Shown here: piece by piece, positions 1 through 64,000 of the stretch
Position numbering within the stretch: the stretch's first letter is position 1
Layout of the letters: each line of letters opens with the position of its first letter
Assembly: GCF_013459645.1 (NCBI RefSeq)
Contig: NZ_CP054861.1
Span: 664,501-728,500, forward strand
Reading direction: 5' to 3'
Length of the DNA stretch: 64,000 nt
Source: Martelella sp. NC20
GTDB lineage: Bacteria; Pseudomonadota; Alphaproteobacteria; Rhizobiales; Rhizobiaceae
Made by a program: the position numbers and the translations under genes
The notes under the pieces: model-generated
Databases searched by the model: none
What the model was told of the DNA's origin: nothing
What the model saw: only the letters and a program-made list of their open reading frames with translations

Positions 1-793
1 TCGGCATCTGGCAGGCGATCACCCGCTCGGCGCGGCCCTGGCTGAACAGCGCCTCGGCCAGAAGTCCCACGGCCTGCGGCGAGGTCCGTTCCCCCATGCC
101 GACCAGGACCAGACCGTTGCCAACCGGCATCTGGTCGCCGCCCTCAAGCGTTGCAAGTCCGTGATCGGCCAGCGGATCGCCCCAGATCACCTCGACCTTG
201 CCCGCGAATTTCGGATGGAACCGATAGATTGCCGCGGTCAGCAGGGTTTCGGGGCGGCGCGCCTGCCAATACATCGGGTTCAGCGTGACGCCGCCATAGA
301 TCCACGCCGAGTTGTCACGGGTGAACAGGAAATTCGGCAGGGGCGGCAGAATGAAACCGTGATAGCCCAGATAGCTGCCGAACATGCCTTTGGCCTCGAA
401 CGGAAGGTCCGCGACCGTCAGTCCGCCGATCAGATATTCCGCAAGCGTGGCGCCCGAAAGCGTATCCATCCAGTCCCGCAGCTCCCGCTGCATGCCGATC
501 CCCACATGCGTTGCCGAAATGCGGTGGTCGAGCACCCATTTGCGGGCCTCGGGGTTTTCCAGCACCTCGGCCAGCATCGCCCCGGTTTCCAGCACCTCGA
601 CGCCCTCGCCGCGCATCGCCTCGGCAAAGGCGTCATGGTCCTTCTGCGCCTGCTTAACCCAGAACACGTCGTCGAACAGCAGTTGCTCGCAATTGTCCGG
701 CGTGAGCCGCCGGTGCGCCAGACCGGGGCGGCAGATGATGACCTGCCGCAATCTGCCGCTTTCGGAATGGACTCCAAGTTCATGACTGGTCAC
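1..793 (-). CDS. arcA: Arginine deiminase, C-terminus beyond window
   Basis: The minus strand is open from the window edge to this start, so the 3' end of the gene lies outside. Arginine deiminase hydrolyses arginine to citrulline and ammonia, the first step of anaerobic ATP generation from arginine in the cytoplasm. Family features are visible: the N-terminal [19 protein letters not shown] stretch, [15 protein letters not shown] in the middle, and EGGDQMPVG near the visible end. The catalytic cysteine lies in the missing part. I chose the GTG at 793 because AAAGAGAGG precedes it by 6 bases and the protein then begins just before LGVHSE; an in-frame ATG at 811 has no comparable site. The gene lies 23 bp downstream of the carrier gene and is probably co-transcribed with it. 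Confidence 0.88.
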
Positions 794-816
794 AACGGAC
801 CTCTCTTTCATAATAT

Positions 817-2265
817 TCATAATATTGCGCCAATACTCAGCACGACCGAGATGAACACCAGCAGGATCAGCATCAGCGGCCAGATAAAGACAATCCAGCG
901 GTCATAGGACACCCGCCCGATTGCAAGCCCGCCAATAACCACGGCGAAGGTCGGATTTATCAGGTTCACCAGCCCGTTGGCTGACTGGTAGGCCGTGACC
1001 ACGAGGTCGCGGCCGACGTCGGCGAAATCGGCGAGCGGCGCCAGAATTGGCATCGACAGCACAGCCAGGCCGGAAGAGGACGGAACGAAGAAGCTCATGC
1101 CGACCTCGATCCAGAACATCAGGTTGATGAAGGCCAGATTGCCGAGCCCGCCGAGCGTCTGTTCGGCGCCGTGCAGGATCGTGTCGGAAATCAGCCCCTG
1201 TTCCATGATGACGACGATTCCGCGCGCCAGCCCGACCACGAGCGCAACGCCCAGAAGGTCACGCGCGCCGTCCACGAAATTGCCGGTGAGCTGCTTTTCC
1301 CCCTGCCGCGCCACCAGTCCGATGACGATGGCCGATCCGAAGAACAGCGCGCTCATCTTCGCCATCCACCAGCCCTGGCTGGAGACGCCCCAGATCATCA
1401 CCGCGAAGGTGGCAGCGAAAATCACCAGAACGACCTTCTGAATGCCGCTCAGCGCCACGGCGTCCGCTTCGCCGGTCCTGTCCTGAAGGAAGACCCTTTT
1501 GTGCGCCTCGATTTGCTTGGCTACGACCGAGCGCGAGGGATCGGCCTTGACCCGGTACGCATAGCGCATGACATAGGCAGCGCAGATCACCAGACCGCCC
1601 AAGAGGATCACCAGCCGCAGGGTCAACCCGTCGGTGAAGGGCATGCTTGCCGCGTTGGAGGCGATGACGGTGGCGAAGGGGTTGATCGTCGACCCGAGCA
1701 CGCCGATACCCGCGCCGATCAGGATGATCGCGACGCCTGTTACGGCATCATAGCCCGCGGCGATCATGACCGGGATCAGGATCGCATAGAAGGCCAGCGT
1801 CTCCTCGGCCATGCCGTAGGTGGTGCCCCCCAGCGCGAAAAGGCCCATCATGATCGGAATGATCCATATCTGGTGCCCCTTCATCGCGGACATCGCCGTT
1901 CTGATCCCGGTGTCTATCGCGCCGGTGGCATTCACCACGCCGAGGAAGCCGCCCAGAAACAGGACGAAAAGCGCCACGTCGATGGCGTTGGCCACATAGC
2001 TGTCGGGATTGTAGAACCCCGCAACGGGCGCCAGCATCACGTCGACGAAGCCCTGCGGGTTCGGATCGACCGCGTGATAGGTGCCGGCGACGGCAATTTC
2101 GCGCCCGACCTCTTCATTCATGACCCGGTCGTACTGGCCGGCCGGAATGATCCAGGTCAGCGCGGCGACCAGCACGATCAGAAGAAACAGGATCGTGTAG
2201 GCCGTTGGAAAACGGGACGAAAGCTCTGGCGCCGGTTCGCCCGGCGGCGTGGTCTGGTCGGTCAT
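817..2265 (-). CDS. YfcC/DcuC-family carrier, probable arginine/ornithine exchanger
   Basis: This is an integral membrane protein of about 482 residues with roughly 12 hydrophobic segments. It resembles the YfcC (C4-dicarboxylate anaerobic carrier, DcuC-type) family; visible features are the N-terminal [20 protein letters not shown] segment, [10 protein letters not shown] and a [13 protein letters not shown] loop. The start at 2265 is preceded by GGAGGA with 6-base spacing; an upstream in-frame ATG at 2310 lacks a site. The stop is 23 bp before arcA, so the pair forms an operon. YfcC members next to arcA are commonly assigned arginine/ornithine exchange, which fits here, but the substrate is inferred from context only. 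An FNR-type box lies about 100 bp upstream. Confidence 0.8.
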
Positions 2266-2358
2266 GTGCGGTCCTCCGGCTGGAAATGCAACTCCCCCGG
2301 CTTGTGCCATGAAGGGTCCTTACATGATGAACCTGATCCGATTTCCCGCGGCGGCGCA

Positions 2359-2372
2359 TTGACTGAGGTCAA
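2359..2372. promoter_or_regulatory. FNR/FixK-type box upstream of the arc operon
   Basis: The sequence TTGACTGAGGTCAA is a perfect palindrome TTGAC-N4-GTCAA, the form bound by FNR/FixK-type regulators. Its centre is about 100 bp upstream of the carrier start at 2265, compatible with activation from a position near -41 with a leader of about 60 bases. Anaerobic control of arginine deiminase genes by FNR-type proteins is well known in other bacteria. Confidence 0.75.
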
Positions 2373-2689
2373 CGCCCCACCAACAATCCGCCTTCAACCC
2401 GTATCGACAGGGCCCGCGCCGCCCGCCCCGATATACGGACATCCGCCCTATCGCTCTCCTTCGCGATGCACCGGATGACAAGCCAGACGTGCCGCTGACG
2501 GCTTCAGCGTTCCAGAGCATCGCTCGATGCTCCGGATTCCTTGTGTTGGCGCGTCGAGTTAGGTCGGCGTAGAAATGCATGCTGATTGAAGGCTCCGCGC
2601 CTCATCCGCCAGCATTCGGCGAACGGATTGCCGAGCCACTTCAGGCGTCACAGGTCTCGTCTGCACCGTTCTGGCGCGACACTACCGCT

Positions 2690-2703
2690 TTGATCCACGT
2701 CAA
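2690..2703. promoter_or_regulatory. FNR/FixK-type box upstream of the E1 operon
   Basis: TTGATCCACGTCAA matches TTGAT-N4-RTCAA. The centre is about 133 bp upstream of the E1 alpha start at 2830 and it is the nearest box to that operon, so it may drive it under low oxygen. Confidence 0.65.
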
Positions 2704-2829
2704 AGCCGTATGGCAATGCGCTGCTAGTCTATTGCAGATGGCCGACTGACTGAGGCTGGGAGGGAAGCGTCCAGCTCGGAATATCCCGGTTGCCAAGATA
2801 CCGACGATCTTCACGAAGGAGGCAAAGCA

Positions 2830-3813
2830 ATGCCGACGAAATCGCAGCTCCTGTGGATGTATGGGATAATGGAAAAGGCCCGCTACTACGAGGACACGAT
2901 GGCGGTCGCCTATATGGAAGGCAAGACGCCGAAATTCGACATCGGCGCCGGGCCCTTGCCGGGCGAGATGCATCTGGCTGCCGGCCAGGAACCCTGTGCC
3001 GCCGGTGTCTGCGTTCATCTGCGCAAGGATGACGCCGTCACCGCCACCCACAGGCCTCATCACGTCGCGATCGCCAAGGGCGTCGACCTGAAGAAGATGA
3101 CGGCCGAGATTTATGGCAAGGAAAGTGGCCTCGCTGGCGGACGGGGCGGGCATATGCATCTGCTCGACCCGGAGGTGAACTTTTCCTGCAGCGGCATCAT
3201 CGCGCAGGGAACAAGCCCGGCCGTCGGCGCGGCCTTGGCCGCCAGGCTCAACAGCAGCGATGCCGTCGCCGTGTCCTATCTCGGCGAAGGAGCGGCCAAC
3301 CAGGGCGGCTTTCACGAAGCGATGAACCTCGCCGCCTTATGGAAGCTGCCCGTCATCTTCGTTATCGAGGACAATGCTTGGGGCATCTCAGTGCCGAAAT
3401 CGAAGTCGACGGCCGTTGCCGACAATTCGGTGCGCGCGGCAGGCTACGGCATTCCCGGGTTTCACGTGGCCGACAATGACACGCTTGAGCTTTTCAAGGT
3501 GGCCGGCGAGGCGGTCGCGCGTGCCCGGCGCGGTGAAGGCCCGACGCTGATTGAGGTCGAGACCTACCGCTATTACGGTCATTTTCAGGGTGATCCAGAA
3601 CTCTACCGTCCGAAAGATGAAGTCGCGAAACTCAAGGCGATGGATCCGATCCGGCGCCTTCGCGAGGCGATGATCGCGGGTGGCACAGTGACGGAAGCCG
3701 AGGCGGATGAGGTGCTTGCCAAGGCGAAAGCCGAGGTTGACGAAGCCTTCGCTTTCGCGCAGGCGGCCGCCTATGCAGCCCCGGAAGAAGCCCTCGAACG
3801 CGTGTTCGCCTGA
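2830..3813 (+). CDS. 2-oxoacid/acetoin dehydrogenase E1 component, alpha subunit
   Basis: This is a ThDP-dependent dehydrogenase E1 alpha of 327 residues, the usual length for the pyruvate/acetoin type. The ThDP/Mg motif begins at residue 152 as GEGAANQGGFHEA and ends with EDNAWGIS around 180-187; the GGRGGHMHL segment is at 103-111. The usual HRGH-like segment reads HRPHH at 75-79, a deviation worth noting. AAGGAGG sits upstream of the ATG. It pairs with the beta subunit 31 bp downstream and decarboxylates a 2-oxo acid or cleaves acetoin, passing the two-carbon unit to a lipoyl group. The substrate cannot be decided from sequence. The operon contains no E2 acyltransferase or E3. Confidence 0.85.
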   Translation: MPTKSQLLWMYGIMEKARYYEDTMAVAYMEGKTPKFDIGAGPLPGEMHLAAGQEPCAAGVCVHLRKDDAVTATHRPHHVAIAKGVDLKKMTAEIYGKESGLAGGRGGHMHLLDPEVNFSCSGIIAQGTSPAVGAALAARLNSSDAVAVSYLGEGAANQGGFHEAMNLAALWKLPVIFVIEDNAWGISVPKSKSTAVADNSVRAAGYGIPGFHVADNDTLELFKVAGEAVARARRGEGPTLIEVETYRYYGHFQGDPELYRPKDEVAKLKAMDPIRRLREAMIAGGTVTEAEADEVLAKAKAEVDEAFAFAQAAAYAAPEEALERVFA

Positions 3814-3844
3814 CCGGCGTCTCGGAATTCAGGAGAAGAGAATT

Positions 3845-4873
3845 ATGTCCAGCAATCGCATCATGACTGTCTCTCGCGCCATTTCGGAGGCGATCGCCCA
3901 AGAAATGCGTACAGATCCGAAGGTCTTCGTCATGGGCGAGGACATCGGCAAATATGGCGGCATCTTCGGCGCCACGACGGGTTTGCTCGCGGAATTTGGC
4001 GAAGAGCGGATTCGCGACACGCCAATCTCGGAGACCGGCTTCATAGGCGCCGGCGTAGGCGCGGCAATGTCCGGCATGCGTCCGATTGTCGAACTGATGT
4101 TCGTCGACTTCTTCGGCGTCTGCATGGACTCGATCTACAATTTGGCCGCGAAAAATATCTATTTCTCGGGGGGTAACTACAAGGTGCCCATGGTGATCAT
4201 GACGGCGACCGGAGGCGGCTATTCCGATGCCGGCCAGCATTCGCAGACGCTGCATGCCACCTTTGCTCACCTTCCTGGACTGAAGGTCGTTACGCCGTCG
4301 AACGCCTATGACGCAAAGGGCCTGATGATCTCGGCGATCCGCGACGACAGCCCGGTCATGTTCATGTTTCACAAGGGTTTGCAGGGCTTGGCCTGGATGG
4401 CTTCGCCGGAAGCGGCGGCGACGGAACTCCCGGAAGAAGCCTATTCGATCCCCTTCGGCGAGGCAAATATCGTCCGTTCCGGCAAGGACGTCACAATCGT
4501 GACGCTCAGCATGATGGTGCACCGCTCGCTGGAGGCTGCCGCGGAACTCGAAAGAGAAGGCATCGACGTTGAAGTCATTGATCTACGCACACTCGTGCCG
4601 CTTGACCGCAAGACCGTTATCGAGTCCGTCGCCAAGACGGGACGGCTGGTCGTGGTCGATGAGGACTATAAAAGCTTCGGTCTGACCGCGGAAATCATAG
4701 CGTCGGTAGTCGAGGACGATCCGGCGCATCTAAAGGCCGCTCCGCAGCGGCTTGCCGTTCCGGATGTGCCGATCCCCTACAGCCGACCGATGGAGCAGTT
4801 TGTCCTGCCCAATGCCGGCACGATCGCCGCGGCTGTCCGCGCAACGCTCGGCAATGTGCGGAAGGCCACCTGA
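3845..4873 (+). CDS. 2-oxoacid/acetoin dehydrogenase E1 component, beta subunit
   Basis: The 342-residue protein is the E1 beta partner. Typical blocks are visible: VFVMGEDIGKYGGIFGATTG near the N-terminus, RIRDTPISETGFIGAGVGAA, and the transketolase C-terminal domain with DLRTLVPLDRKTVIESVAKTGRL. ATG at 3845 follows GGAGAAGAGAATT; longer upstream starts would overlap the alpha gene and lack homologous sequence. The stop is one base before the next ATG, so translation is coupled. Alpha and beta together form the heterotetrameric E1 with active sites at their interface. FHKGLQGLAW in the middle resembles acetoin-type or related E1 beta proteins, but this is not decisive. Confidence 0.86.
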   Translation: MSSNRIMTVSRAISEAIAQEMRTDPKVFVMGEDIGKYGGIFGATTGLLAEFGEERIRDTPISETGFIGAGVGAAMSGMRPIVELMFVDFFGVCMDSIYNLAAKNIYFSGGNYKVPMVIMTATGGGYSDAGQHSQTLHATFAHLPGLKVVTPSNAYDAKGLMISAIRDDSPVMFMFHKGLQGLAWMASPEAAATELPEEAYSIPFGEANIVRSGKDVTIVTLSMMVHRSLEAAAELEREGIDVEVIDLRTLVPLDRKTVIESVAKTGRLVVVDEDYKSFGLTAEIIASVVEDDPAHLKAAPQRLAVPDVPIPYSRPMEQFVLPNAGTIAAAVRATLGNVRKAT

Positions 4874-4874
4874 T

Positions 4875-5120
4875 ATGGCGACGGATATCACTCTCCCGTC
4901 CGATCTCTGGGACGCCGCCGCCAACCCGGAAGGCATCGTCGCCAACTGGTTTTTTGCCGAAGGCGCCGGCGTCAAGAAGGGGGTGACCGTCGCCGAGATC
5001 ATGGTGGAGAAGACGAGCTTCGATATCGCCGCGCCTGCGGATGGGCGGTTGCACATTCGCGTCGCCAAAGACGGTGTCGTGAAGCCCGGGGCGGTGATCG
5101 GGACGGTCGGTGGAGACTAG
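4875..5120 (+). CDS. Free-standing lipoyl-domain protein
   Basis: This 81-residue protein is a single biotinyl/lipoyl domain with no linker or acyltransferase domain. The attachment motif is VEKTSFDI with the probable lipoylated Lys47, followed by the APADGRLHI turn. The ATG lies 1 bp after the E1 beta stop and the 3' end overlaps the ligase-like gene by 11 bp, so stoichiometric co-expression is expected. In normal complexes this domain is fused to E2. Here it must act as a carrier, either feeding an E2 encoded elsewhere or acting like a stand-alone carrier such as glycine-cleavage H protein. Function beyond being a lipoyl carrier is inference. Confidence 0.82.
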   Translation: MATDITLPSDLWDAAANPEGIVANWFFAEGAGVKKGVTVAEIMVEKTSFDIAAPADGRLHIRVAKDGVVKPGAVIGTVGGD

Positions 5121-5919
5121 TCCCATCGTCGCTGACCCTTCGACGGAGGTGGGGAGGACGTTTCCGCCATCTCATTTTGCCGCCGACATTCGGACGTTTG
5201 CGACGGCTCGATCCGGTCTCGAACAACAGGAGCGGCTTGACGCGGATCTCACGCCCGATACAGCGCCGCTCCTCATGGCCTGGCAAGCGCCGCGAGCACT
5301 GATCGTTGGCCGCAGCGACGCCCGGTTGCCCGGGTTCGCGCGCGCAGAGGAGAAATTGGCGGCCGAAGGCTGGCCCGTTCTGGTCCGTCGCAGCGGCGGT
5401 TCGGCCTGTCCTGTCTCGCCGGGAACGTTCCAGATCGCGCTCGTCCGCGCCAGTGCGGGAAAAGGCGATATCGAGGCCGGTTACCGAACCTTGGCAAGCC
5501 TGATCGACAGGCTGCTTTCGAGCGTTGGCGTCCAGTGCGAGGTCGGCGAACGGACGGGCGCCTTTTGTCCTGGGCGCTACGATCTGGGTGTCGGACCACG
5601 CAAATTCGCCGGGCTTTCCCAGCATTGGCGCTCTCGTGGACTGGTCACGATCGTCACAACCGCTGCCTCGATCATTGTCGAAGACAACATTGAGGAGTTC
5701 TGCCGTATCGTCAATCTCTTCTATGAAAAGGCCGGCAAGGAACGGCAATGTTCTTCGGCCTTCGTCACTGATGTGAAAAAGGCACTTTCAACCGGGATCA
5801 CACCGGATGTCGATCTGATCGTGGCTCTTCAGACGCGGCTTGCCCAAGAAGTGGATTCTTGGTCACATAAACCATTCGATTCCGTTCCACTCTCAGGGCT
5901 GCCGAGGCATTGGGTTTGA
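5110..5919 (+). CDS. Lipoate-protein ligase A-like protein
   Basis: The 269-residue protein belongs to the BPL/LplA/LipB cofactor transferase fold. The signature RRSGGSACPVSPGTFQIAL lies at residues 93-111, and KFAG at 165-168, followed by SQHW, corresponds to the catalytic-lysine KxxG...Q region of lipoate ligases. It starts with GTG inside the end of the lipoyl gene, giving an 11-bp overlap. Context strongly suggests that it attaches lipoate, or transfers octanoyl/lipoyl groups, to the neighbouring carrier. The C-terminal part, about residues 195-269, includes VIVEDNIEEFCRIVNLFYEKAGK and is less typical. It could prefer a modified cofactor; that is not resolvable here. Confidence 0.78.
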   Translation: METSPIVADPSTEVGRTFPPSHFAADIRTFATARSGLEQQERLDADLTPDTAPLLMAWQAPRALIVGRSDARLPGFARAEEKLAAEGWPVLVRRSGGSACPVSPGTFQIALVRASAGKGDIEAGYRTLASLIDRLLSSVGVQCEVGERTGAFCPGRYDLGVGPRKFAGLSQHWRSRGLVTIVTTAASIIVEDNIEEFCRIVNLFYEKAGKERQCSSAFVTDVKKALSTGITPDVDLIVALQTRLAQEVDSWSHKPFDSVPLSGLPRHWV

Positions 5920-5933
5920 CTTGGAGCGTCGGA

Positions 5934-5947
5934 TTGATGGCCATCAA
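5934..5947. promoter_or_regulatory. Perfect FNR consensus box, target unclear
   Basis: TTGATGGCCATCAA is a perfect match to the classic TTGAT-N4-ATCAA palindrome. It lies just after the ligase-like gene and 365 bp before the BON-domain gene, which has its own closer box. Either the gene it served has been lost or it contributes at a distance. Confidence 0.65.
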
Positions 5948-6014
5948 TATTTCCCTCGATCCTGCGCCACCGGATATTCCGGCCGCCGGCGCATGAAGGG
6001 CCCGGTTGAAATGT

Positions 6015-6164
6015 TCAGCCGACCAGCTTCTTTTCCGCGCCGACGACATGATCGGCGTTCGGACGCATCCACGGGAACATCCCGGGCGCGGCGGGCGGCG
6101 GAGCATCGGGCAAGGCGATGCGCTTGAACCTCGCGCCATCGACATTTTCCGCAATCCTCGCGAT
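6015..6164 (-). pseudogene. Possible C-terminal remnant of an E1 beta/transketolase-like gene
   Basis: An open frame of about 49 codons, bounded upstream by a stop and lacking a start, ends in residues FKRIALPDAPPPAAPGMF followed by WMRPNADHVVGAEKKLVG. The spacing of PD, P, P and PNA resembles the C-terminus of the E1 beta protein encoded 1.2 kb away. It is too short to be certain and may be chance; no ribosome binding site is present. If real, it is a fragment left by duplication or rearrangement. Confidence 0.25.
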
Positions 6165-6228
6165 TCACGCGGACGTGGACTGCCGCTCGAAATTGCTTGT
6201 TTCGGCGGGCCGTTGCGGCGGGCGACCA

Positions 6229-6242
6229 TTGACGGCCGTCAA
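6229..6242. promoter_or_regulatory. FNR/FixK-type box upstream of the BON gene
   Basis: TTGACGGCCGTCAA is a perfect palindrome TTGAC-N4-GTCAA. Its centre is about 76 bp upstream of the BON-domain start, which fits class II activation from near -41. Confidence 0.75.
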
Positions 6243-6311
6243 TGACCCGCCCCTCTGCCGCGCGCAGCTTGCGGCATCAGCAATCCAACGGAAATCCTCA
6301 AGGAGGTTGTC

Positions 6312-6959
6312 ATGCAGGACAATACATTGCGCCAGAACATCATCGATGAACTGGAATTCGAACCCAGCATCGATGCTGCGGATATCGGCGTGGCGGTGGA
6401 AAACGGCATCGTCACCCTTACCGGTCATGTTCCGACCTATACCCAGAAGACCACGGTTGAAGCGGCCGTCAGGCGCATCCGGGGCGTGCGCGGCATCGCA
6501 GAACAGATCGAGGTCCGTCCGCGAGGCTTCCACATCACCGCCGATGACGAGATTGCCCGGCGGGCGGTCAACGCCCTGGAATGGAACGAGATCGTTCCTG
6601 GCGAAAAGCTTCAGGTTACGATCCAGAAGGGCTGGGCGACGCTGACCGGCAAGGTGGAATGGCAATATGAACGCGATGCGGCAATGCGCGCGATCAAGGG
6701 GCTTGCCGGAATAACCGGGATCAGTAATCTGATTGAAGTCGTGCCGAAGGTTTCCGCTCCGGACGTCAAGAAGCGCATCGAGGATGCCTTCAAGCGGGAT
6801 GCTCAGATCGAGGCCGATGCGATAAAGGTTCAGGTCCTGGATGGCAAGGTCACGCTTGAAGGCAAGGTGAAAGCCTATCGCGAACGTCAGGCCGCCGAGC
6901 GTGCGGCGTGGTCGGCGGCGGGCGTCCGGCATGTCGATGACCGCATCACGGTCCTTTAG
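6312..6959 (+). CDS. Triple BON-domain protein
   Basis: The 215-residue protein consists of three consecutive BON domains, roughly residues 1-70, 75-145 and 148-215, each with the GxVTLxGxV core: GIVTLTGHV, GWATLTGKV and GKVTLEGKV. No signal peptide or membrane segment is visible, so a cytoplasmic form is likely, unlike the periplasmic OsmY type. AGGAGG precedes the ATG by 5 bases. BON domains bind phospholipid or other ligands, and such proteins occur in stress regulons. The FNR-type box just upstream and a hairpin immediately after the stop suggest a single-gene transcript. Confidence 0.85.
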   Translation: MQDNTLRQNIIDELEFEPSIDAADIGVAVENGIVTLTGHVPTYTQKTTVEAAVRRIRGVRGIAEQIEVRPRGFHITADDEIARRAVNALEWNEIVPGEKLQVTIQKGWATLTGKVEWQYERDAAMRAIKGLAGITGISNLIEVVPKVSAPDVKKRIEDAFKRDAQIEADAIKVQVLDGKVTLEGKVKAYRERQAAERAAWSAAGVRHVDDRITVL

Positions 6960-6961
6960 AA

Positions 6962-6992
6962 CGGTTCAGCGTTTTAAGGAAACGCTGAACCG
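6962..6992 (+). terminator. Hairpin terminator after the BON gene
   Basis: Arms CGGTTCAGCGTTT (6962-6974) and AAACGCTGAACCG (6980-6992) are perfectly complementary around a 5-base loop and start 3 bases after the stop codon. A T-rich stretch follows, but not a clean T run, so it may end transcription or stabilise the mRNA end. Confidence 0.6.
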
Positions 6993-7126
6993 CCTTATCT
7001 ATTTGTTTTGACGCGTTTTCGCGGATGCCAGGTGCTACTGCCTGACTGCGAAATGCTTCAGGGCCGAGGCGGGTTGGCCAAGGTGCCGGCCCGCCGTCCC
7101 AACCAGACAGAGATTGGTGCCAGTGC

Positions 7127-8110
7127 ATGAAAGCGATGGTTTTGCGGGCGTTGCGAACCCCGCTGGCTTACGAAGAAAGGCCGGATCCGTCACCTGCCGC
7201 CGGTGAGGTGAGGGTAAGGGTTGAGGCCTGTGCCGTCTGCAGGACCGACCTGCATGTGGTCGACGGCGATCTGCCGGAAGTGAGACTGCCTGTCATTCCC
7301 GGCCACGAGATTGTCGGGATCGTCGAACAGCTTGGCGAGGGGGTGGTCACCCTTGCCGTCGGACAGAGGGTCGGCATTCCCTGGCTTGGGCATACATGCG
7401 GTCATTGCGCCTATTGCCTTGAAAACCGCGAAAACCTCTGTGATCATCCTCAGTTTACCGGCTGCACGAGGGATGGTGGGTTTGCCACAGATGTGATTGC
7501 CAATGCGGATTTCACCTTTCCCATGGACGGGTTTGACGATCCGGTGGCCGCCGCCCCGCTGATGTGCGCCGGCCTGATCGGATGGCGGTCGCTGAAGATG
7601 GCGGGCGAGGGAAAGCGCATCGGGCTTTACGGCTTCGGCGCGGCCGCGCATATCCTCGCGCAGGTGCTGGTCTGGCAGAGCCGTGAGGTCTATGCCTTTT
7701 CGCGCGCCGGCGATCGCGCCAGCCAGGATCATGCGCTGAGCCTCGGCGCCGTCTGGGCCGGGGCGTCGGAAGACGAGCCGCCGCACGCCCTCGACGCCGC
7801 CATCATCTTCGCTCCGGTTGGTGAGCTCGTGCCTTTGGCGCTCCGTGCCACCCGAAAAGGTGGCAGGGTTGTCTGCGGCGGCATTCACATGAGCGATATT
7901 CCGGCCTTTCCCTACCGCCTGCTTTGGGAAGAAAGGCACATTCTGTCGGTGGCCAATCTCACCCGGCAGGATGGACATGAATTTCTGGAGATCGCGCGGG
8001 CCGCCGGCGTATCGACCACTGTCAACCGCTACCCGCTCGAAGCGGCCAACCGCGCTCTCGATGATCTCCGGCACGGCCGTTTTCAGGGCGCCGCGGTTCT
8101 TGTTCCCTGA
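7127..8110 (+). CDS. Zinc-dependent alcohol dehydrogenase
   Basis: The 327-residue medium-chain dehydrogenase/reductase has catalytic zinc ligands C38 ([10 protein letters not shown]) and H60-E61 (PGHEIVG), and structural zinc cysteines C91, C94, C97 and C105. The third catalytic cysteine is probably in [10 protein letters not shown]. The Rossmann domain carries [10 protein letters not shown]. It resembles the AdhA-like group that is often grouped with stress and low-oxygen genes, and would reduce aldehydes or oxidise alcohols with NAD(H). No convincing ribosome site precedes the ATG. No box was found directly upstream, so it may be read from the BON promoter if the intervening hairpin leaks. 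Confidence 0.85.
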
Positions 8111-8180
8111 TTGAGCGAGACATGCGTCTCAGTTTGTTGACAAACCTCGTGCGCCATCACGGCGTTGCCTCGCTTTCTGC

Positions 8181-8293
8181 CGTCATCCCGGCCTTGAGCC
8201 GGGATCCAGCAAGCGCAAGTCATTGCGCGCAAAGACTCTTTTCTGAACTTCACCACAAGCGGCCCTGGATGCCGGCTCAAGGCCGGCATGACG
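8181..8293. repeat. Paired palindromic intergenic repeat
   Basis: Two imperfect palindromes face each other. The left unit, 8181-8209, reads CGTCATCCCGGCCTTGAGCC and continues into GGGATCCAG. The right unit, 8263-8293, carries CTGGATGCCGGCTCAAGGCC and continues into GGCATGACGG. This is the REP-like intergenic repeat common in alphaproteobacteria; spurious frames reading WIPAQGRDD are its hallmark. It could fold at the RNA level after the alcohol dehydrogenase gene. Confidence 0.75.
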
Positions 8294-8339
8294 GAGGAGT
8301 CGGAAAAGGGACTTTGTCAGCAGTCTGTCGTTTAATGTG

Positions 8340-8353
8340 TTGACAGAGGTCAA
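8340..8353. promoter_or_regulatory. FNR/FixK-type box upstream of the usp gene
   Basis: TTGACAGAGGTCAA is a perfect palindrome TTGAC-N4-GTCAA centred about 67 bp upstream of the universal stress protein start. Confidence 0.75.
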
Positions 8354-8413
8354 CGCCTTTGCCGCCAGACCGTGGTCGAATACGTTCGTTCGACGCGTAC
8401 AATGGAGACCAAC

Positions 8414-9244
8414 ATGATTAGGGATTTGTGTGTTCACCTCGACGGGAGCAGTGGCGACAAGGACCGCCTTGAAGCCGCGCGTCGGATCGCAGTGATATTC
8501 GATGCTCATCTTTCCGGCGTCTTCGTCAATCGTCTGCCCGACATGCCGGCGACGGACTTCTATGGTTATTCCGCGGCTGACTTCGATGAAATGCAGAGTC
8601 AGGCGCGCGCCAAGGGCGACAAGATTGCCGCTGCGCTGGAAGGCCCGCTTTCCGACCTCGATGTCCGCCACGAACTGCGTCGTTTCGACGTCGTCTCATC
8701 CCGGTGGCAGCAGACCATCCTGGCCGAGGCGAGGCTATACGACCTGTTCGTCTCGACGCTGCCGCAGGAGGACGACCATGAGGCCATGGCGCTTGTTGAA
8801 TCCGTGCTTTTCGGTGCCGGGCATTCGGTATTGCTTGTGCCGCCGAAATGCATATCCACCCTCGATTTCTCGACCATCGTTCTGGGCTGGCGCAACACGC
8901 GGGAGGCAGCACGCGCTGTCGACGAGGCCTTGCCGTTCCTGAAGCGGGCGGAAAATGTGTCGGTCTGCATGATCGGCGACGACGAGCTTGGACGGATCGA
9001 GCGTGTCACCCAGGGAAATGACATCGCGCGCCATCTCGACCGCCACGGGGTCGCGGTCGAGCTCAATCCCCTGCCGGAGGGCAAGGGCGTGGGCGCCACC
9101 TTGCTTGAGGAGGCCGATCTGCTCAACGCCGGCCTGATCGTCATGGGCGGGTATGGTCATACCCGTCTGCGCGAGTGGGTGCTTGGCGGCGCGACGCGGG
9201 AGATCATGAAAAAGTCCGAAATCTCCGTTCTGATGGCACACTGA
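8414..9244 (+). CDS. Universal stress protein (tandem UspA domains)
   Basis: The 276-residue protein has the length of a two-domain UspA protein. The second domain keeps the ATP-binding pattern G-x2-G-x9-G-(S/T): GGYGHTRLREWVLGGAT, followed by SEISVLMAH at the C-terminus. The first domain is more diverged. ATG at 8414 is preceded by GGAG with 6-base spacing, which favours it over in-frame ATG 8402 and GTG 8372. Such proteins are typical members of Anr/FixK/FNR regulons and aid survival in hypoxia. It is the intact counterpart of the truncated usp copy that follows in the opposite orientation. Confidence 0.87.
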   Translation: MIRDLCVHLDGSSGDKDRLEAARRIAVIFDAHLSGVFVNRLPDMPATDFYGYSAADFDEMQSQARAKGDKIAAALEGPLSDLDVRHELRRFDVVSSRWQQTILAEARLYDLFVSTLPQEDDHEAMALVESVLFGAGHSVLLVPPKCISTLDFSTIVLGWRNTREAARAVDEALPFLKRAENVSVCMIGDDELGRIERVTQGNDIARHLDRHGVAVELNPLPEGKGVGATLLEEADLLNAGLIVMGGYGHTRLREWVLGGATREIMKKSEISVLMAH

Positions 9245-9332
9245 GCCGGCTCACGGGCGAGCATCGATCCGTTGCTCGCGCGCGAAAACGCCGGGGCGGC
9301 GTGTGCCGAAGGCAACGCCGTCTCCAATTGGA

Positions 9333-9485
9333 TTAGCGAACCACGATGCAGGTGCACGGTGCGAGATGGGTGACCTTGTGTGACACGCTTCCCAGAAGCA
9401 GGCCGGCGACATCTCCAAGGCCGCGGCTGCCGAGGACCACTGTATCCACTTTCCGTTCCCTTATCGCATCGAGTATGCAGGCGTT
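9333..9485 (-). pseudogene. Truncated universal stress protein gene (3' end only)
   Basis: The minus strand encodes a typical UspA C-terminus: ILDAIRERKVDTVVLGSRGL, then GDVAGLLLGSVSHKVTHLAP and CTCIVVR before a stop. The ATP-binding G-x2-G-x9-G-S pattern is intact. Homology ends around 9485 and no start or upstream domain is present, so only about the last 50 codons remain. It was probably an adjacent usp gene cut by a deletion. Confidence 0.75.
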
Positions 9486-9581
9486 TTGTCGAGCGGTCCT
9501 GGACAGGTCACCTGTTCTTGGCCAACGGTTTGCGAACAGGTCGACGAGCGGGGATCATCAGCGAATACCCGCGAGTGTTCA

Positions 9582-9595
9582 TTGACGCGCGTCAT
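9582..9595. promoter_or_regulatory. Imperfect FNR-type box
   Basis: TTGACGCGCGTCAT differs from TTGAC-N4-GTCAA at one outer base. It lies 182 bp upstream of the ATPase start and just beyond the truncated usp copy, so it may be a secondary site or the former usp promoter. Confidence 0.4.
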
Positions 9596-9665
9596 CGCGC
9601 TTCGGCGCTGCCGGGGACAGTCGTTCGCCGTGGTGACGGCAGTGGCGGGAGCAACGCTCCCCGCA

Positions 9666-9679
9666 TTGATCTTCGTCAA
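9666..9679. promoter_or_regulatory. FNR/FixK-type box upstream of the P-type ATPase
   Basis: TTGATCTTCGTCAA matches TTGAT-N4-RTCAA; its centre is about 98 bp upstream of the ATPase start. Confidence 0.65.
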
Positions 9680-9770
9680 TGCCTTTCGCATTCGGACCTC
9701 TATCAATGGAAGTGGCCATGGCGGGTGTCGCGGCTGGGCGATATTTGCCGTGTAGATCGCGAGGCCGACC

Positions 9771-12464
9771 ATGACCGGTTCTGAGGGCGCTTCTCCTCTA
9801 TATTCCGGTGGTTCGCTGCCGGCTGATCCACACGCCATTTCTGTTGAGGGTTTGTTTCGGGAGCTGTCGGTTTCCGTTGTGGGTCTCTCCGACGAGGAAG
9901 CCAGGGAACGCGCCTTGGTGTTCGGAGCCAACATTATTGCCGTCCATGCCAAGACGTCCATTTTCCGGATTGCCCTTCATCAGTTTCAGAGCCCCGTTGT
10001 CTACCTTCTGGTGGCGGCTGCCGTCATGGCCGGTTCCCTGAACCAGTGGAAGGAAGCGGCGGCCGTTCTCGTCGTTCTCGCGATCAGCGCCCTGATCGGC
10101 TTCGTCACGGAGGTCAGGGCGTTGCGCTCCATCGAAAGCCTCCGCGATCTCGGAACCCATACCGCGCGGGTTCGCCGCAGCGGGGACGTGCGGCTCGTGC
10201 CTGCCGAGAACCTGGTGCCCGGCGATATTCTTCTGGTCGAGGCCGGTGACAGGCTGTCGGCGGATGTGCGGTTGATCGAGGCCTCGAACCTGACCGCGGA
10301 CGAGGCCGCCCTGACCGGAGAATCCCTGCCGACGGACAAGGACGTGGAGCCAGTTGATCGCGATGCGCCGATCGGCGACCGCCATTCGATGCTCTACAAG
10401 GGCACCGTTATTGCGGGTGGCAGCGGCGCGGGCATCGTCGTCGGGACGGGGCTCTCCACCGAACTGGGTCGCATATCCCAGTTGATCGCAACAGCCGAAA
10501 CCGGACGTTCCCCGCTGGAAAAACGGCTCGCGCGGCTATCCGGCCAGTTGATCTGGGTAACCCTTGCTGTTGCCGTCCTTGTCGCGGCGGCTGGCATTTT
10601 CTCCGGCAAGGAACCCATGCTGATGATCGAGGCCGCCATCGCTCTGGCCGTGGCCGCTATCCCGGAAGGGCTTCCGATCGTAGCCACGTTGGTGCTTGCG
10701 CGCGGAATGCGGCACATGGCCCGTGAGAATGCTCTGGTCGAGAGACTTTCCGCGGTGGAGACGCTTGGCGCCACGACGGTGATCCTCACGGACAAGACCG
10801 GCACCCTGACCGAGAACCGCATGGCCGTGCGTGTCATCCTCACCCCGGACACTGGCTTGCGCATTCTTGAAAGCGCGTCTGGCAAAGCGGTTCCGGAAGA
10901 ACCCGGCAGCGATGCCGTTTCGGGCCTTCTGAGGGCAGCCGTCCTTTGCAACGACGCTACGCTCGGGGAGATCCAAAGCGAAGACTCCGGCGATCCCATG
11001 GAACTGGCCCTTTTGCGGGCCGGGGCCGCCGCCGGTTTGGTGCAACCAGCGCTCGCCGGTGAGTATCCGGTTCTGCGCAAGATGCCCTTCGATACGGAAG
11101 TGCGGATGATGGCGACGCTGCACGGGTCGGGAAATGGTGCCTTCTGGGCGGTCAAGGGCGCTCCGGAGGCGGTCCTTCAGGCATCCTCCCGGGTCGTTTC
11201 CGGAAATGGCAGCCTGTCGATGGACGGGAAGCTTCGCGCGGACTGGCATGACAAAGTCGAGCAACTCGGCCGGCGCGGCCTTCGCGTCCTGGCTTTTGCC
11301 ACCAGGCCCACGGACCGGCCGGATGGCGAACCGTTCCGGGACCTGGTATTCCTCGGTATTGCTGGACTGGAAGATCCGGTAAGGCCCGATGTGCCGGAAG
11401 CGATTGCGGCGTGCCAGGAGGCCGGAATTCGCGTCGTCATGGTCACCGGCGACCATCTGGTGACGGCGCGCAGCATCGGCGAGGCGGTCGGCCTCTATGA
11501 ACATGGAACCGCGATCGCCGAAGGCGCGGACGGTGTCCGGCTGGACGATGGCGATGACAGCGGGTTCAGGCAGGTCGGCATCTTCGCACGTGTCAGTCCC
11601 GCCGAAAAACTGGCGCTCGTTCGCGCCTATCAGGAAGCTGGCGAAATCGTCGCGATGACGGGTGACGGTGTCAATGACGCGCCGGCGCTTCGACAGGCCG
11701 ATATCGGCGTTGCCATGGGGCGGCGCGGCACCGATGTCGCCCGCGAGGCGGCGGCGATGATTTTGCTGGACGATGCTTTCCCGACGATCGTGCGCGCCAT
11801 CCGTGAGGGCCGCATCATCTTCGACAACATCCGTCGTTTCGTTGTCTACCTGCTTTCATGCAACCTCAGCGAAGTCCTGATCGTGGGACTTGCCGTGCTC
11901 GCGACGCTGCCGTTGCCGCTGCTGCCGCTGCAGATCCTGTATCTGAACCTTATAACGGACGTCTTTCCGGCTTTCGCTCTGGCCATGTGCAAAGGTGACC
12001 GCGCTGTTTTGAAGCGTCCGCCGCGCAGGCCCGACGAGCCAATTCTGGGGCGAGCGCAATGGACGAGCATCATCGTTCACAGTGTGCTGATGACGTCCGG
12101 CGTATTCATGGCCCTGTTGCTGGCCCACCTGACACTCGATCTCGACCGTGACGCCACGGTGACCGTGACATTTCTGACGCTCGGGTTTGTCCAGCTTTGG
12201 CATGTCTTCAACATGGCTGGCAAGTCGGCCGGCGTGCTGAACAATGAGGTCACGCGAAATCCCTGGGTGTGGGGCGCCATTCTCCTGTGCTCGGTTTTGC
12301 TGATCGGACCCGCGCTGACGCCGCCACTCGCGAACGTCCTCGGTTTGACCTCACCGACGGCTGTGATGTGGTGCCTGATTGCTGCGGTGAGCCTGCTTCC
12401 CGTTCTCGTCGGTCAGATCGGCCTGCGTCTCTTCGGGGCGCTGCGACGGAAAGGCGCTCGCTGA
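9771..12464 (+). CDS. P-type (type II, Ca2+-ATPase-like) cation pump
   Basis: This is an 897-residue P2-type ATPase. It has the N-terminal cation ATPase domain, the TGESLPTDK actuator loop at about 182-190, the IPEGLP motif of M4 at about 297-302 and the phosphorylation site D341 in DKTGTLTENR. MVTGDH and MTGDGVNDAPALRQADIG mark the hinge, and the C-terminal membrane region has LNLITDVFPAFALAM in M6. PEGLP plus the NLxTD motif place it with SERCA/PMR1-like or related K+/Na+/Ca2+ pumps rather than heavy-metal pumps; the ion cannot be fixed. GAGG lies 6 bases before the ATG. An FNR-type box upstream puts it in the low-oxygen set. It converges with the AI-2E permease gene. Confidence 0.88.
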   Translation: MTGSEGASPLYSGGSLPADPHAISVEGLFRELSVSVVGLSDEEARERALVFGANIIAVHAKTSIFRIALHQFQSPVVYLLVAAAVMAGSLNQWKEAAAVLVVLAISALIGFVTEVRALRSIESLRDLGTHTARVRRSGDVRLVPAENLVPGDILLVEAGDRLSADVRLIEASNLTADEAALTGESLPTDKDVEPVDRDAPIGDRHSMLYKGTVIAGGSGAGIVVGTGLSTELGRISQLIATAETGRSPLEKRLARLSGQLIWVTLAVAVLVAAAGIFSGKEPMLMIEAAIALAVAAIPEGLPIVATLVLARGMRHMARENALVERLSAVETLGATTVILTDKTGTLTENRMAVRVILTPDTGLRILESASGKAVPEEPGSDAVSGLLRAAVLCNDATLGEIQSEDSGDPMELALLRAGAAAGLVQPALAGEYPVLRKMPFDTEVRMMATLHGSGNGAFWAVKGAPEAVLQASSRVVSGNGSLSMDGKLRADWHDKVEQLGRRGLRVLAFATRPTDRPDGEPFRDLVFLGIAGLEDPVRPDVPEAIAACQEAGIRVVMVTGDHLVTARSIGEAVGLYEHGTAIAEGADGVRLDDGDDSGFRQVGIFARVSPAEKLALVRAYQEAGEIVAMTGDGVNDAPALRQADIGVAMGRRGTDVAREAAAMILLDDAFPTIVRAIREGRIIFDNIRRFVVYLLSCNLSEVLIVGLAVLATLPLPLLPLQILYLNLITDVFPAFALAMCKGDRAVLKRPPRRPDEPILGRAQWTSIIVHSVLMTSGVFMALLLAHLTLDLDRDATVTVTFLTLGFVQLWHVFNMAGKSAGVLNNEVTRNPWVWGAILLCSVLLIGPALTPPLANVLGLTSPTAVMWCLIAAVSLLPVLVGQIGLRLFGALRRKGAR

Positions 12465-12501
12465 CGCACCCGGTCGAGACGGCCAGATCGGCGAAGGTGC
12501 C

Positions 12502-13554
12502 CTATTGCCAGGAATTGCTGTCGGACATCATCGACCAGACCGTAACGAAAAGCGCTGCGATCAGCGGACCGGCGATGAAACCGTTCACGCCCATGAGCGC
12601 GATACCGCCGAGTGTCGACACCAGGATCAGATAGTCCGGCATTCGGGCGCCTTTGCCGACAAGAGGCGGCCTGAGGAGGTTGTCGACGAGGCTGATGACC
12701 AGTATCCCCGTCGCGAGCAGGATGAGCCCTCTGACGATTTCTCCTGAAAGCAGGAGATAGGTCGCAGCGGGCAGCCAGACCGCGGCTGCGCCAACCACCG
12801 GAAGCATCGACAGAAACGCCATCACCACGCCCCAGAGCAACGCGCCATCCATTCCCAGAAGCCAGAAGACGGTTCCGCCGATCATTCCCTGGATCAGGGC
12901 GATCACGACATTGCCTCTGACTGTCGCGATGATCACGCGGGAGAATTTGTCGAGAAACTGCTCTGTCTGGCGAGGGGTAAGCGGGCTTGCCTTTCTGACC
13001 GTCGCCGACAAGGCCGCGCCGTCGCGCAGAAGAAAAAACAGGACATAGAGCAGCACCCCCCAATTGGCGATCACCCGAAGCGCGCCCTGGCCGATCCAGA
13101 GCGCCTGCGGCGCGGCCCATTGCGTGGCCTGCACCAGCGCGGCGTTGAGCCGATCCTGCAGTTCCTCCAGCGATCCGATGTGAATGAAGTCAAATGCCTT
13201 GAGGGCGAAGGGAGGCGCTCTCGCACGGACGCTCTCCAGGGTTGAAGCCAGGTCGATATCATGCATGGACATCCAGCGATAAAATCGCGTGGCTTCACGT
13301 GCGACGGCAATGAAAATCAGTGCGGACGGGATCAGGATGACGCAGATGCAGATAAACAGACCGATGCTCGCGGCGATATTTTTGTGCGGCTGCAGGCGGG
13401 CCGTGATCGATTTCTGGAAAGGGTGGAACAGGATTGCAAGCACCACGGCCCACAGGATCGCTCCGTAAAAGGGACGTATCAGCCAGACGAAGGCCACCGA
13501 CGCAATCGCGGCCATTATCATAAAACTCGCCTGTTGAAGCTGCCTTTGCTGCAT
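12502..13554 (-). CDS. AI-2E/PerM-family transporter
   Basis: The 350-residue membrane protein has about eight hydrophobic segments in the AI-2E transporter pattern. There is an N-terminal pair, a long soluble loop (roughly residues 60-150) and a C-terminal bundle with VVMAFLSMLPVVGAAAVWLP and a GFIAGPLIAALF segment typical of the family. Members export varied small molecules or exchange ions, so a role with autoinducer-2 should not be assumed. The ribosome site is weak (AGGG). It is convergent to the cation pump gene with 37 bp between stops. No FNR-type box was found upstream. Confidence 0.85.
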   Translation of the reverse strand: MQQRQLQQASFMIMAAIASVAFVWLIRPFYGAILWAVVLAILFHPFQKSITARLQPHKNIAASIGLFICICVILIPSALIFIAVAREATRFYRWMSMHDIDLASTLESVRARAPPFALKAFDFIHIGSLEELQDRLNAALVQATQWAAPQALWIGQGALRVIANWGVLLYVLFFLLRDGAALSATVRKASPLTPRQTEQFLDKFSRVIIATVRGNVVIALIQGMIGGTVFWLLGMDGALLWGVVMAFLSMLPVVGAAAVWLPAATYLLLSGEIVRGLILLATGILVISLVDNLLRPPLVGKGARMPDYLILVSTLGGIALMGVNGFIAGPLIAALFVTVWSMMSDSNSWQ

Positions 13555-13859
13555 CGCACCGCCCTATCGTCTGTCGTGGGTTGTCACGGAAGCTTTTCAG
13601 TAAGCCGGAAGCTTATCTGCATGCAGCCAAAGTGCCGGCCTGAGGATGATGGCCATGACCCAGATTTTGTATCCACGATATGATACAGGGCCGAGGAACG
13701 CGCGCAAACACGATAAAGTCGGTTGCATTGCGATTCCGGGCCCTGAATATTGCGCAACAATCTGGGGCTCTTCCGCATTTCTGGTGCAGGTTGGGGTATT
13801 CACGGCAGGTCCGAACGGGTTCATAAGGTGGAAATTGCAATCGACGCCTTAAGTCGCCG

Positions 13860-14040
13860 GTGCTTGATGCTTTCCGCACGCTGATTTCGCCGGATCTTTC
13901 GATCGTCCAGGCGCTTCCGCGGGCCGACAAGGTGGTGCTTGTGGCACGGCCGGGGGGGGGGGGCGGGAGCCATGCTGTCCGTATTGCGGAAGCCCAAGCC
14001 GCCGCGTGTGGTCGGCATCGATGACCGGAACCGGCGATAG
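13860..14040 (+). pseudogene. N-terminal remnant of an ISL3-family transposase
   Basis: Reading from a GTG at 13860 gives LISPDLSIVQALPRADKVVL and then VARPGGGREPCCPYCGSPSR before RVWS. This resembles the N-terminal zinc-finger region (CPxCGxxSxRVHS) of ISL3 transposases. In the +1 frame after the G run, PKPPRVVGIDDRNRR resembles the conserved VIGVDDWAWRRG block, with the tryptophans changed and a stop. The gene is frameshifted, internally deleted and lacks the rest of the DDE domain. Identification is by motif resemblance only. Confidence 0.55.
13952..13963 (+). repeat. Run of 12 G
   Basis: A homopolymeric tract of 12 guanines lies inside the transposase remnant. It could be a slippage site or an assembly uncertainty; the remnant is non-functional in either reading frame. 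Confidence 0.8.
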
Positions 14041-14135
14041 CGGACCGGAACAGGCAGTACAAGACCTTCAACTGAACCCGAAAGATCGCAAGGCGCAATG
14101 CCGTCTTCCGGTCATGCCTGCTTTTGCTCGCGGCC

Positions 14136-15830
14136 TCAGTCGGCTTCTGCGGTGATCTTGTATCTGTCGAGGATGGCTTGGCGGATGGCCTGGCGACTGG
14201 CGACCGGTGAGATTTCCGCCGAAGCGGCCTCTTGAGACGCCCTGGCCAACCCTTCATCGCGGATCACATGCTCAAACCAACGCGTGAAGTCCCCGTTTCG
14301 CAGGTGTTGTTGCCAGGCGCGATCATCGACGTCGTTCGCGATCTCCAGAAACTGCGAAAGATTGCAGGCAACCCTCCGAGGCCCAGCCACGTCGAAGTGG
14401 AAGCCGCGCTCGTGCCCGACATCGCCAACAGCGTATTTGCCCCCATGTCTGAAGTGGGGCTTCGTCGGCGCACTCACTGTGAGCATCTCCACGCCTTTTC
14501 CTTCCAGCGGCCTCCAAAGCAGCGCCTGACCCGGCTGGATCGCGGAAAGGGTCGAAACCTCCTTGTGCAGGCAACGAGCAAGACGCGCGAGGTTTTCAGG
14601 GGCTGCAAGTCCAACCGAAATGACCGCGGTTACTTTGTGAAGGATGGCACAAGGCAATGCCTCCGGGCTCATCGTCACGAACACCATCCCGGAGGCGCTG
14701 ACGTCCGACGCAAGGGAATGGTAGCTCTCTTCCGCAAAATGATGCGCTTCATCTATGATCATCCAATGCGGACGGCTGTAGCGCTGTTTCAGTTCCAGGA
14801 CGCCGGGGAGGAGGCGAGCCAGGCAATTGGACCGGCCCTCGAACACCACCCCGCTCATGTTTACGATCACATCGGCAAAGTCACGCGACAGCAATGACCT
14901 TGCGGCGTCAAGAGATGGAGCGGCCCCTCGACTGCCTATGGTGTAGACGTCATCCATGGTTTCGTAGTCACCCTCCGGGTCCACGATACAAAACTGCTGG
15001 CGCCGGGTCGCCATCTGCTCGATGAGCAAGGTTGCAAAGGAAGATTTTCCGCTCCCCGAGGATCCAATGATCAGGACGACATCCGTCGGCTGGATTACGG
15101 GTTCGGTCCCGCTGCTGCTTCGACCAACCGTCAGCCCGTGCCGCGCTGGAGGGGCGAAATGAAGGTCCTGATCAATGACACGATCGACCAACTCAACGAT
15201 TCCCGCGCCATGGTCGTTTGCGAGGACTATGTCCACTGCCGTTTTCAGCGAAGGTATCGCATTGGCAACCGCTACAGAACAACCGCAGATCTTCAGAAAC
15301 GCATGATCATTCTCAGCGTCCCCTACGCCCACCACGTTTTGAGGCAACAAACCGAGGCGCCGCAGCGCAACCGCGAGGCCGGTCGCCTTATTGATCCCGC
15401 CCGGCAGGACCATGATTGCGCCCTTGTTGAAAATGATCTGCAGTTCCAGGCCCAGTTCCTCAATGGCGGCAAGAACATCGCCTTCATGGGGATGCCAAGT
15501 GGCCACGATCGTGCGACCAATGGAGATCGGCTCAACCTTCCGCTCCATCAGTTTCTGGACAAATGCGGCAGGTGGCGGCGCAGCAAGCGCATCTTCATCA
15601 TCCGCTTGAGGATCGTAGATGACCCCGCCATTTTCCGCGACGATCAAATCGAAGAGATCAAGTCGTGAAAGGGCGTGTCTTAGGTCGTTGATTTCTCGCC
15701 CGGTCACGAGGATCAGGTATCGACCGGTTTTCTTGAGCCGCAGGAGTGCATCGAGCGTGGAACCATCGACGCCGCCATGAAGAGCGACTGTGCCGTCAAA
15801 ATCGGCAGCCAATGCCCGGAAAAACATCAT
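14136..15830 (-). CDS. HAD phosphatase fused to HerA/DUF87-like ATPase
   Basis: The 564-residue protein joins three parts. Residues 1-215 form a Cof-type HAD hydrolase with D10 and D12 (DFDGT), K148 and [11 protein letters not shown] (D171, D175). Residues 245-455 form a P-loop ATPase with Walker [10 protein letters not shown] at 256-264, VDPEGDYE at 283-290 and Walker [10 protein letters not shown] at 356-363, closest to HerA/VirB4-like ATPases. Residues 462-535 contain [20 protein letters not shown] and [20 protein letters not shown], resembling the DUF5752 type of domain. Catalytic residues are present in both enzymes. No DNA-processing partner is nearby. The gene sits inside the low-oxygen island, 62 bp after a small membrane protein gene, likely an operon. 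Function is unknown; a nucleotide- or sugar-phosphate-linked role is only a guess. Confidence 0.8.
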
Positions 15831-15892
15831 CGTACCCCAGTTCGGCTAGCGAACGATCCAGCGCAACTATCGATAGACATGGCGAAGCTTCC

Positions 15893-16090
15893 CTATTCCT
15901 GCTCTCTCAAAGTCAGGAACATAAGCGCCAGATAGACCGCTGGAATGACAACAAGCACGCCCAGTTCTATGGTCACTGGAGCGCAATCGCTGGACATCAT
16001 ACGGTAGCCCAGAAAGATGACCGCGACGAAGATGATCATAGCGCCGATCGTCCAGGCCACAAGGCCATTTCTCACCCTCTGAACAGTCAT
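15893..16090 (-). CDS. Small two-helix membrane protein
   Basis: This 65-residue protein has two hydrophobic segments, about residues 10-30 ([19 protein letters not shown]) and 43-60 ([18 protein letters not shown]), with a short CAP-containing loop between. ATG at 16090 is preceded by GGAG with 6-base spacing; a longer frame to 16138 lacks a site. It is not recognised as a named family. It lies 62 bp upstream of the HAD-ATPase gene in the same direction and may be co-transcribed, possibly as a membrane partner. Confidence 0.55.
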
Positions 16091-16177
16091 CAGTTGCTCC
16101 ACTTCCATGTTGGTTTTCGCAAAGCCACTGCAACCCACATCCGGGAATACGGGCTCAAGATCATTGTAGCACGAAAG

Positions 16178-16265
16178 CTAAGTCACGCGCCTCGGCAGAA
16201 CCTCAAAACCCTTGGCGGTGTCGGATCGCTTGACGATCGCGACGCCAAGTCCGGGCATCACGTTC
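16178..16265 (-). pseudogene. IS5-family transposase fragment
   Basis: The minus strand reads [19 protein letters not shown] before running into a stop. This matches the block that in IS5-type DDE transposases precedes the W(V/I)VERTFAW signature, which is missing here. Only a few dozen codons remain, upstream of the small membrane protein gene. Confidence 0.6.
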
Positions 16266-16373
16266 TCTGCCCCGCTGACAACAGCCGCTGTCGAAGCCGA
16301 GCTTACGGTCCATGCCAACTGCCAGCATTGACGCAATTGAGATGCTTCCTTTCATATGGCTGCGGGTGTAACC

Positions 16374-16387
16374 TTGATATTCATCAA
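16374..16387. promoter_or_regulatory. Perfect FNR consensus box upstream of fixL
   Basis: TTGATATTCATCAA is an exact TTGAT-N4-ATCAA palindrome, centred about 91 bp upstream of the fixL start. It suggests that fixLJ transcription is itself controlled by FixK or the FNR homologue, a feedback loop. Confidence 0.75.
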
Positions 16388-16471
16388 ATGCGATTTCGAA
16401 GGACGCACGCTTTATCAAGCGCCACGCCGCGAAGAAGCATTGCCCCCGTGGCGACCCCGAAAGGAATGCAA

Positions 16472-17980
16472 ATGCCGGCGAGAGATATGCCAGGCTTTCA
16501 GGGGCGTTTCCTGCAGGTTGTCTTTTCCCGCCGCTTTGAAGGAAGGGCCGGCTATCTTCTGGCTGTTGTCGCGGTTGTAATCGTTTTTATCCTCCGGTTG
16601 GCCTTACAGAGTACTTTCGGCAATACCGCCACCTTCATTCTCTTCGTCCCCATGATTCTTGTCGCGGCAATCGCCGGCGGCATCGGTCCAGGACTATTTG
16701 CATGCGTCCTGTCTATAGCGGGTGCGGTTTATTTTATCGGCGCCGACCAGATCGTCTGGCTACAGGTATTTGTTTTCGGTCTTGTCGGGGTGGCAATCGC
16801 ATGGATGGGCGAAATGCTGCATCACGCGCGCCGCGCCCTCGACAAGTCCGAAGAGGCGCTGAGGACCCGTGAGGCGCACCTGCGTTCAATCCTCGACACC
16901 GTGCCAGACGCGACCGTTGTGATAGATGAGCATGGGCTTATCAATTCGTTCAGCGCTGCCGCCGTTCGACAATTCGGCTACACCGAGGCTGAGGTGCTTG
17001 GCCGAAACATTCACATCTTGATGCCGGAGCCCTACCACCGCGAGCATGACGGCTACCTCCATCGCTATCTGGCCACCGGTGAGAAGCGGATCATCGGCGT
17101 CGATCGTGTTGTGGTAGGGCGCAGGAGGGACGGCTCCACCTTTCCGATGAAACTCTTTGTCGGCGAGATGAGATCAGCAGCTGGCCGCTTCTTCACTGGC
17201 TTCATCCGTGACCTCACCGAGCGCGAAGACTCCGAAGCGCGATTGCAGCAAATCCAGAATGAGCTGGCGCACCTCTCCCGTGTTAACGAACTCGGTGAAA
17301 TGGCGTCGACGCTCGCGCATGAACTCAACCAACCACTCGCTGTCATTGCAAATTATGCCCAGGGCTGTGTCCGCTTCCTCAAGGATGTAGATGATACGAC
17401 CGCGACCCGCATCAGGGACGCCGTGGAGGAGATGGCGAAACAATCACTGCGGGCCGGGGGGATCATCCGGCATCTGAGGGAATTCGTCACGCGGGGCGAA
17501 ACGGAGAAATCATCGGAAGGCGTGCGCAAGCTCATCGAGGAAGCAGCGGCCCTGGCACTCGTCGGCTCACGGCAGCAGGGTGTGCGGTCAGTCTTCGAGT
17601 TTGTTTCGGATGAACAAAATGTCCTGGTCGATAAGGTTCAAATCCAGCAGGTCTTGATCAACCTCATGCGCAACAGCATCGAGGCCATGCGTGAAAGCAA
17701 TCAGCAAGACCTGATAGTGCGGACGGTGCAAGACGGGCCCGGACATGTCATAATCGAGGTGGCTGACACGGGACCAGGCATCTCCGACGAAATAGCGGCT
17801 CGCCTTTTCCAACCTTTCGTGACCAGCAAGGCAAATGGCATGGGTATCGGGCTTTCGATATCCAAACGCATCATAGAATCGCATGGCGGACAGATATCAG
17901 TTACCCGCAATACCGCGGACGGCGCCACGTTCCGGTTCTCGCTCCCGATCGCAGGAAAAGAGACTACCGATGCACATTGA
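16472..17980 (+). CDS. fixL: Oxygen-sensing histidine kinase FixL
   Basis: The 502-residue protein has a membrane-embedded N-terminus (about four helices, residues 28-112), a haem PAS domain at 135-250 and a kinase core. In the PAS domain, EHDGYLHRY aligns with the haem-binding part of Bradyrhizobium FixL. H192 fits the proximal haem ligand, and R198 and R212 ([15 protein letters not shown]) fit the oxygen-sensing arginines; the position of Bradyrhizobium H214 is Arg here. The H-box is LAHELNQP (H283), the N-box [11 protein letters not shown] and the G2 box [14 protein letters not shown] precedes the ATG. The stop overlaps fixJ. Under low oxygen it is expected to phosphorylate FixJ. Confidence 0.92.
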
Positions 17981-18587
17981 CAGCTATGTGGTCCACGTGG
18001 TCGACGATGAGGAGCCGGTGCGCAAGTCGCTTGCCTTCCTCCTGACCACGGTGGGCTTCACGGTCAGGGTGCACGAGTCCGCGACGAGCTTTCTCGCTTC
18101 CGCGCCGGCCATCGGCAAAGCCTGCCTCGTTACTGACTTGAGGATGCCGGGTATGAGCGGAGTGGAGCTTTTGTATAAGCTGAACGAGACCGGTACCATG
18201 ATCCCTGCCGTCGTCATCACCGGGCATGGTGACGTTCCCATGGCTGTTGCAGCGATGAAAGCCGGCGCCATCGACTTCATCGAGAAGCCGTTTGAAGACG
18301 AGGTGCTGATTGAGGCTATCAAACGCGCCGCAAGTCAGCTTGAACAAACCGCGCGTCCCGTCGAAGACGCCGCTGCCCTTTCCGCCAGGCTTGATCTCCT
18401 TTCGGAGCGCGAACGCCAGGTTATGTCAGGCGTCGTCGCTGGTTTGCCCAACAAGGCAATCGCCTACGATCTTGGCATCAGCCCCCGCACGGTCGAGGTC
18501 CATCGCGCCAATATCATGGCCAAGATGCAGGCCAGGAACCTGCCCGAACTGGTGCGCATGACCATCGCCATGCGCGTCTTCCTCTGA
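17970..18587 (+). CDS. fixJ: Response regulator FixJ
   Basis: The 205-residue protein has a receiver domain with acidic pair D12-D13, phospho-acceptor D56 in [13 protein letters not shown], the ITGHGD loop and the conserved lysine in FIEKPF. A LuxR-type helix-turn-helix follows: [20 protein letters not shown] then [20 protein letters not shown]. The ATG lies inside the last codons of fixL, an 11-base overlap, showing translational coupling with its kinase. Phosphorylated FixJ activates fixK-type promoters, and a matching site lies ahead of the fixK gene downstream. Confidence 0.93.
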
Positions 18588-18629
18588 CCCTGCTCTGGAG
18601 CGGCGACGGCTTAGCCCAGACGACCTTTC

Positions 18630-18643
18630 TTGATCCACCTCAA
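18630..18643. promoter_or_regulatory. Near-consensus FNR/FixK box
   Basis: TTGATCCACCTCAA departs from TTGAT-N4-RTCAA at one base. It is centred about 80 bp upstream of the receiver-like gene and 43 bp after fixJ. Confidence 0.55.
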
Positions 18644-18716
18644 TGCAGACGGCCGCGAACAATGGGATCAATCACGATTGGTGGCCCTGTCGGGCCGGGT
18701 CTTTGGAAAAGTGGAT

Positions 18717-19064
18717 ATGGCAACGGCGAATGTACTGGTCGTCGCTCCGGATGCAGCATTCGGGCACTCCATCGCTTTCGCACTGGAAAGCGGCGGCTTC
18801 AAGGTCGTCCTCCATCGCTACGTGGATGAGGCCTTTGTGTCGCCGGACGCGCTCGATGCTGCATGCGCGGTCGTTGATGACGACGCGATTGTCGACTGGA
18901 AACGGTCGCGCGAACTGTTCGACAGCTTTGGGAAACCTGTCATTCTGTTGCTGAATCTTTTGCGTTCCGCACCCGATCTTCCCGTCGCCAAGCACCTCAC
19001 GAAGCCGTTCCTCGGTGAACCGTTGATCGAAGCGGTGTTGAACGTGATTGCAGGTCAGCAATGA
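18717..19064 (+). CDS. Stand-alone receiver-like protein
   Basis: The 115-residue protein resembles a FixJ-type receiver domain without an output domain. It keeps a VVDDDAIVD segment at the phospho-acceptor position and the switch-lysine region HLTKPF, but lacks the acidic pair after beta-1 (VLVVAPDAAFG instead of VVDDE). It may therefore be poorly phosphorylated or act as an adaptor. The start at ATG 18717 follows AAGTGGAT; the upstream in-frame ATG at 18630 falls within the FNR-type box. Its position between fixJ and fixK recalls the small FixL/FixJ modulators of rhizobia, but no sequence identity to FixT is apparent. Confidence 0.65.
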   Translation: MATANVLVVAPDAAFGHSIAFALESGGFKVVLHRYVDEAFVSPDALDAACAVVDDDAIVDWKRSRELFDSFGKPVILLLNLLRSAPDLPVAKHLTKPFLGEPLIEAVLNVIAGQQ

Positions 19065-19068
19065 CCCG

Positions 19069-19087
19069 CTACGTAGTATCCCTTACG
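19069..19087 (+). promoter_or_regulatory. Putative FixJ-binding site of the fixK promoter
   Basis: CTACGTAGTATCCCTTACG closely resembles the FixJ site reported for rhizobial fixK promoters (TAMGTAGTTTCCC-like). It ends 69 bp upstream of the fixK ATG, a suitable activating position. The match is from memory of the consensus. Confidence 0.5.
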
Positions 19088-19155
19088 AACATAACCGAAT
19101 TTCGCTCTGTCGGATTATGCGCGAATGATTGCTCATCAACCTGAGGGAGACAATC

Positions 19156-19812
19156 ATGGCCGGCCCGAACACATCGCAGTTCCTATACGACGCACATGAT
19201 GGGCCCGTCCCAGGCGAGCTACCCTGTCCGCCGTTCGGCCGGGGTGTTCAGCCTCCAGCCTTCTACCCGGCCGGCGCCGAGATTTATGCTCAGGGCGAGA
19301 CGTGCGGAAGCCTTTACAAGGTCGAGTTCGGCGCAGTGCGGATCTATCGCCTGCTGGCGGATGGCCGTCGCCAGATATCGGCCTTTCATCTCTCCGGGGA
19401 GGTCTTCGGCTTCGAAGCCGACACGGTCCATCATTTTTTCGCCGAGGCGATTTGCGCTACCGGCATCCGGACCCTGCGTACGACGTCATCCCAAGGCGAT
19501 CGTGCGATCGAGCTTCTGCCCATGGCGCTCCGGGGTCTCGTGCGAGCGCAGGAACATCTTCTTGTGCTCGGTCGCCAAAATGCCATCGAACGGGTCGCTG
19601 CGTTCCTCGTTGAAATGTGCGAGCGGCAGGGCGGATTGCGGCAGGTCGAGCTACCGATGTCGCGGACCGATATTGCGGATTATCTCGGTCTCACAATCGA
19701 GACCGTCTCGCGCGTTTTCTCCAGGCTGAGGCAGAAGGGTGTCATTGGATTGCCAAGTCTGCGCGGCGTGGACATCGTCAAATGGCAAACGCTGCAGGAC
19801 ATGGCGGCATAA
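19156..19812 (+). CDS. fixK: Crp/Fnr-family regulator FixK
   Basis: The 218-residue protein has a cyclic-nucleotide-like beta-barrel N-terminal domain and a C-terminal helix-turn-helix with MSRTDIADYLGLTIETVSRV. The recognition helix ETVSR carries the E..SR residues that read TTGA half-sites. It lacks the N-terminal cysteine cluster of FNR, which together with its place after fixLJ identifies it as FixK-type. GGGAG precedes the ATG at 19156, and a FixJ-type site lies upstream. It is the prime candidate, with the FNR homologue at 22.1 kb, for binding the boxes spread over this island. Confidence 0.88.
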   Translation: MAGPNTSQFLYDAHDGPVPGELPCPPFGRGVQPPAFYPAGAEIYAQGETCGSLYKVEFGAVRIYRLLADGRRQISAFHLSGEVFGFEADTVHHFFAEAICATGIRTLRTTSSQGDRAIELLPMALRGLVRAQEHLLVLGRQNAIERVAAFLVEMCERQGGLRQVELPMSRTDIADYLGLTIETVSRVFSRLRQKGVIGLPSLRGVDIVKWQTLQDMAA

Positions 19813-20326
19813 GGGACGCCATATGGGAACCGGCCGGTTGCGGGATTCGTTGAATCTGCAACCGCCTCGGCAGCTACGCCGACGCTGGTCTGACGAATTC
19901 AAAGCACGGGCGGTGGCCGAGGCACCTGGAGCCAGGCGCGAATGTCTCGGCAATCTCGCGCCGTCTGGACATCCACCCGTCCCAGTTCTTTAACTGGCAT
20001 CGTGCAGTCCTGAATACTCGGGAGGGTCTGACGGAACCGACCCGCAAGCCTGGCTTGCCGATGTCGTCGCCGCCGCAACGCCGCCATAGCGCGATCGGCC
20101 AAGAATACCCGGTCGAAATCCGACAACTGATCAAACAGCCAGCGCCGCGGTGCTCACCGGACGGTTGCGGCCAACGTGTCGGCAGAATGCCTGGAACTCG
20201 CCTGGTCGGACGAGGTGATTCGGCGGCGTCACCAAGTCGATGCTGGATCAACCTACGGTGCCACTCTTCATGGCTCGGTAATGGTGTAATTACGCACGCC
20301 GCTCCCGGCCGGCAGAGCTTAACCCC
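19813..20326. other. Intergenic region with an IS66-type scar
   Basis: This 514-bp stretch holds the frameshifted transposase remnant listed separately. The rest, about 20020-20326, has short broken frames on both strands and no recognisable gene, site or repeat. Confidence 0.5.
19862..20015 (+). pseudogene. IS66-type accessory transposase (TnpA/OrfA) fragment
   Basis: The plus strand reads LRRRWSDEFKARAVAEA in one frame, then LEPGANVSAISRRLDIHPSQ and FFNWHRAVL in the next. Together they reproduce the N-terminal helix-turn-helix of IS66-family OrfA proteins with a frameshift after GCC GAG GCA. The remaining IS genes and ends are absent. Confidence 0.6.
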
Positions 20327-20776
20327 TTACGCCTCCAGAGCGTCGCGCCCCGACATGCGCGTGATATGTATGCGGAAGAAAACGTGCGGGGCGTGGTCGG
20401 CCGCCGGCGGCAGAGCCGGCTTCAATGCGCCAGGTTCCCACCAGTCGACATGCTTGGAGAGTAGCGACCAAGCGCGTTCGCGCAACCGCTTATGGCCGAT
20501 CTGATCCGGCAATTCCTCGAAAAGACCTTCGGCAACAACGCTTTGCCAGGTCCGCCCTTCGCCTTTCTCCTCGACCAGAATTGCCACGTTCGGATTGGCT
20601 CGCATTGTGTCCAGCTTGCGGCCGGGCATGGTGAATGCATAGGCGCAGTCGTCGGCATAGGCATAGAAGATCGGTACGGCATAGGGCTGATTGTCGCTCG
20701 AGCAGGCAAGCCGTGCGAGACGGTTGGCTGCGACAATAGCTGTGCATTGGGCTGCGGAAAGTTCTCGAATAATCAT
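20327..20776 (-). CDS. Pyridoxamine 5'-phosphate oxidase-like flavin-binding protein
   Basis: The 149-residue protein fits the small PNPOx-like/flavin-nucleotide-binding split-barrel family. Features are SAAQCTAIVAANRLARLACS at the N-terminus, YAVPIFYAYADD, and MPGRKLDTMRANPNVAILVE in the flavin-binding region. GGAG lies 6 bases before the ATG. Members are found next to universal stress proteins and in Anr/FixK/FNR regulons. A degenerate FNR-type site lies about 88 bp upstream, inside the end of the next gene. Substrate unknown; a direct role in vitamin B6 synthesis is unlikely. Confidence 0.8.
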   Translation of the reverse strand: MIIRELSAAQCTAIVAANRLARLACSSDNQPYAVPIFYAYADDCAYAFTMPGRKLDTMRANPNVAILVEEKGEGRTWQSVVAEGLFEELPDQIGHKRLRERAWSLLSKHVDWWEPGALKPALPPAADHAPHVFFRIHITRMSGRDALEA

Positions 20777-20857
20777 AGCGGTCTCCGTTCAAAAGCGTAA
20801 CGAAAATGCGGTCAGCCGCGTCCATTATCATTGCCGAGCTATGATTTTGCTCCAGAA

Positions 20858-20871
20858 ATGATGCGGATCAG
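20858..20871. promoter_or_regulatory. Degenerate FNR-type site upstream of the PNPOx-like gene
   Basis: ATGATGCGGATCAG keeps the TGAT-N4-ATCA core of the FNR site but loses both outer bases. It is centred about 88 bp from the start at 20776, the same distance range as the better boxes. Confidence 0.35.
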
Positions 20872-21563
20872 TCTGATGGCCGCGCACGGCGGGACAGCAT
20901 CTCATTTTGGGCGGCTGGCATGCCTTCTCCTTCGTATTTTCGCATGAGTTCGAGCACCTCGGCGTCATCGAGTTGATGGAACTCCCGATAGTGGAAGCCG
21001 AGCGCGCGGAAATGCGACGGTTGGGAAAGGCATACAATCCGATCGGCCTCCCGAGACAAATCCGACACGGCCTCCGGCGAGGCGACGGGCAGCGCCAGGA
21101 TGATCCGCGCGGGTGACCGGCGGCGGATGGCACGCGCGGCAACCTTCATAGTTGTGCCCGTTGCGGCGCCATCGTCGACCAGGATCACGGTCTTTCCCTT
21201 CACCGAAAGCGGTTGCCGTTCGGCCCTGTAGACCGCGCGGCGGCGTTCCAGTTCGGGCCTCTCGCGGGCAATCAAGGCTGAGAGTTGCTCATCCTGCAAG
21301 CCGTAGGCTTCGATGATTTCGCGGTTGAGGACCACTTCCGGAGGATTGCCGTCAACGATCGCCGCCACTGCGAGTTCCGGATTGCCCGGCGCGCCGACCT
21401 TGCGAACGATGACGAGGTCGAGGCGGGCGCCGAGCGCCAGGGCGACTTCGACCGCGACAGGCACGCCGCCACGCGGGAGCGCCAACACGATCGGATCGCG
21501 CGGCGCCAGAGCGGCGATTTCAGTTGCGAGCATGCGCCCGGCTTCGGAACGGTTGCGAAACAT
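20868..21563 (-). CDS. Phosphoribosyltransferase-family protein
   Basis: The 231-residue type I phosphoribosyltransferase fold carries the PRPP-binding motif VILVDDGAATGTTM and an N-terminal LALPRGGVPVAVEVALAL segment. This subgroup is a common companion of stress proteins and DUF2267 proteins; the acceptor base is not known. The ATG lies 3 bp after the stop of the DUF2267 gene, so the two form an operon. The stop region overlaps the degenerate FNR-type site of the following gene. Confidence 0.85.
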   Translation of the reverse strand: MFRNRSEAGRMLATEIAALAPRDPIVLALPRGGVPVAVEVALALGARLDLVIVRKVGAPGNPELAVAAIVDGNPPEVVLNREIIEAYGLQDEQLSALIARERPELERRRAVYRAERQPLSVKGKTVILVDDGAATGTTMKVAARAIRRRSPARIILALPVASPEAVSDLSREADRIVCLSQPSHFRALGFHYREFHQLDDAEVLELMRKYEGEGMPAAQNEMLSRRARPSD

Positions 21564-21566
21564 TGT

Positions 21567-21992
21567 TCAATGCGTCGGCCAGAGTTGGCGGAGCGCCTTC
21601 TTCATAGAGGTGCGGACCTGCGCGATTTCGCCTTGGTCGAGATGACGGTCGAGCAACCCGAAAACTGCGGCGATCGCCCAATCCGGCTCGTCGAGGGGGT
21701 CGCTCGCCATGTCGTGTTGGATGCGTGCGACGAACTGCTCCTTGCGGCGATCGCGGACCGGGGTCTCCAAGGGCTTCCAGCCCTCGAAGTAGATGCCGCG
21801 CACAAGCGCGGGGAGTTGCGCGGCGAGGTCAGCCATTTCCGCTTCGGGCAGCCAGTCACGCAGCGCGTGCAAAACAGATCTGAGAAGGCGGTGGGCGCGC
21901 CGTTCGCTCCAGCCCAGATCCTCGGCGAGTTCATTGACCCATTCCTGAGCCTGGTCCGCAGCCTGCGTGAAGCCTGAGATTGTGGTGTTCAT
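21567..21992 (-). CDS. DUF2267 protein
   Basis: The 141-residue alpha-helical protein matches the DUF2267 pattern: WVNELAEDLGWSERRAHRLL, then LRDWLPEAEMADLAAQLPAL and GIYFEGW. It has no signal or membrane segment. Function is unknown. AAAGG lies 8 bases before the ATG. It is the first gene of a pair with the phosphoribosyltransferase and has an FNR-type box about 96 bp upstream. Confidence 0.82.
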   Translation of the reverse strand: MNTTISGFTQAADQAQEWVNELAEDLGWSERRAHRLLRSVLHALRDWLPEAEMADLAAQLPALVRGIYFEGWKPLETPVRDRRKEQFVARIQHDMASDPLDEPDWAIAAVFGLLDRHLDQGEIAQVRTSMKKALRQLWPTH

Positions 21993-22081
21993 GATGAGCG
22001 CCTTTCTTGAGCCTGCATATAAGGCAAGGATGCGTCAGCATCTTCGAGCCTTAGCATAATGCGTCGTTTGACCTTGTTGCA

Positions 22082-22095
22082 TTGAGCGGCGTCAA
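22082..22095. promoter_or_regulatory. FNR/FixK-type box upstream of the DUF2267 gene
   Basis: TTGAGCGGCGTCAA keeps TTGA and GTCAA around four bases, one base off the palindromic consensus. It is centred about 96 bp upstream of the start at 21992 and lies just beyond the stop of the FNR homologue gene. Confidence 0.6.
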
Positions 22096-22100
22096 TTTGC

Positions 22101-22868
22101 TCAACCGGCGCGCTGCAATTGTGTATTTGGCGGCGCGAAATCCTCCAGATCATGGCCAGAAATGGTCAGCAGGCGCCGCAGGTTCAGGATTTCGAAGCGT
22201 TGCGCGTCAATGATCCGGATCACGGCACCGCGGCCCATCTGCCGGATCGAGCGGCTAATGGATTCGACCGTGGTGCCGAGGTAGGCGGCCATGTCTTTTC
22301 TCGCGATCGGCACCTGAATGAAAGATGCCGCGCGGTTGTCGCGTGAACCGATCATGCCCTGGTTGTTGCTCAGGATCAGCAGGAATGTGGCGACCCGCTC
22401 GGTGACGGACTGGGTGGCCAACAACAGCATCCAGTCCTGTGCCGCGTCCAACTCGTGCGACATTGCAATGAACATCCGGTGCTCGATTTCCGGAAAGCGG
22501 AGAAGCAGACCTTCGAAGCTCGCGCGGTTGTAGCAGCAGAGCGTAACGTCCGTGGCCGCCTCTATGGCAACGTGCGAACGGCGCGCGAAGACCCGCCCGA
22601 ACATGTCTGATGGCAGCAGCAGGCCGACGATCTGCTGGCGACCGTCATGAAGCGTCTTCTGCATGCGAAGAACGCCGGAAACGACATTGCCGACGAAGCC
22701 CATCTCTTCGGCCTCCGCCAGCACCGTCTCACCAGCGCGATACGTCCGAATCCTGGCAAGCCGCGACAGTTCATGCTTCAACGTTGCGGAAGCGTTGGCG
22801 CAAACGGAGCACCTGAGTGCGGAACACCTGGCGCCACGAATGGGAAGTATTGTGTGCTGAGCTTCCAT
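22101..22868 (-). CDS. FNR-type Crp/Fnr-family regulator
   Basis: The 255-residue protein has the Crp/Fnr architecture. Near the N-terminus lie C15, C20 and C23 (RCSALRCSVCANA), and C111/C112 sit where FNR has its fourth cysteine. This is compatible with an oxygen-labile iron-sulfur cluster, although the spacing C-x4-C-x2-C is not the E. coli one. The C-terminal helix-turn-helix reads IARKDMAAYLGTTVESISRS, with E..SR typical for TTGA recognition. ATG at 22868 follows GAGGGAGAC; the longer frame to 22934 lacks a site. It is a second likely reader of the boxes in this island, next to FixK. Confidence 0.83.
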   Translation of the reverse strand: MEAQHTILPIRGARCSALRCSVCANASATLKHELSRLARIRTYRAGETVLAEAEEMGFVGNVVSGVLRMQKTLHDGRQQIVGLLLPSDMFGRVFARRSHVAIEAATDVTLCCYNRASFEGLLLRFPEIEHRMFIAMSHELDAAQDWMLLLATQSVTERVATFLLILSNNQGMIGSRDNRAASFIQVPIARKDMAAYLGTTVESISRSIRQMGRGAVIRIIDAQRFEILNLRRLLTISGHDLEDFAPPNTQLQRAG

Positions 22869-23005
22869 GTCTCCCTCGAACGTTGGAACAACGCCTGAGC
22901 GGGGAAACCCCACTTGCAGGGCGGTCGCGCCCATTGCCGGGAGAAGTTAAGAAGTGCAAGGCGAGCCGTCTTTGCGCTGGATCAAATTCGTGGCGCTTGT
23001 GGACG

Positions 23006-23460
23006 ATTATCCTTTCCGGCGAGCAGGCGGATGCCCTGGCGCATGTCACGGACGAGCGCGATTTCGGTATTGTCGTTGGCTATGCCGGTGAAGCGGCTCG
23101 GGCATATCCTCGCGCACCATCGCCAGCCTGGGGCATGGCTGGAAGAACGGTCGCGACATGCTCATGTCCCGCGATGTGCCGGTGATCGACGAGGCCGGCA
23201 TGGCCGGCACGCGCCAGTTGGAGCGCGTGCTGTCCCAATCGGCAGAGACTGGGGCCAGGGTGGCGCTGGTCGGCGATCCGCAGCAGTTGCAATCCATCGA
23301 AGCAGGCGCGGCGTTCCGTTCGATCCACGAGCGTCACGGCGGCGTCGAGATTGAAACCGTCCGCCGCCAGTGCGAGAGCTGGCAGTGTGACGCCACCCGT
23401 GATCTGGCGACGGGTAAAATCGGCGCAGCGAACGGCGCCTATAACAGTCACGACATGGTG
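23006..23460 (+). pseudogene. traA: traA relaxase/helicase fragment with internal deletion
   Basis: The frame first reads LSGEQADALAHVTDERDFGI followed by VVGYAG, which in TraA leads straight into the Walker A motif. Here it jumps, with a frameshift, to SGISSRTIASLGHGWKNGRD, then to VIDEAGMAGTRQLERVLSQS and VALVGDPQQLQSIEAGAAFR of the helicase domain. It ends with DATRDLATGKIGAA. Both ends and the GTGKS segment are missing, so it is non-functional. Intact TraA processes and unwinds conjugative plasmids of rhizobia and agrobacteria. Confidence 0.8.
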
Positions 23461-23472
23461 GCACCAAAAACA

Positions 23473-23504
23473 AACACTCCCGGAGGGGTTTCCTCGGGAG
23501 TGTT
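23473..23504 (+). terminator. Strong hairpin after the traA remnant
   Basis: Arms AACACTCCCGGAGG and CCTCGGGAGTGTT pair with one bulged base around a GGTTT loop. There is no T run afterwards, so terminator activity is uncertain; it could also be a relic of the mobile element. Confidence 0.45.
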
Positions 23505-23587
23505 GGTATCGTTGGTTGCGGGGGGGCACGCAACTACCGATACCGACATTCGATTAAAGTTGAGGTCTGACATAGACGCTACAATCT

Positions 23588-23745
23588 CTAACTCCGCGCC
23601 ACTTCCTCAAGTAGATATGCCACTGTGCGATCAACCTGACCTTCATCAGAGAAGCGGCCAAAACTAAATCTTATGCATTCCGACGCGACTTCACGATCTA
23701 CTCCCATGGCCCTCAACACATGCGAGGGCTCTGTTGTCCCATGCT
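23588..23745 (-). pseudogene. Cysteine desulfurase (NifS/IscS-type) C-terminal fragment
   Basis: The minus strand reads GTTEPSHVLRAMGVDREVAS then ECIRFSFGRFSDEGQVDRTV and a stop, a clear match to the C-terminal PSHVLRAMG...IRFSLGRFT region of NifS-like class V aminotransferases. Only about 50 codons remain and the active cysteine region is missing. Confidence 0.7.
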
Positions 23746-23761
23746 CCACGACCAGTATCAG

Positions 23762-23935
23762 ATGCAGCGCGTCCGGCGCGGGTTGGAAGATGCGCAGATG
23801 ACCGCTGAAAAGATCCTCGAACGCAATCGAGCTCTACTGGAGGATGTGGCCACAGTTTTGGTAAGTAAGCGCGAACTCAGTGGTTCTCAGCTCGAAGACC
23901 TTCTGGATCGTGTCGAGCCAGAGCGCGGGAAAGGA
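23762..23935 (+). pseudogene. FtsH-like (peptidase M41) C-terminal fragment
   Basis: The plus strand reads VRRGLEDAQMTAEKILERNR then ALLEDVATVLVSKRELSGSQ and LEDLLDRV. This is the helical end of the peptidase M41 domain of FtsH-like proteases (pattern NR..L..VA..L...E.L.G..LE.LL). The ATPase and zinc-binding parts are absent. Confidence 0.6.
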
Positions 23936-24435
23936 ACCATGTTGCGCGGTCAGCGCGGGCTGAACAACGGTAGGTCCATCACTGAATCAGATGGCCTTGG
24001 CGATTGCGGCGGATTCCGCAGCATTACAAGATAACAGTGCTCGTGACTGACAGAGGTCACCAAAGATGAACCGCGGGCGCGTTAGGTGTCGCGAGCGCAT
24101 CGAGGCGTTACGATCGACTGGCAGCAGGTCTGGCTGCCAATCGATTACTTCGGTGACCGGAAAGAAAGAAGACATTTCTGCCGCGCGTCCGCATAACGCG
24201 TTCGGCGACAAAACGACCGTTCCGGGTCCTTGCTTCACCTTGAAGGGCATATAGAACTGGTTCCAGTTACCGAACAAACCTTGTCGCTTATCCCGGAAAA
24301 TGCTTCCCGAAAAGCTAATGACAGTCTGTCACTGTAGATAGTTTTGCGCTGACCAAAAAGTTGTTCATCCTGTTTTCGATTTTCACAACCGCCCCTTATT
24401 CTGTTCAGAGGCGAAGAATACAGGTTAGGTGCAGC

Positions 24436-24579
24436 ATGAGCTACCAGTTCATACATATACAGACATACGGTGACAGCGTTCGAAGCGTGGGGCAGAACGA
24501 AAACCACGTAAACAGTGCACAGCAGGTGTTCGGCGATGGGTATCGACGGCCATCAGATCGTGCGCGGCAACGGAACTAA
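24436..24579 (+). pseudogene. Relaxase-like N-terminal fragment
   Basis: A frame of 47 codons starts MSYQFIHIQTYGDSVRSVGQ and stops soon after GYRRPSDRARQRN. The xYQFIHIExYA-type opening is found in mobilisation/relaxase-like proteins of alphaproteobacterial plasmids. Nothing of the catalytic domain follows. Identification is tentative. Confidence 0.4.
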
Positions 24580-24991
24580 GATGAGAGAGTATTTCGGCAA
24601 CGCCTCTCGTTATGACGCTGACGCAGGCCCCCTCGCGGCGCAGGTGAACGTGGCGCGAGGGGAGCCAAGCTCCTGGATCTTCAGGCGCGAGCCGCCCAGC
24701 AACCATTCCTCCGCCAGCATCCGGTAGGTAAAGCCCGGTGCGAAGGCTGCCAGCGCCTTCTGTTCCACGGAGGATGCGCTTGGCGTAATCGAGATGTTTT
24801 CACCCTGTTTCAAGTTGGAAATAAACTCAAATTTTACAGGGTAATCAATATCATTTTGGCATGGATCTACCCCAATGTTTTTATTGGAATTCTATCAGTC
24901 CCTGTAGTTCTCTTACATAAGACGTGTGGCAGAATAGCTTGCCCTCGCACCACACCTAGGTAACGACAATAATCGGGCAACCAGGTACCGC

Positions 24992-26605
24992 ATGCAAAAT
25001 TATACGGAAACCATCGAAACCGATATCGTGATCGTTGGCGCCGGCTCGGCAGGCTGCACACTGGCCGGACGGCTGAGCGAGGATGGTCATACACAGGTGA
25101 CCGTACTGGAGGCCGGGGGCAAGGACAGCAATCCCTGGATTCATATCCCGATCGGCTACGGCAAGACGATCGTCGACGCGCGCCTCAACTGGCGTTACGA
25201 GACCGAAAACGGCCCAGAGATTGCGAACCGGCCCATGTACTGGCCACGCGGCAAGGTGCTTGGCGGCTCCTCCTCGATCAACGGCCTTCTCTATATCCGT
25301 GGCCAGGCGGAGGATTACGACCACTGGCGCCAGCTTGGCAATGCCGGCTGGTCCTATGACGATGTCCTGCCCTATTTCCGCAAGGCCGAGGACCAGGAAA
25401 ACGGCGAGAACGAATTCCACGGCGTCGGAGGGCCGTTGGCGGTCACCAATCTCAGGGAACGCAATCCCCTGTGCGAAGCCTTCATCGCCAGCGCCGTCGA
25501 GGCCGGCATCCCGCGAAACGACGATTTCAATGGCGCCGTTCAGGAGGGCGTCGGTTACTACCAGACCACGACGCGGAACGCCCGCCGATGCTCGGCAGCC
25601 GTGGCATATCTAAGGCCGGCGATGAAGCGGACCAATCTGCGCGTGATCACCCGCGCCGAAACCCAGCGCATTGTGTTTGAGGGCAAGCGCGCCGTCGGCG
25701 TGGTCTTCGAGCGCACGGGAAAACGCACGTTGATCAGGGCGCGGCGCGAGGTCATCATCAGTGCCGGATCGATCAACTCGCCAAAGCTGCTGCTGCTCTC
25801 GGGCGTCGGTCCCGCGGCCGAACTGGCGCGGCACGGCATCGAACTCGTGCACGACCTGCCGGGCGTCGGCGAGAACCTGCAGGATCATTACGGCGCGCTT
25901 GTCACCTACAAGAGCCGCCTTGCGGTGACGGTCAACGATATCATGATGAGCCGGATGAAGCAGTTGCAGGCGGGATTGCAATATATCCTGGCGCGCAGCG
26001 GACCGCTGACGATTTCCGCCGCACAGGTCGGCGCCTTCGCCAAGTCGGATCCGCGGCTCGCCACGCCCGATATCCAGTTCCTGTTCCAGACCTTCAGCCA
26101 TGACGAGTATGATGACGGCCTGCATCCGTTTTCGGGCTTCGCCAATGCCGTCTGTCCGGTAAGGCCGGAAAGCCGGGGAACGCTCAGGCTGCGTTCGGCC
26201 AATCCGGCCGACATGCCGCTGATGCAGCCCAACTACCTGTCGGCCGAGACCGACAGGCATGTGCTCGTTGAAGCCATAAAACTGTCGCGCAAGGTGGCCG
26301 AAAAAGGCGCGATCGCCGCCCAGATCATCGCCGAATACGCGCCTGGCGACCAGGTGCGCTCCGATGACGAGATTCTCGCCTATGCACGGGAGACAGGACT
26401 TTCGATCGCGCATCAGGTGGGCACCTGCAAGATGGGGCAGGACCCTCTCGCGGTGGTCGACAGTGAACTCAGGGTCCACGGTCTTTCCGGATTGCGCGTC
26501 ATCGATGCCTCGATCATGCCGACGCTGATCTCCGGCAACACCAACGCACCGACGATCATGATCGCAGAAAAAGCCGCGGATATGATCCGCGGTCAGGCCG
26601 CCTGA
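24992..26605 (+). CDS. GMC-family FAD oxidoreductase (alcohol dehydrogenase type) 1
   Basis: The 537-residue protein is a complete GMC oxidoreductase. The FAD-binding motif VIVGAGSAGCTLAGRL is at residues 12-27, followed by WPRGKVLGGSSSINGLLYIR. The second GMC signature region is GSINSPKLLLLSGVG, and the active-site histidine region HQVGTCKMG lies near the end, followed by NTNAPTIMIAEKAAD. Family members oxidise primary alcohols such as choline, polyethylene glycol or other alcohols to aldehydes. No signal peptide is present, so it is cytoplasmic. It is followed by a close paralogue after 127 bp. The substrate is not evident. Confidence 0.88.
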   Translation: MQNYTETIETDIVIVGAGSAGCTLAGRLSEDGHTQVTVLEAGGKDSNPWIHIPIGYGKTIVDARLNWRYETENGPEIANRPMYWPRGKVLGGSSSINGLLYIRGQAEDYDHWRQLGNAGWSYDDVLPYFRKAEDQENGENEFHGVGGPLAVTNLRERNPLCEAFIASAVEAGIPRNDDFNGAVQEGVGYYQTTTRNARRCSAAVAYLRPAMKRTNLRVITRAETQRIVFEGKRAVGVVFERTGKRTLIRARREVIISAGSINSPKLLLLSGVGPAAELARHGIELVHDLPGVGENLQDHYGALVTYKSRLAVTVNDIMMSRMKQLQAGLQYILARSGPLTISAAQVGAFAKSDPRLATPDIQFLFQTFSHDEYDDGLHPFSGFANAVCPVRPESRGTLRLRSANPADMPLMQPNYLSAETDRHVLVEAIKLSRKVAEKGAIAAQIIAEYAPGDQVRSDDEILAYARETGLSIAHQVGTCKMGQDPLAVVDSELRVHGLSGLRVIDASIMPTLISGNTNAPTIMIAEKAADMIRGQAA

Positions 26606-26732
26606 ACACCGGCCTACTCAGACTGAATTGCAAAGTCCCCGGTCGAACACAAAAGCCGGAAAAGCGGGAACAGCGCTCGGGGATTGAGACGTGGCACCGG
26701 CGCGGGAGCGCCGGATTACCGGGAGAATATCC

Positions 26733-28337
26733 GTGCTCGACGGACAGAGTTTCGATTACATCGTCGTAGGCGCAGGCTCGGCCGGTTGCGTACTCGCGGC
26801 GCGGCTGAGCGAAGACCGGAAATCGACAGTGCTGCTGCTGGAGGCAGGCGGAAACGATTCAAGCTTCTGGATTCACATTCCTGTCGGTTACGGCAAAACC
26901 ATCGTCGACCCCAGAGTCAACTGGAAATTCAAGACCGAACCCAATCCCGCACTCCGCGGCCGGGAGATCTACTGGCCGCGCGGCCGGGTTCTCGGCGGAT
27001 CATCGTCGATCAACGGCCTGATCTACATTCGCGGCCAGGCAGAGGATTATGATCACTGGCGTCAGCTCGGCAATACCGGCTGGTCCTATGACGACGTATT
27101 GCCTTATTTCCGCAAGGCCGAGGACCAGGAAAACGGCGCCAACGAACATCACGGCCGCGGCGGCCCGCTTGCGGTGACCAATCTTACCGAGCGCAACCCG
27201 CTCTGTGACGCGTTCATCGGTGCGGCCGGCGCGCAGGGCATTCCGCGCAACGACGATTTCAACGGCGCCACGCAGGAAGGCGCCGGCTATTTTCAGGCAA
27301 CCGTCAGAAATGGCCGGCGCGCTTCGGCGGCAACATCCTATCTCAGGCCAGCGATGAGGCGGCCCAATCTCACCGTGGCCACCCATGCCGAGGCGGAACG
27401 CATCCTGTTCGACGGGCGTGTCGCCACCGGCGTTCGCTTTCGCCGAAACGAGGCGGTGCTGGAGGTGAAGGCGCGCCGCGAGGTCATCCTCGCCGCGGGC
27501 TCGGTCAAGTCGCCGCACCTGATGATGCTTTCGGGCGTCGGCGATGCGGAAGCCCTTTCCGGGCACGGCATCGCCAGTGTTCATCATCTGCCGGGCGTCG
27601 GCAAGAACCTGCAGGACCATTACGGCGGGCAGATCACCTGGAAATGCAACCAGCCGATCACCATGAATGACGTGATGATGAGCCGGTTCCGCAAGCTGCG
27701 CGTCGGGCTGCAATGGCTGCTGACGCGCAAGGGACCGCTGTCGGTGCCCGCGGGACAGGCCGGCCTGTTCACCCGCGTGCTGCCGGAATCGGCCTCGCCG
27801 GACCTGCAATTCCTGTTCCAGACCTTTTCCGGCGGCTATTATGAGGATGGGCTGTTCAAGTTTTCCGGCTTTGCCAATTTCCTCTGCCCCGTCCGCCCGG
27901 CAAGCCGCGGCGAAATCGCGCTGCGGTCGTCCGATCCGTTCGACCAGCCGAAACTCTCGCCGAACTATTTCTCCGACGAACGCGATCGCCGCATCGCGGT
28001 CGAGGGGCTGAAGCTTGCCCGGCGCATGGCCGCAAGCAAGCCGCTTGCCGATTTCGTGATCGCGGAACATCTGCCGGGCGCGGAGACGGCCACCGACGCC
28101 GAGATCGAGGCCTATCTGGTCCAGAACGGCGGCTGCGTCTCGCATCAGGTCGGCACCTGCAAGATGGGCACCGATGCGATGGCGGTCGTCGATCCGGAAC
28201 TGAAGGTGCACGGGGTGGAGCGACTGCGCGTGGTCGATGCCTCGATCATGCCGACCCTGATCTCGGGCAATACCAACGCACCAACGATCATGATCGCCGA
28301 AAAGGCGGCGGACCTTATCCGGAGGCGGGCAGCATGA
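26733..28337 (+). CDS. GMC-family FAD oxidoreductase 2 (tandem paralogue)
   Basis: The protein of about 534 residues closely parallels the preceding gene, sharing YGKTIVD, VLGGSSSINGLIYIRGQAED and the HQVGTCKMG active-site block, with clear divergence elsewhere; the pair is an old tandem duplication. I chose GTG at 26733 because GGGAG lies 7 bases ahead and the FAD motif (VGAGSAGCVLAARL) begins soon after; another in-frame GTG lies at 26691. The stop overlaps the ABC ATPase ATG by 4 bases, coupling oxidation to substrate uptake. The substrate is probably an alcohol imported by the ABC system. Confidence 0.86.
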   Translation: MLDGQSFDYIVVGAGSAGCVLAARLSEDRKSTVLLLEAGGNDSSFWIHIPVGYGKTIVDPRVNWKFKTEPNPALRGREIYWPRGRVLGGSSSINGLIYIRGQAEDYDHWRQLGNTGWSYDDVLPYFRKAEDQENGANEHHGRGGPLAVTNLTERNPLCDAFIGAAGAQGIPRNDDFNGATQEGAGYFQATVRNGRRASAATSYLRPAMRRPNLTVATHAEAERILFDGRVATGVRFRRNEAVLEVKARREVILAAGSVKSPHLMMLSGVGDAEALSGHGIASVHHLPGVGKNLQDHYGGQITWKCNQPITMNDVMMSRFRKLRVGLQWLLTRKGPLSVPAGQAGLFTRVLPESASPDLQFLFQTFSGGYYEDGLFKFSGFANFLCPVRPASRGEIALRSSDPFDQPKLSPNYFSDERDRRIAVEGLKLARRMAASKPLADFVIAEHLPGAETATDAEIEAYLVQNGGCVSHQVGTCKMGTDAMAVVDPELKVHGVERLRVVDASIMPTLISGNTNAPTIMIAEKAADLIRRRAA

Positions 28338-29896
28338 GTGAAGCAAGCGAAAGAGCAGCGGAAGACCGGGATATCATCGTCCGCCTGGAGGGGGTATCCA
28401 AGAGCTTTCCGGGGGTAAGGGCGCTCAGCGATGTAAGCCTCACCGTGCGGGCCGGCGAAGTGCACGCGCTGACCGGCGAGAACGGTTCGGGCAAGTCGAC
28501 GCTCTCCAAACTGATCGCCGGCCTGATCCAGCCTGACGAAGGCACAATTTTCGTCGACGGCGCGGCCTGTCGCATCGAGAGCCCCGCTCATGCGCTGCAA
28601 ATGGGCTTCGTGATGATCAGCCAGGAACTGACCCTTGCGCCGACATTGACGGTGGCGGAGAATATCTTTCTCGGTCGTCTGCCGCGCACCCGGTTCGGCC
28701 TGATCGACTGGCCGCGGCTGGAACAGGCGGCCACCGAGGCCCTCGACCGGCTCGATGTCCATGTCTCGCCGCGAGCCATCGTCTCCGATCTCAGCGTCGA
28801 ACTGCGCCAGGAGATCGAGATTGCCCGGGCGCTGTCATCCAATGCCCGGCTGCTGATCCTCGATGAAGCCACCAGCTCCCTGTCCGAGGCGGCGACCGAA
28901 CGCCTGCTCGCTCTGGTGCGGCAGGAGCGCGATGCGGGCATGGCCATTTTGATGATCACCCACCGCATGCCCGAGATTTATGCCGTCGCCTCCATCGCCA
29001 CGGTGCTGCGTGACGGTCAACTGGTGGCAACCGTGCCGCTTGCGGAAACGCAGGAAACCGACCTCGTGCGGCTGATGGTCGGCCGCGAGATCACCGATTT
29101 CTACGGCAAGCGCGAGATCCCGGCCGGCGAAACCGTGATCAAAATCCGCGACCTCCACACCCCGCAGGGCCTGCTGAAGCCGACCACACTCGATGTGAAA
29201 CGCGGCGAAATTGTCGGTATTGCCGGCCTCGTCGGCTCAGGAAAGTCCGAATTCGGCATGGTGCTCGGCGGCGCGATCGAGGGTGCGGGAACGGTCAGGG
29301 TCGGCGGCAAGCCCGTGCCGCTCGGTGATCCCCGCAAGGCCATCGCCGCCGGCATCGGCTATGTGCCCGACGATCGCAAGGCTTCGGCCCTGCTGCTGGT
29401 GCGCAGTGTGCTCGAGAACTTCTCGATTGCCTGGATGGACCGGCTGTGTTCGGGCGGCATTCTCAACACGAGGCGCGAGCGCGGCGAGGTGCTGGACGCC
29501 ATCAGCAGTTATCGCGTCGCCACTTCATCATATGCGACGTCGATCGCCACCCTTTCGGGCGGCAACCAGCAAAAGGTCATCCTCGGCCGCACCTTCGTCC
29601 GCGCACCGGACGTGCTGGTGCTGAGCGAGCCGACACGCGGGATCGACGTTGGCGCCAAAAGCGAAATCTATCGCATGTTGCAGGATGCAGCCGAAGCCGG
29701 CGCCGCGGTCATCGTCATTTCCTCGGAACTGCCGGAACTGCTTGGCATCTGCGACCGTATCGCCGTGTTCTTCGAGGGCGGCCTGCAGGCCGAGTTCGAC
29801 CGCAGCGAAGCAACAGAGCAGGCCATCGCCCATGTCGCGGTGGCCGGCGCCAAGAAGCATGAACAAACGAACCACCTATCCGGAGCACGTCAATGA
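28334..29896 (+). CDS. Sugar-type ABC transporter ATPase (RbsA/MglA-like)
   Basis: The 520-residue protein has two ABC domains in one chain, as in ribose/galactose importers. Domain 1 has Walker A TGENGSGKSTL and DEATSSL, but its signature is LSVELRQEIEIARAL rather than LSGGxxQ. Domain 2 has the modified P-loop GLVGSGKSEFG typical of this family, a full LSGGNQQKVILGR signature and LSEPTRGIDVGAKSEIY, where the usual Walker B aspartate reads serine. Such asymmetry is usual for the family. It overlaps both neighbours by 4 bases. It energises import through the permease. Confidence 0.9.
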   Translation: MSEASERAAEDRDIIVRLEGVSKSFPGVRALSDVSLTVRAGEVHALTGENGSGKSTLSKLIAGLIQPDEGTIFVDGAACRIESPAHALQMGFVMISQELTLAPTLTVAENIFLGRLPRTRFGLIDWPRLEQAATEALDRLDVHVSPRAIVSDLSVELRQEIEIARALSSNARLLILDEATSSLSEAATERLLALVRQERDAGMAILMITHRMPEIYAVASIATVLRDGQLVATVPLAETQETDLVRLMVGREITDFYGKREIPAGETVIKIRDLHTPQGLLKPTTLDVKRGEIVGIAGLVGSGKSEFGMVLGGAIEGAGTVRVGGKPVPLGDPRKAIAAGIGYVPDDRKASALLLVRSVLENFSIAWMDRLCSGGILNTRRERGEVLDAISSYRVATSSYATSIATLSGGNQQKVILGRTFVRAPDVLVLSEPTRGIDVGAKSEIYRMLQDAAEAGAAVIVISSELPELLGICDRIAVFFEGGLQAEFDRSEATEQAIAHVAVAGAKKHEQTNHLSGARQ

Positions 29897-30924
29897 CCGC
29901 CACCCCCCTAGAAAAGTCGACGGCGGCCGCGCGCTACACGCCGGCGCCTTCCTTCCTGGCCCGTATCTTTCAGAACCGCTACGCCGGCGCGCTGATCAGC
30001 CTTGTGATCGTCGGCCTGTTTCTGACCCTGACCCAGCCGGTATTCCTCACCTGGCCGAACCTGATGAACATCGTCAAATCCAACAGCGTGGTCTTCGTGC
30101 TGGCGCTGGGGGCGACCTATGTGGTGATTTCAGGCGGCGTCGATCTGTCGGTGGCAAGCGCTTCGGCGGCCTCGGCAATGATCTTCGGGCTGACACTGCT
30201 CACCGGCGTATCCGCCCCGATCGCGATTGTCGCAGCACTCCTGTTCGGGGCATTTCTGGGGGCGATCAACGGCTTCGCAATCTCCTATCTGAAGATATCA
30301 TTCTTCGTGGTGACGCTGGGCACCCTGTCGATGTTCCAGAGCTTTTCGCTGATCATCAATGACGGCACCAGCGTCAGCGTGTTCGCGACCGCCGGTTTCA
30401 AGCCGCTCAACACATTCGTCAACGGCAGCATCGGCCCGTTTCCGATCATCCTCGTCTTCGACCTTGCCCTGCTGCTGATCGCCGGCGGGATCCTGCGCTA
30501 TACCGCCTTCGGCCGCGCGCTCTATGCCATCGGCTCCAACCAGGAAGCCGCCCGCCTCAACGGCATCAACGTCCGGCGCGTCGTGCTCGCGGTGTTCATC
30601 ATCGCCGGCCTGATGGCGGCGCTCGGCAGCATCGTCCAGGTCGGGCGGCTGACCTCGGCTTCGGCCGATGTCGACCCCACGCTGCTGATGACCGTGCTTG
30701 CCGCGGTCCTGATCGGCGGCACCGCCTTTACAGGCGGCGAGGGCGGAGTGTTCGGAACGATGATCGGCGTGCTGTTTCTCGGCGTCATTCAGAACGGCCT
30801 GACGCTGAGCGGCGTCTCCTCGTTCTGGCAGGGCATGGTCAGCGGCGGCATCCTGATCCTGGCGGTCTGGCTCGGAGGACTGCGCCAGATCCTGCGTCGT
30901 CGGCGTCAATCCGCCGTGGAATGA
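29893..30924 (+). CDS. Sugar-type ABC transporter permease (RbsC/MglC-like)
   Basis: This is a 343-residue membrane protein with about ten hydrophobic segments, of the BPD_transp_2 permease type. NRYAGALISLVIVGLFLTLT is near the N-terminus, and the cytoplasmic loop with ALYAIGSNQEAARLNGIN and the GGEGGVFGTMIGVL segment are typical. Its ATG overlaps the ATPase stop by 4 bases. Two hairpins follow before the convergent binding-protein gene. Confidence 0.9.
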   Translation: MTATPLEKSTAAARYTPAPSFLARIFQNRYAGALISLVIVGLFLTLTQPVFLTWPNLMNIVKSNSVVFVLALGATYVVISGGVDLSVASASAASAMIFGLTLLTGVSAPIAIVAALLFGAFLGAINGFAISYLKISFFVVTLGTLSMFQSFSLIINDGTSVSVFATAGFKPLNTFVNGSIGPFPIILVFDLALLLIAGGILRYTAFGRALYAIGSNQEAARLNGINVRRVVLAVFIIAGLMAALGSIVQVGRLTSASADVDPTLLMTVLAAVLIGGTAFTGGEGGVFGTMIGVLFLGVIQNGLTLSGVSSFWQGMVSGGILILAVWLGGLRQILRRRRQSAVE

Positions 30925-30966
30925 TCCCTCTCGCGCGCGGTGTTCCCCCCAAAAAGCGCGCGCCCT

Positions 30967-30997
30967 CCCGCCTGAGTGCCTTTCGCATTCAGGCGGG
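30967..30997 (+). terminator. Hairpin after the permease gene
   Basis: CCCGCCTGA and TCAGGCGGG pair around a 13-base loop, 43 bp after the permease stop. No T run follows, so factor-independent termination is uncertain. Confidence 0.45.
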
Positions 30998-31122
30998 ACA
31001 CTTCACTTCCGCGAAAAGATGCGACCGACAGGACATTTCGGGTACCCCCTGCGCCGGCCATGAGCCGGCGTCACTGTCTCCGCCGACCTCTTCCGCAACG
31101 CCCCTCGCCTTTCCCGCGAAAA

Positions 31123-31148
31123 GGCCCCGGAAGCGTGCTTCCGGGGCC
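31123..31148 (-). terminator. Strong terminator of the binding-protein gene
   Basis: GGCCCCGGAAGC and GCTTCCGGGGCC form a perfect 12-bp stem. Read leftwards it is followed by TTTTCGC, fitting a factor-independent terminator for the leftward gene that ends at 31225; it can also block read-through from the permease side. Confidence 0.7.
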
Positions 31149-31224
31149 CGTTCACTTCAGATTTTCGGTCTCAGTCCGGAGCATTTCCGGACGCAAAACA
31201 GGTCTCCGCTTCTTCCGGAAACGG

Positions 31225-32214
31225 CTACTTCGCCAGCGGGTAGTCGTCCATCGTGTAGCCGCGCTCCGTGCCGTCCTTCCAGCTGTCGATGTTTTCGAAG
31301 GTGAACAGCTTGGCCGCGACGACGATATCCTCCTGCTCGGCCGAGGGATCGTCCATGGCGCGTTTCATCGCGGTCGCAACGGCAAGCCCGGTGGCATAGG
31401 AGTCCGGATCCCAGGTGCCGGTCAGACGGCCTTCCTTGACCGCGGTGATCGCATCCTGATCGCCATTGATGCCGAAGACCATGACGCCGTCTTCATTCTC
31501 GCCGTTATATATGGACTTGCCATTGGCGAAGACCGAAGCGGCGATACCGAGCGCGCTGGAATCATTATAGGCCCAGAACACCTGCACATCGGGGAACCTC
31601 AACAGTTCGTCGGCGGCCAGCGTTGCAGCATTCGACGTCGAATCCTTGGTGTTGTCGACCTGATCGATCACCTCAAGGCCGGCGGCCTTGGCGGCGGCCG
31701 TGAAGCAGTTCTTGTTGTTGATGATCGATTCAACGGGAGGACCGCCAAACACAATGACCTTGGCGCCCGGTTTGCGCTCGGCGATCCAGGCGGCCTGCTG
31801 ATCGTAGGCACCGCCCGACTTGCAGAGATTGGTTTCCCACCAGACGGTGTTGGTCACGCCCTGGCCAACCGAATTCAGGCCGATAACCGGCACGTTCGCC
31901 GCGTTGGCGCGGGAATAGGCCCCGGCGACGGCATTGGCGTCGAGCGACCAGGAGCCGATGGCTTTTGCGCCCATCGTCAACAGCGTATCGACATGGGAGA
32001 CCTGCCGGTCGGCGGACAGGTTGGCGTCAAGCACGCGATAGGTCCAGCCGTTTTCCGTGGCGGCGGCCTCGATCGCCTGGTTGATCATCTGCTGGCCCGG
32101 CTGGGCGGCGATCGGCGAAATATAACCGACAAGCGTTTCGGCATGGGCGCCAAAGACGCCTGCCGTCAGGATAACTGTCGTCCCGAGAAGCGTTTTCAGG
32201 CATTTCATGGTCAT
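31225..32214 (-). CDS. Periplasmic sugar-type binding protein
   Basis: The 329-residue protein has a Sec signal peptide (about residues 1-25, ending AHA) and a Periplasmic_binding_4 fold, with YISPIAAQPGQQMINQAIEA near the mature N-terminus and VFWAYNDSSALGIAASVFA in the second lobe. AGGGGA lies 5 bases before the ATG. It is the natural ligand-binding partner of the ABC ATPase and permease next door, yet is encoded convergently with its own promoter and terminator. That allows a higher and separately regulated expression. Ligand unknown. Confidence 0.87.
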   Translation of the reverse strand: MTMKCLKTLLGTTVILTAGVFGAHAETLVGYISPIAAQPGQQMINQAIEAAATENGWTYRVLDANLSADRQVSHVDTLLTMGAKAIGSWSLDANAVAGAYSRANAANVPVIGLNSVGQGVTNTVWWETNLCKSGGAYDQQAAWIAERKPGAKVIVFGGPPVESIINNKNCFTAAAKAAGLEVIDQVDNTKDSTSNAATLAADELLRFPDVQVFWAYNDSSALGIAASVFANGKSIYNGENEDGVMVFGINGDQDAITAVKEGRLTGTWDPDSYATGLAVATAMKRAMDDPSAEQEDIVVAAKLFTFENIDSWKDGTERGYTMDDYPLAK

Positions 32215-32590
32215 TCAATTCCCCTTTCGTTTTTTGATGTGGGTAAGCGACCGCCGGAATGCTTCATTTTCCGGTCGCTCCGGGCAAATGCGCGGCATTC
32301 GGCCGACGCTTTGCATGAGACCAGAAGAACGGAATTTCGCGCGAGCATCCAATAAAATAGGTGCCGGCTTTCCATACCGTTTTGCGATGAACCGGGGGGC
32401 CGAAATGATCGATCGGGAATTGAAGCCTTGTTATCCGTCAACTACCAGGCATAATCCGGCTTTGCGCTGAAGCCGAACATCTCTCTCAGAAAGACCGGCG
32501 GTCATAACGCCCGGAACGACACTCTATGGGCGCGCGTCGCCTGCCTGCACCGCGCGCGGCGACGCTAGACAATGCCGGCGACGACGCTTT
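32215..32590. other. Intergenic region upstream of the binding-protein gene
   Basis: This 376-bp stretch must hold the promoter of the leftward binding-protein gene. A pair of inverted arms, GCGACCG (32247-32253) and CGGTCGC (32272-32278), lies 33 bp upstream of its start and might be an operator. No gene, tRNA or clear repeat is seen in the rest. Confidence 0.45.
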
Positions 32591-34213
32591 TCAGCCCTGC
32601 TTCGTCTTGCGCCGCATGCCGGCCTTGAATTCCCGGAAGTCGAGCGCCTTTCCGGTTCGCACGAATTCCGCAGCCATGGCCTTGATTTCGCCGCGCTGCA
32701 GTTTCTGGGTCGAACTTAACGGCGGAGCATCGATGAAGGCGGCATAGCCCGGCAGCTTGTGATAGGCGAGCCGTTCGGCGCCGGCCCGTATGACGTCCTC
32801 CGCAAGGCTGGCGTCGGCGCCGCTCCCACCATCTCCTGACCTGACGAAGAAGGCAAAGACCTCCTCGCCGCGCAGGTCATCGTGCACCGGCGTCACCACC
32901 ACCGCTTCGATCCCGTCATGGCCGGCAAGGGCCGCCTCGACTTCCAGAACCGCGATGTTCTCGCCGCTGCGGCGAACGATGCTTTTCTTGCGGTCGAAGA
33001 AGTAGAGAAGCCCGCCGTCATCCTCATAAACCACATCGCCGGTGTGGAACCAGCCGCCGGCCCAGGCCTCCTCCGTCGCCTGCTCATCCTTGAGATAGCC
33101 GCTAAAAAACCCCTGTCGCGGATCATCGCCTTCAGCGCGAACGATCAGTTCGCCCGGCGTTCCGCGTTCCACGTCGTTGCCCGCGTCGTCAACGATACGA
33201 TACTCCATCCCCTTGCGTGGCCGCCCGATACAACGCTGACCAGGGGTATAATCGTCGCAGGCCGTCGTCGTGGTGGCCCGCCCGCCGGTTTCCGTCATCG
33301 CCCAGGCCTCAACGATCGGGATGCGATAGCGCTCTTCGAATTCGATCTTGTGCTTGGCGTCAACGCCGGGCCCGAGCGAATACTTGACCCGGTGGTCGCG
33401 GTCATAAGGGCTTTCAGGCAGGCGCAGCAGGATGGCCGGAATAACGCCGAGGCAGTGGATGATGGTCGCGCCGGAATCGCTGACCGACTGCCACCAGCGG
33501 CTGGCATGGAAGCGGTCGAGCGGCACGATGGCGCCGCCGGATACGATCATGCCAAGCGCGGTGCAACCAAGCGCATTCATGTGGAACATTGGCAGCGGCG
33601 TCAACGCCACTTCCTCGCCGTGGACGATCTCGGCAATGCCGCCCTGGGTGACATACCAGTCGGCCAGAATCATGAAATAGGTATTGGACAGGATGCAGCC
33701 CTTCGGCTTGCCGGTACTGCCTGAGGTGAAAAGCAGCGCGCATTCATCATCGGCAAGGCCGCTCTGGCGCAGCGCCGGCGTTGTCGCCGCAGGCACGGCT
33801 TCGCCAACCTCAATCACGCGGATGCGGCTGCGGTCGAGAAGGGAAAGCGTCGCGGCCTGTTTCGAATGAGTGACGATCAGGTCCACATCGGCCATATCAA
33901 GCTGATAGTCCAGTTCGCCGGGCCTGAGATCCGGATTGATGGGCACGATCGAAATGCCGAGGGCGTTGAGCGCAAGCCAGTGACTGAAGAATTCCGGCCT
34001 GTTCTCCAGAAGCAACCCCACGCGATGACCAACACCGTATCCGGCATCGCCAAACCGTTTGCGGAGAGCCTCGACCGTGTCCCGCATTTCTCCATAGGTA
34101 ATGCGAAACCCCTGAGGAGCGTAGGCAAGGCCGGCGCTTGCGGGCGCAAGCAGCATAGTGGCGTCCGGTCGCGCATTCGACTGCATCAGGAAAGCGGAGA
34201 AGGGGGAATGCAT
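32591..34213 (-). CDS. AMP-forming acyl-CoA ligase
   Basis: The 540-residue protein belongs to the ANL (AMP-binding) superfamily. The phosphate loop LLFTSGSTGKPKG, the EAWAMTETGG motif, GWFHTGDVVYEDD and the hinge region DRKKSIVRRSGENIA are all present; the C-terminal catalytic lysine probably lies in STQKLQRGEI. It activates a carboxylic acid to its acyl-CoA. The overall pattern resembles CaiC-like or medium-chain ligases, but the acid is not identifiable. It is divergent from the LysR gene and lies between alcohol and aldehyde dehydrogenases, suggesting the last step of an alcohol-to-acyl-CoA route. Confidence 0.85.
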   Translation of the reverse strand: MHSPFSAFLMQSNARPDATMLLAPASAGLAYAPQGFRITYGEMRDTVEALRKRFGDAGYGVGHRVGLLLENRPEFFSHWLALNALGISIVPINPDLRPGELDYQLDMADVDLIVTHSKQAATLSLLDRSRIRVIEVGEAVPAATTPALRQSGLADDECALLFTSGSTGKPKGCILSNTYFMILADWYVTQGGIAEIVHGEEVALTPLPMFHMNALGCTALGMIVSGGAIVPLDRFHASRWWQSVSDSGATIIHCLGVIPAILLRLPESPYDRDHRVKYSLGPGVDAKHKIEFEERYRIPIVEAWAMTETGGRATTTTACDDYTPGQRCIGRPRKGMEYRIVDDAGNDVERGTPGELIVRAEGDDPRQGFFSGYLKDEQATEEAWAGGWFHTGDVVYEDDGGLLYFFDRKKSIVRRSGENIAVLEVEAALAGHDGIEAVVVTPVHDDLRGEEVFAFFVRSGDGGSGADASLAEDVIRAGAERLAYHKLPGYAAFIDAPPLSSTQKLQRGEIKAMAAEFVRTGKALDFREFKAGMRRKTKQG

Positions 34214-34354
34214 GGATGGTCCCTTTTTTGCCGTTATCGCGGCAATCTGCGGATGCCGCCAAGCACATGTTTTTCCAAAGGGATAGTGGTAGCCGACCTT
34301 TCGGGTCCAATATTATCGCTTGCAACGACACATAACGAATTGCTATCAATCAGC

Positions 34355-35230
34355 ATGGATCTGAGACAAATTCGATATTTCATCGCCGTTGCCGAGGATG
34401 AGCATTTCGGGCGCGCCTCGGAGCGGATTCACATTGCCCAGCCCGCACTGAGCCGGCAGATTCAACTGCTCGAGGCCGAACTCGGGGTGACGCTTTTCGA
34501 CCGCCTGCCGCGTGGCGTGAAGTTGTCGGCCGCCGGCCACACCTTCCGCGAACATTGCAGCCAGATCCTCGTCAACCTCAGCCACGCGGTCAGCGAAACG
34601 CAGGCGGTGGCGCGCGGCGAGGCCGGCATGCTCAAGCTCGGTTTCATCGAGGTCGCAGCGTGGAGCGGCGTCATTCCCGAGACGATCATGGAGTTCCGCC
34701 GCGCCAATCCGGATGTACGGCTCGTGCTGAGCCAGATGACTAGCCTTGGCCAGATAGAGGGCATTTATGACGGCCGGATCGATGCCGGCTTCATCTATAA
34801 CCCGCCCAACGATCCGTTGCTGACGATCCTGCCTGTAACGCGTCACACGGTACTGCTCGCGGTGCCTTCAATCTCGGAATTCGCCCAGCGGAAGTCCATC
34901 GACGTGTCGGAACTGGCCGGTCAGCCGATGATCCTGTTCCACCGGCGCGAGAGCCCCACCTATTATGATGAAATACATCGCGGACTGTTCCAGGCGGGCG
35001 CTACCGTCGATGTGGTTCACGAAGCCGAAAACGAGGCGGAGATGCTGGCGCTGGTCACGACGGGGCTCGGCAACGCCTTGGTCAACGAATGCCAGAGATG
35101 GCGCAAGCCCCAGGGGATAGAGTTTCTTGCGGTAAAAGGTCTGGATGTCGGCCTCAATCTCGCGCTGATCTATCGCGCCAACCAATCAGTGCCGGCGCTG
35201 CGCCGCTTCCTGACATTGCTCAAACGCTGA
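34355..35230 (+). CDS. LysR-family transcriptional regulator
   Basis: The 291-residue protein begins MDLRQIRYFIAVAEDEHFGR and continues with the LysR helix-turn-helix (IAQPALSRQIQLLEAELGVT, LFDRLPRGVKLSAAG), followed by a substrate-binding domain. The in-frame sequence upstream of 34355 is antisense to the ligase gene, so the ATG at the LysR consensus start was chosen despite a weak ribosome site. It is transcribed divergently from the acyl-CoA ligase with 141 bp between starts, the usual arrangement for a LysR activator. The aldehyde dehydrogenase genes downstream may also be targets. Confidence 0.87.
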   Translation: MDLRQIRYFIAVAEDEHFGRASERIHIAQPALSRQIQLLEAELGVTLFDRLPRGVKLSAAGHTFREHCSQILVNLSHAVSETQAVARGEAGMLKLGFIEVAAWSGVIPETIMEFRRANPDVRLVLSQMTSLGQIEGIYDGRIDAGFIYNPPNDPLLTILPVTRHTVLLAVPSISEFAQRKSIDVSELAGQPMILFHRRESPTYYDEIHRGLFQAGATVDVVHEAENEAEMLALVTTGLGNALVNECQRWRKPQGIEFLAVKGLDVGLNLALIYRANQSVPALRRFLTLLKR

Positions 35231-35539
35231 AACAGCCTATTCGAGAGCAAACACAATAGACACAAAGGCCGCGCAATAGCATTTTGCGATTGGTCGGCCG
35301 CTTCAATACTATTGGACCCGCAGCCGCATCCGGTGATGACTTTATCAACAAACAGAACAAGACGAGCGGCAACGCCGCCAGAGCATTTCGCTGCCGGAAG
35401 CAATAATCTGCTGTCTGCGAAAATGCCGTAAAGCAATGAAATGGAACGAGTCTGCAACCAAATCGAACGCGGACTCACTTCCAGGGAACCTGAAATATCC
35501 AGCCGGAATACATCGTCCGGCTGCACCGGGAGTAAACAC
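35231..35539. other. Intergenic region upstream of the aldehyde dehydrogenase gene
   Basis: This 309-bp spacer should contain the promoter for the aldehyde dehydrogenase/amidohydrolase/amidase genes. It is slightly AT-richer than its flanks. No clear operator or repeat could be fixed by eye. Confidence 0.4.
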
Positions 35540-37051
35540 ATGCTCGAGATGATTGAAAGGCCTGGCGGTTCGTCTATCCGCATTCCTGAAGGCAAGATGC
35601 TGATTGACGGCAAGTGGCGCGCCGCCGCCGACGGGCAGACGATCGCGGTCTATGATCCGGCCACGGAAGACAAGATCGCAGACATCGCGGCGGCGACAGC
35701 AGCCGATGTCGACCTTGCCGTGCAGGCCGCGCACCGAACCTTCGAAAGCGCGCTGTGGCAGAAAATGCGCCCGCTCGACCGCGGCCGACTGCTGGAAAAG
35801 CTCGCGCTTCTGGTTGAACGCGATGCCGAGGAGCTCGCCCGTCTAGAGACGCTCGACAACGGCAAGCCCTATTTTGTCTCGAAGAATGTCGACCTGAAAT
35901 TCACCGTCGATGCCCTGCGCTATTATGGCGGCTGGGCATCCAAGATCGCCGGCGAGTATATCCAGCTATCGCCTTTTTTCGATGACGGCGGCACCTATCG
36001 CGCCTACACCGAGCGCCGGCCGGTCGGCGTGGTCGGCGGGATCACGCCGTGGAACTTCCCGCTGGGCCAGGCAATCCAGAAGATCGCCCCGGCCATCGCC
36101 TTCGGCTGCACGATCGTTTTGAAACCATCAGAAGAAGCGTCTCTGACGACGCTGCGGCTCGGCGAACTCGTTCTTGAAGCGGGCATTCCCGAAGGCGCGA
36201 TCAATATTGTCACCGGCTACGGCCACAATGCCGGCCAGGCCATCGTGGACCATCCGCTGGTGCGCAAAATCGCCTTTACCGGTTCGACCGCGACCGGACA
36301 GCGCATTTTGCAATCCTCGGCCAGCCAGATGAAGCGCGTGACGCTTGAACTCGGCGGCAAGTCTCCGGCGATCGTGCTCGCGGATGCCGATCTCGACAAG
36401 GCGATCCCCGGCGCAGCGAATGCGATCTTCCCCAACTCCGGGCAGGTCTGCACCGCGGGCTCCCGGCTTTTTGTTGATGCCTCGATCTTTGACGAGGTGA
36501 CCAGGGGCGTCGCCCAGATCGCGAAAGAACTGCGCCTCGGCAGCGGCTTCGATCCGTCCAACCAACTCGGACCGCTGATTTCGTCGCGGCAGATGGAGCG
36601 GGTGTCCTCGCTGGTCGCCAGCGGCGTGGAGGAAGGCGCCGAACCGCTCTGCGGGGCGGCCTCCGCAGATGGCAAGGGTTATTTCTACCAGCCCACGGTG
36701 CTGACCGGCGCCCGCGCCGATATGCGTATCACCCGCGAAGAGGTTTTCGGTCCGGTGGTCCTGGCGATGCCGATCGAGGACCCGCGCCAGATCAAGGCAC
36801 TGGCCAACGACACCGAATTTGGCCTCGGCGCCAGCATCTGGACGCGCGACATCAACAAGGCGCACCTGCTGGCCGGCCAGATCGATTCCGGAACCGTGTG
36901 GATCAACACCCACAATATCCTCGATACCGCCATGCCCTTTGGCGGCACCAAGCTTTCCGGTCTTGGCCGCGAATTCGGCAGTGAGGTCGTGCACGCATAT
37001 ACCGAACCGCGCGCGGTCTGCATGCGGCTGGAGTCACCGGATTTCGGTTGA
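35540..37051 (+). CDS. NAD(P)-dependent aldehyde dehydrogenase
   Basis: The 503-residue protein is a full-length [24 protein letters not shown], the FTGSTATG coenzyme loop, catalytic glutamate region LELGGKSP, catalytic cysteine in [12 protein letters not shown], and the C-terminal [19 protein letters not shown] at 35540 follows GGGAG with 7-base spacing; the longer frame to 35441 lacks a site. It oxidises an aldehyde to the acid, which fits between the GMC oxidoreductases and the acyl-CoA ligase of this region. It is followed after 36 bp by the M20 hydrolase. Confidence 0.88.
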
Positions 37052-37087
37052 CGTCGGGCACGGGGTTTTCAGTTCAGGGAGATAGAG

Positions 37088-38284
37088 ATGAAAGACCAGC
37101 TCGACGCGCTTTGTGATGACCTGAAGGCAAAGGTGATCGAATGGCGACGCCATCTGCATGCCAATCCCGAACTCTCCTTCGAGGAACACCAGACCGGCGC
37201 GTTTATTGCCCGGACGCTGGAAAGCTTCGGCGGCATCGAGATATCGCGCCCGTCGGGCACCAGCGTCGTCGGTCGGCTGAAGGGCGCGCGGCCCGGACCG
37301 GTGATCGCCATCCGCGCCGATTTCGACGCACTGCCGATCACCGAGGTGACGGGCCTTCCCTTTGCCTCGAAAAATTCCGGCGTCATGCATGCCTGCGGCC
37401 ATGACGGGCACACGTCGATCCTTCTCGGCGCGGCCGCTGTGCTGTCCGGCCTCCGAGACCGGATAGCCGGAGAAATCCGCTTCCTCTTCGAAAACGGCGA
37501 GGAAACACCACCCGGCGGCGCGGCGGGCATGGTCGCCAATGGCGCGATGGAAGGCGTCGACCGCGTTATCGGCCTGCACCTGTGGTCGCCCTATGAGACC
37601 GGCGTGGTGCAGATCAACGCGCGCGCGGTGATGGCGGCATGCGATATTTTCTCGATCGTGGTGAAGGGCAAGGGCGGCCATATCGGCACGCCCCACACGG
37701 CCATCGACCCGATCGCCATCGGCGCGCAGATCGTCACCAATCTGCAGCATCTGGCGGCACGCGAGGTCGATCCACTGCATGCCGCCGTGGTCGGCGTCAC
37801 AGAGTTCTACTCGGGCCGTTCAGTCGGCGTCATCCCGGCGACAGCCACGATAGGCGGAGGCACGAACACGTTCGATCCGGATGTACGCGATCTGATCGAA
37901 CGCCGTATCGGCGAAGTCGCGCGGGGGATCTGCGCCGCCCACGGGGCGAGCTGCGACTACAAATACACCCGCATCTACGATGCCGTGATCAACGATCCGG
38001 AAACCGCGGCGATCATGTCCACCGTTGCTACCGACCTGTTCGGCCCCGACGGCGTCTGCGAAATGCCGCCGATCATGCCCGGCGAGGACTTTTCCGCCTT
38101 TGCCCATGAAGCGCCGGCCTGTTTCGTTCTGCTGGGCGCCGGCAACGCCGCAAAGGGGATCACCGCCCCGCATCATGACGCCGCATTCACCATCGACGAG
38201 GATGCGCTTGCGATGGGCACCCGCCTGTTCGTCCATGCCGCCTTCGCCCTTCTCGAACAGACCCAGGCCGGCAAAAAAGGCTGA
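37088..38284 (+). CDS. M20-family amidohydrolase (hippurate hydrolase-like)
   Basis: The 398-residue zinc amidohydrolase has the M20D pattern: WRRHLHANPELSFEE, IRADFDALPITE, the metal-ligand motif MHACGHDGHTSILLGAA, and FENGEETPPGGAAGM with the general-base glutamate. The C-terminal metal ligand region is MPGEDFSAFAHEAP. Family members cleave N-acyl amino acids, hippurate or indole-acetyl amino acids. AGGGAGATAGAG precedes the ATG. It lies between the aldehyde dehydrogenase and the amidase genes, so a pathway that starts from amides or N-acyl compounds is possible. Confidence 0.86.
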   Translation: MKDQLDALCDDLKAKVIEWRRHLHANPELSFEEHQTGAFIARTLESFGGIEISRPSGTSVVGRLKGARPGPVIAIRADFDALPITEVTGLPFASKNSGVMHACGHDGHTSILLGAAAVLSGLRDRIAGEIRFLFENGEETPPGGAAGMVANGAMEGVDRVIGLHLWSPYETGVVQINARAVMAACDIFSIVVKGKGGHIGTPHTAIDPIAIGAQIVTNLQHLAAREVDPLHAAVVGVTEFYSGRSVGVIPATATIGGGTNTFDPDVRDLIERRIGEVARGICAAHGASCDYKYTRIYDAVINDPETAAIMSTVATDLFGPDGVCEMPPIMPGEDFSAFAHEAPACFVLLGAGNAAKGITAPHHDAAFTIDEDALAMGTRLFVHAAFALLEQTQAGKKG

Positions 38285-38323
38285 CGCCGTCGGCAAAGGC
38301 GTTGAGGCGATGAGGGCAACAGG

Positions 38324-39709
38324 ATGACGGTTCTGCACTATCAAGGCCTTGTCGAAATCGGCGAACTGATTGCCAGCAGGCAGGTCTCGGCCGTCGAGGT
38401 GACGCGGCACCAGCTTGAGCGCTGCCAAAACCTCGCCTCCCTCAACGCCTTCATCACCCTGCTCGCCGAGCGTGCGCTTGCCCAGGCTGTAGCCGCCGAC
38501 CGCGACATCGCAGCGGGCTTGCGCCGCAGCGTGCTGCACGGCGTGCCGGTAGCGCTGAAGGACCTCTATGATCTTACGGGTACGCCCACAACCGCCGGCA
38601 TGCCGGTGCGCCACGAGGCGATTGCCGCCGCCAATGCGACGGTCACCCAAAGGCTGCTCGACGCCGGCGCGGTCATTCTCGGCAAGACCTGCATGACGGA
38701 AGGCGCCTATGCCGAACACCGCGCTCCCTTCGGAACGCCGGTCAACCCCTGGAATCCAGATCGCTGGTGCGGCGCGTCGTCAAGCGGCAGCGCCGTCGGC
38801 GTCGCGGCCGGCCTGTTCTTTGCCGGTCTGGCGACAGAGACAGGCGGTTCAATCCGCATTCCGTCGGCGATGAACGGCGTCACCGGCTTCAAGCCGAGCT
38901 GGGGCCGCGTCAGCCGCGCCGGCGTCTATCAACTCGCCGCCTCGCTCGACCATGCCGGACCAATCGCCCGCAGCGTCACCGACGCCGCCGCCGTGCTTTC
39001 CATCATCGCCGGCCGGGACAGCGCCGACCCAACATCGTCGCACCGGCCCGTCGAAAACTATCTTTCGGAAGCCGGCGTATCGCTGAAGGGCATACGGATT
39101 GGCATCGACATGGCATTCTCCCACGCCGGTACGGACCCCGAACACGTCTCGGCCATGCTGGCCGCCGCCGACACGTTACGAGACCTGGGCGCCGACCTGA
39201 TCGATGTCACGCTGCCGAATTCAGAGCAGATAATATGGGACTGGTTCGATGTCTGCGCCGTCCAGAATGCGCTGGTCAATGGTCCCGTCATCGACAAGCA
39301 ACCGGGTGCGCTTGGTCCCGCGCTCACAGAGCTGGTCGCGCGCGGCAGGGCGTTGAAAGGCGCTGATTACCAGGTTGTCATCAACCGTGCGAACGCGTTT
39401 CGTGGCGATCTCGAAGCGCTGTTTGCCAGTCTGGACCTTGTCCTCTCGCCAGCGATGGCCTTCTCGCCGCCGCTCAATGAAGCGATGGAAGCCCTCTCGG
39501 ACGACATGATCTCCGGCATCCATCGCTTCACATGCCCCTTCACCATGTCGGGTCATCCCGTGCTCTCGATGCCCGGCGGCGTCCATTCCGATGGCATGCC
39601 GATCAATATCCAGCTGATCGGACCGCTGTTCGGCGAAGCCGCGCTGGCGCGCGCCGGCATGGCCTTTCAAAAGGCAACGCAATGGCATCGCAGGCGGCCG
39701 CTTTCGTGA
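38324..39709 (+). CDS. Amidase signature-family hydrolase
   Basis: The 461-residue protein carries the amidase signature. The Lys of VALKDLYDLTGTPT, the cis-Ser region GASSSGSAVGVAAGL and the nucleophile region ATETGGSIRIPS give the Ser-cisSer-Lys triad. It resembles GatA-like amidases, but there is no gatB or gatC nearby, so a catabolic amide hydrolase is likelier than tRNA transamidation. It is the third gene of the aldehyde dehydrogenase operon. The amide substrate is unknown. Confidence 0.86.
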   Translation: MTVLHYQGLVEIGELIASRQVSAVEVTRHQLERCQNLASLNAFITLLAERALAQAVAADRDIAAGLRRSVLHGVPVALKDLYDLTGTPTTAGMPVRHEAIAAANATVTQRLLDAGAVILGKTCMTEGAYAEHRAPFGTPVNPWNPDRWCGASSSGSAVGVAAGLFFAGLATETGGSIRIPSAMNGVTGFKPSWGRVSRAGVYQLAASLDHAGPIARSVTDAAAVLSIIAGRDSADPTSSHRPVENYLSEAGVSLKGIRIGIDMAFSHAGTDPEHVSAMLAAADTLRDLGADLIDVTLPNSEQIIWDWFDVCAVQNALVNGPVIDKQPGALGPALTELVARGRALKGADYQVVINRANAFRGDLEALFASLDLVLSPAMAFSPPLNEAMEALSDDMISGIHRFTCPFTMSGHPVLSMPGGVHSDGMPINIQLIGPLFGEAALARAGMAFQKATQWHRRRPLS

Positions 39710-40246
39710 TGCAAGCTTCCAAAGATTACCGGAGCACGCCGACGGAGAAGTCCCAGAGCACTGCATGGTCATCAAGTCCGCGATTGACCTCGCGAGGATG
39801 TCCCCCCTTAATCTTCAGCCAGACAGCCTGGAGACGCTGCCTCGCCTCGCAGGCCGATATGACGCGGTGGTATTGGATGGGTTTCAGCCTAATCCTCTTA
39901 CGCCGGTTGAAGATGGCTGCCGACATATGTGCCGCTCGGATTCTTATTCCAGGCCTGATCGCACGCTGCGGACACCATGACATCGCTTCAAACCTCTGTG
40001 GGCTCGCGAAATAGCGCTTGTTCCAGTTTATTTTATATATATAATAATATCCGCAGCGTCCGTACGAGACGCGCCAACCAGAGCCGGCTACATCGGCAAC
40101 AAGACCGGGAACGGCTCGAACGGAGAGTGCAGTACACAAGATCACGCGTTGAAGAAGCTGCCGCCGGTTCGGCAGAAGTCACAGCATCGCGGTTACAAAA
40201 CTCCGGTCCTCGGATCGAGAGCCAAAAATGGAAAAAGGGGATTCAT
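39710..40246. other. Intergenic region upstream of the first TRAP operon
   Basis: This 537-bp stretch contains an AT-rich block, TTTATTTTATATATATAATA (about 40027-40050), probably part of the TRAP promoter. Short frames exist on both strands: plus 39765-39980 has LETLPRLAGRYDAVVLDGFQ, and minus 39726-40145 is basic. Neither has a convincing ribosome site or family match. Possible gene remnants, undecided. Confidence 0.4.
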
Positions 40247-41203
40247 ATGCGTCGCTTATTGCTTGCCGGCTTGTCCGCAGTCGGTCTAGCCTTATCTTTC
40301 TCAGCAGCCACGGCCAAGGAGGTTACGCTCAAGGCCGGCGTCTTCATTCCGCCCAACGCCTCCTTCGGCGTGCCTATGGACATTTTCGTCGATCACGTCA
40401 ACGAAGTCGGCAAGGGCGTTCTGCAGATTCGACTGGTGGGGCCGGAAGCCATTCCCGGCGCCGAGCAGCCTAACGCGGTGATCTCCGGCGTTCTCGACAT
40501 GGCTGCGGTTCCGCCGCCCTACTACAAGGGCATGTTCGTGGAAGCCGATGCCGTATCTCTGACCAACCACACGCTGGCCGAACTGCGTGAATCCGGCGCC
40601 TACAAGATGATAAGCGACATGGCCGAAGAGAAGATGGGGGTCGTCTACCTGACCACCTATGGCGGCGGCATTACCTTCCACGTATATCTTAACAAGGACG
40701 CAAACAGCCTGGACGACATCCGCAGTAGCCGGCTGCGCAGCCAGACGATCTACAAGCAGATTTATGATCAGCTGGGTGTGGAGGGCACGAACATCCCGAC
40801 CCCCGACGTGTTCACGGCGCTCGAGCGCGGGGTGGTAGAGGGCTATGGCTGGCCGCTCAACGGCATCGGCGAAATGGGCTGGGCCCCCGAGACCAAGGTC
40901 CGGATCGACCCGGGTTTCTACAATGTCGACGTGACCGTGATCATGAACGAGAAGAGCCTTGAGAAGCTCGACGAAGAGCAGCGTAAGGTGCTCTTCGACT
41001 CGGTGGCGTGGTTCGACGACTACATGGTCGAGTGGACCGAGAAAGCACTTCAGGACGAGATCGAGTTCCAGAAAAACGCAGGCATCAAGACCCTCGATAT
41101 CGGCCACGAATATGTCGACCTCGCGTTGGAACAGTATTGGGCCGACCTCGAAAAGCAGAGCCCGGACACCATCCCGGCCATCCGCAAGGCTCTGATGAAA
41201 TAG
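40247..41203 (+). CDS. TRAP transporter solute-binding protein (DctP type) 1
   Basis: The 318-residue protein has a Sec signal peptide (MRRLLLAGLSAVGLALSFSA, cleaved near ATAKE). The DctP fold follows, with LRSQTIYKQIYDQLGVEGTN and TPDVFTALERGVVEGYGWPL resembling the ligand-arginine region. AAGGGG precedes ATG 40247; the frame continues upstream without a site. It captures an organic acid or related solute in the periplasm for the DctQM permease encoded next. A strong hairpin follows its stop, which usually gives higher expression of the binding protein. Confidence 0.87.
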   Translation: MRRLLLAGLSAVGLALSFSAATAKEVTLKAGVFIPPNASFGVPMDIFVDHVNEVGKGVLQIRLVGPEAIPGAEQPNAVISGVLDMAAVPPPYYKGMFVEADAVSLTNHTLAELRESGAYKMISDMAEEKMGVVYLTTYGGGITFHVYLNKDANSLDDIRSSRLRSQTIYKQIYDQLGVEGTNIPTPDVFTALERGVVEGYGWPLNGIGEMGWAPETKVRIDPGFYNVDVTVIMNEKSLEKLDEEQRKVLFDSVAWFDDYMVEWTEKALQDEIEFQKNAGIKTLDIGHEYVDLALEQYWADLEKQSPDTIPAIRKALMK

Positions 41204-41223
41204 TTGCCCTTGCCCAGTCAGTT

Positions 41224-41250
41224 GGACCGGGGCGTCTCCCCGGTCCTTTT
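41224..41250 (+). terminator. Attenuating terminator between TRAP genes
   Basis: GGACCGGGG and CCCCGGTCC form a 9-bp stem with a 5-base loop followed by TTTT, 20 bp after the binding-protein stop. It probably reduces read-through into dctQ/dctM. Confidence 0.7.
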
Positions 41251-41454
41251 GACGTCAATCCCAACGGCGACCCGCCTTTACTTGAAAGCACATGTCTCCC
41301 GGCCAGCAGACCTTGCGGCGTCACCCGCCCCAGCTCTGACATCGATGCGGGCACACATGTGCAACCACAGAGCGGCCGGAGCCTGTCGATCGACGTCACG
41401 GCTGCACTTCCAACGCCCTTGCAAGCGCAAGACGCCAGCCCAGGACACCCTGAC

Positions 41455-41964
41455 ATGACATTTCTCGTTAGGATTTATCTACTCATCATAACTCTCCTCG
41501 CCGCCATCGCTATTTCGATGCTTGCGGTGCTCGTGCTCCTCATCGGCGGCGAAGCGATCACGCGCACGCTGCATTTACCGTTCTTGCCGGGCGTCGTGGA
41601 ACTGTCGGAATACGCGTTGTTCATGATGGCGATGCTTGCCGCGCCTTGGCTGCTACACCACAACGGTCACCTCGCAGTTAACGTGGTTGTTGACCTTCTG
41701 CCGCAAAAACTGCGTTCGGCCACCGCGTTGCTGACATGGGTCCTGGGACTCTGCGCCACCAGTGTGACTTTCTGGATCGGCGTCCAGCTCTTCATGCAAT
41801 CTTACAGATCGGGCCAATTGATCTTTCGTGATCTCATCATTCACGACTGGCTGCTTCAGTGGCAAGTGCCCCTGGTGATGGCCCTGATAAGCATCGAGTT
41901 TCTCGGGCGAATCGTTTCGGCGGCCTTCCCCTCCACCGACTCTGCTCAGCACAAGGCGCAATAA
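41455..41964 (+). CDS. TRAP transporter small permease (DctQ type) 1
   Basis: This is a 169-residue protein with four hydrophobic segments in the DctQ pattern, including the LPFLPGVVELSEYALFMMAM region and the HHNGHLAVNVVVDLLP motif. The ATG at 41455 follows AGGA; longer frames run back through the hairpin and dctP. It forms the membrane subunit that joins the large permease and binding protein. The dctM gene begins 2 bases after its stop. Confidence 0.83.
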   Translation: MTFLVRIYLLIITLLAAIAISMLAVLVLLIGGEAITRTLHLPFLPGVVELSEYALFMMAMLAAPWLLHHNGHLAVNVVVDLLPQKLRSATALLTWVLGLCATSVTFWIGVQLFMQSYRSGQLIFRDLIIHDWLLQWQVPLVMALISIEFLGRIVSAAFPSTDSAQHKAQ

Positions 41965-41966
41965 TC

Positions 41967-43283
41967 ATGCAGGAATGGACTTTAGCCCTATTGCTGATGT
42001 TCGGCGGCGTGGTGGCCATGCTGCTGATCGGCCTGCCGATCGTGTTTGCCTTTCTGGCCGTCAACATTGTTGGTGCCGTCATCTTTCTCGGTGGGGAAAT
42101 CGGGCTGACACAATTGGTGAGAAACATGGGCCCCGCCGTCGCCAACTATTCGCTCGCGCCGGTGCCGCTGTTCGTCCTGATGGGCGAGATCATGTTGCAG
42201 ACCGGCATGGCGTCACGGTCGATCGATGCGATCGACCGGCTGATCGCGCGCGTGCCCGGGCGCCTCTCCATCGTCGCCGTTCTGAGCGGCACTGTGTTCT
42301 CCTCCCTTTCGGGATCAACCATCGCTAACGTCGCAGTGGTGGGGCGCACGCTTTATCCGCAAATGCACGATCGCGGCTATCACCCGGTCATGGCGGTAGG
42401 TCCTGTCCTTGCCGTTGGCGGAATCGCCATGCTCATTCCGCCATCGAGCCTCGGCGTGCTCCTGGGCAGTCTGGCACAGATATCCATCAACGACCTGCTC
42501 CTGACCGCAATCGTTCCAGGCATCCTGATGGCATTTCTGTTTCTGGGATTCATCATCGTAAGCTGCATCATCCGACCCGATATTGCCCCGGTGTTCGATG
42601 TCAAGGAACTGACCTGGAAGCAGAGACTGATGCCGGTGGTAACCCATGTGCTGCCGCTCATGCTGATTTTCGTGGCGGTCGTGGGCAGCATGTTCACCGG
42701 CGTCGCCACACCGACCGAGGCATCTGCGATCGGCGTGCTTGCAACCATTGTCGCCGCAGCGGGCTATCGAGCGCTGTCGTTCGAAAGCCTGCGCAAATCG
42801 CTGATCGAAACCACGAAATTCAGCGGGATGCTCCTGATCATTATTTGTACCTCGAGCACCTTTTCGCAGATCCTCGCCTTCAGCGGTGCGACCCAGAGCC
42901 TTGCTGAAATGGTGACATCCTCCGGCTTGACACCGCTGCTTCTAGTGCTCGGCATGCTCGCCGTGCTGGTGTTCCTTGGCTGTTTCATGGATCAGCTGTC
43001 GATGATGATGCTGACCCTGCCGATCTTCATGCCGATCGTTGCCGGCCTTGGAATCGACCAGCTGTGGTTCGGCGTGCTGGTGCTGATCGTCCTCGAAATC
43101 AGCTTGATCACGCCGCCTTTCGGTCTGCTGCTGTTCGTGATGCAAGGCGTCGTCGGAAAGCAACTCAAGGTCACGACCATCTATGCCTCGGTCGCGCCAT
43201 TCATTCTGCTCGAATTCATCATTCTGGCGCTGATGATCGTATTCCCGCAGTTGACGGCCTGGCTTCCCGGCCTGTTGAAGTAG
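41967..43283 (+). CDS. TRAP transporter large permease (DctM type) 1
   Basis: This is a 438-residue protein with about 12 membrane segments, of the DctM/TRAP-L family. MLIGLPIVFAFLAVNIVGAV, the FSSLSGSTIANVAVVG signature and AMLIPPSSLGVLLGSLAQIS with the conserved IPPS are seen. Sodium-driven uptake is the family mechanism. It ends the operon, 29 bp before a strong terminator. Confidence 0.9.
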   Translation: MQEWTLALLLMFGGVVAMLLIGLPIVFAFLAVNIVGAVIFLGGEIGLTQLVRNMGPAVANYSLAPVPLFVLMGEIMLQTGMASRSIDAIDRLIARVPGRLSIVAVLSGTVFSSLSGSTIANVAVVGRTLYPQMHDRGYHPVMAVGPVLAVGGIAMLIPPSSLGVLLGSLAQISINDLLLTAIVPGILMAFLFLGFIIVSCIIRPDIAPVFDVKELTWKQRLMPVVTHVLPLMLIFVAVVGSMFTGVATPTEASAIGVLATIVAAAGYRALSFESLRKSLIETTKFSGMLLIIICTSSTFSQILAFSGATQSLAEMVTSSGLTPLLLVLGMLAVLVFLGCFMDQLSMMMLTLPIFMPIVAGLGIDQLWFGVLVLIVLEISLITPPFGLLLFVMQGVVGKQLKVTTIYASVAPFILLEFIILALMIVFPQLTAWLPGLLK

Positions 43284-43311
43284 GATACACCGAAACGCAT
43301 CCGGGCAAAAC

Positions 43312-43350
43312 AAGGGCGCGACCCGCATTCACCATGCTGGTCGCGCCCTT
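43312..43350 (+). terminator. Terminator of the first TRAP operon
   Basis: AAGGGCGCGACC and GGTCGCGCCCTT form a perfect 12-bp stem with a 15-base loop, followed by GGCTTTTC. It sits between convergent genes and may serve both strands. Confidence 0.75.
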
Positions 43351-43398
43351 GGCTTTTCATCAAGAGGCTTCGATGTCCTTGCAGTCGCAGCGCGTTTG

Positions 43399-44697
43399 CT
43401 ACTTCGAAAGCCGGCTGAAGCGGTAGGGGGCCGGGTCGACGATCGGCGTCATGCCCGACACCAGATCCGCGGCCAGTTGGCCCGCCGCGGGCGATGTGCC
43501 AAACCCATGTCCCGAAAATCCGGTGGCCAAGGTCAGACCGGGAACCCGATCGAGCCCCGAAATAACCGGCAGCGAATCCGGCGTGACATCGATCATTCCG
43601 GCCCAGGCTTCCCTCATCTCGGCTTTCTCGAAAACCGGGAAGGCCTTGACCGTATTGGCGATCGCTTCGGCGATCAGGCCCGCGTCGACCAAGGGGTCCT
43701 TGGTGCGCACCCGCTCGAACGGCGAAGGGCCGGTGTCCTTCCAGCGCCTCGGCAATCCGAGATCGCCGAGGAATTCGCGTCCCAGCGACAACCGCAAATA
43801 TTTCCAGTTGTTCCGCAGCGTTGGCAGATATTTGAGCCCGATCAACAGGTTGTCGATCGTCAGCGGATGGCACAGCGCCCCGCGCTGGGTCACGGTATAT
43901 CCGCCGTCCAGCCGCTTTCGAAACGAGAAGTCCGAGGCCCCGAACGCGATGTCCGACGGCCCGTCCATGGGCGCGGTGCGGATGACGGAGGCAACCATCG
44001 GAAGCGTGGGCAAGGAGATGCCCATATTGCCTAGGAAACGGCGCGACCACAGCCCGGCGGCGAGCAAAACCTGATCGCATTTGATTTCGCCGCGCTCGGT
44101 ATGGACGCCGGCCACCCGGCCGCCTGCAAGGGAAAGCGAAAACGCCGCGCAATTCTCGATGATGACAGCGCCCTTCTGCTGCGCCGCCGTCGCGATCGCG
44201 CTCGACGCCAGCGTCGGTTCGGCATAACCGTCCGAAGGGGTGTGAATGCCGCCTACCCATTTTTCTGCCGTGCCGGGCAACAGATCGTCGATTTCGCGCG
44301 GGGTGACGAGCCGCGAGTCGAGCGAAAGGTCCGAGACGGCCTGAAGCCATTTCCTGTGGGGCTCCATTTCGGCTTCGCTGCGAGCGGCATACATGATGCC
44401 GGCGCGGCGATATCCCACGTCGAAACCGGTGCGCTGGGGCATCTGCGTCCACAGCGTATCGGAAGCGACCGAAAGGGCCACGTCCTCCGGATCGCGGTTC
44501 AGCTTTCGCACCCACCCCAGATTCCGAGATGACTGCTCCGCGCCGATCCGCCCCTTCTCCAGAATGGTGACCGGAATGCCCCGCTCCGCAAGCGTCAGAC
44601 CCGCCGTCAGCCCGATGATCCCGCCGCCAAGGATGACCACAGTGGTCTGCCTTGGCAGGTCGGATGAGGTCTGTACGGGTCTGATGATCGGCGCCAT
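43399..44697 (-). CDS. FAD-dependent amino-acid/amine oxidoreductase (DAO family)
   Basis: The 432-residue protein has an N-terminal dinucleotide-binding motif VVILGGGIIGLTAGLTLAER, then SSRNLGWVRKL and a C-terminal FSGHGFGTSPAAGQLAADL typical of the DAO (D-amino-acid oxidase/glycine oxidase-like) fold. It oxidises an amine or amino acid C-N bond with FAD. It is the last of three leftward genes after a RidA protein and an ornithine-cyclodeaminase homologue, so its imine product is likely to be handled by RidA. Substrate unknown; opines or N-methyl amino acids are possibilities. Confidence 0.85.
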   Translation of the reverse strand: MAPIIRPVQTSSDLPRQTTVVILGGGIIGLTAGLTLAERGIPVTILEKGRIGAEQSSRNLGWVRKLNRDPEDVALSVASDTLWTQMPQRTGFDVGYRRAGIMYAARSEAEMEPHRKWLQAVSDLSLDSRLVTPREIDDLLPGTAEKWVGGIHTPSDGYAEPTLASSAIATAAQQKGAVIIENCAAFSLSLAGGRVAGVHTERGEIKCDQVLLAAGLWSRRFLGNMGISLPTLPMVASVIRTAPMDGPSDIAFGASDFSFRKRLDGGYTVTQRGALCHPLTIDNLLIGLKYLPTLRNNWKYLRLSLGREFLGDLGLPRRWKDTGPSPFERVRTKDPLVDAGLIAEAIANTVKAFPVFEKAEMREAWAGMIDVTPDSLPVISGLDRVPGLTLATGFSGHGFGTSPAAGQLAADLVSGMTPIVDPAPYRFSRLSK

Positions 44698-44751
44698 GAG
44701 AACGGTCCTGAACGCGGTGAGTGTTTGCTTAGGGGCGAAGCGACATGTAGG

Positions 44752-45177
44752 TTACGAGGCAGAAAGATTGATCAGCCTGGTGTTGCCCTTGCCTGCGCCA
44801 CGATAGGCCGTGACGTCAATTTCCACGCGGTAGATCTTGGAGCCCAATGCCGGGCACACCATCGTCGTCGCCGGATCGATGCCGCGGAACCTCTTGCCCA
44901 GAACCTCGCCGACGGCATCGCCATCGGCCGGATCCTGAACGTAGACTCGCGAGGAAACGACATCCTCCAAGCTCGAATCCACAGCCTGAAGCGCGCGTTC
45001 GATATTGGCCAGAACCTGCTCGGTCTGCGCGGTGATGTCGTCCGGAATCTCCTTGGTCTCGGGATTCCGGCCCGCGGTGTTGGACACGAAAATCAGATTG
45101 TCCACCGCGACCACGCGCGAATAGCTGGCCCAGTCCTCGAACTTGTTGCCGGTTTTTACCTTGATCACATCAACCAT
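44752..45177 (-). CDS. RidA/YjgF/UK114-family protein
   Basis: The 141-residue protein shows the RidA fold: a VVAVDNLIFVSNTAGRNPET beta-strand region, QTEQVLANIERALQAVDSSL helix, VVSSRVYVQD, and a C-terminal VEIDVTAYR close to the usual IE(I/V)xAxA end. The conserved arginine of SRVYV-type strands is present. RidA proteins hydrolyse reactive enamines/imines released by amino-acid or amine oxidases and lyases. That suits its place between the OCD-like and FAD oxidase genes. Confidence 0.85.
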   Translation of the reverse strand: MVDVIKVKTGNKFEDWASYSRVVAVDNLIFVSNTAGRNPETKEIPDDITAQTEQVLANIERALQAVDSSLEDVVSSRVYVQDPADGDAVGEVLGKRFRGIDPATTMVCPALGSKIYRVEIDVTAYRGAGKGNTRLINLSAS

Positions 45178-45206
45178 TATCTATCTCTCCAGACTGCGGG
45201 GAAAAC

Positions 45207-46346
45207 CTAGCGAAGAACCGGCTCGTCCCAGAGATTGAGCTTCACGCCAATCCCCTTCTCGATCGCGTTGCGATAGAGCATGGTTCCCCATGCCACGTCC
45301 TCGACCGGCATGCCGCCCACCGAAAGCATGATGATTTCGTCGTCATTTTGCCGTCCGGGCGCCTCGCCGGCGACGATGCGGCTCAAATCCTCAAGGTCAT
45401 CCATGCGAAGCCGGCCCTCGTCGACCAGATCCATGAAGCGCATGCCGACGGCGGGAATGTGCTTGTGCGTCGGCTTGGGCGTTTCGTGGTGCCAGGCTTC
45501 ATAGAGCGGGGTGAATTCCAGCACCTTGCGCACATCGGGACCTTCGACGCCGCGGTCGAAATTTCCGAGAGCCGGCATGGCGAAGAACGTACCCGGGCTG
45601 ATCCACTCGCGCTTCACATGCGGATAGGTGGACGGATCGCCTGTCGGGCCGGAAGAGCAATAGGCCACCACATCGGATCCACGCACCAGTTCCTCGTCGC
45701 TGCCGACTTCCTCGATATGTTTGACCTGCGGATAAGTGCTCCGGACCCATTCCGCGAAAGCGTCGAGGTTCTTTCGGCCGCGACCCTTCACCTTGACGGT
45801 GTCGATACCGGGGCATGCGGCAATGAAGGCGCTGAGCGCAGTCTTGCCCATGACGCCTGGACCGAGAATCCCTGCAACCCTGGAGTCTTTTCTCGCAAGA
45901 TGTCTGGCGCCGACGCCCGGCACCGCGCCAGTGCGATAGGCCGACAGAAGATTGGCCGACATCAGCGCGAGCGGCGCGCCGGTGTCGGTGTCGTTCAGGA
46001 TGAACATCAGGATCGAACGCGGCAGGCCCCTGTCCCGGTTCGCGATGTTGGAGCCGTACCATTTCACGCCGGTCGTGCCGAACTTGCCGCCGAGATAGGC
46101 CGGCATCGCCATGAAGCGACGATCCGCCGTGGGCTTGGGCATGTTCGGAAAAGGCGAGTCTTCCGGAAATAGGATCAATGAGCCGTGCGAGCTGTTGTTC
46201 GCGCCGGCCATGCGGTAGTCGCCGCTGGCAAGCAGCCCGAACATCTCTTCCATGGCATCGACACAGGCGGGCATGTCGGTGACGCCGGCGCGCACCATGT
46301 CCGGCTCGGACAGATAGATGAAATCGATCTTGGTGGAAGTGGTCAT
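45207..46346 (-). CDS. Ornithine cyclodeaminase/mu-crystallin-family protein
   Basis: The 379-residue protein belongs to the OCD/mu-crystallin family. The Rossmann part carries VAGILGPGVMGKTALSAFIA and VVAYCSSGPTGDPSTYPHV, and the N-terminal part has GTTGVKWYGSNIANRD and ALMSANLLSAYRTGAVPGVG with the substrate-binding lysine and arginine. It is longer than typical OCD and resembles the OCD-like subunit B annotated beside tyramine/amine oxidases. ATG at 46346 follows GAGG; a longer frame to 46418 has no site. It may interconvert an imine and an amino acid with NAD(P)H. It is likely co-transcribed with ridA and the oxidase. Confidence 0.82.
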   Translation of the reverse strand: MTTSTKIDFIYLSEPDMVRAGVTDMPACVDAMEEMFGLLASGDYRMAGANNSSHGSLILFPEDSPFPNMPKPTADRRFMAMPAYLGGKFGTTGVKWYGSNIANRDRGLPRSILMFILNDTDTGAPLALMSANLLSAYRTGAVPGVGARHLARKDSRVAGILGPGVMGKTALSAFIAACPGIDTVKVKGRGRKNLDAFAEWVRSTYPQVKHIEEVGSDEELVRGSDVVAYCSSGPTGDPSTYPHVKREWISPGTFFAMPALGNFDRGVEGPDVRKVLEFTPLYEAWHHETPKPTHKHIPAVGMRFMDLVDEGRLRMDDLEDLSRIVAGEAPGRQNDDEIIMLSVGGMPVEDVAWGTMLYRNAIEKGIGVKLNLWDEPVLR

Positions 46347-46695
46347 TCTGTCATCCTCGTTGTCAACCAGCGGTTCGCCAACCGTGGCCGTCTGCTGTGA
46401 GCCTCTGCACGAGCGCACGGCGGAACGGCAAGGCGTTCCAACCGCACCAACGCGCCACGTCTCCTCTCCCGCAGCATATCTACGTATTCGACGGCCCAGG
46501 GCATATCCGGGTAAGCGGAGGGTTCAGTCGAGGGCCGCCTGCCAGCTCCCGGCGAACGGTGCTTGAGTGGTAATGCATGGGCAGACCCCCATGAATTGCG
46601 CTTGCGGCCATTTACGTAACAATTCCGGCCATGCCCATGGAGCCGGTCGCGGTTGTCCGCACCGTTGCGCAGGCGAAGCGGGAAGCGTGCTTACC
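46347..46695. other. Intergenic region between the AraC gene and the OCD-like gene
   Basis: This 349-bp stretch lies between two leftward genes and should contain the promoter of the OCD-like/RidA/oxidase operon, presumably the target of the AraC regulator. No clear repeated half-sites could be picked out by eye. Confidence 0.4.
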
Positions 46696-47793
46696 TCAAG
46701 TGTGGGATGACTGTCTGCGGGCTGCCTTGCGCGCGGCACTGGGCGACTCGCCGGTCAGACTGCGAAAGGCCCGAGAGAACGCCGCCTGGTTTCCATAGCC
46801 GAGATGCTCGGCCATTTGCTCTATGGTGATCGTTCCGCCACTCATAAGGTTCCTGGCCTTCTTCATGCGCTCATCGTTGACGATTTTTCTGAAGCTCGTC
46901 TCGTGCGCGCTGAGTTGGCGGCGGATGGTGCGGGGGCTGACGGCGAGTTCATCGCACACCGATTTAAGGTCGATTGCCTCCCGGCCCAACCGCCGCGCAA
47001 CGATCAGCGCGACTCGTTCGGGGAGAGAACGATGCCGCTCTTCCGGCGCGCCGAGCAGATCGAACAGATGGCTCTCGACGATCTGACGCGCCGCCTCGTT
47101 GAAGCGCAACCAATTGCTCAAGGGGCGTTCCAGATCGGCTTCGAGAAGCACCATGCCGTTGGCGGAGGCGTTGCCTGTTATCCTGCATTTGAAGAACCGG
47201 CGCAGAGCATCCGCGTGGTCGGAAACGTCGTGCTCGAACCTCACTTCCACGGGGTTCCAGCGATCGGACAGCAATTGCCGCACCATGCCGCACAGGCCCG
47301 CTATGGCGTATTCCGCGTCCTGACGCCTCGGCCATACGCTCAGATCGTCGATCATGTAGATATAGATGCTTTGCTCTTCCTGCCTTTTACAGGACATGGT
47401 GGTATGGCTCTGCCATAACCTCTGAAACCGCGCGAACACATCCAGCGCCCCTCTTAGCGTCTGGGCCGTCGCAAGCAGGGAATAGACCGGACCGACCTCC
47501 CAGGCGCGAAACGCCTGCCCCATTTCCAGGCCGAGATAGGGCCGCTCCAGCAGGTTGGCCGCATCCTCGAAGAAGCCGACATAGGCGCGCAACGGGATCA
47601 TCGCATATGGGCTGCCGGCCGGGCCGTCTGACAGGCCATGCCGGGACAAGAGGTCCGTCACGTCCTTGCCATCCCTCACCATCTCCCTGACAATAGCGTC
47701 CACGAATAGCCGCCGCACGACCGGCAGGGTCTCGTTTCGACCGGCAATTTCATAGACTCCCATTCCAGCGGTATGTTTAGCGTTGGTCTGCAT
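46696..47793 (-). CDS. AraC-family transcriptional regulator
   Basis: The 365-residue protein has an N-terminal arabinose-binding-like domain (AraC type with PF12625 layout) and a C-terminal AraC double helix-turn-helix: DLKSVCDELAVSPRTIRRQL and ITIEQMAEHLGYGNQAAFSR, followed by AFRSLTGESPSAARK. GGAG lies 6 bases before the ATG at 47793. It is upstream of the OCD-like/RidA/FAD oxidase genes on the same strand and divergent from the peptide-type ABC operon, so it could regulate either or both. Confidence 0.87.
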   Translation of the reverse strand: MQTNAKHTAGMGVYEIAGRNETLPVVRRLFVDAIVREMVRDGKDVTDLLSRHGLSDGPAGSPYAMIPLRAYVGFFEDAANLLERPYLGLEMGQAFRAWEVGPVYSLLATAQTLRGALDVFARFQRLWQSHTTMSCKRQEEQSIYIYMIDDLSVWPRRQDAEYAIAGLCGMVRQLLSDRWNPVEVRFEHDVSDHADALRRFFKCRITGNASANGMVLLEADLERPLSNWLRFNEAARQIVESHLFDLLGAPEERHRSLPERVALIVARRLGREAIDLKSVCDELAVSPRTIRRQLSAHETSFRKIVNDERMKKARNLMSGGTITIEQMAEHLGYGNQAAFSRAFRSLTGESPSAARKAARRQSSHT

Positions 47794-48161
47794 GGCCTAC
47801 TCCAAAGCGGTAGGCGGCGGCGATCGCCGTCCCCAAATTTTATTTTACTTACGAAACAATAGCGCGATTATGGCCGCTAATGCAAAATATTCGGTCACAA
47901 AGTGCATGGATCGCGGGTTTTGGTGTCCTCTACACTCACATGAGTTCGTTCGACCGTCCACCCGCCAAAACTGACTTTGCTGTATCATGACCGCGATGAA
48001 CAGACTGGGACAAGATAGACCATGTTCTACGCCCACGAATTTGCAGTTTCGGCCGCGGACCTCCCGCGATCGCGTGTCTACAGGGTCGGGCTTTTCATTC
48101 AGCGGACCGGAGCGGTCTGCAACGCGGCATTCGTGTCCTCAGCCAAGCAAGGAGAATACCG
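47794..48161. other. Divergent promoter region between AraC and ABC operon
   Basis: This 368-bp stretch is AT-richer near 47835-47900 (TTTTATTTTACTTACGAAAC). It must contain the araC-type promoter and that of the SBP5 gene, whose ribosome site AAGGAG is at the right end. No coding sequence is seen. Confidence 0.45.
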
Positions 48162-49694
48162 ATGAACAAGATCGACAGGCGACTGTTCCTGAAGCTCGCA
48201 GCGGCAGCCGGCGGAGCGCTGGTAGCCCGCCCGGATCTCACCTTTGCCGATGACGGCGAAATCGAGAACGTATCGATTGCCTGGACCTCCGATCCGGTCA
48301 CCTGGGATCCCAATCAGCGGCTTGCGCCCGACCCGCAGTCGATCCTCAAAACGATTTTCGACCAGCCGATCGACCAGCTTCAGAATCTGGAACTGGCGCC
48401 CAATGTCCTCACCGACTGGAAGCTGGCTGACGACGCGATGAGCATGCATGTGTGGATGCGCGACGACATCACGTTCTCGGATGGCTCTCCGATGACGATG
48501 GAGGACTTCCGCTACACCTTCTTCGAACGCATACAGCAGGGCGATGAAATCGATCTCGTCGTCGGCTTCGGCGTGGTATCCGACATCGAAATCATCTCGC
48601 CGACCGAGGGCATCATGCGGTTTTCGCAGCCCTTCGCCACCCCGGCGCAGTGGCTGAGCTTCAGCGCAAGCTTCGTGATTTCCAAGGCTTATGCCGAGAA
48701 GGTGGGCATCGAGGGCCTGCAGACCAAGCCGATGGGATCCGGCCCCTATGAACTGGTGGAATACGAGCGCGACAGCCGGATCGTGCTGAAGCGCCGCGAC
48801 GATTACTGGGGCGAACTGCCGGCCATCAAGCAGCTCACCTTCGAGATCATTCCCGACGCCACGGCCCGTCTTGCGGCGCTCGAATCCGGCAATGTCGACT
48901 TCGCCGTCGAACTGTCGATCCGCGACGTCAAGCGCCTGCAGCAATCCGATCGCTTCAAGGCCATCGCAAACCCGATCGCCCGGATCATCTATGTCACTGT
49001 GCGCGCGGACGGCACTTTCGAGGACAAGAACATCCGTCTTGCCGCCCATTACGCCATCAACAAGGAGTTGTTGTCCAAGGCCTTCTTCGGCGGAGACGCC
49101 GTGGCGATCGATGCTCCTTCGATCCCGGGCATGCCCGGCTACCCCGAGGATTTCGAGTTCCCCTACGACCCAGAGAAGGCCAAGGAGTTGCTGGCGCAAT
49201 CCGGCTATGGCCCGGACAATCCGGTCACCATTGGCTTTGCGACCACAAACGGCAACTTCGCCGGCGACTACGATATTGCGCGCGCCATCGTCACGATGTG
49301 GGACAAGGTCGGCATCAAGACGGACCTGCAGGTCATCACCGAAGGGCAGTGGTACGATCTCAACGCCACCGGCAAGCTTCCCGATGCCTCGCTGTTCGTC
49401 TGGGAGAACGGCACCGGCGACCCGGAAATCTTTACCGGCAACATGTTCAACGCCGATCTGCCCTTCGCCACCTTCCGGCGGCCCGACATCACGGCCAAGA
49501 TCAAACCGCTGTTCGACATCGCGGATTATGACGAACGCATCCGCCAGTATGATGAGCTGAACCGCTGGCTCATCGAAGAAGGGGCAATCATTCCGCTGCT
49601 GCAGGCGATCCAGACCATCGGCTACAGCAACCAGTTCAACTTCCAGCCCTGGACCAATGGCTGGATCCTGCCCCGTGCCATCACGAAGGCCTGA
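48162..49694 (+). CDS. Family 5 ABC solute-binding protein with Tat-type signal
   Basis: The 510-residue protein is an SBP_bac_5 (DppA/OppA-like) binding protein. The N-terminus has a twin-arginine-type motif, DRRLFLKLAAAAGGALVA, so export may be by the Tat route. Characteristic blocks are WDPNQRLAPDP, the MHVWMRDDITFSDGSPMTME region, and PMGSGPYELVEYERDSRIVL. Family ligands are oligopeptides, nickel, opines or glycosides; the ligand is not known here. AAGGAG precedes the ATG. Two permease genes and a double ATPase gene follow, forming a complete importer. Confidence 0.88.
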   Translation: MNKIDRRLFLKLAAAAGGALVARPDLTFADDGEIENVSIAWTSDPVTWDPNQRLAPDPQSILKTIFDQPIDQLQNLELAPNVLTDWKLADDAMSMHVWMRDDITFSDGSPMTMEDFRYTFFERIQQGDEIDLVVGFGVVSDIEIISPTEGIMRFSQPFATPAQWLSFSASFVISKAYAEKVGIEGLQTKPMGSGPYELVEYERDSRIVLKRRDDYWGELPAIKQLTFEIIPDATARLAALESGNVDFAVELSIRDVKRLQQSDRFKAIANPIARIIYVTVRADGTFEDKNIRLAAHYAINKELLSKAFFGGDAVAIDAPSIPGMPGYPEDFEFPYDPEKAKELLAQSGYGPDNPVTIGFATTNGNFAGDYDIARAIVTMWDKVGIKTDLQVITEGQWYDLNATGKLPDASLFVWENGTGDPEIFTGNMFNADLPFATFRRPDITAKIKPLFDIADYDERIRQYDELNRWLIEEGAIIPLLQAIQTIGYSNQFNFQPWTNGWILPRAITKA

Positions 49695-49716
49695 ACGGGT
49701 CTGACGACCTCCCTTG

Positions 49717-49738
49717 ACCGCCGCCGCTCAGCGGCGGT
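49717..49738 (+). terminator. Attenuating hairpin after the binding-protein gene
   Basis: ACCGCCGC and GCGGCGGT form an 8-bp stem around a 6-base loop between the binding protein and first permease genes. Without a T run it is more likely an mRNA-processing or stability element than a full terminator. Confidence 0.5.
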
Positions 49739-49767
49739 CCGCACTTCTCTTTCAGGGACCGAGATAG

Positions 49768-50784
49768 TTGATCAAATCGCTGCTGTTGATCCTCGGACGA
49801 CGCCTGGCCTCGCTTGTGCCAGTGTTCGTCATTGTTTCGATGCTGGTGTTCGTGGCCTTGAGAGCACTGCCCGTCAATCCCGCTCAGATGGCGCTGCCAC
49901 CGCAGGCCACCCTTGAGCAGGTAGAGGCCAAGCGTCTGGAGATGGGGCTCGATAAACCCATCTGGCAACAATATGCCCACTGGGTGGGACAGGCTGTCCG
50001 GGGCGATTTCGGCGATTCCGCCCAGTACCGGATGCCGACCAGCGAGGTCATACTGTCCCGCCTGCCCGCCACGGTCGAACTGGCGCTTGGCGCACTGGTT
50101 TTTGCGGTGATCGTCGGCGTGGCCGGCGGACTGTCGCTCTTCGCGGTCCGGGGTACGCCGCTTGAGGGCGTGGCGGTTTTCGGAACGTCGGTGCTGATGG
50201 CGCTGCCGGACTTTCTGTTGTCCCTGCTCTTCATCCTGCTTTTCGGCGTAATCATTCAGATCTTCCCCGTCAACGGGCGTCTCGGCCCGGGAATGATCGT
50301 GCCCGACCAGACAGGTTTCCTGGTCATCGACGCCTTCCTGACCGGCGATCCGTCGCTGATCGGCAGCACGCTCTCCCATATGGCGCTGCCGGTCATGGCG
50401 CTCGGCCTTGCCTTCGCCCCGCTGATCATCCGGGTGCTGCATTCGAGCCTGATCTCGATCTATGAGGAAAGCTATATCCGCCAGGCCCGGATGCGCGGCC
50501 TGAGCGAAACCCAGATTCTGTTCGGTCAGGCGCTGAAAAACGCCATGCTGCCCGTCATCATCCTCGTCGGCACCCAGTTCGGCCTGCTGTTCGGCGGAAC
50601 GCTGCTGGTCGAGATGATCTTTTCCTATCCCGGCATTGGTAATCTGATGCTGCGGTCGATGCAATCCAGCGATCTCGAGGTCATCCAGACCGTCGCCCTG
50701 ATCTATTGCGCGACCACGCTGCTGTTCAACTCACTGGCCGATGCCCTCGCCTACATGATTAATCCAAGGTTGCGTTCCTCATGA
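49768..50784 (+). CDS. ABC transporter permease (DppB type)
   Basis: This is a 338-residue membrane protein beginning with the DppB-like LLLILGRRLASLVPVFVIVS helix, with the EAA-type loop YIRQARMRGLSETQILFGQA and the FSYPGIGNLMLRSM end segment. It starts with TTG at 49768, after AGGGACCGAGATAG; no ATG is available near the conserved start. It overlaps the second permease by 4 bases. It forms half of the membrane channel of the importer. Confidence 0.88.
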   Translation: MIKSLLLILGRRLASLVPVFVIVSMLVFVALRALPVNPAQMALPPQATLEQVEAKRLEMGLDKPIWQQYAHWVGQAVRGDFGDSAQYRMPTSEVILSRLPATVELALGALVFAVIVGVAGGLSLFAVRGTPLEGVAVFGTSVLMALPDFLLSLLFILLFGVIIQIFPVNGRLGPGMIVPDQTGFLVIDAFLTGDPSLIGSTLSHMALPVMALGLAFAPLIIRVLHSSLISIYEESYIRQARMRGLSETQILFGQALKNAMLPVIILVGTQFGLLFGGTLLVEMIFSYPGIGNLMLRSMQSSDLEVIQTVALIYCATTLLFNSLADALAYMINPRLRSS

Positions 50785-51620
50785 GCCGATTTCCGACCAG
50801 ATTGCTCGACACGCGATTCATTATCGGCTCGGTGTCGGCGTCGATCGTTCTGTTCGCTGCGATCTTCGCTCCCTGGCTGGCGCCCTATCCACCCAACGAC
50901 CAGGACCTGCTGAACATGCTGATGCCGCCGGTCTGGGTTCAGGGCGGTTCGATGGAGCATGTTCTGGGCACCGACAGCCTCGGGCGGGACACGCTTTCCC
51001 GCCTGCTCTACGGCGCGCGGATCGCTATGTATGTTGCCTTCTTCGCCTCGACAGGGGCGATGCTGCTCGGCGCGGTGCTCGCCAATCTGGCGGGCTATTT
51101 CGGCGGCTGGGTCGACTGGGTCATCAGCCGTCTCGTCGAAATCTGGCTGTCCTTCCCGCCCGTCGTGCTATCCATGCTGCTGATCATCGGGCTCGGCATC
51201 GGGATCGACAAGGTGATCCTCGCCATCGTTCTGGTGGACTGGACGCGGTTCTGTCGCGTTTTGCGCAGCGATGTCCAGGTGACGCGGCGCAAGGACTATG
51301 TCTCCTTTGCCCGTCTCATCGGATTTTCGCACCTGCGCATCATGACGCGCGAGATCCTGCCCGCGACGATGCCGATGCTGATCACCCTGTTCAGTCTTCA
51401 GATGGGCATTTCCGTCGTCGTGGAAGCCATCCTGTCCTTCGTCTCGATGGGCGTTCCGCCCAATGAACCGGGATGGGGCCAGATGATCGCCGACGCGCGC
51501 ATGGACGTCTATTCGGCGCCCTGGGGACTGTTTCTGCCCATCGCCGCCATCTTCCTGACCGTGCTCGGTTTCAATCTGCTCGGCGACGGATTGCGTCGCG
51601 TTCTCGACCCCCGTCAATAA
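50781..51620 (+). CDS. ABC transporter permease (DppC type)
   Basis: The 279-residue membrane protein has the DppC features FAPWLAPYPPNDQD, HVLGTDSLGRDTLSRLLYGA and the cytoplasmic loop YVSFARLIGFSHLRIMTREI, ending with NEPGWGQMIADAR. The ATG overlaps the preceding stop by 4 bases, ensuring equal amounts of the two permeases. The ATPase gene starts 19 bases after its stop. Confidence 0.9.
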   Translation: MSRFPTRLLDTRFIIGSVSASIVLFAAIFAPWLAPYPPNDQDLLNMLMPPVWVQGGSMEHVLGTDSLGRDTLSRLLYGARIAMYVAFFASTGAMLLGAVLANLAGYFGGWVDWVISRLVEIWLSFPPVVLSMLLIIGLGIGIDKVILAIVLVDWTRFCRVLRSDVQVTRRKDYVSFARLIGFSHLRIMTREILPATMPMLITLFSLQMGISVVVEAILSFVSMGVPPNEPGWGQMIADARMDVYSAPWGLFLPIAAIFLTVLGFNLLGDGLRRVLDPRQ

Positions 51621-51639
51621 CGAATTGGATCAATCTGCC

Positions 51640-53472
51640 ATGGCCTCGGTACCTATCCTGCGCATATCCGGTCTGGAAGCGGGACTGCCCACGGCGAAAA
51701 CGCGCGTCCTGAGCGATATTTCGCTGACGATCGAACCGGGAAGGATCCTCGGCGTGATCGGGGAGTCCGGGGCCGGCAAGTCTATGCTCGGAAACGCCAT
51801 CGCGGACACGCTCGCCCCGGGTATCGAGGTCACCAACGGCCGGATAAGCTTCGACGGCCGCGAACTGACGACCATGTCAAGGCCCAAGCGTCGGCAAATT
51901 CTGGGCCGCGAGATAGGGTTCATCCCGCAAGAGCCGATGACCGCGCTCAATCCCAGCCTGACCGTGGGGCAGCAGTTCGTGCGCCATCTCAAGCGCATCG
52001 GCATCGTGCAGAAATCCAGCCGGAAGGAGCGCGCGATCGAGCTCCTGGACGAGGTCGGCCTGCGCGACCCCTCGCAACTTCTGCATTCCTATCCCCATCA
52101 ACTATCCGGCGGCATGCTGCAGCGGGTGCTGATCGCCATGGCATTCGCCTCCAATCCCAGGCTTGTCATCGCCGACGAACCGACAACCGCACTCGACGTG
52201 ACCATGCAGGCCCTCGTCATGGAGCTGATCAAGAGAATGCGGGACGCGCACCAGACCTCGGTGCTGCTCATCACGCATGACCTGCGGCTCGCGGCGGACG
52301 TATGCGACGACGTCAGCGTTCTTTATGCCGGCCGTATCGTGGAGGACGGGCCGGCCGAAAGCATCCTCAACGACCCCCGGCATCCCTATTCGCGCTGTCT
52401 GAATCTTGCGACCCCCAGCATGGAGGCCGCGAACCGGACCCTGCTGATTTTGCCGAAGGCAATGGCCACCATCGCCGAACGCAACGAGCTCCCCGGCTGC
52501 GAATTCGCGCCCCGATGTCCGCTTGCCGTCGAGCAATGCAGCCAGCAACGTCCGCCGCTGGAAACCAAAATTGCCGGCCACCGGAGCGCCTGTTTCCGAT
52601 CGGACCTCACCGCGACAATCGAAACGCCGCCGGGAACGATGGACGCAGCGCGGGATTTCGCCTCGGAAAAGATCGTCCTCAAGGCCTCCAATCTTCGCAA
52701 GAGCTATGTGTTGCGGGATATGTTCGGCCGGGCGCGCCACGTCGAAGCGCTCAAGGGTCTCAATTTCGAGGTGCGCGAGGGCGAGTTCGTCGGCGTGGTC
52801 GGGGAAAGCGGTTCGGGGAAAACCACCCTCACCAAGCTCATCGTCGGTCTCGAAGACGTCAGTGAAGGGGAGTTGAGAGTTGCCGAACTCGACGGCGCCG
52901 ACCACTCCAGCGCGAACCGGCGCAGAATTCTCGATCAGGTGCAACTGGTGTTCCAGGATCCGGAATCGGCGCTCAATCCGCGCCGGACCGTCGGGAGCCT
53001 GACGACCCAGCCCGTGGAAGCCAAGGGGCTTCCGCCATCGGCTGCAAGCCGGGACGCGCTGGCCCGCCAATTGCTCGAATATGTGAAGCTGACGCCGGAC
53101 ATGATCTCCCGTTTCCCCAAACAGCTTTCCGGAGGCCAGAAGCAGCGCGTCAACATCGCGCGCGCGCTCTGTTCGAACCCGCGACTGCTGGTGGCCGACG
53201 AGATCGTTTCCGGTCTCGACGTTTCGGTGCAGGCGCAAATCCTGGAGCTGCTGCGGGAATTGCGCAAGAAGACGCCGTTTTCACTGCTGCTGATCTCCCA
53301 CGACTTGTCCGTGGTCCGCCACCTCTGCGACAGGGCGCTCGTCATGTATAAGGGCGAGATCGTCGAACAGGGGCCGGTCGATGACGTCTTCGGCAATCCC
53401 AAACACGATTATACCCGCACCCTGGTCGCCGCCGCGATCGGCAAACCGCCCCACGACCTGGACATCGCCTAG
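51640..53472 (+). CDS. Fused ABC transporter ATPase (DppD-DppF type)
   Basis: The protein of about 610 residues contains two complete peptide-type ABC domains. Domain 1 has [24 protein letters not shown] and DEPTTALD, followed by the oligopeptide C-terminal region with cysteines ([14 protein letters not shown]). Domain 2 has [24 protein letters not shown] and DEIVSGLD. Fusion of DppD and DppF is common and gives one chain that drives the two permeases. ATG 51640 was chosen; a TTG at 51625 is also in frame and neither has a strong ribosome site. Confidence 0.9.
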
Positions 53473-53514
53473 CGCCAGAATTTCCAGCCGGCGACGCACA
53501 ACATGGAGACAACA

Positions 53515-55017
53515 ATGAACAAGCTCGACAACGACCTCGGCAGACTGGGCGCCGCCGCGCGCGCCTTCCTCGATCGCGACCACGGACTGCATATCGATGG
53601 AAAGTCGAGCACGGGCGCGTCCCGATACGAGATCATCGACCCGACGAGCGGCCGGCCGGTCGCGACAGCTGCCGAAGCAAGCGTTGCGGATGTCAATGCC
53701 GCCGTCGTCGCGGCGCGGCGCGCCCTGAAGGGGCCGTGGGGCCGCATGCGCCCCAACGAGCGCCAGAACTGCCTGCTGCGCATGGCGGCGCTGCTCGAGC
53801 AGAACGGCCAGGAGATATCGGAGATCGGCGCAGTGGAATCGGGACGGCTGCTGGCCAATACGCGCGGCATCGATGTCGATTACTCGAACCACTTCCTCAC
53901 CTACATGGCGGGCTGGGCGACGAAGATAGAAGGCCGCACGATGCCGCTGTCGATGCCCTACATTCCCGACGGCGAATTCGACGGCTTCACATTTCGCGAG
54001 CCCATCGGCGTTGTCGCCGCGATCGTTCCATGGAACGTCGCTCTGGGCATCGCCGTCTGGAAGATCGCTCCCGCGCTGGCCGCCGGCTGCACCATGGTGC
54101 TGAAACCCGCGCCGCAGACGCCGCTGACCGCCTTGCGGTTCGCCGAGCTTGCCCTTGAAGCGGGCCTTCCCGAAGGCGTGTTGAACATCATCACCGGCAG
54201 CGCCCCGGAACTGGGCTCGGCCCTCGTCCAGCACCCCGATGTCGACAAGATCACCTTTACCGGCTCCACCGAGACCGGGCGATTGATCGCGCAGGCGACC
54301 GCCGGCTCCTTCAAGAGCGTGAGCATGGAATTGGGCGGCAAATCCCCGTTCCTCATCATGGAAGACGCCAATCTCGATCGCGCCATACCGGCGGCGGCCT
54401 GGGGCATCCTGGGCAATCACGGGCAAAATTGCTGCGCCGGCTCCCGCCTCTATGTCCACAAGCGCCATTATGAGGAGGTTCTCGAAGGGGTTTCCAAGAT
54501 CGCACGGGATATTCGGCTCGGCTCACCGCTGCTCCCGGAAACGCAGATGGGGCCGCTGGCCAACCACAGGCAGCGCGAACGGGTGCTCGGCTATATCGAG
54601 GCCGGGCGCAGCCAAGGCGCTCGCGTCGTCACCGGCGGCGGCGTTCCCGATCACGGCGGCGCCTATATCGAGCCGACCATTCTGGCCGATGTCACCGCCG
54701 ACATGACCCCTGTTCGCGAGGAGATCTTCGGCCCGGTGCTGGTGGCGGCATCGTTCGAGACGGACGAGGAGGCGCTGCGCCTCGCCAACGACACCGAATA
54801 CGGGTTGGGCGCCAGCATCTGGTCGCAGGACCTGGACCGCGTCCGGACCATGACCCGGGGTCTTGAGGCCGGATCGGTCTGGGTGAATGTCCACAACGCG
54901 CTGGACATGGCTCTACCCTTCGGCGGCTGGAAGAATTCCGGGCAGGGTTTCGATCTCGGTAAGGAGTCGGTCCTGGGACACACAAGGGTGAAGGCCGTGG
55001 TTCACCACTACCAGTAG
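53515..55017 (+). CDS. Aldehyde dehydrogenase family protein
   Basis: The 500-residue ALDH has IVPWNVALGIAVWKIAPALA, the FTGSTETG loop, MELGGKSPFL with the general-base glutamate, NHGQNCCAGSRLYVH with the nucleophilic cysteine and the C-terminal LPFGGWKNSG. ATG at 53515 is preceded by GGAG with 6-base spacing, favoured over ATG 53503. It is 42 bp after the ABC ATPase gene in the same direction and probably the last gene of the importer operon, acting on an aldehyde derived from the imported compound. It converges with the SDR gene. Confidence 0.88.
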   Translation: MNKLDNDLGRLGAAARAFLDRDHGLHIDGKSSTGASRYEIIDPTSGRPVATAAEASVADVNAAVVAARRALKGPWGRMRPNERQNCLLRMAALLEQNGQEISEIGAVESGRLLANTRGIDVDYSNHFLTYMAGWATKIEGRTMPLSMPYIPDGEFDGFTFREPIGVVAAIVPWNVALGIAVWKIAPALAAGCTMVLKPAPQTPLTALRFAELALEAGLPEGVLNIITGSAPELGSALVQHPDVDKITFTGSTETGRLIAQATAGSFKSVSMELGGKSPFLIMEDANLDRAIPAAAWGILGNHGQNCCAGSRLYVHKRHYEEVLEGVSKIARDIRLGSPLLPETQMGPLANHRQRERVLGYIEAGRSQGARVVTGGGVPDHGGAYIEPTILADVTADMTPVREEIFGPVLVAASFETDEEALRLANDTEYGLGASIWSQDLDRVRTMTRGLEAGSVWVNVHNALDMALPFGGWKNSGQGFDLGKESVLGHTRVKAVVHHYQ

Positions 55018-55061
55018 TCTGCAAGAGGCCCCAGGATCGATCGCGACCCCGGGGTCCGCGC

Positions 55062-55826
55062 CTAGCGCATATAGATGCCGCCATTGACGTCGAAGCAGGC
55101 TCCGTTGACGAAGCCGGATTCCGGCCCCGCCATCAAAACGATGAGTTTCGCGACGAATTTCGGATCGCCCAGGTGCCCGACCGGGATACCGGCAAGGGCG
55201 GCGGGTAGCTTGTCGTCGGTCAGCACGGAGCGCACCATCGGCGTGTCGTGCGGACCGGGCGCGATGGCGTTGGTCGTCACGCCGAAAGCGGCGAGATCGC
55301 GGGCGAACACCTTCGTCAGGGTCAGGATGGCGCCCTTGGAGGCGGCATAATGCGCCCCGGTGGCCGTGCCGCCATTCTGCCCGGCGATGGAGGCGAGATT
55401 GATGATCCGCCCGTAGCCATTCTGCTTGAAGTGCCGACCGAACACCTGGCTTCCGGCGAAACAGCCGCCGGCATTTGTCGCGAGGATGCTGTTGAAGTCC
55501 GCGGGATCGATGTCGAGCAGCGGCTTCACCTCGGTGCGCGCGGCGTTGTTCACCAGAACATGCGCCTTGCCCCAGCGTTCGACGATCATCTCGAGCGCCG
55601 ACTGGAAGTCGTCGGGCCGCGAGACATCTATTCTGACCGCCACGGCCGTCTGGCCGGTGCTGTCGAGCTCGGCCGCCAGTCCTTCGGCCGCCGTCAGGTC
55701 GACATCCGACACCACGACGCGAAAACCCGCCTCATGCAGGGCGCGGCAGATGTCCGCACCGAGCCCGTTGCCGCCGCCGGTGACCACGGCGGTCTGCGTT
55801 CCATCAACATCGAGCGCGGCCATCAC
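55062..55826 (-). CDS. Short-chain dehydrogenase/reductase
   Basis: The 254-residue classical SDR has the TGGGNGLGADIC cofactor motif, the VLVNNAA segment and the catalytic Ser-Tyr-Lys in NLASIAG...HYAASKGA. The acidic residue after beta-2 (VVSDVD) suggests NAD rather than NADP. The start is GTG 55826 or ATG 55823, with AGGG upstream. It is the most downstream of the leftward genes that include the monooxygenase and flavin reductase, and may oxidise a hydroxylated intermediate. Confidence 0.87.
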   Translation of the reverse strand: MMAALDVDGTQTAVVTGGGNGLGADICRALHEAGFRVVVSDVDLTAAEGLAAELDSTGQTAVAVRIDVSRPDDFQSALEMIVERWGKAHVLVNNAARTEVKPLLDIDPADFNSILATNAGGCFAGSQVFGRHFKQNGYGRIINLASIAGQNGGTATGAHYAASKGAILTLTKVFARDLAAFGVTTNAIAPGPHDTPMVRSVLTDDKLPAALAGIPVGHLGDPKFVAKLIVLMAGPESGFVNGACFDVNGGIYMR

Positions 55827-55949
55827 GATGCGCCCTCGATGTGTGCGGTCGCCCGTAGGGCGCGGAAGAGTGCGTGCATGTCAGTCGTCCTTTCCGGTTA
55901 TCTCATGCCACTGCGACAAGTAGCGTAATCGCGTTTCGAACCTGCGGCC

Positions 55950-57092
55950 TCAAGGATAGCCGGGCAAGCCCGGCTGATCGAGCATGACAGCGCCGGCCGC
56001 TGTCCAGGTTCCCATGCCCATGAAGGCATGCTGGCCGACGGCCGCGGCGTCCAGCATGCACCGGTTCAGCGTATGCCCGCGAATGATGGCGGGCGTGCCC
56101 CCGAGCTCGAAGGCGCGCCGCGATACATCCGCACCGGCCCGCGCCGCCTCGGTGGAGGCGAGGCGAAGATTGAGATGCACGTCGGGCGAAACCGGGTCGC
56201 CCACCAGGATCTGCTCCCAGGCCTTGTTGGTGACATCGTAAAAGAACGCACGCGCACCGGCGAGCGCGGCTTCCGCCTTGGCGAGATCTTGCTGCACATA
56301 AGGCTTGGCGCCGGCCGCTGGACCGCCGGTGATCGATTTGCGCCCCGCGCTTTCACGCAGGAAGTCGAGAGCCTCGCGCGCCGCGCCAAGCCCGACGACC
56401 GCAAGAACCTGGGCCGCAAGCGCCATTGCCGGGTATTGGAAGATCGGCTCGCTCCGCTCTGCCTTCGAACCCCGGATGAAAGTCCAGTCCGCCGATACCA
56501 GAACATCTTTCGCGACGATATCATGGCTACCGGTCGCACACAGCCCCACCGTATCCCAGACCTCATCGATCTCCACACTGTCGGCCGGCATGACCGCCAT
56601 GCGCGGCAAGGGGCTGTCGTTGGAGTCATCGATGATGCCGCCGCCGATCAGATCTGCGCCCATGCAGCCCGAGGCGTACGGCCACCGGCCGTTGACCAGA
56701 AAGCCCTTGTCGGTCTTCTCGGCCTTTTGCGGAGGAAAGATCGATCCGGCAAAGGTCAGGTCGGGGTTCTGGCCGTAGAGGTGCTCGAACGTGTCCTTGG
56801 GGAGCGCGGCAAGATAGGTGGAGCTGACGCCGAAGCTGGCAACCCAGCCGGCTGACGCGTCGGCGCGCGACAGTTCCTCGATGAGATGCAGGAACTGGGC
56901 GGGCGTCAACTCATCGCCCCCGAGAGACTTGGGCACGAAGGCGCGATAAACGCCGATTTTCTTCAGCTTCCGGACGATATCGCCGGGAACATGCCGCAGC
57001 GTCTCGAACTCCTGCCGACGCGACCGGATCTCCTGCTTGAGGCTTTCCAGTTCGCTTTTTTCCTCGACCGCTTCAAGGACTTGGTCGCTCAT
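55950..57092 (-). CDS. Acyl-CoA dehydrogenase-fold flavin monooxygenase
   Basis: The 380-residue protein resembles the acyl-CoA dehydrogenase-like hydroxylases (HsaA/HpaH-like, two-component FMN- or FAD-dependent). Features are FVPKSLGGDELTPAQFLHLI, ADASAGWVASFGVSSTYLAA, NGRWPYASGCMGADLIGGG and the C-terminal RRAFELGGTPAIIRGHTLNR. ATG at 57092 follows GGGAG with 6-base spacing. Such enzymes need reduced flavin from a partner reductase, which is encoded 70 bp upstream. Substrates in the family include phenols, steroids and other aromatics; the actual one is unknown. Confidence 0.83.
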   Translation of the reverse strand: MSDQVLEAVEEKSELESLKQEIRSRRQEFETLRHVPGDIVRKLKKIGVYRAFVPKSLGGDELTPAQFLHLIEELSRADASAGWVASFGVSSTYLAALPKDTFEHLYGQNPDLTFAGSIFPPQKAEKTDKGFLVNGRWPYASGCMGADLIGGGIIDDSNDSPLPRMAVMPADSVEIDEVWDTVGLCATGSHDIVAKDVLVSADWTFIRGSKAERSEPIFQYPAMALAAQVLAVVGLGAAREALDFLRESAGRKSITGGPAAGAKPYVQQDLAKAEAALAGARAFFYDVTNKAWEQILVGDPVSPDVHLNLRLASTEAARAGADVSRRAFELGGTPAIIRGHTLNRCMLDAAAVGQHAFMGMGTWTAAGAVMLDQPGLPGYP

Positions 57093-57162
57093 GATCGTCT
57101 CCCTTTTCCGGGGCACTTCCGGCGAAAACCGGAATCGCACCATCTGTTTGTCTTTTCGCGCT

Positions 57163-58098
57163 TCAGGCGTCAGGCTTCCGGCTATCTGGCTCCCGGTTCG
57201 CGCTTACGAATTTGAGAATTCCACGGCTCAGCAGTTCGGCATCGCGCTCGTGCGCGCGCCGCGGCCAGCGATGGATGGAATTGAGCATGCCGATGATGGC
57301 GTTGGCGGCCATGTCCGGGTCGTCGACATCGAACTCACCACTTTCCTTGCCGCGCTTCAGCAGTTTGCGAAGCTTGTCTTCGACGTTCCGCTTGCGCTCG
57401 TTGACCTTTTCAAGTTCGTCGGCGGCGGCGAAGCTCTCGTGCGAATAGAACTCGCGCAGCAAATCAACTCTCGGGGCGTTGAGATCGATGAAGACCTGCG
57501 CGAAGTCCCCGAGCTGCTCGGTGGGGGAATCCGATGCCTTCATGGTTCTATCAAGCGCCTGATCGACCTCTCCGACGACAGCCTCGTAAGCCGCGATCTG
57601 CTCGCTTTTGGCGCGCACGAGGCTCGCCCAGGTCCCGTTCATGAACAGCAGCGGCTGCTCGTCCGGCATCACGGACACCGCTTCGACAAGCCCGACGAAT
57701 AGTGTGTGCGTGGAAAACTCGATCGCCTGCGCCAGGCTGCATTCGAAGCTTGCGGCGCTGTCGGACAGCACCGGCGCCCCGCGCCCGGAGGTGCGCCAAT
57801 TGCCATATGCAAAGCGCTCTTCGCCCTTGACCCCTTTGCCGCCGGCAAAGGCGCTGGCGATCTCATGCTGATCGCGCCGCAGGACATTGACCACGAAGCC
57901 CTTGCCGGCGGTGATCGCCGCATGGGAGGCGTTGGAGCGATTGACCGCGACACCGAGTTGCGGCGGCTCCGCGGTCAGCGACATCACCGCCGTCGCTGTC
58001 ATGCCTGCCCGCGCCCCGGGCTCGCCCGCCGTGATCACATTCACCGCGGCAGCCAATTGCCGCATGCCCGTTCGGAAGTCGTCCTGCGAAACCGTCAT
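57163..58098 (-). CDS. Flavin reductase fused to a TetR-type ligand-binding domain
   Basis: The 311-residue protein starts with a flavin reductase (HpaC-like) domain, residues 1-155: FRTGMRQLAAAVNVITAGEP, GMTATAVMSLTAEPPQLGVA and the HTLFVGLVEAV strand. The second part, about 165-300, lacks enzyme motifs but reads VFIDLNAPRVDLLREFYSHE and DMAANAIIGMLNSIHRWPRR. That is the pattern of TetR C-terminal ligand-binding domains (the AILGMxNWVYRW type). No helix-turn-helix is present, so it should not bind DNA by itself. GGAGGAG precedes ATG 58098. It should supply reduced flavin to the monooxygenase; the TetR-like domain may sense the substrate or mediate dimerisation (inference). Confidence 0.8.
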   Translation of the reverse strand: MTVSQDDFRTGMRQLAAAVNVITAGEPGARAGMTATAVMSLTAEPPQLGVAVNRSNASHAAITAGKGFVVNVLRRDQHEIASAFAGGKGVKGEERFAYGNWRTSGRGAPVLSDSAASFECSLAQAIEFSTHTLFVGLVEAVSVMPDEQPLLFMNGTWASLVRAKSEQIAAYEAVVGEVDQALDRTMKASDSPTEQLGDFAQVFIDLNAPRVDLLREFYSHESFAAADELEKVNERKRNVEDKLRKLLKRGKESGEFDVDDPDMAANAIIGMLNSIHRWPRRAHERDAELLSRGILKFVSANREPDSRKPDA

Positions 58099-58133
58099 GT
58101 CTACACTCCTCCGCGATCTCGCCAATTATAGGA

Positions 58134-58147
58134 ATATTCACTCGAAA
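58134..58147. promoter_or_regulatory. Putative MarR-type operator half, reductase promoter
   Basis: ATATTCACTCGAAA lies 36 bp upstream of the reductase start. It shares ATATTCA and CGAA with the two sites in the NTF2-like/MarR divergent region. Confidence 0.35.
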
Positions 58148-58230
58148 TGTCGACTAATTTTTGACAAAAGCCGATTTCTCCGTCTCGAAGTCGGGCCCGA
58201 AAAAGGGCCGAAGCGGTCAGGATTGGCCGG

Positions 58231-58641
58231 TTACGGGCAAAAAGTTTCCTGCAGAAACAGCCAGCCCGGCCGCTTACCGTCGCCCCGGTCCACCAGCACC
58301 GCCGCCGCCCAGCGATCATTGGTTCCGGAGTCCTGAATCTGGCGCTCCTTGTAGCGGACAAGCGCGGTATTGCCGGCGATATGACGGATCTCCACGTCGC
58401 TGATCTCCATGACCAGCGTGGGCCGGCTGCCGCGCTGCTTGGGAAAGCCGCCGCGCATCGCCTCGATGCTCACGACATTGCCCGCCGCGCCAACCATCTG
58501 GTAGCCGGGCTCAAAGCACTGCAGGACGGTATCGGCATCCTCGGTGCCTTCCGCCCTGAACCAGGCCTGCAACTGCCGATGCAGCGCGTCCGGCTCCTTC
58601 TCCGCCATCGCCGTGAATGATGCTTGCTCTGAACCCGTCAT
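58231..58641 (-). CDS. NTF2-like (SnoaL/DUF4440-type) protein
   Basis: This 136-residue protein has the alpha-plus-beta cone pattern of NTF2-like proteins: LQAWFRAEGTEDADTVLQCF, EPGYQMVG, then strands ending LVRYKERQIQDSG and GWLFLQETFCP. Members include ketosteroid isomerase-like enzymes and binding proteins; catalytic residues cannot be assigned. GAGGGAGAATAAA precedes the ATG. It lies 132 bp upstream of the flavin reductase gene on the same strand and is divergent from the MarR gene. Confidence 0.75.
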   Translation of the reverse strand: MTGSEQASFTAMAEKEPDALHRQLQAWFRAEGTEDADTVLQCFEPGYQMVGAAGNVVSIEAMRGGFPKQRGSRPTLVMEISDVEIRHIAGNTALVRYKERQIQDSGTNDRWAAAVLVDRGDGKRPGWLFLQETFCP

Positions 58642-58774
58642 TTTATTCTCCCTCGAAACCGGTTATCGGCGGTCATCCCAGCCTGATACCAGGCATATTC
58701 TTCTGGTCTTTTCGCGCCGGCCGTCTCAGTCGCCATTTGGTTGACACGTATCAAGAAAGTAGCATATTTAATGG

Positions 58775-58793
58775 AATATTCAAACGAATTTGA
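58775..58793. promoter_or_regulatory. Putative MarR-type operator 1
   Basis: AATATTCAAACGAATTTGA contains the palindrome TCAAA-CGAA-TTTGA (58780-58793). It lies in the divergent region between the NTF2-like gene and the MarR gene, about 140 bp from the former's start. Confidence 0.45.
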
Positions 58794-58870
58794 CCCTACC
58801 AGACGGGTTCGAAGCGGTGGGCGCAGCAAAAAGCGCCTTGCTCACGGCCCTCCATATGATGTTTAAGACG

Positions 58871-58887
58871 TATTCAAATCGCGTTTG
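58871..58887. promoter_or_regulatory. Putative MarR-type operator 2
   Basis: TATTCAAATCGCGTTTG contains CAAA-TCGCG-TTTG and is very similar to the site at 58775. It lies about 64 bp upstream of the MarR start at 58951, suitable for autoregulation. Confidence 0.45.
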
Positions 58888-58950
58888 CGCGGCTTGGGAC
58901 GACGCGATCGACAACATCACGGGACACTGGGGATGGAGAAGTCAGTTCAA

Positions 58951-59424
58951 ATGAGCAAGACGACCGAGCCTAAGGTAAGCCTTGACCCGACGAAAGACGA
59001 TTTCGATTATCAGACGTCGCCCTTTTACAATCTTGCCCGGGTCATCTCCCTTTATCACCAGCGCCTCGATGCAGCCCTCAAGCCGGTGGGCATGGACGTG
59101 GCCCGCTGGCGCATCCTGACCATTCTCGAGAAGCATGAACCCGCCACCGTTACCAGGCTGTCGACAGAGACGATGATCCGGATTTCCACCATCGCCAAGC
59201 TGGTTCAGCGCATGACGGCGGAGGGGCTTGTGGACACGAGGCCATCGACCGAGGATGCGCGCTCCACGGACGTATTCCTGACCGAGCTTGGCCGGGAGAA
59301 GATGGAAGTGGTTTTCCAGAAGGCCCGCGCGATCGCCATTCAGGCCTGCCACGATATCGAGACCGACGACCTGCACGCCGTAAACGTGATCACCCGGAAG
59401 ATCTTCTCCAACCTCAATCCGTGA
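58951..59424 (+). CDS. MarR-family transcriptional regulator
   Basis: The 157-residue protein has the MarR winged-helix pattern: LARVISLYHQRLDAALKPVG, WRILTILEKHEPATVTRLST, ISTIAKLVQRMTAEGLV and the wing with STEDARSTDVFLTELGRE. The start is taken as ATG 58951 after GGAGAAG; ATG 58933 in the same frame is also possible and would add six residues. It is divergent from the NTF2-like/flavin reductase/monooxygenase genes and is their likely repressor, released by an aromatic or related ligand. Confidence 0.85.
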   Translation: MSKTTEPKVSLDPTKDDFDYQTSPFYNLARVISLYHQRLDAALKPVGMDVARWRILTILEKHEPATVTRLSTETMIRISTIAKLVQRMTAEGLVDTRPSTEDARSTDVFLTELGREKMEVVFQKARAIAIQACHDIETDDLHAVNVITRKIFSNLNP

Positions 59425-59818
59425 ACGCGACCCCTGAACCCTGGCCGAACCGATTTTCGCCCCGACAGCGCCTCACCCGGACAGATGAGCCAAACAAGCG
59501 CTGCCGCATGCGGATCACGCGCATTGACAAACTACCATTTTCATGCGAATTTTCTCCTAAATAAGAAGATTGATCGCGGTCTGCGTACCCGATCACGAGA
59601 GGGGACTGATGGTGTGCGGAGCAATGCCCGGCGGGAGACCGGGCCATCCGATGTCGTGCCCGTTACGCCTTTGGCGTGACGTTCAGCGAACGATTCCGCC
59701 GATTTACGCCGACAATTAAGCACCGAAAATCTGCAACGAGAACAGTTCAGCGCCTCCCCTTGAACAGAAGAACGTTACAAAACTTTATATGTAAACGACT
59801 GAAAAGGAGACGTCACAG
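59425..59818. other. Intergenic region upstream of the second TRAP operon
   Basis: In this 394-bp stretch, TTGACA (59524-59529) is followed after 17 bases by GAATTT, a weak candidate promoter. An AT-rich stretch, AAACTTTATATGTAAACGAC, lies just before the ribosome site AAAGGAG. No gene is apparent. Confidence 0.4.
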
Positions 59819-60841
59819 ATGAAGCATATCGGAAAGCTTGCGGCCGCATCCGCCTTGTTCTTGATGCAGGCATCCAACGCGGTCTGGGCCGAGACCACGA
59901 TGCGGTTCTCGATCTGGCTGCCGCCCACCCACCCGCTGGTGGCGGATGTTCTGGTTCCCTTCGCCGAGGATATCGAGAAGGTCACCGAGAACCGGGTGAA
60001 AGTCGAAATACTTCCCGCTCCGCTGGGCGCTCCTCCCGCGCATTACGATCTCGTGAAAAACGGCGTCGTCGATCTGGCGCAGGGCAACCAAGCCTATACG
60101 CCGGGCCGGTTCAAGACGATGGTCGTCGGCGAACTGCCATTCCTCGGCGATACCGCCGAAGCAACCTCGGTCGCCTACTGGCGCACCTGGGACGCCATGC
60201 TGAAAGATGCCGGCGAATATGACGACGTACACGTGCTGAGCGTCTTCACCCACGGCCCGGGCGGGGCCTTCTTCAAGAATCCGGACATCGACAGCGTCGA
60301 CCAGATCAACGGCCTGAAGATGCGCGTCGGCGGCGGCGTTGCGCATGAGGTCGCCACCACGCTCGGCGCCGCGCCGGTCGAGGGACCGTCGTCCAAGGCA
60401 TACGAGCTTCTGTCCCAGGGCGTGGCGGACGGCATCTTCTTCCCGCTGGAATCGGTGAAGTATTTCAATCTCGACAGCCTGCTGTCGAAGGGCCTTATGG
60501 TCCCCGGCGGTCTCTATAACACCTCCTTCTTCATGATCATGGGCAAGAACACCTGGGAAAGCCTCTCTGAAGAAGACAAGGCTGCCATCGACAAGATCAG
60601 CGGCGAAGCGCTGGCGCGCAAGGCGGGCCAGATGTGGGACCGGATCGATGGCGAAGCCCGAGAGGCAATGGCCGGCACCGTTGCAATCCAGCAGATCTCC
60701 GACGCGGATATGGCAGCGCTCAAGGAGAAACTCCAGCCGGTCATCGAAAAGGGCATCGAAGAAGTCTCCTCCACGGGGATCGACGGCCAAGCCGCTTATG
60801 AGATGATGAAGGCCGAAGTGGCCAAGGTATCGGCTGAATAG
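59819..60841 (+). CDS. TRAP transporter solute-binding protein (DctP type) 2
   Basis: The 340-residue protein has a Sec signal peptide (to about WAE at residue 25) and a DctP fold with FSIWLPPTHPLVADVLVPFA, LKMRVGGGVAHEVATTLGAA in the ligand-arginine region, and LLSQGVADGIFFPLESVKYF. AAAGGAG lies upstream of the ATG. Unlike the first TRAP system there is no hairpin between it and the small permease gene (30 bp). Its ligand is probably related to the substrate of the opine-dehydrogenase-like enzyme encoded downstream. Confidence 0.88.
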   Translation: MKHIGKLAAASALFLMQASNAVWAETTMRFSIWLPPTHPLVADVLVPFAEDIEKVTENRVKVEILPAPLGAPPAHYDLVKNGVVDLAQGNQAYTPGRFKTMVVGELPFLGDTAEATSVAYWRTWDAMLKDAGEYDDVHVLSVFTHGPGGAFFKNPDIDSVDQINGLKMRVGGGVAHEVATTLGAAPVEGPSSKAYELLSQGVADGIFFPLESVKYFNLDSLLSKGLMVPGGLYNTSFFMIMGKNTWESLSEEDKAAIDKISGEALARKAGQMWDRIDGEAREAMAGTVAIQQISDADMAALKEKLQPVIEKGIEEVSSTGIDGQAAYEMMKAEVAKVSAE

Positions 60842-60871
60842 GCAATCGCCTGACAGGGGAGGCCCACGGAC

Positions 60872-61375
60872 ATGCGTTCCAAGCCACTGAAAATCGCCGT
60901 TCTGGGTCTCAGGATCTTTTGCGGCGTGATGCTGGTCTCCATGATGATGCTCACCATCGTGGATGTCGTGGGACGATACCTGATGAACCGCCCTCTGATC
61001 GGCGCAACCGAAATGACCGAACTGCTGCTGGCGGCCATCATCTTCGTGGGGCTGCCGGCAGCGAGCCTTGATGACGAGCACATCACCGTGGACTTCATCT
61101 CGGCCAGAACGCCGCTGTCCGTCGAACCGTTTCGACGGGCGCTGATCGCCGTCGTGTCGGCGGTGGTTCTGGGCGTGGTGTGCTGGCGGCTGTGGATCGT
61201 GGGCGACAATCTGTCCAGCTACGGCGCGGTGACCGACAGTCTGGATATCCCCGTCGCCCCGGTCGCCTACCTCACCTCGGTGCTGACCGGGATCGCCATG
61301 CTTATCACCTTGCTGGTCGGCTTTGCCCCGCCCCGGCGTTCAAAACACGTTCTAGACCAGGATAAGACCTTATGA
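60872..61375 (+). CDS. TRAP transporter small permease (DctQ type) 2
   Basis: This is a 167-residue protein with four hydrophobic segments, including the conserved IVDVVGRYLMNRPLIGATEM region and SLDDEHITVDFISARTP. GGGGAGG precedes the ATG. The stop overlaps the large permease ATG by 4 bases. It bridges binding protein and large permease in the inner membrane. Confidence 0.87.
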   Translation: MRSKPLKIAVLGLRIFCGVMLVSMMMLTIVDVVGRYLMNRPLIGATEMTELLLAAIIFVGLPAASLDDEHITVDFISARTPLSVEPFRRALIAVVSAVVLGVVCWRLWIVGDNLSSYGAVTDSLDIPVAPVAYLTSVLTGIAMLITLLVGFAPPRRSKHVLDQDKTL

Positions 61376-62661
61376 GTAGCTGGGAAGTCGGCATCGCCCT
61401 GCTCTTTATCATGCTCGGGGCAGGCGTCCCGATCTCGTTCGCCCTCACGCTTGTCGGCACCATCGGCACAGCTTCGATCATTGGCTGGCAGGCCTCTTTT
61501 TCCCTTCTCGGGCAGACATTCTTCGACAACAGCCACGCCTACTCGCTGTCCATCCTTCCCCTCTTTCTGATGATGGGCAATTTCGTCGTGCAGTCCGGCG
61601 TCGCGAAGGAAATGTACGAGGCCGCCTATGCGTGGCTGCGTCATCGCCGCGGCGGACTGGCGCTTGCGACGATCGTGGCCTGCGGCGGCTTCTCCTCGGT
61701 CTGCGGATCGTCGCTTGCGACCGCGGCGACCATGTCCAAGATCGCCATGCCCTCGATGCGCCGGTTCGGCTATCCCGACACCCTCTCCACCGCCTCGATC
61801 GCGGCAGGCGGGACTCTGGGCATTCTGATTCCGCCCTCGGTCATCCTGGTCATCTACGGCATCATGACGCAGCAGGATATCGGCAAGCTGTTCATCGCGG
61901 GCATCATACCCGGCATCGTCGGCATCCTGGGATACGCGATCGCGGTAATCTATTCGGTGCGCCGGCGCGGCGTAAACCTGCCCGAGGAACCCAAGCTGCC
62001 ACTGATGCGGCGTATCTATGCCTTGCGCGGCGTTTCCGGCGCGCTGCTGATCTTCACCTTCATCATGGGCGGCATCTATTTCGGCGTCTTCACCCCGACC
62101 GAAAGCGCCGGCATGGGCGCGGGAGGCGCGCTGCTGCTGCTGATCGCCAAGCGCCGGTTCAAGTGGCGGGAAACCCTCGACACGCTGTTCGACACCGCCA
62201 AGACCACGGCGATGATGTTCTTCATCCTGTTCGGCGCGCTGACCTTCGCCAATTACGTCAACCTGTCCGGCATGACGTCGGATATGCAGACACTGCTCGG
62301 CGCTTTCGGCGACAATCCCTACGTGACCATGATCCTGATCGTGATCATCTACATCGTGCTCGGGTGCATGCTCGAGGCGCTTTCGGTGATCACCCTCACG
62401 ATTCCGATCTTCGTACCGATCGTCGCGGCCCAGGGCTTCGACCTGATCTGGTTCGGGATCTTCGTCGTGGTCGTTTCGGAAATCAGCTACATCACGCCGC
62501 CGGTCGGATTGAATGCCTTCGTGCTGCGCTCCGTCGTCCGCGACGTGTCGCTCGGCACGATCTTCAAGGGACTGGTGCCGTTTCTGGTTATCGACATCCT
62601 GCGGGTCGCCCTGTTGCTGATCTTCCCGGCGCTGGTGCTGTTCCTGCCGTCCCACATGTAG
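61372..62661 (+). CDS. TRAP transporter large permease (DctM type) 2
   Basis: The 429-residue protein has about 12 membrane segments with the DctM signatures GGFSSVCGSSLATAATMSKI and GTLGILIPPSVILVIYGIMT. FTPTESAGMGAGGALLLL and the C-terminal EISYITPPVGLNAFVLRSV are also typical. It completes the second TRAP importer. Fifty-two bases separate it from the opine-dehydrogenase-like gene, likely in the same transcript. Confidence 0.9.
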   Translation: MSSWEVGIALLFIMLGAGVPISFALTLVGTIGTASIIGWQASFSLLGQTFFDNSHAYSLSILPLFLMMGNFVVQSGVAKEMYEAAYAWLRHRRGGLALATIVACGGFSSVCGSSLATAATMSKIAMPSMRRFGYPDTLSTASIAAGGTLGILIPPSVILVIYGIMTQQDIGKLFIAGIIPGIVGILGYAIAVIYSVRRRGVNLPEEPKLPLMRRIYALRGVSGALLIFTFIMGGIYFGVFTPTESAGMGAGGALLLLIAKRRFKWRETLDTLFDTAKTTAMMFFILFGALTFANYVNLSGMTSDMQTLLGAFGDNPYVTMILIVIIYIVLGCMLEALSVITLTIPIFVPIVAAQGFDLIWFGIFVVVVSEISYITPPVGLNAFVLRSVVRDVSLGTIFKGLVPFLVIDILRVALLLIFPALVLFLPSHM

Positions 62662-62713
62662 CCGCCCTCCCCGGTCGGCTCTCCAACGCACATGCACAAG
62701 GAGTGAAGCGCAT

Positions 62714-63805
62714 ATGATTATTACGGTTCTGGGTGGAGGAAACGGCTCTTTTGCCGCCGCGGCAGACCTCACGCTCGCCGGTCACGAGGTCCGCTTGTGG
62801 CGACGCGATGAGGAGCAGGTGTCCGCTCACCGCGCGGCGGGCGGCACGATCAAGCTCATCGAGGGCCGCAAAGAGGCCGTCGCGACGCTGCACACCATAA
62901 CAAGCTCCATCGCCGAGGCGCTGGCCGGCGCCGAGCTTGTCCTCTGCCCCTTGCCGGCATTTGCGCAAGACTCGATCGCGCAACTGGCCGCGCCGCATCT
63001 GGAAGACGGTCAGGTGGTTTTTCTGCCGCCGGGCACTTTCGGCAGCTACGTTTTCGCCAAGGCGGTCAAGGACGCCGGCGGATCGACGGACGTCGCCTTT
63101 GCCGAGACCGGCACGCTGCCCTGGCTTGCGCGCAAGAAAAGCGCCTATGAGGTTCGTCTGTCGGGTCGCGGCGTGCGGCTGCCGACGGGCGTGTTCCCGC
63201 AATCCAAATCGGCCCATGCGCTGGAGGTGATCGGGCGCGCGTTTCCGGGCGCAATCGAGGATTGCGGCGATGCGCTTTCGGCAGCGCTGATGAATGCGGG
63301 ACCGATCATCCACCCGCCTCTGATCGTGATGAACGCGGCGGCGATCGAGCATTTCGATACCTGGGACATCCATACCGAGGGCACCCAGCCGGCTGTGCGC
63401 CGGGTCACGGACGCGCTGGACCGGGAGCGCATCGTGGTGCGGGAAGCGTTCGGCTATGGCGCGCCACACTTCCCCCTCGCCAACCACTACAACAAGACCG
63501 GCGAGATGTGGATGTACGGCCGCGAAGATCATGACACCATCAGCGAAACCCGGGACTGGAACGAGAGCCTGGATCTGGCCACGCATCGCTACATGCTCGA
63601 GGATACGCGCATGGGCTTGTCGCTGCTGTCTTCGTTCGGCGCGCTGGCCGAGGTGGCGACGCCGCTCGTCAATGGCTTCATGGCCATCGGGGGCGCGATC
63701 GTCGGCGAGGATTTCATGAAGACCGGACGCAGCCGTTCGGCGCTGGGCCTCGATCATCTGGATCGTGACCAGCTCCGGAACCTGCTGGTCGAGGGCTTCA
63801 AATGA
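62714..63805 (+). CDS. NAD/NADP octopine/nopaline dehydrogenase-family protein
   Basis: The 363-residue protein begins with a Rossmann motif ITVLGGGNGSFAAAADLTLAG and has the opine-dehydrogenase domain with MNAGPIIHPPLIVMNAAAIE, where the conserved histidine sits. The C-terminal helical part includes NHYNKTGEMWMYGRED. Family enzymes reversibly join or split an amino acid and a 2-oxo acid. It sits in a TRAP uptake operon, which points to use of an imported opine-like compound, although synthesis is possible. AAGGAG precedes the ATG. It overlaps the next gene by 4 bases. Confidence 0.82.
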   Translation: MIITVLGGGNGSFAAAADLTLAGHEVRLWRRDEEQVSAHRAAGGTIKLIEGRKEAVATLHTITSSIAEALAGAELVLCPLPAFAQDSIAQLAAPHLEDGQVVFLPPGTFGSYVFAKAVKDAGGSTDVAFAETGTLPWLARKKSAYEVRLSGRGVRLPTGVFPQSKSAHALEVIGRAFPGAIEDCGDALSAALMNAGPIIHPPLIVMNAAAIEHFDTWDIHTEGTQPAVRRVTDALDRERIVVREAFGYGAPHFPLANHYNKTGEMWMYGREDHDTISETRDWNESLDLATHRYMLEDTRMGLSLLSSFGALAEVATPLVNGFMAIGGAIVGEDFMKTGRSRSALGLDHLDRDQLRNLLVEGFK

Positions 63806-64000
63806 GCGAGAAGATCGCCTGCCTCGGCGCGGGCCGCATGGGGCGCGGCATCGCCGTCGTGTTCGCCTATGCCGGCCATCGCGTCGACATCATCGACTTC
63901 AAGGACCGCGACGCGGACGGCTTCGACCGTCTCGTCGCGGAAGTTCGCGACGAGATTGCCTCGACGCTGGCGATGCTGGCCCGGATCGGCCTGATGCAGG
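63802..64000 (+). CDS. 3-hydroxyacyl-CoA dehydrogenase-like protein, cut by window end
   Basis: Only the first 66 codons are inside the window. They start MSEKIACLGAGRMGRGIAVV and continue FAYAGHRVDIIDFKDRD, the NAD-binding GxGxMGxGIA motif of 3-hydroxyacyl-CoA/3-hydroxybutyryl-CoA dehydrogenases, though related imine or hydroxyacid dehydrogenases share it. The ATG overlaps the opine-dehydrogenase-like stop by 4 bases, so it belongs to the same operon. Confidence 0.72.
   Translation, partial: MSEKIACLGAGRMGRGIAVVFAYAGHRVDIIDFKDRDADGFDRLVAEVRDEIASTLAMLARIGLMQ

What the first reader, a model, noticed from the sequence alone, without database searches (positions are those of the whole stretch)
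2359..22095. A low-oxygen regulon of repeated FNR/FixK boxes spread over 20 kb around its own regulators
By eye I find TTGAY-N4-RTCAA palindromes at 2359, 2690, 5934, 6229, 8340, 9666 and 16374, near-matches at 9582, 18630 and 22082, and a degenerate one at 20858. Most lie 65-135 bp upstream of a start codon. The genes served include the arc operon, the E1/lipoyl operon, a BON protein, a universal stress protein, a P-type ATPase, fixL, a receiver-like protein and a DUF2267/phosphoribosyltransferase pair. Both candidate readers, FixK and an FNR homologue, are in the same island. Compact co-location of sensors, regulators and targets, including several genes of unknown function, makes this a self-contained hypoxia module.
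Basis: partly seen in the sequence, partly recalled or inferred. Interest (0 to 1): 0.78.

Follow-up and report, generated by a model that had tools for sequence, protein, structure and literature searches.

The report
Low-oxygen survival gene island with N-ATPase
This stretch of a bacterial chromosome gathers oxygen sensors, their switch proteins and several sets of survival genes that carry the same low-oxygen switch sequence, a known kind of island, but here it also ties arginine fermentation to a second, little-understood ATP-driven ion pump.

Summary
The boxes are real. Seven perfect TTGAY-N4-RTCAA sites lie within 14,029 bp, against 29 in the whole 6.11-Mb genome (0.07 expected; never more than 4 in 20,000 random placements). 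Box positions are conserved in sister species to within 1 bp of the start codon (arcD -107, BON -83/-84, USP -73/-74).

The low-oxygen reading is supported: a FixL-type PAS kinase, FixJ, FixK and an FnrL-type regulator lie inside. 'Self-contained' is not: the cassettes occur, with boxes, in sister species that lack this FixK, and the genome has an FnrN and 21 further boxes elsewhere. A ~10-kb block holding the regulators (about 13.7-23.7 kb) has no long match in 12 sister genomes and looks like a later add-on.

The kind is known: rhizobial FixK/FNR islands and the Burkholderia lxa locus. Unexpected: the arc box heads an operon running beyond the window, arcDABC-SDR-N-type ATPase. Some N-ATPase operons elsewhere carry a perfect upstream box (6 of 35; reversed pattern 0 of 35; ordinary F-type 0 of 16), and arc genes lie beside 6 of 35 (four genera). 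This suggests an arginine-fuelled anoxic ion pump, which is testable.

The parts
1..820 (-). arcA, arginine deiminase; continues left of the window, followed by arcB, arcC, an SDR gene and a nine-gene N-type ATPase operon (chromosome C1:654773-664500)
   Evidence: Pfam ADI 7.4e-67; left neighbours read
817..2265 (-). arcD-type antiporter (DcuC/YfcC family), first gene of the arc-SDR-N-ATPase operon
   Evidence: Pfam PF03606 8.9e-115; NCBIfam NF008611 284.8 bits, below its 500 cut-off
2359..2372 (-). perfect FNR/FixK box, starts 107 bp before the arcD ATG
   Evidence: same -107 position in G001, G006, G012 with one mismatch
2690..2703 (+). perfect box, upstream of the E1/lipoyl operon
2830..3813 (+). 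dehydrogenase E1 alpha
   Evidence: Pfam E1_dh 2.6e-76
3845..4873 (+). dehydrogenase E1 beta
   Evidence: Pfam Transket_pyr/Transketolase_C
4875..5120 (+). free-standing lipoyl-domain protein, about 80 aa
   Evidence: Pfam Biotin_lipoyl 1.7e-7; plasmid homologues named lipoyl domain-containing protein
5110..5919 (+). lipoate-ligase-like protein
   Evidence: Pfam LplA-B_cat 3.8e-18
5934..5947 (+). perfect box, distal of a tandem pair before BON
   Evidence: G006 also has a tandem pair before BON, at other spacing
6229..6242 (+). perfect box, starts 83 bp before BON
   Evidence: same place (-83/-84) in G012 and G006
6312..6959 (+). protein with three BON domains
   Evidence: Pfam BON 6.8e-50, 3 stretches
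7127..8110 (+). zinc-binding alcohol dehydrogenase, no box of its own found
   Evidence: NCBIfam TIGR02822 331 bits, over its 283.5 cut-off; best site in 400 bp upstream has 3 mismatches
8340..8353 (+). perfect box, starts 74 bp before USP
   Evidence: same place (-73/-74) in G001, G006, G012
8414..9244 (+). universal stress protein
   Evidence: Pfam Usp 7.5e-11 (scanned from 8408)
9582..9595 (+). near-match box (1 mismatch)
9666..9679 (+). perfect box before the P-type ATPase; absent in G012
9771..12464 (+). P-type cation ATPase, nearest to the PMR1-type calcium family
   Evidence: Pfam; TIGR01522 578.2 bits, below its 798.3 cut-off
12502..13554 (-). AI-2E family transporter, no box found near it
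   Evidence: Pfam 6.4e-43; no site with up to 1 mismatch between 9679 and 16374
14136..15830 (-). HAD-IIB phosphatase fused to a HerA-like ATPase domain
   Evidence: Pfam
16374..16387 (+). perfect box before fixL
16466..17980 (+). fixL, PAS histidine kinase
   Evidence: FixL haem-PAS chain 1d06 3.7e-57 (scanned from 16427); NF041777 FixL 517 bits, below its 850 cut-off
17970..18587 (+). fixJ
   Evidence: NF006900 FixJ 308.5 bits, over its 255 cut-off
18630..18643 (+). near-match box before the receiver-like gene
18717..19064 (+). single-domain receiver-like protein, possible feedback partner of FixL/FixJ
   Evidence: no Pfam or NCBIfam hit; predicted receiver fold, mean pLDDT 87.1; fixL-fixJ-this-fixK order repeated in G971
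19156..19812 (+). fixK
   Evidence: best solved relative FixK2 4i2o 3.5e-41; NF050806 FixK 181.5 bits, below its 300 cut-off
20327..20776 (-). pyridoxamine-phosphate-oxidase-like flavoprotein
   Evidence: Pfam Pyridox_ox_2 6e-16
20868..21563 (-). phosphoribosyltransferase domain protein
   Evidence: Pfam 8.8e-19
21567..21992 (-). DUF2267 protein
   Evidence: Pfam 1.4e-29
22082..22095 (-). near-match box before the DUF2267/PRT pair
22101..22934 (-). FnrL-type FNR homologue, Cys 37/42/45 and 133/134
   Evidence: NF045989 FnrL 198.6 bits, below its 300 cut-off; cysteines listed
13740..23739 (.). segment without long DNA match in 12 same-genus genomes: probable later add-on that brought the regulators
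   Evidence: GC 56-60% in the 2-kb windows between 13 and 21 kb, but similar dips occur elsewhere in the window, e.g. 55.7% at 23-25 kb

Best explanation
A low-oxygen survival island, assembled in steps. Older cassettes (arcDABC-SDR-N-ATPase; BON-ADH-USP-P-type ATPase) carry their own FNR-type boxes. They are shared with some sister species, where a chromosomal FnrN-type regulator presumably reads them. A ~10-kb block was added later with FixL, FixJ, a receiver-like protein, FixK, an FnrL-type regulator and further genes. Inferred working: when oxygen falls, FixL phosphorylates FixJ, FixJ~P raises fixK, and FixK (with FnrN and the FnrL-type protein at still lower oxygen) binds the boxes. This switches on arginine fermentation, an N-type ATPase that spends that ATP to keep an ion gradient, an E1/lipoyl operon and stress proteins. 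A box before fixL and a near-box before the receiver-like gene would give feedback. Shown: the boxes, their clustering, their conserved positions, the gene families and the gene layout. Inferred: co-transcription, binding, regulation, ion-pump role and order of acquisition.
For: Box cluster P about 1.6e-12 and never more than 4 in 20,000 placements. Conserved positions in siblings with diverged flanks: arcD -107 in 4 of 4 genomes compared, BON -83/-84 in 3 of 3, USP -73/-74 in 4 of 4. FixL, FixJ, FixK and FnrL-type assignments. No FixK orthologue in 12 of 12 same-genus genomes, where the best match of each is 35-37% identical; 69-72% identical on Mesorhizobium plasmids, where arc, USP, PPOX or P-type ATPase genes lie around it. 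Box-dense relatives: 9 perfect boxes in 33.7 kb of an Agrobacterium plasmid, 5 in 40.6 kb and 3 in 40.6 kb of two Mesorhizobium plasmids. Classic box targets elsewhere in the genome, by eye hemA, hemN and fnrN. arc-SDR-N-ATPase gene run conserved in G001 and G006.
Against: No expression data. No recurrent -10 element at class-II spacing. The arcD box has one mismatch in all three siblings, and the P-type ATPase box is missing in G012. FixL, FixK and the FnrL-type protein score below the curated NCBIfam cut-offs. ADH and AI-2E have no box that I found, and the nearest to HAD-HerA is 550 bp away. 9 of the 21 boxes outside the window fall inside ORFs in my simple gene picking. The block's absence in siblings could be loss rather than gain, and its low GC is not unique in the window.
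Confidence: 0.78

Rival explanations
1. The boxes are read only by the chromosomal FnrN. The FixLJ-FixK block is a passenger, or works on a few genes only, such as its own.
For: Siblings without this FixK keep the same boxes. The genome has an FnrN with a CxxC-x7-C motif beside hemN and a box. No ccoN target in the genome.
Against: The island has a box before fixL and a near box before the receiver gene. Of the four genomes compared the arcD box is perfect only here, and the P-type ATPase box is present here but not in G012.
Confidence: 0.3
2. A Fix/FNR symbiotic or denitrification regulon remnant, in which arc and stress genes are bystanders of a lost respiratory cluster.
For: On M. ciceri pMc1192 the 72%-identical FixK lies with fixNOQP, fixGHIS and nirK.
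Against: No ccoN in this genome; boxes stand directly before the arc, BON and USP genes at conserved distances.
Confidence: 0.07
3. Chance cluster of palindromes.
For: Half-sites of this kind are common; shuffles of the window give 4.5 matches with up to one mismatch.
Confidence: 0.01

Closest known systems
FixLJ-FixK / FnrN anaerobox regulon of Rhizobiales (PMC7888657, passages seen; PMC4999443, passages and the FnrN/FixK section seen)
   Same: FixL-FixJ-FixK, FnrN-type partner, TTGAT-N4-ATCAA-like boxes, fixK clusters next to a target, transfer of fixLJ-fixK clusters between orders
   Different: No ccoN found in this genome; targets here are arginine fermentation, N-ATPase and stress proteins; the regulators appear added to boxes that already existed in the genus
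Burkholderia cenocepacia lxa (low-oxygen-activated) locus (PMC6127331 and PMC3759415, passages seen; the original Sass 2013 paper is not held)
   Same: Large co-located low-oxygen locus with USP and BON proteins; tied to anoxic persistence
   Different: lxa has six USPs and a heat-shock protein, here one USP and no heat-shock protein among the 20 proteins scanned; arc and N-ATPase genes are not mentioned for lxa in the passages I saw
DosR dormancy regulon of Mycobacterium tuberculosis (one comparison passage seen in PMC6127331; gene content otherwise recalled)
   Same: USP genes under low-oxygen control; recalled: P-type ATPase and phosphoribosyltransferase genes too
   Different: Different regulator family and DNA box (recalled)
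N-type ATPase (PMC5376962, abstract and passages seen)
   Different: Here joined to an arc gene run under an FNR/FixK box; that paper calls the cellular functions largely unexplored

Membership tests
FixLJ-FixK system | FixL with haem-binding PAS and kinase domains | tested here: met
   By sequence: matches solved FixL haem PAS domains (1d06 3.7e-57, 1dp6 9e-47) and the FixL kinase part. Haem binding itself not testable; NCBIfam FixL model 517 of 850 bits, below cut-off
FixLJ-FixK system | FixJ response regulator | tested here: met
   NF006900 308.5 bits, cut-off 255
FixLJ-FixK system | FixK-class CRP/FNR regulator | tested here: inconclusive
   Nearest solved relative is FixK2, but the Caulobacter FixK model gives 181.5 of 300 bits
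FixLJ-FixK system | FixJ-dependent fixK promoter | not tested
   No FixJ site model was used
FixLJ-FixK system | cbb3 oxidase (ccoN) as target | tested here: not met
   0 ccoN matches in the own genome. I treat this as a usual, not an obligatory, feature (recalled)
lxa locus | Co-located low-oxygen genes with USP and BON | tested here: met
lxa locus | Several USPs and a heat-shock protein | tested here: not met
   One USP, no heat-shock protein among the 20 proteins scanned; so filed as 'works like', not as a member
N-type ATPase | Operon atpDCQRBEFAG, second to an F-type | tested here: met
   (Q and the names of the subunits read by eye)
N-type ATPase | Beta subunit over the TIGR03305 cut-off | tested here: inconclusive
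   717.1 bits against a cut-off of 752; the same genome's other beta scores 566.9
FnrL | NCBIfam FnrL equivalog score | tested here: not met
   198.6 of 300 bits; called FnrL-type only
FixT (Fe-S receiver inhibitor of FixL) | Receiver fold | tested here: met
   Model mean pLDDT 87.1; receiver chains at TM about 0.7-0.8
FixT (Fe-S receiver inhibitor of FixL) | 4-Cys motif | tested here: not met
   One cysteine, Cys50, invariant in 34 aligned sequences

The most novel reading that the evidence does not exclude
N-type ATPases of many free-living Pseudomonadota are anoxia-induced ion pumps under FNR/FixK/Anr-type control. In lineages such as this one they are hard-wired to the arginine deiminase pathway, so that ATP from carbamate kinase is spent to hold up the ion gradient when respiration stops.
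Probability: 0.35. Interest if true: 0.75.

Novelty: new variant of a known kind. Interest (0 to 1): 0.5.

Why it matters
It gives a natural example of a regulatory takeover: the same boxes in sister species with and without FixLJ-FixK, so one can ask what the added oxygen sensor changes. More important, it offers a concrete, testable role (low-oxygen pump fed by arginine) for the N-type ATPase, which a 2017 paper still described as functionally largely unexplored (PMC5376962, abstract seen).

Tried and rejected
Considered and dropped: a chance cluster; a FixT orthologue for the receiver-like protein (one Cys only); a promoter reading from -10 elements (best 2-4 of 6 bases); HAD-HerA as a marker gene for such islands (4 of 385 class genomes including this one at E 1e-60; of three plasmid neighbourhoods looked at, the Agrobacterium one fits, the Aminobacter and S. 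meliloti ones do not).

The original lxa paper is not held. The last paper search was too broad to use.

Errors found and corrected: my first atpD query was in the wrong frame (made; used). It was rebuilt and used. One search is superseded; atpD identities should be ignored. In one search the USP and fixL start positions were 3 bases off; one search repeats the distances. In checking this report I also recounted the Agrobacterium boxes (9).

Left out were short same-genus matches of up to 181 bp: stretches inside kinase/CRP genes, and repeats at about 19863-20039 and 23465-23550. The table was itself cut ('more matches are not listed'). The query began at 4800, so E1 was not tested in siblings.
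Full report
OBSERVATION. The whole genome (6,109,677 bp, three contigs) has 29 perfect sites and 7 matches to the reversed control pattern. Seven sites fall in 14,029 bp where 0.07 would be expected. In 20,000 random placements of the 28 chromosomal sites the fullest such span held four, in 24 of the placements. Of the 21 perfect sites outside the window, a simple ORF picker put 12 between genes and 9 inside ORFs. By eye from that output, intergenic ones lie before hemA, between hemN and an FnrN, beside a Crp/Fnr gene, between a Crp/Fnr gene and a nitrate-transporter-like gene, and before a USP gene.

GENES. Pfam and NCBIfam give arcA, arcD, E1 alpha and beta, a small lipoyl protein, a lipoate-ligase-like protein, a triple-BON protein, a zinc alcohol dehydrogenase, USP, a P-type ATPase nearest the PMR1 calcium type, an AI-2E transporter, a HAD-HerA fusion, FixL, FixJ, FixK, a PPOX-like flavoprotein, a phosphoribosyltransferase, DUF2267 and an FnrL-type regulator. 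FixL and FixK match solved FixL and FixK2 chains. Genes to the left of the window were named by eye from ORFs: arcB, arcC, an SDR gene and atpD-C-Q-R-B-E-F-A-G on the same strand. Neighbours overlap or lie close together; the widest gap I measured in this run is the 28 bp between SDR and atpD. The beta subunit matches TIGR03305 at 717 bits. An IstB-like ORF (by eye) follows at C1:654136.

FOOTPRINTS. The arcD box starts at -107 in four of four genomes examined. It is perfect here and TTAAC...GTCAA in G001, G006 and G012. The BON box is at -83, -84 and -83 in this genome, G006 and G012; in G001 only the end of a BON gene was found, so it is not counted. The USP box is at -74, -73, -74 and -74 in this genome, G006, G012 and G001. 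All seven BON and USP copies are perfect, although the four inner bases and the flanks vary. The P-type ATPase box is not in G012. Conserved position with changing surroundings is what a binding site predicts.

HISTORY. In the 41 genomes, the best FixK match in each of the 12 same-genus genomes is 35-37% identical; the best outside the genus is 51% (G039). Mesorhizobium plasmids reach 69-72%. There FixK lies with arcDABC, a P-type ATPase, phosphoketolase, acetate kinase and USP (pB2-1-1), or with fixNOQP, nirK, USP, FixL, FixJ and a PPOX protein (pMc1192). A DNA search of window 4800-24400 gave long same-genus matches (83-89%) to all or parts of BON, ADH, USP, the P-type ATPase and AI-2E in 4 of 12 genomes (G001, G006, G008, G012; not each gene in each), and to 23740-24400 in G003 and G010. 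For 13740-23739 no listed same-genus match exceeds 181 bp. G012 carries arcDABC, a distant (26%) FNR-family gene, a distant (41%) phosphoribosyltransferase, BON, ADH, USP and the P-type ATPase within about 14 kb, with four perfect boxes and no FixLJ-FixK in the stretch held. GC falls to 56-60% between 13 and 21 kb, but also elsewhere in the window. An ORF at 23158-23667 resembles a TraA-type relaxase piece (by eye). I read this as a regulator block added to boxes that were already there. Loss in siblings is not excluded. PMC4999443 (passages and one section seen) proposed such a takeover for Caulobacterales.

N-ATPASE. The arc-SDR-N-ATPase gene run is also in G001 and G006. By the beta-subunit search 3 of 13 genus members have the second type. 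Three searches (61, 385 and 398 genomes, overlapping sets, with score limits that leave out weaker matches) gave 35 loci that I count as N-type from score and gene order. In up to 1.45 kb upstream of atpD, 6 of 35 have a perfect box, three of them 93-119 bp from the start; the reversed pattern gives 0 of 35. With one mismatch there are 8 sites against 3 for the reversed pattern. Sixteen F-type loci give 0 of 16; that control is weak, because the stretch before an F-type atpD is usually coding (recalled). 29 of 35 have no perfect box there, among them loci from small genomes of 1.1-2.2 Mb and this genome's own atpD, whose box lies before arcD. Arc genes lie within the stretches held for 6 of 35 loci: G000, G001, G006, G194 (box, arcC, N-ATPase in one direction), G656 (arcDABC divergent from the N-ATPase, no box found) and G564 (an arcD piece 2.4 kb beyond the far end of the operon). 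That is four genera; G383 (L196) was not extended. In G750 a FixL-like and a FixK-like gene with a box lie beside the N-ATPase, which has its own box. No paper in the library names both N-ATPase and arginine deiminase, nor both with FNR. A broader search for N-ATPase, FNR, anaerobic and atp operon listed ten of 24 papers, none of the ten containing N-ATPase. The library lacks most subscription papers.

RECEIVER-LIKE PROTEIN. The 115-aa protein between fixJ and fixK has 79 relatives at E 0.001. It shows invariant Cys50, Asp54 and Lys96 in 34 aligned sequences, chosen by me from the 79, and a predicted receiver fold. It occurs in 2 of 249 genomes of the order at E 1e-8, this one included. In the other one (G971) the order fixL-fixJ-this-fixK is repeated. 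A feedback role like that of Caulobacter FixT (PMC7078487, abstract and outline seen) is a guess; the 4-Cys motif is absent.

KNOWN OR NEW. Box-bearing low-oxygen clusters are known: FixK/FnrN anaerobox clusters in Rhizobium (PMC7888657, passages) and, as a low-oxygen locus, the Burkholderia lxa locus with USPs and a BON protein (PMC6127331, passages). Agrobacterium pAtFPH-AT4a has 9 perfect boxes in the 33.7 kb held, with USP, Hsp20, GroEL, HAD-HerA and P-type ATPases. This locus is a new variant of that kind. The link between arginine fermentation and the N-ATPase in one gene run is the part I could not find in print.

Noticed in passing
window 2830-5919: E1 alpha/beta with a free-standing lipoyl protein and a lipoate-ligase-like gene but no E2 or E3 in the run; one plasmid (Paracoccus seriniphilus) hits both the lipoyl and the ligase query within 1.6 kb.
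   Followed up: partly
window 14136-15830: HAD-IIB phosphatase fused to a HerA-like ATPase; rare (4 of 385 class genomes including this one) yet also beside USP, P-type ATPase and boxes in Agrobacterium (L057) and G028 (L151).
   Followed up: partly
window 8125-8327, 6956-7057, 19863-20039, 23465-23550: Short, mostly intergenic stretches that recur in this or same-genus genomes; 8125-8327 has an 82% copy in L019, again beside a box-bearing USP locus.
   Followed up: partly
window 58741-58754: Eighth perfect box, between two divergent ORFs, the rightward one MarR-like by eye.
   Followed up: no
window 22817-23667: Frames resembling broken pieces of a TraA/MobF relaxase at the right edge of the added block (by eye).
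   Followed up: no
C1:654136-654558 (L052): IstB-like transposon ORF (by eye) just beyond the end of the N-ATPase operon.
   Followed up: no
C2 (L020): 4,014 bp of the 259,514-bp second contig match a 259,503-bp plasmid of Martelella sp. NC18 at 100%, which suggests the organism's name.
   Followed up: partly
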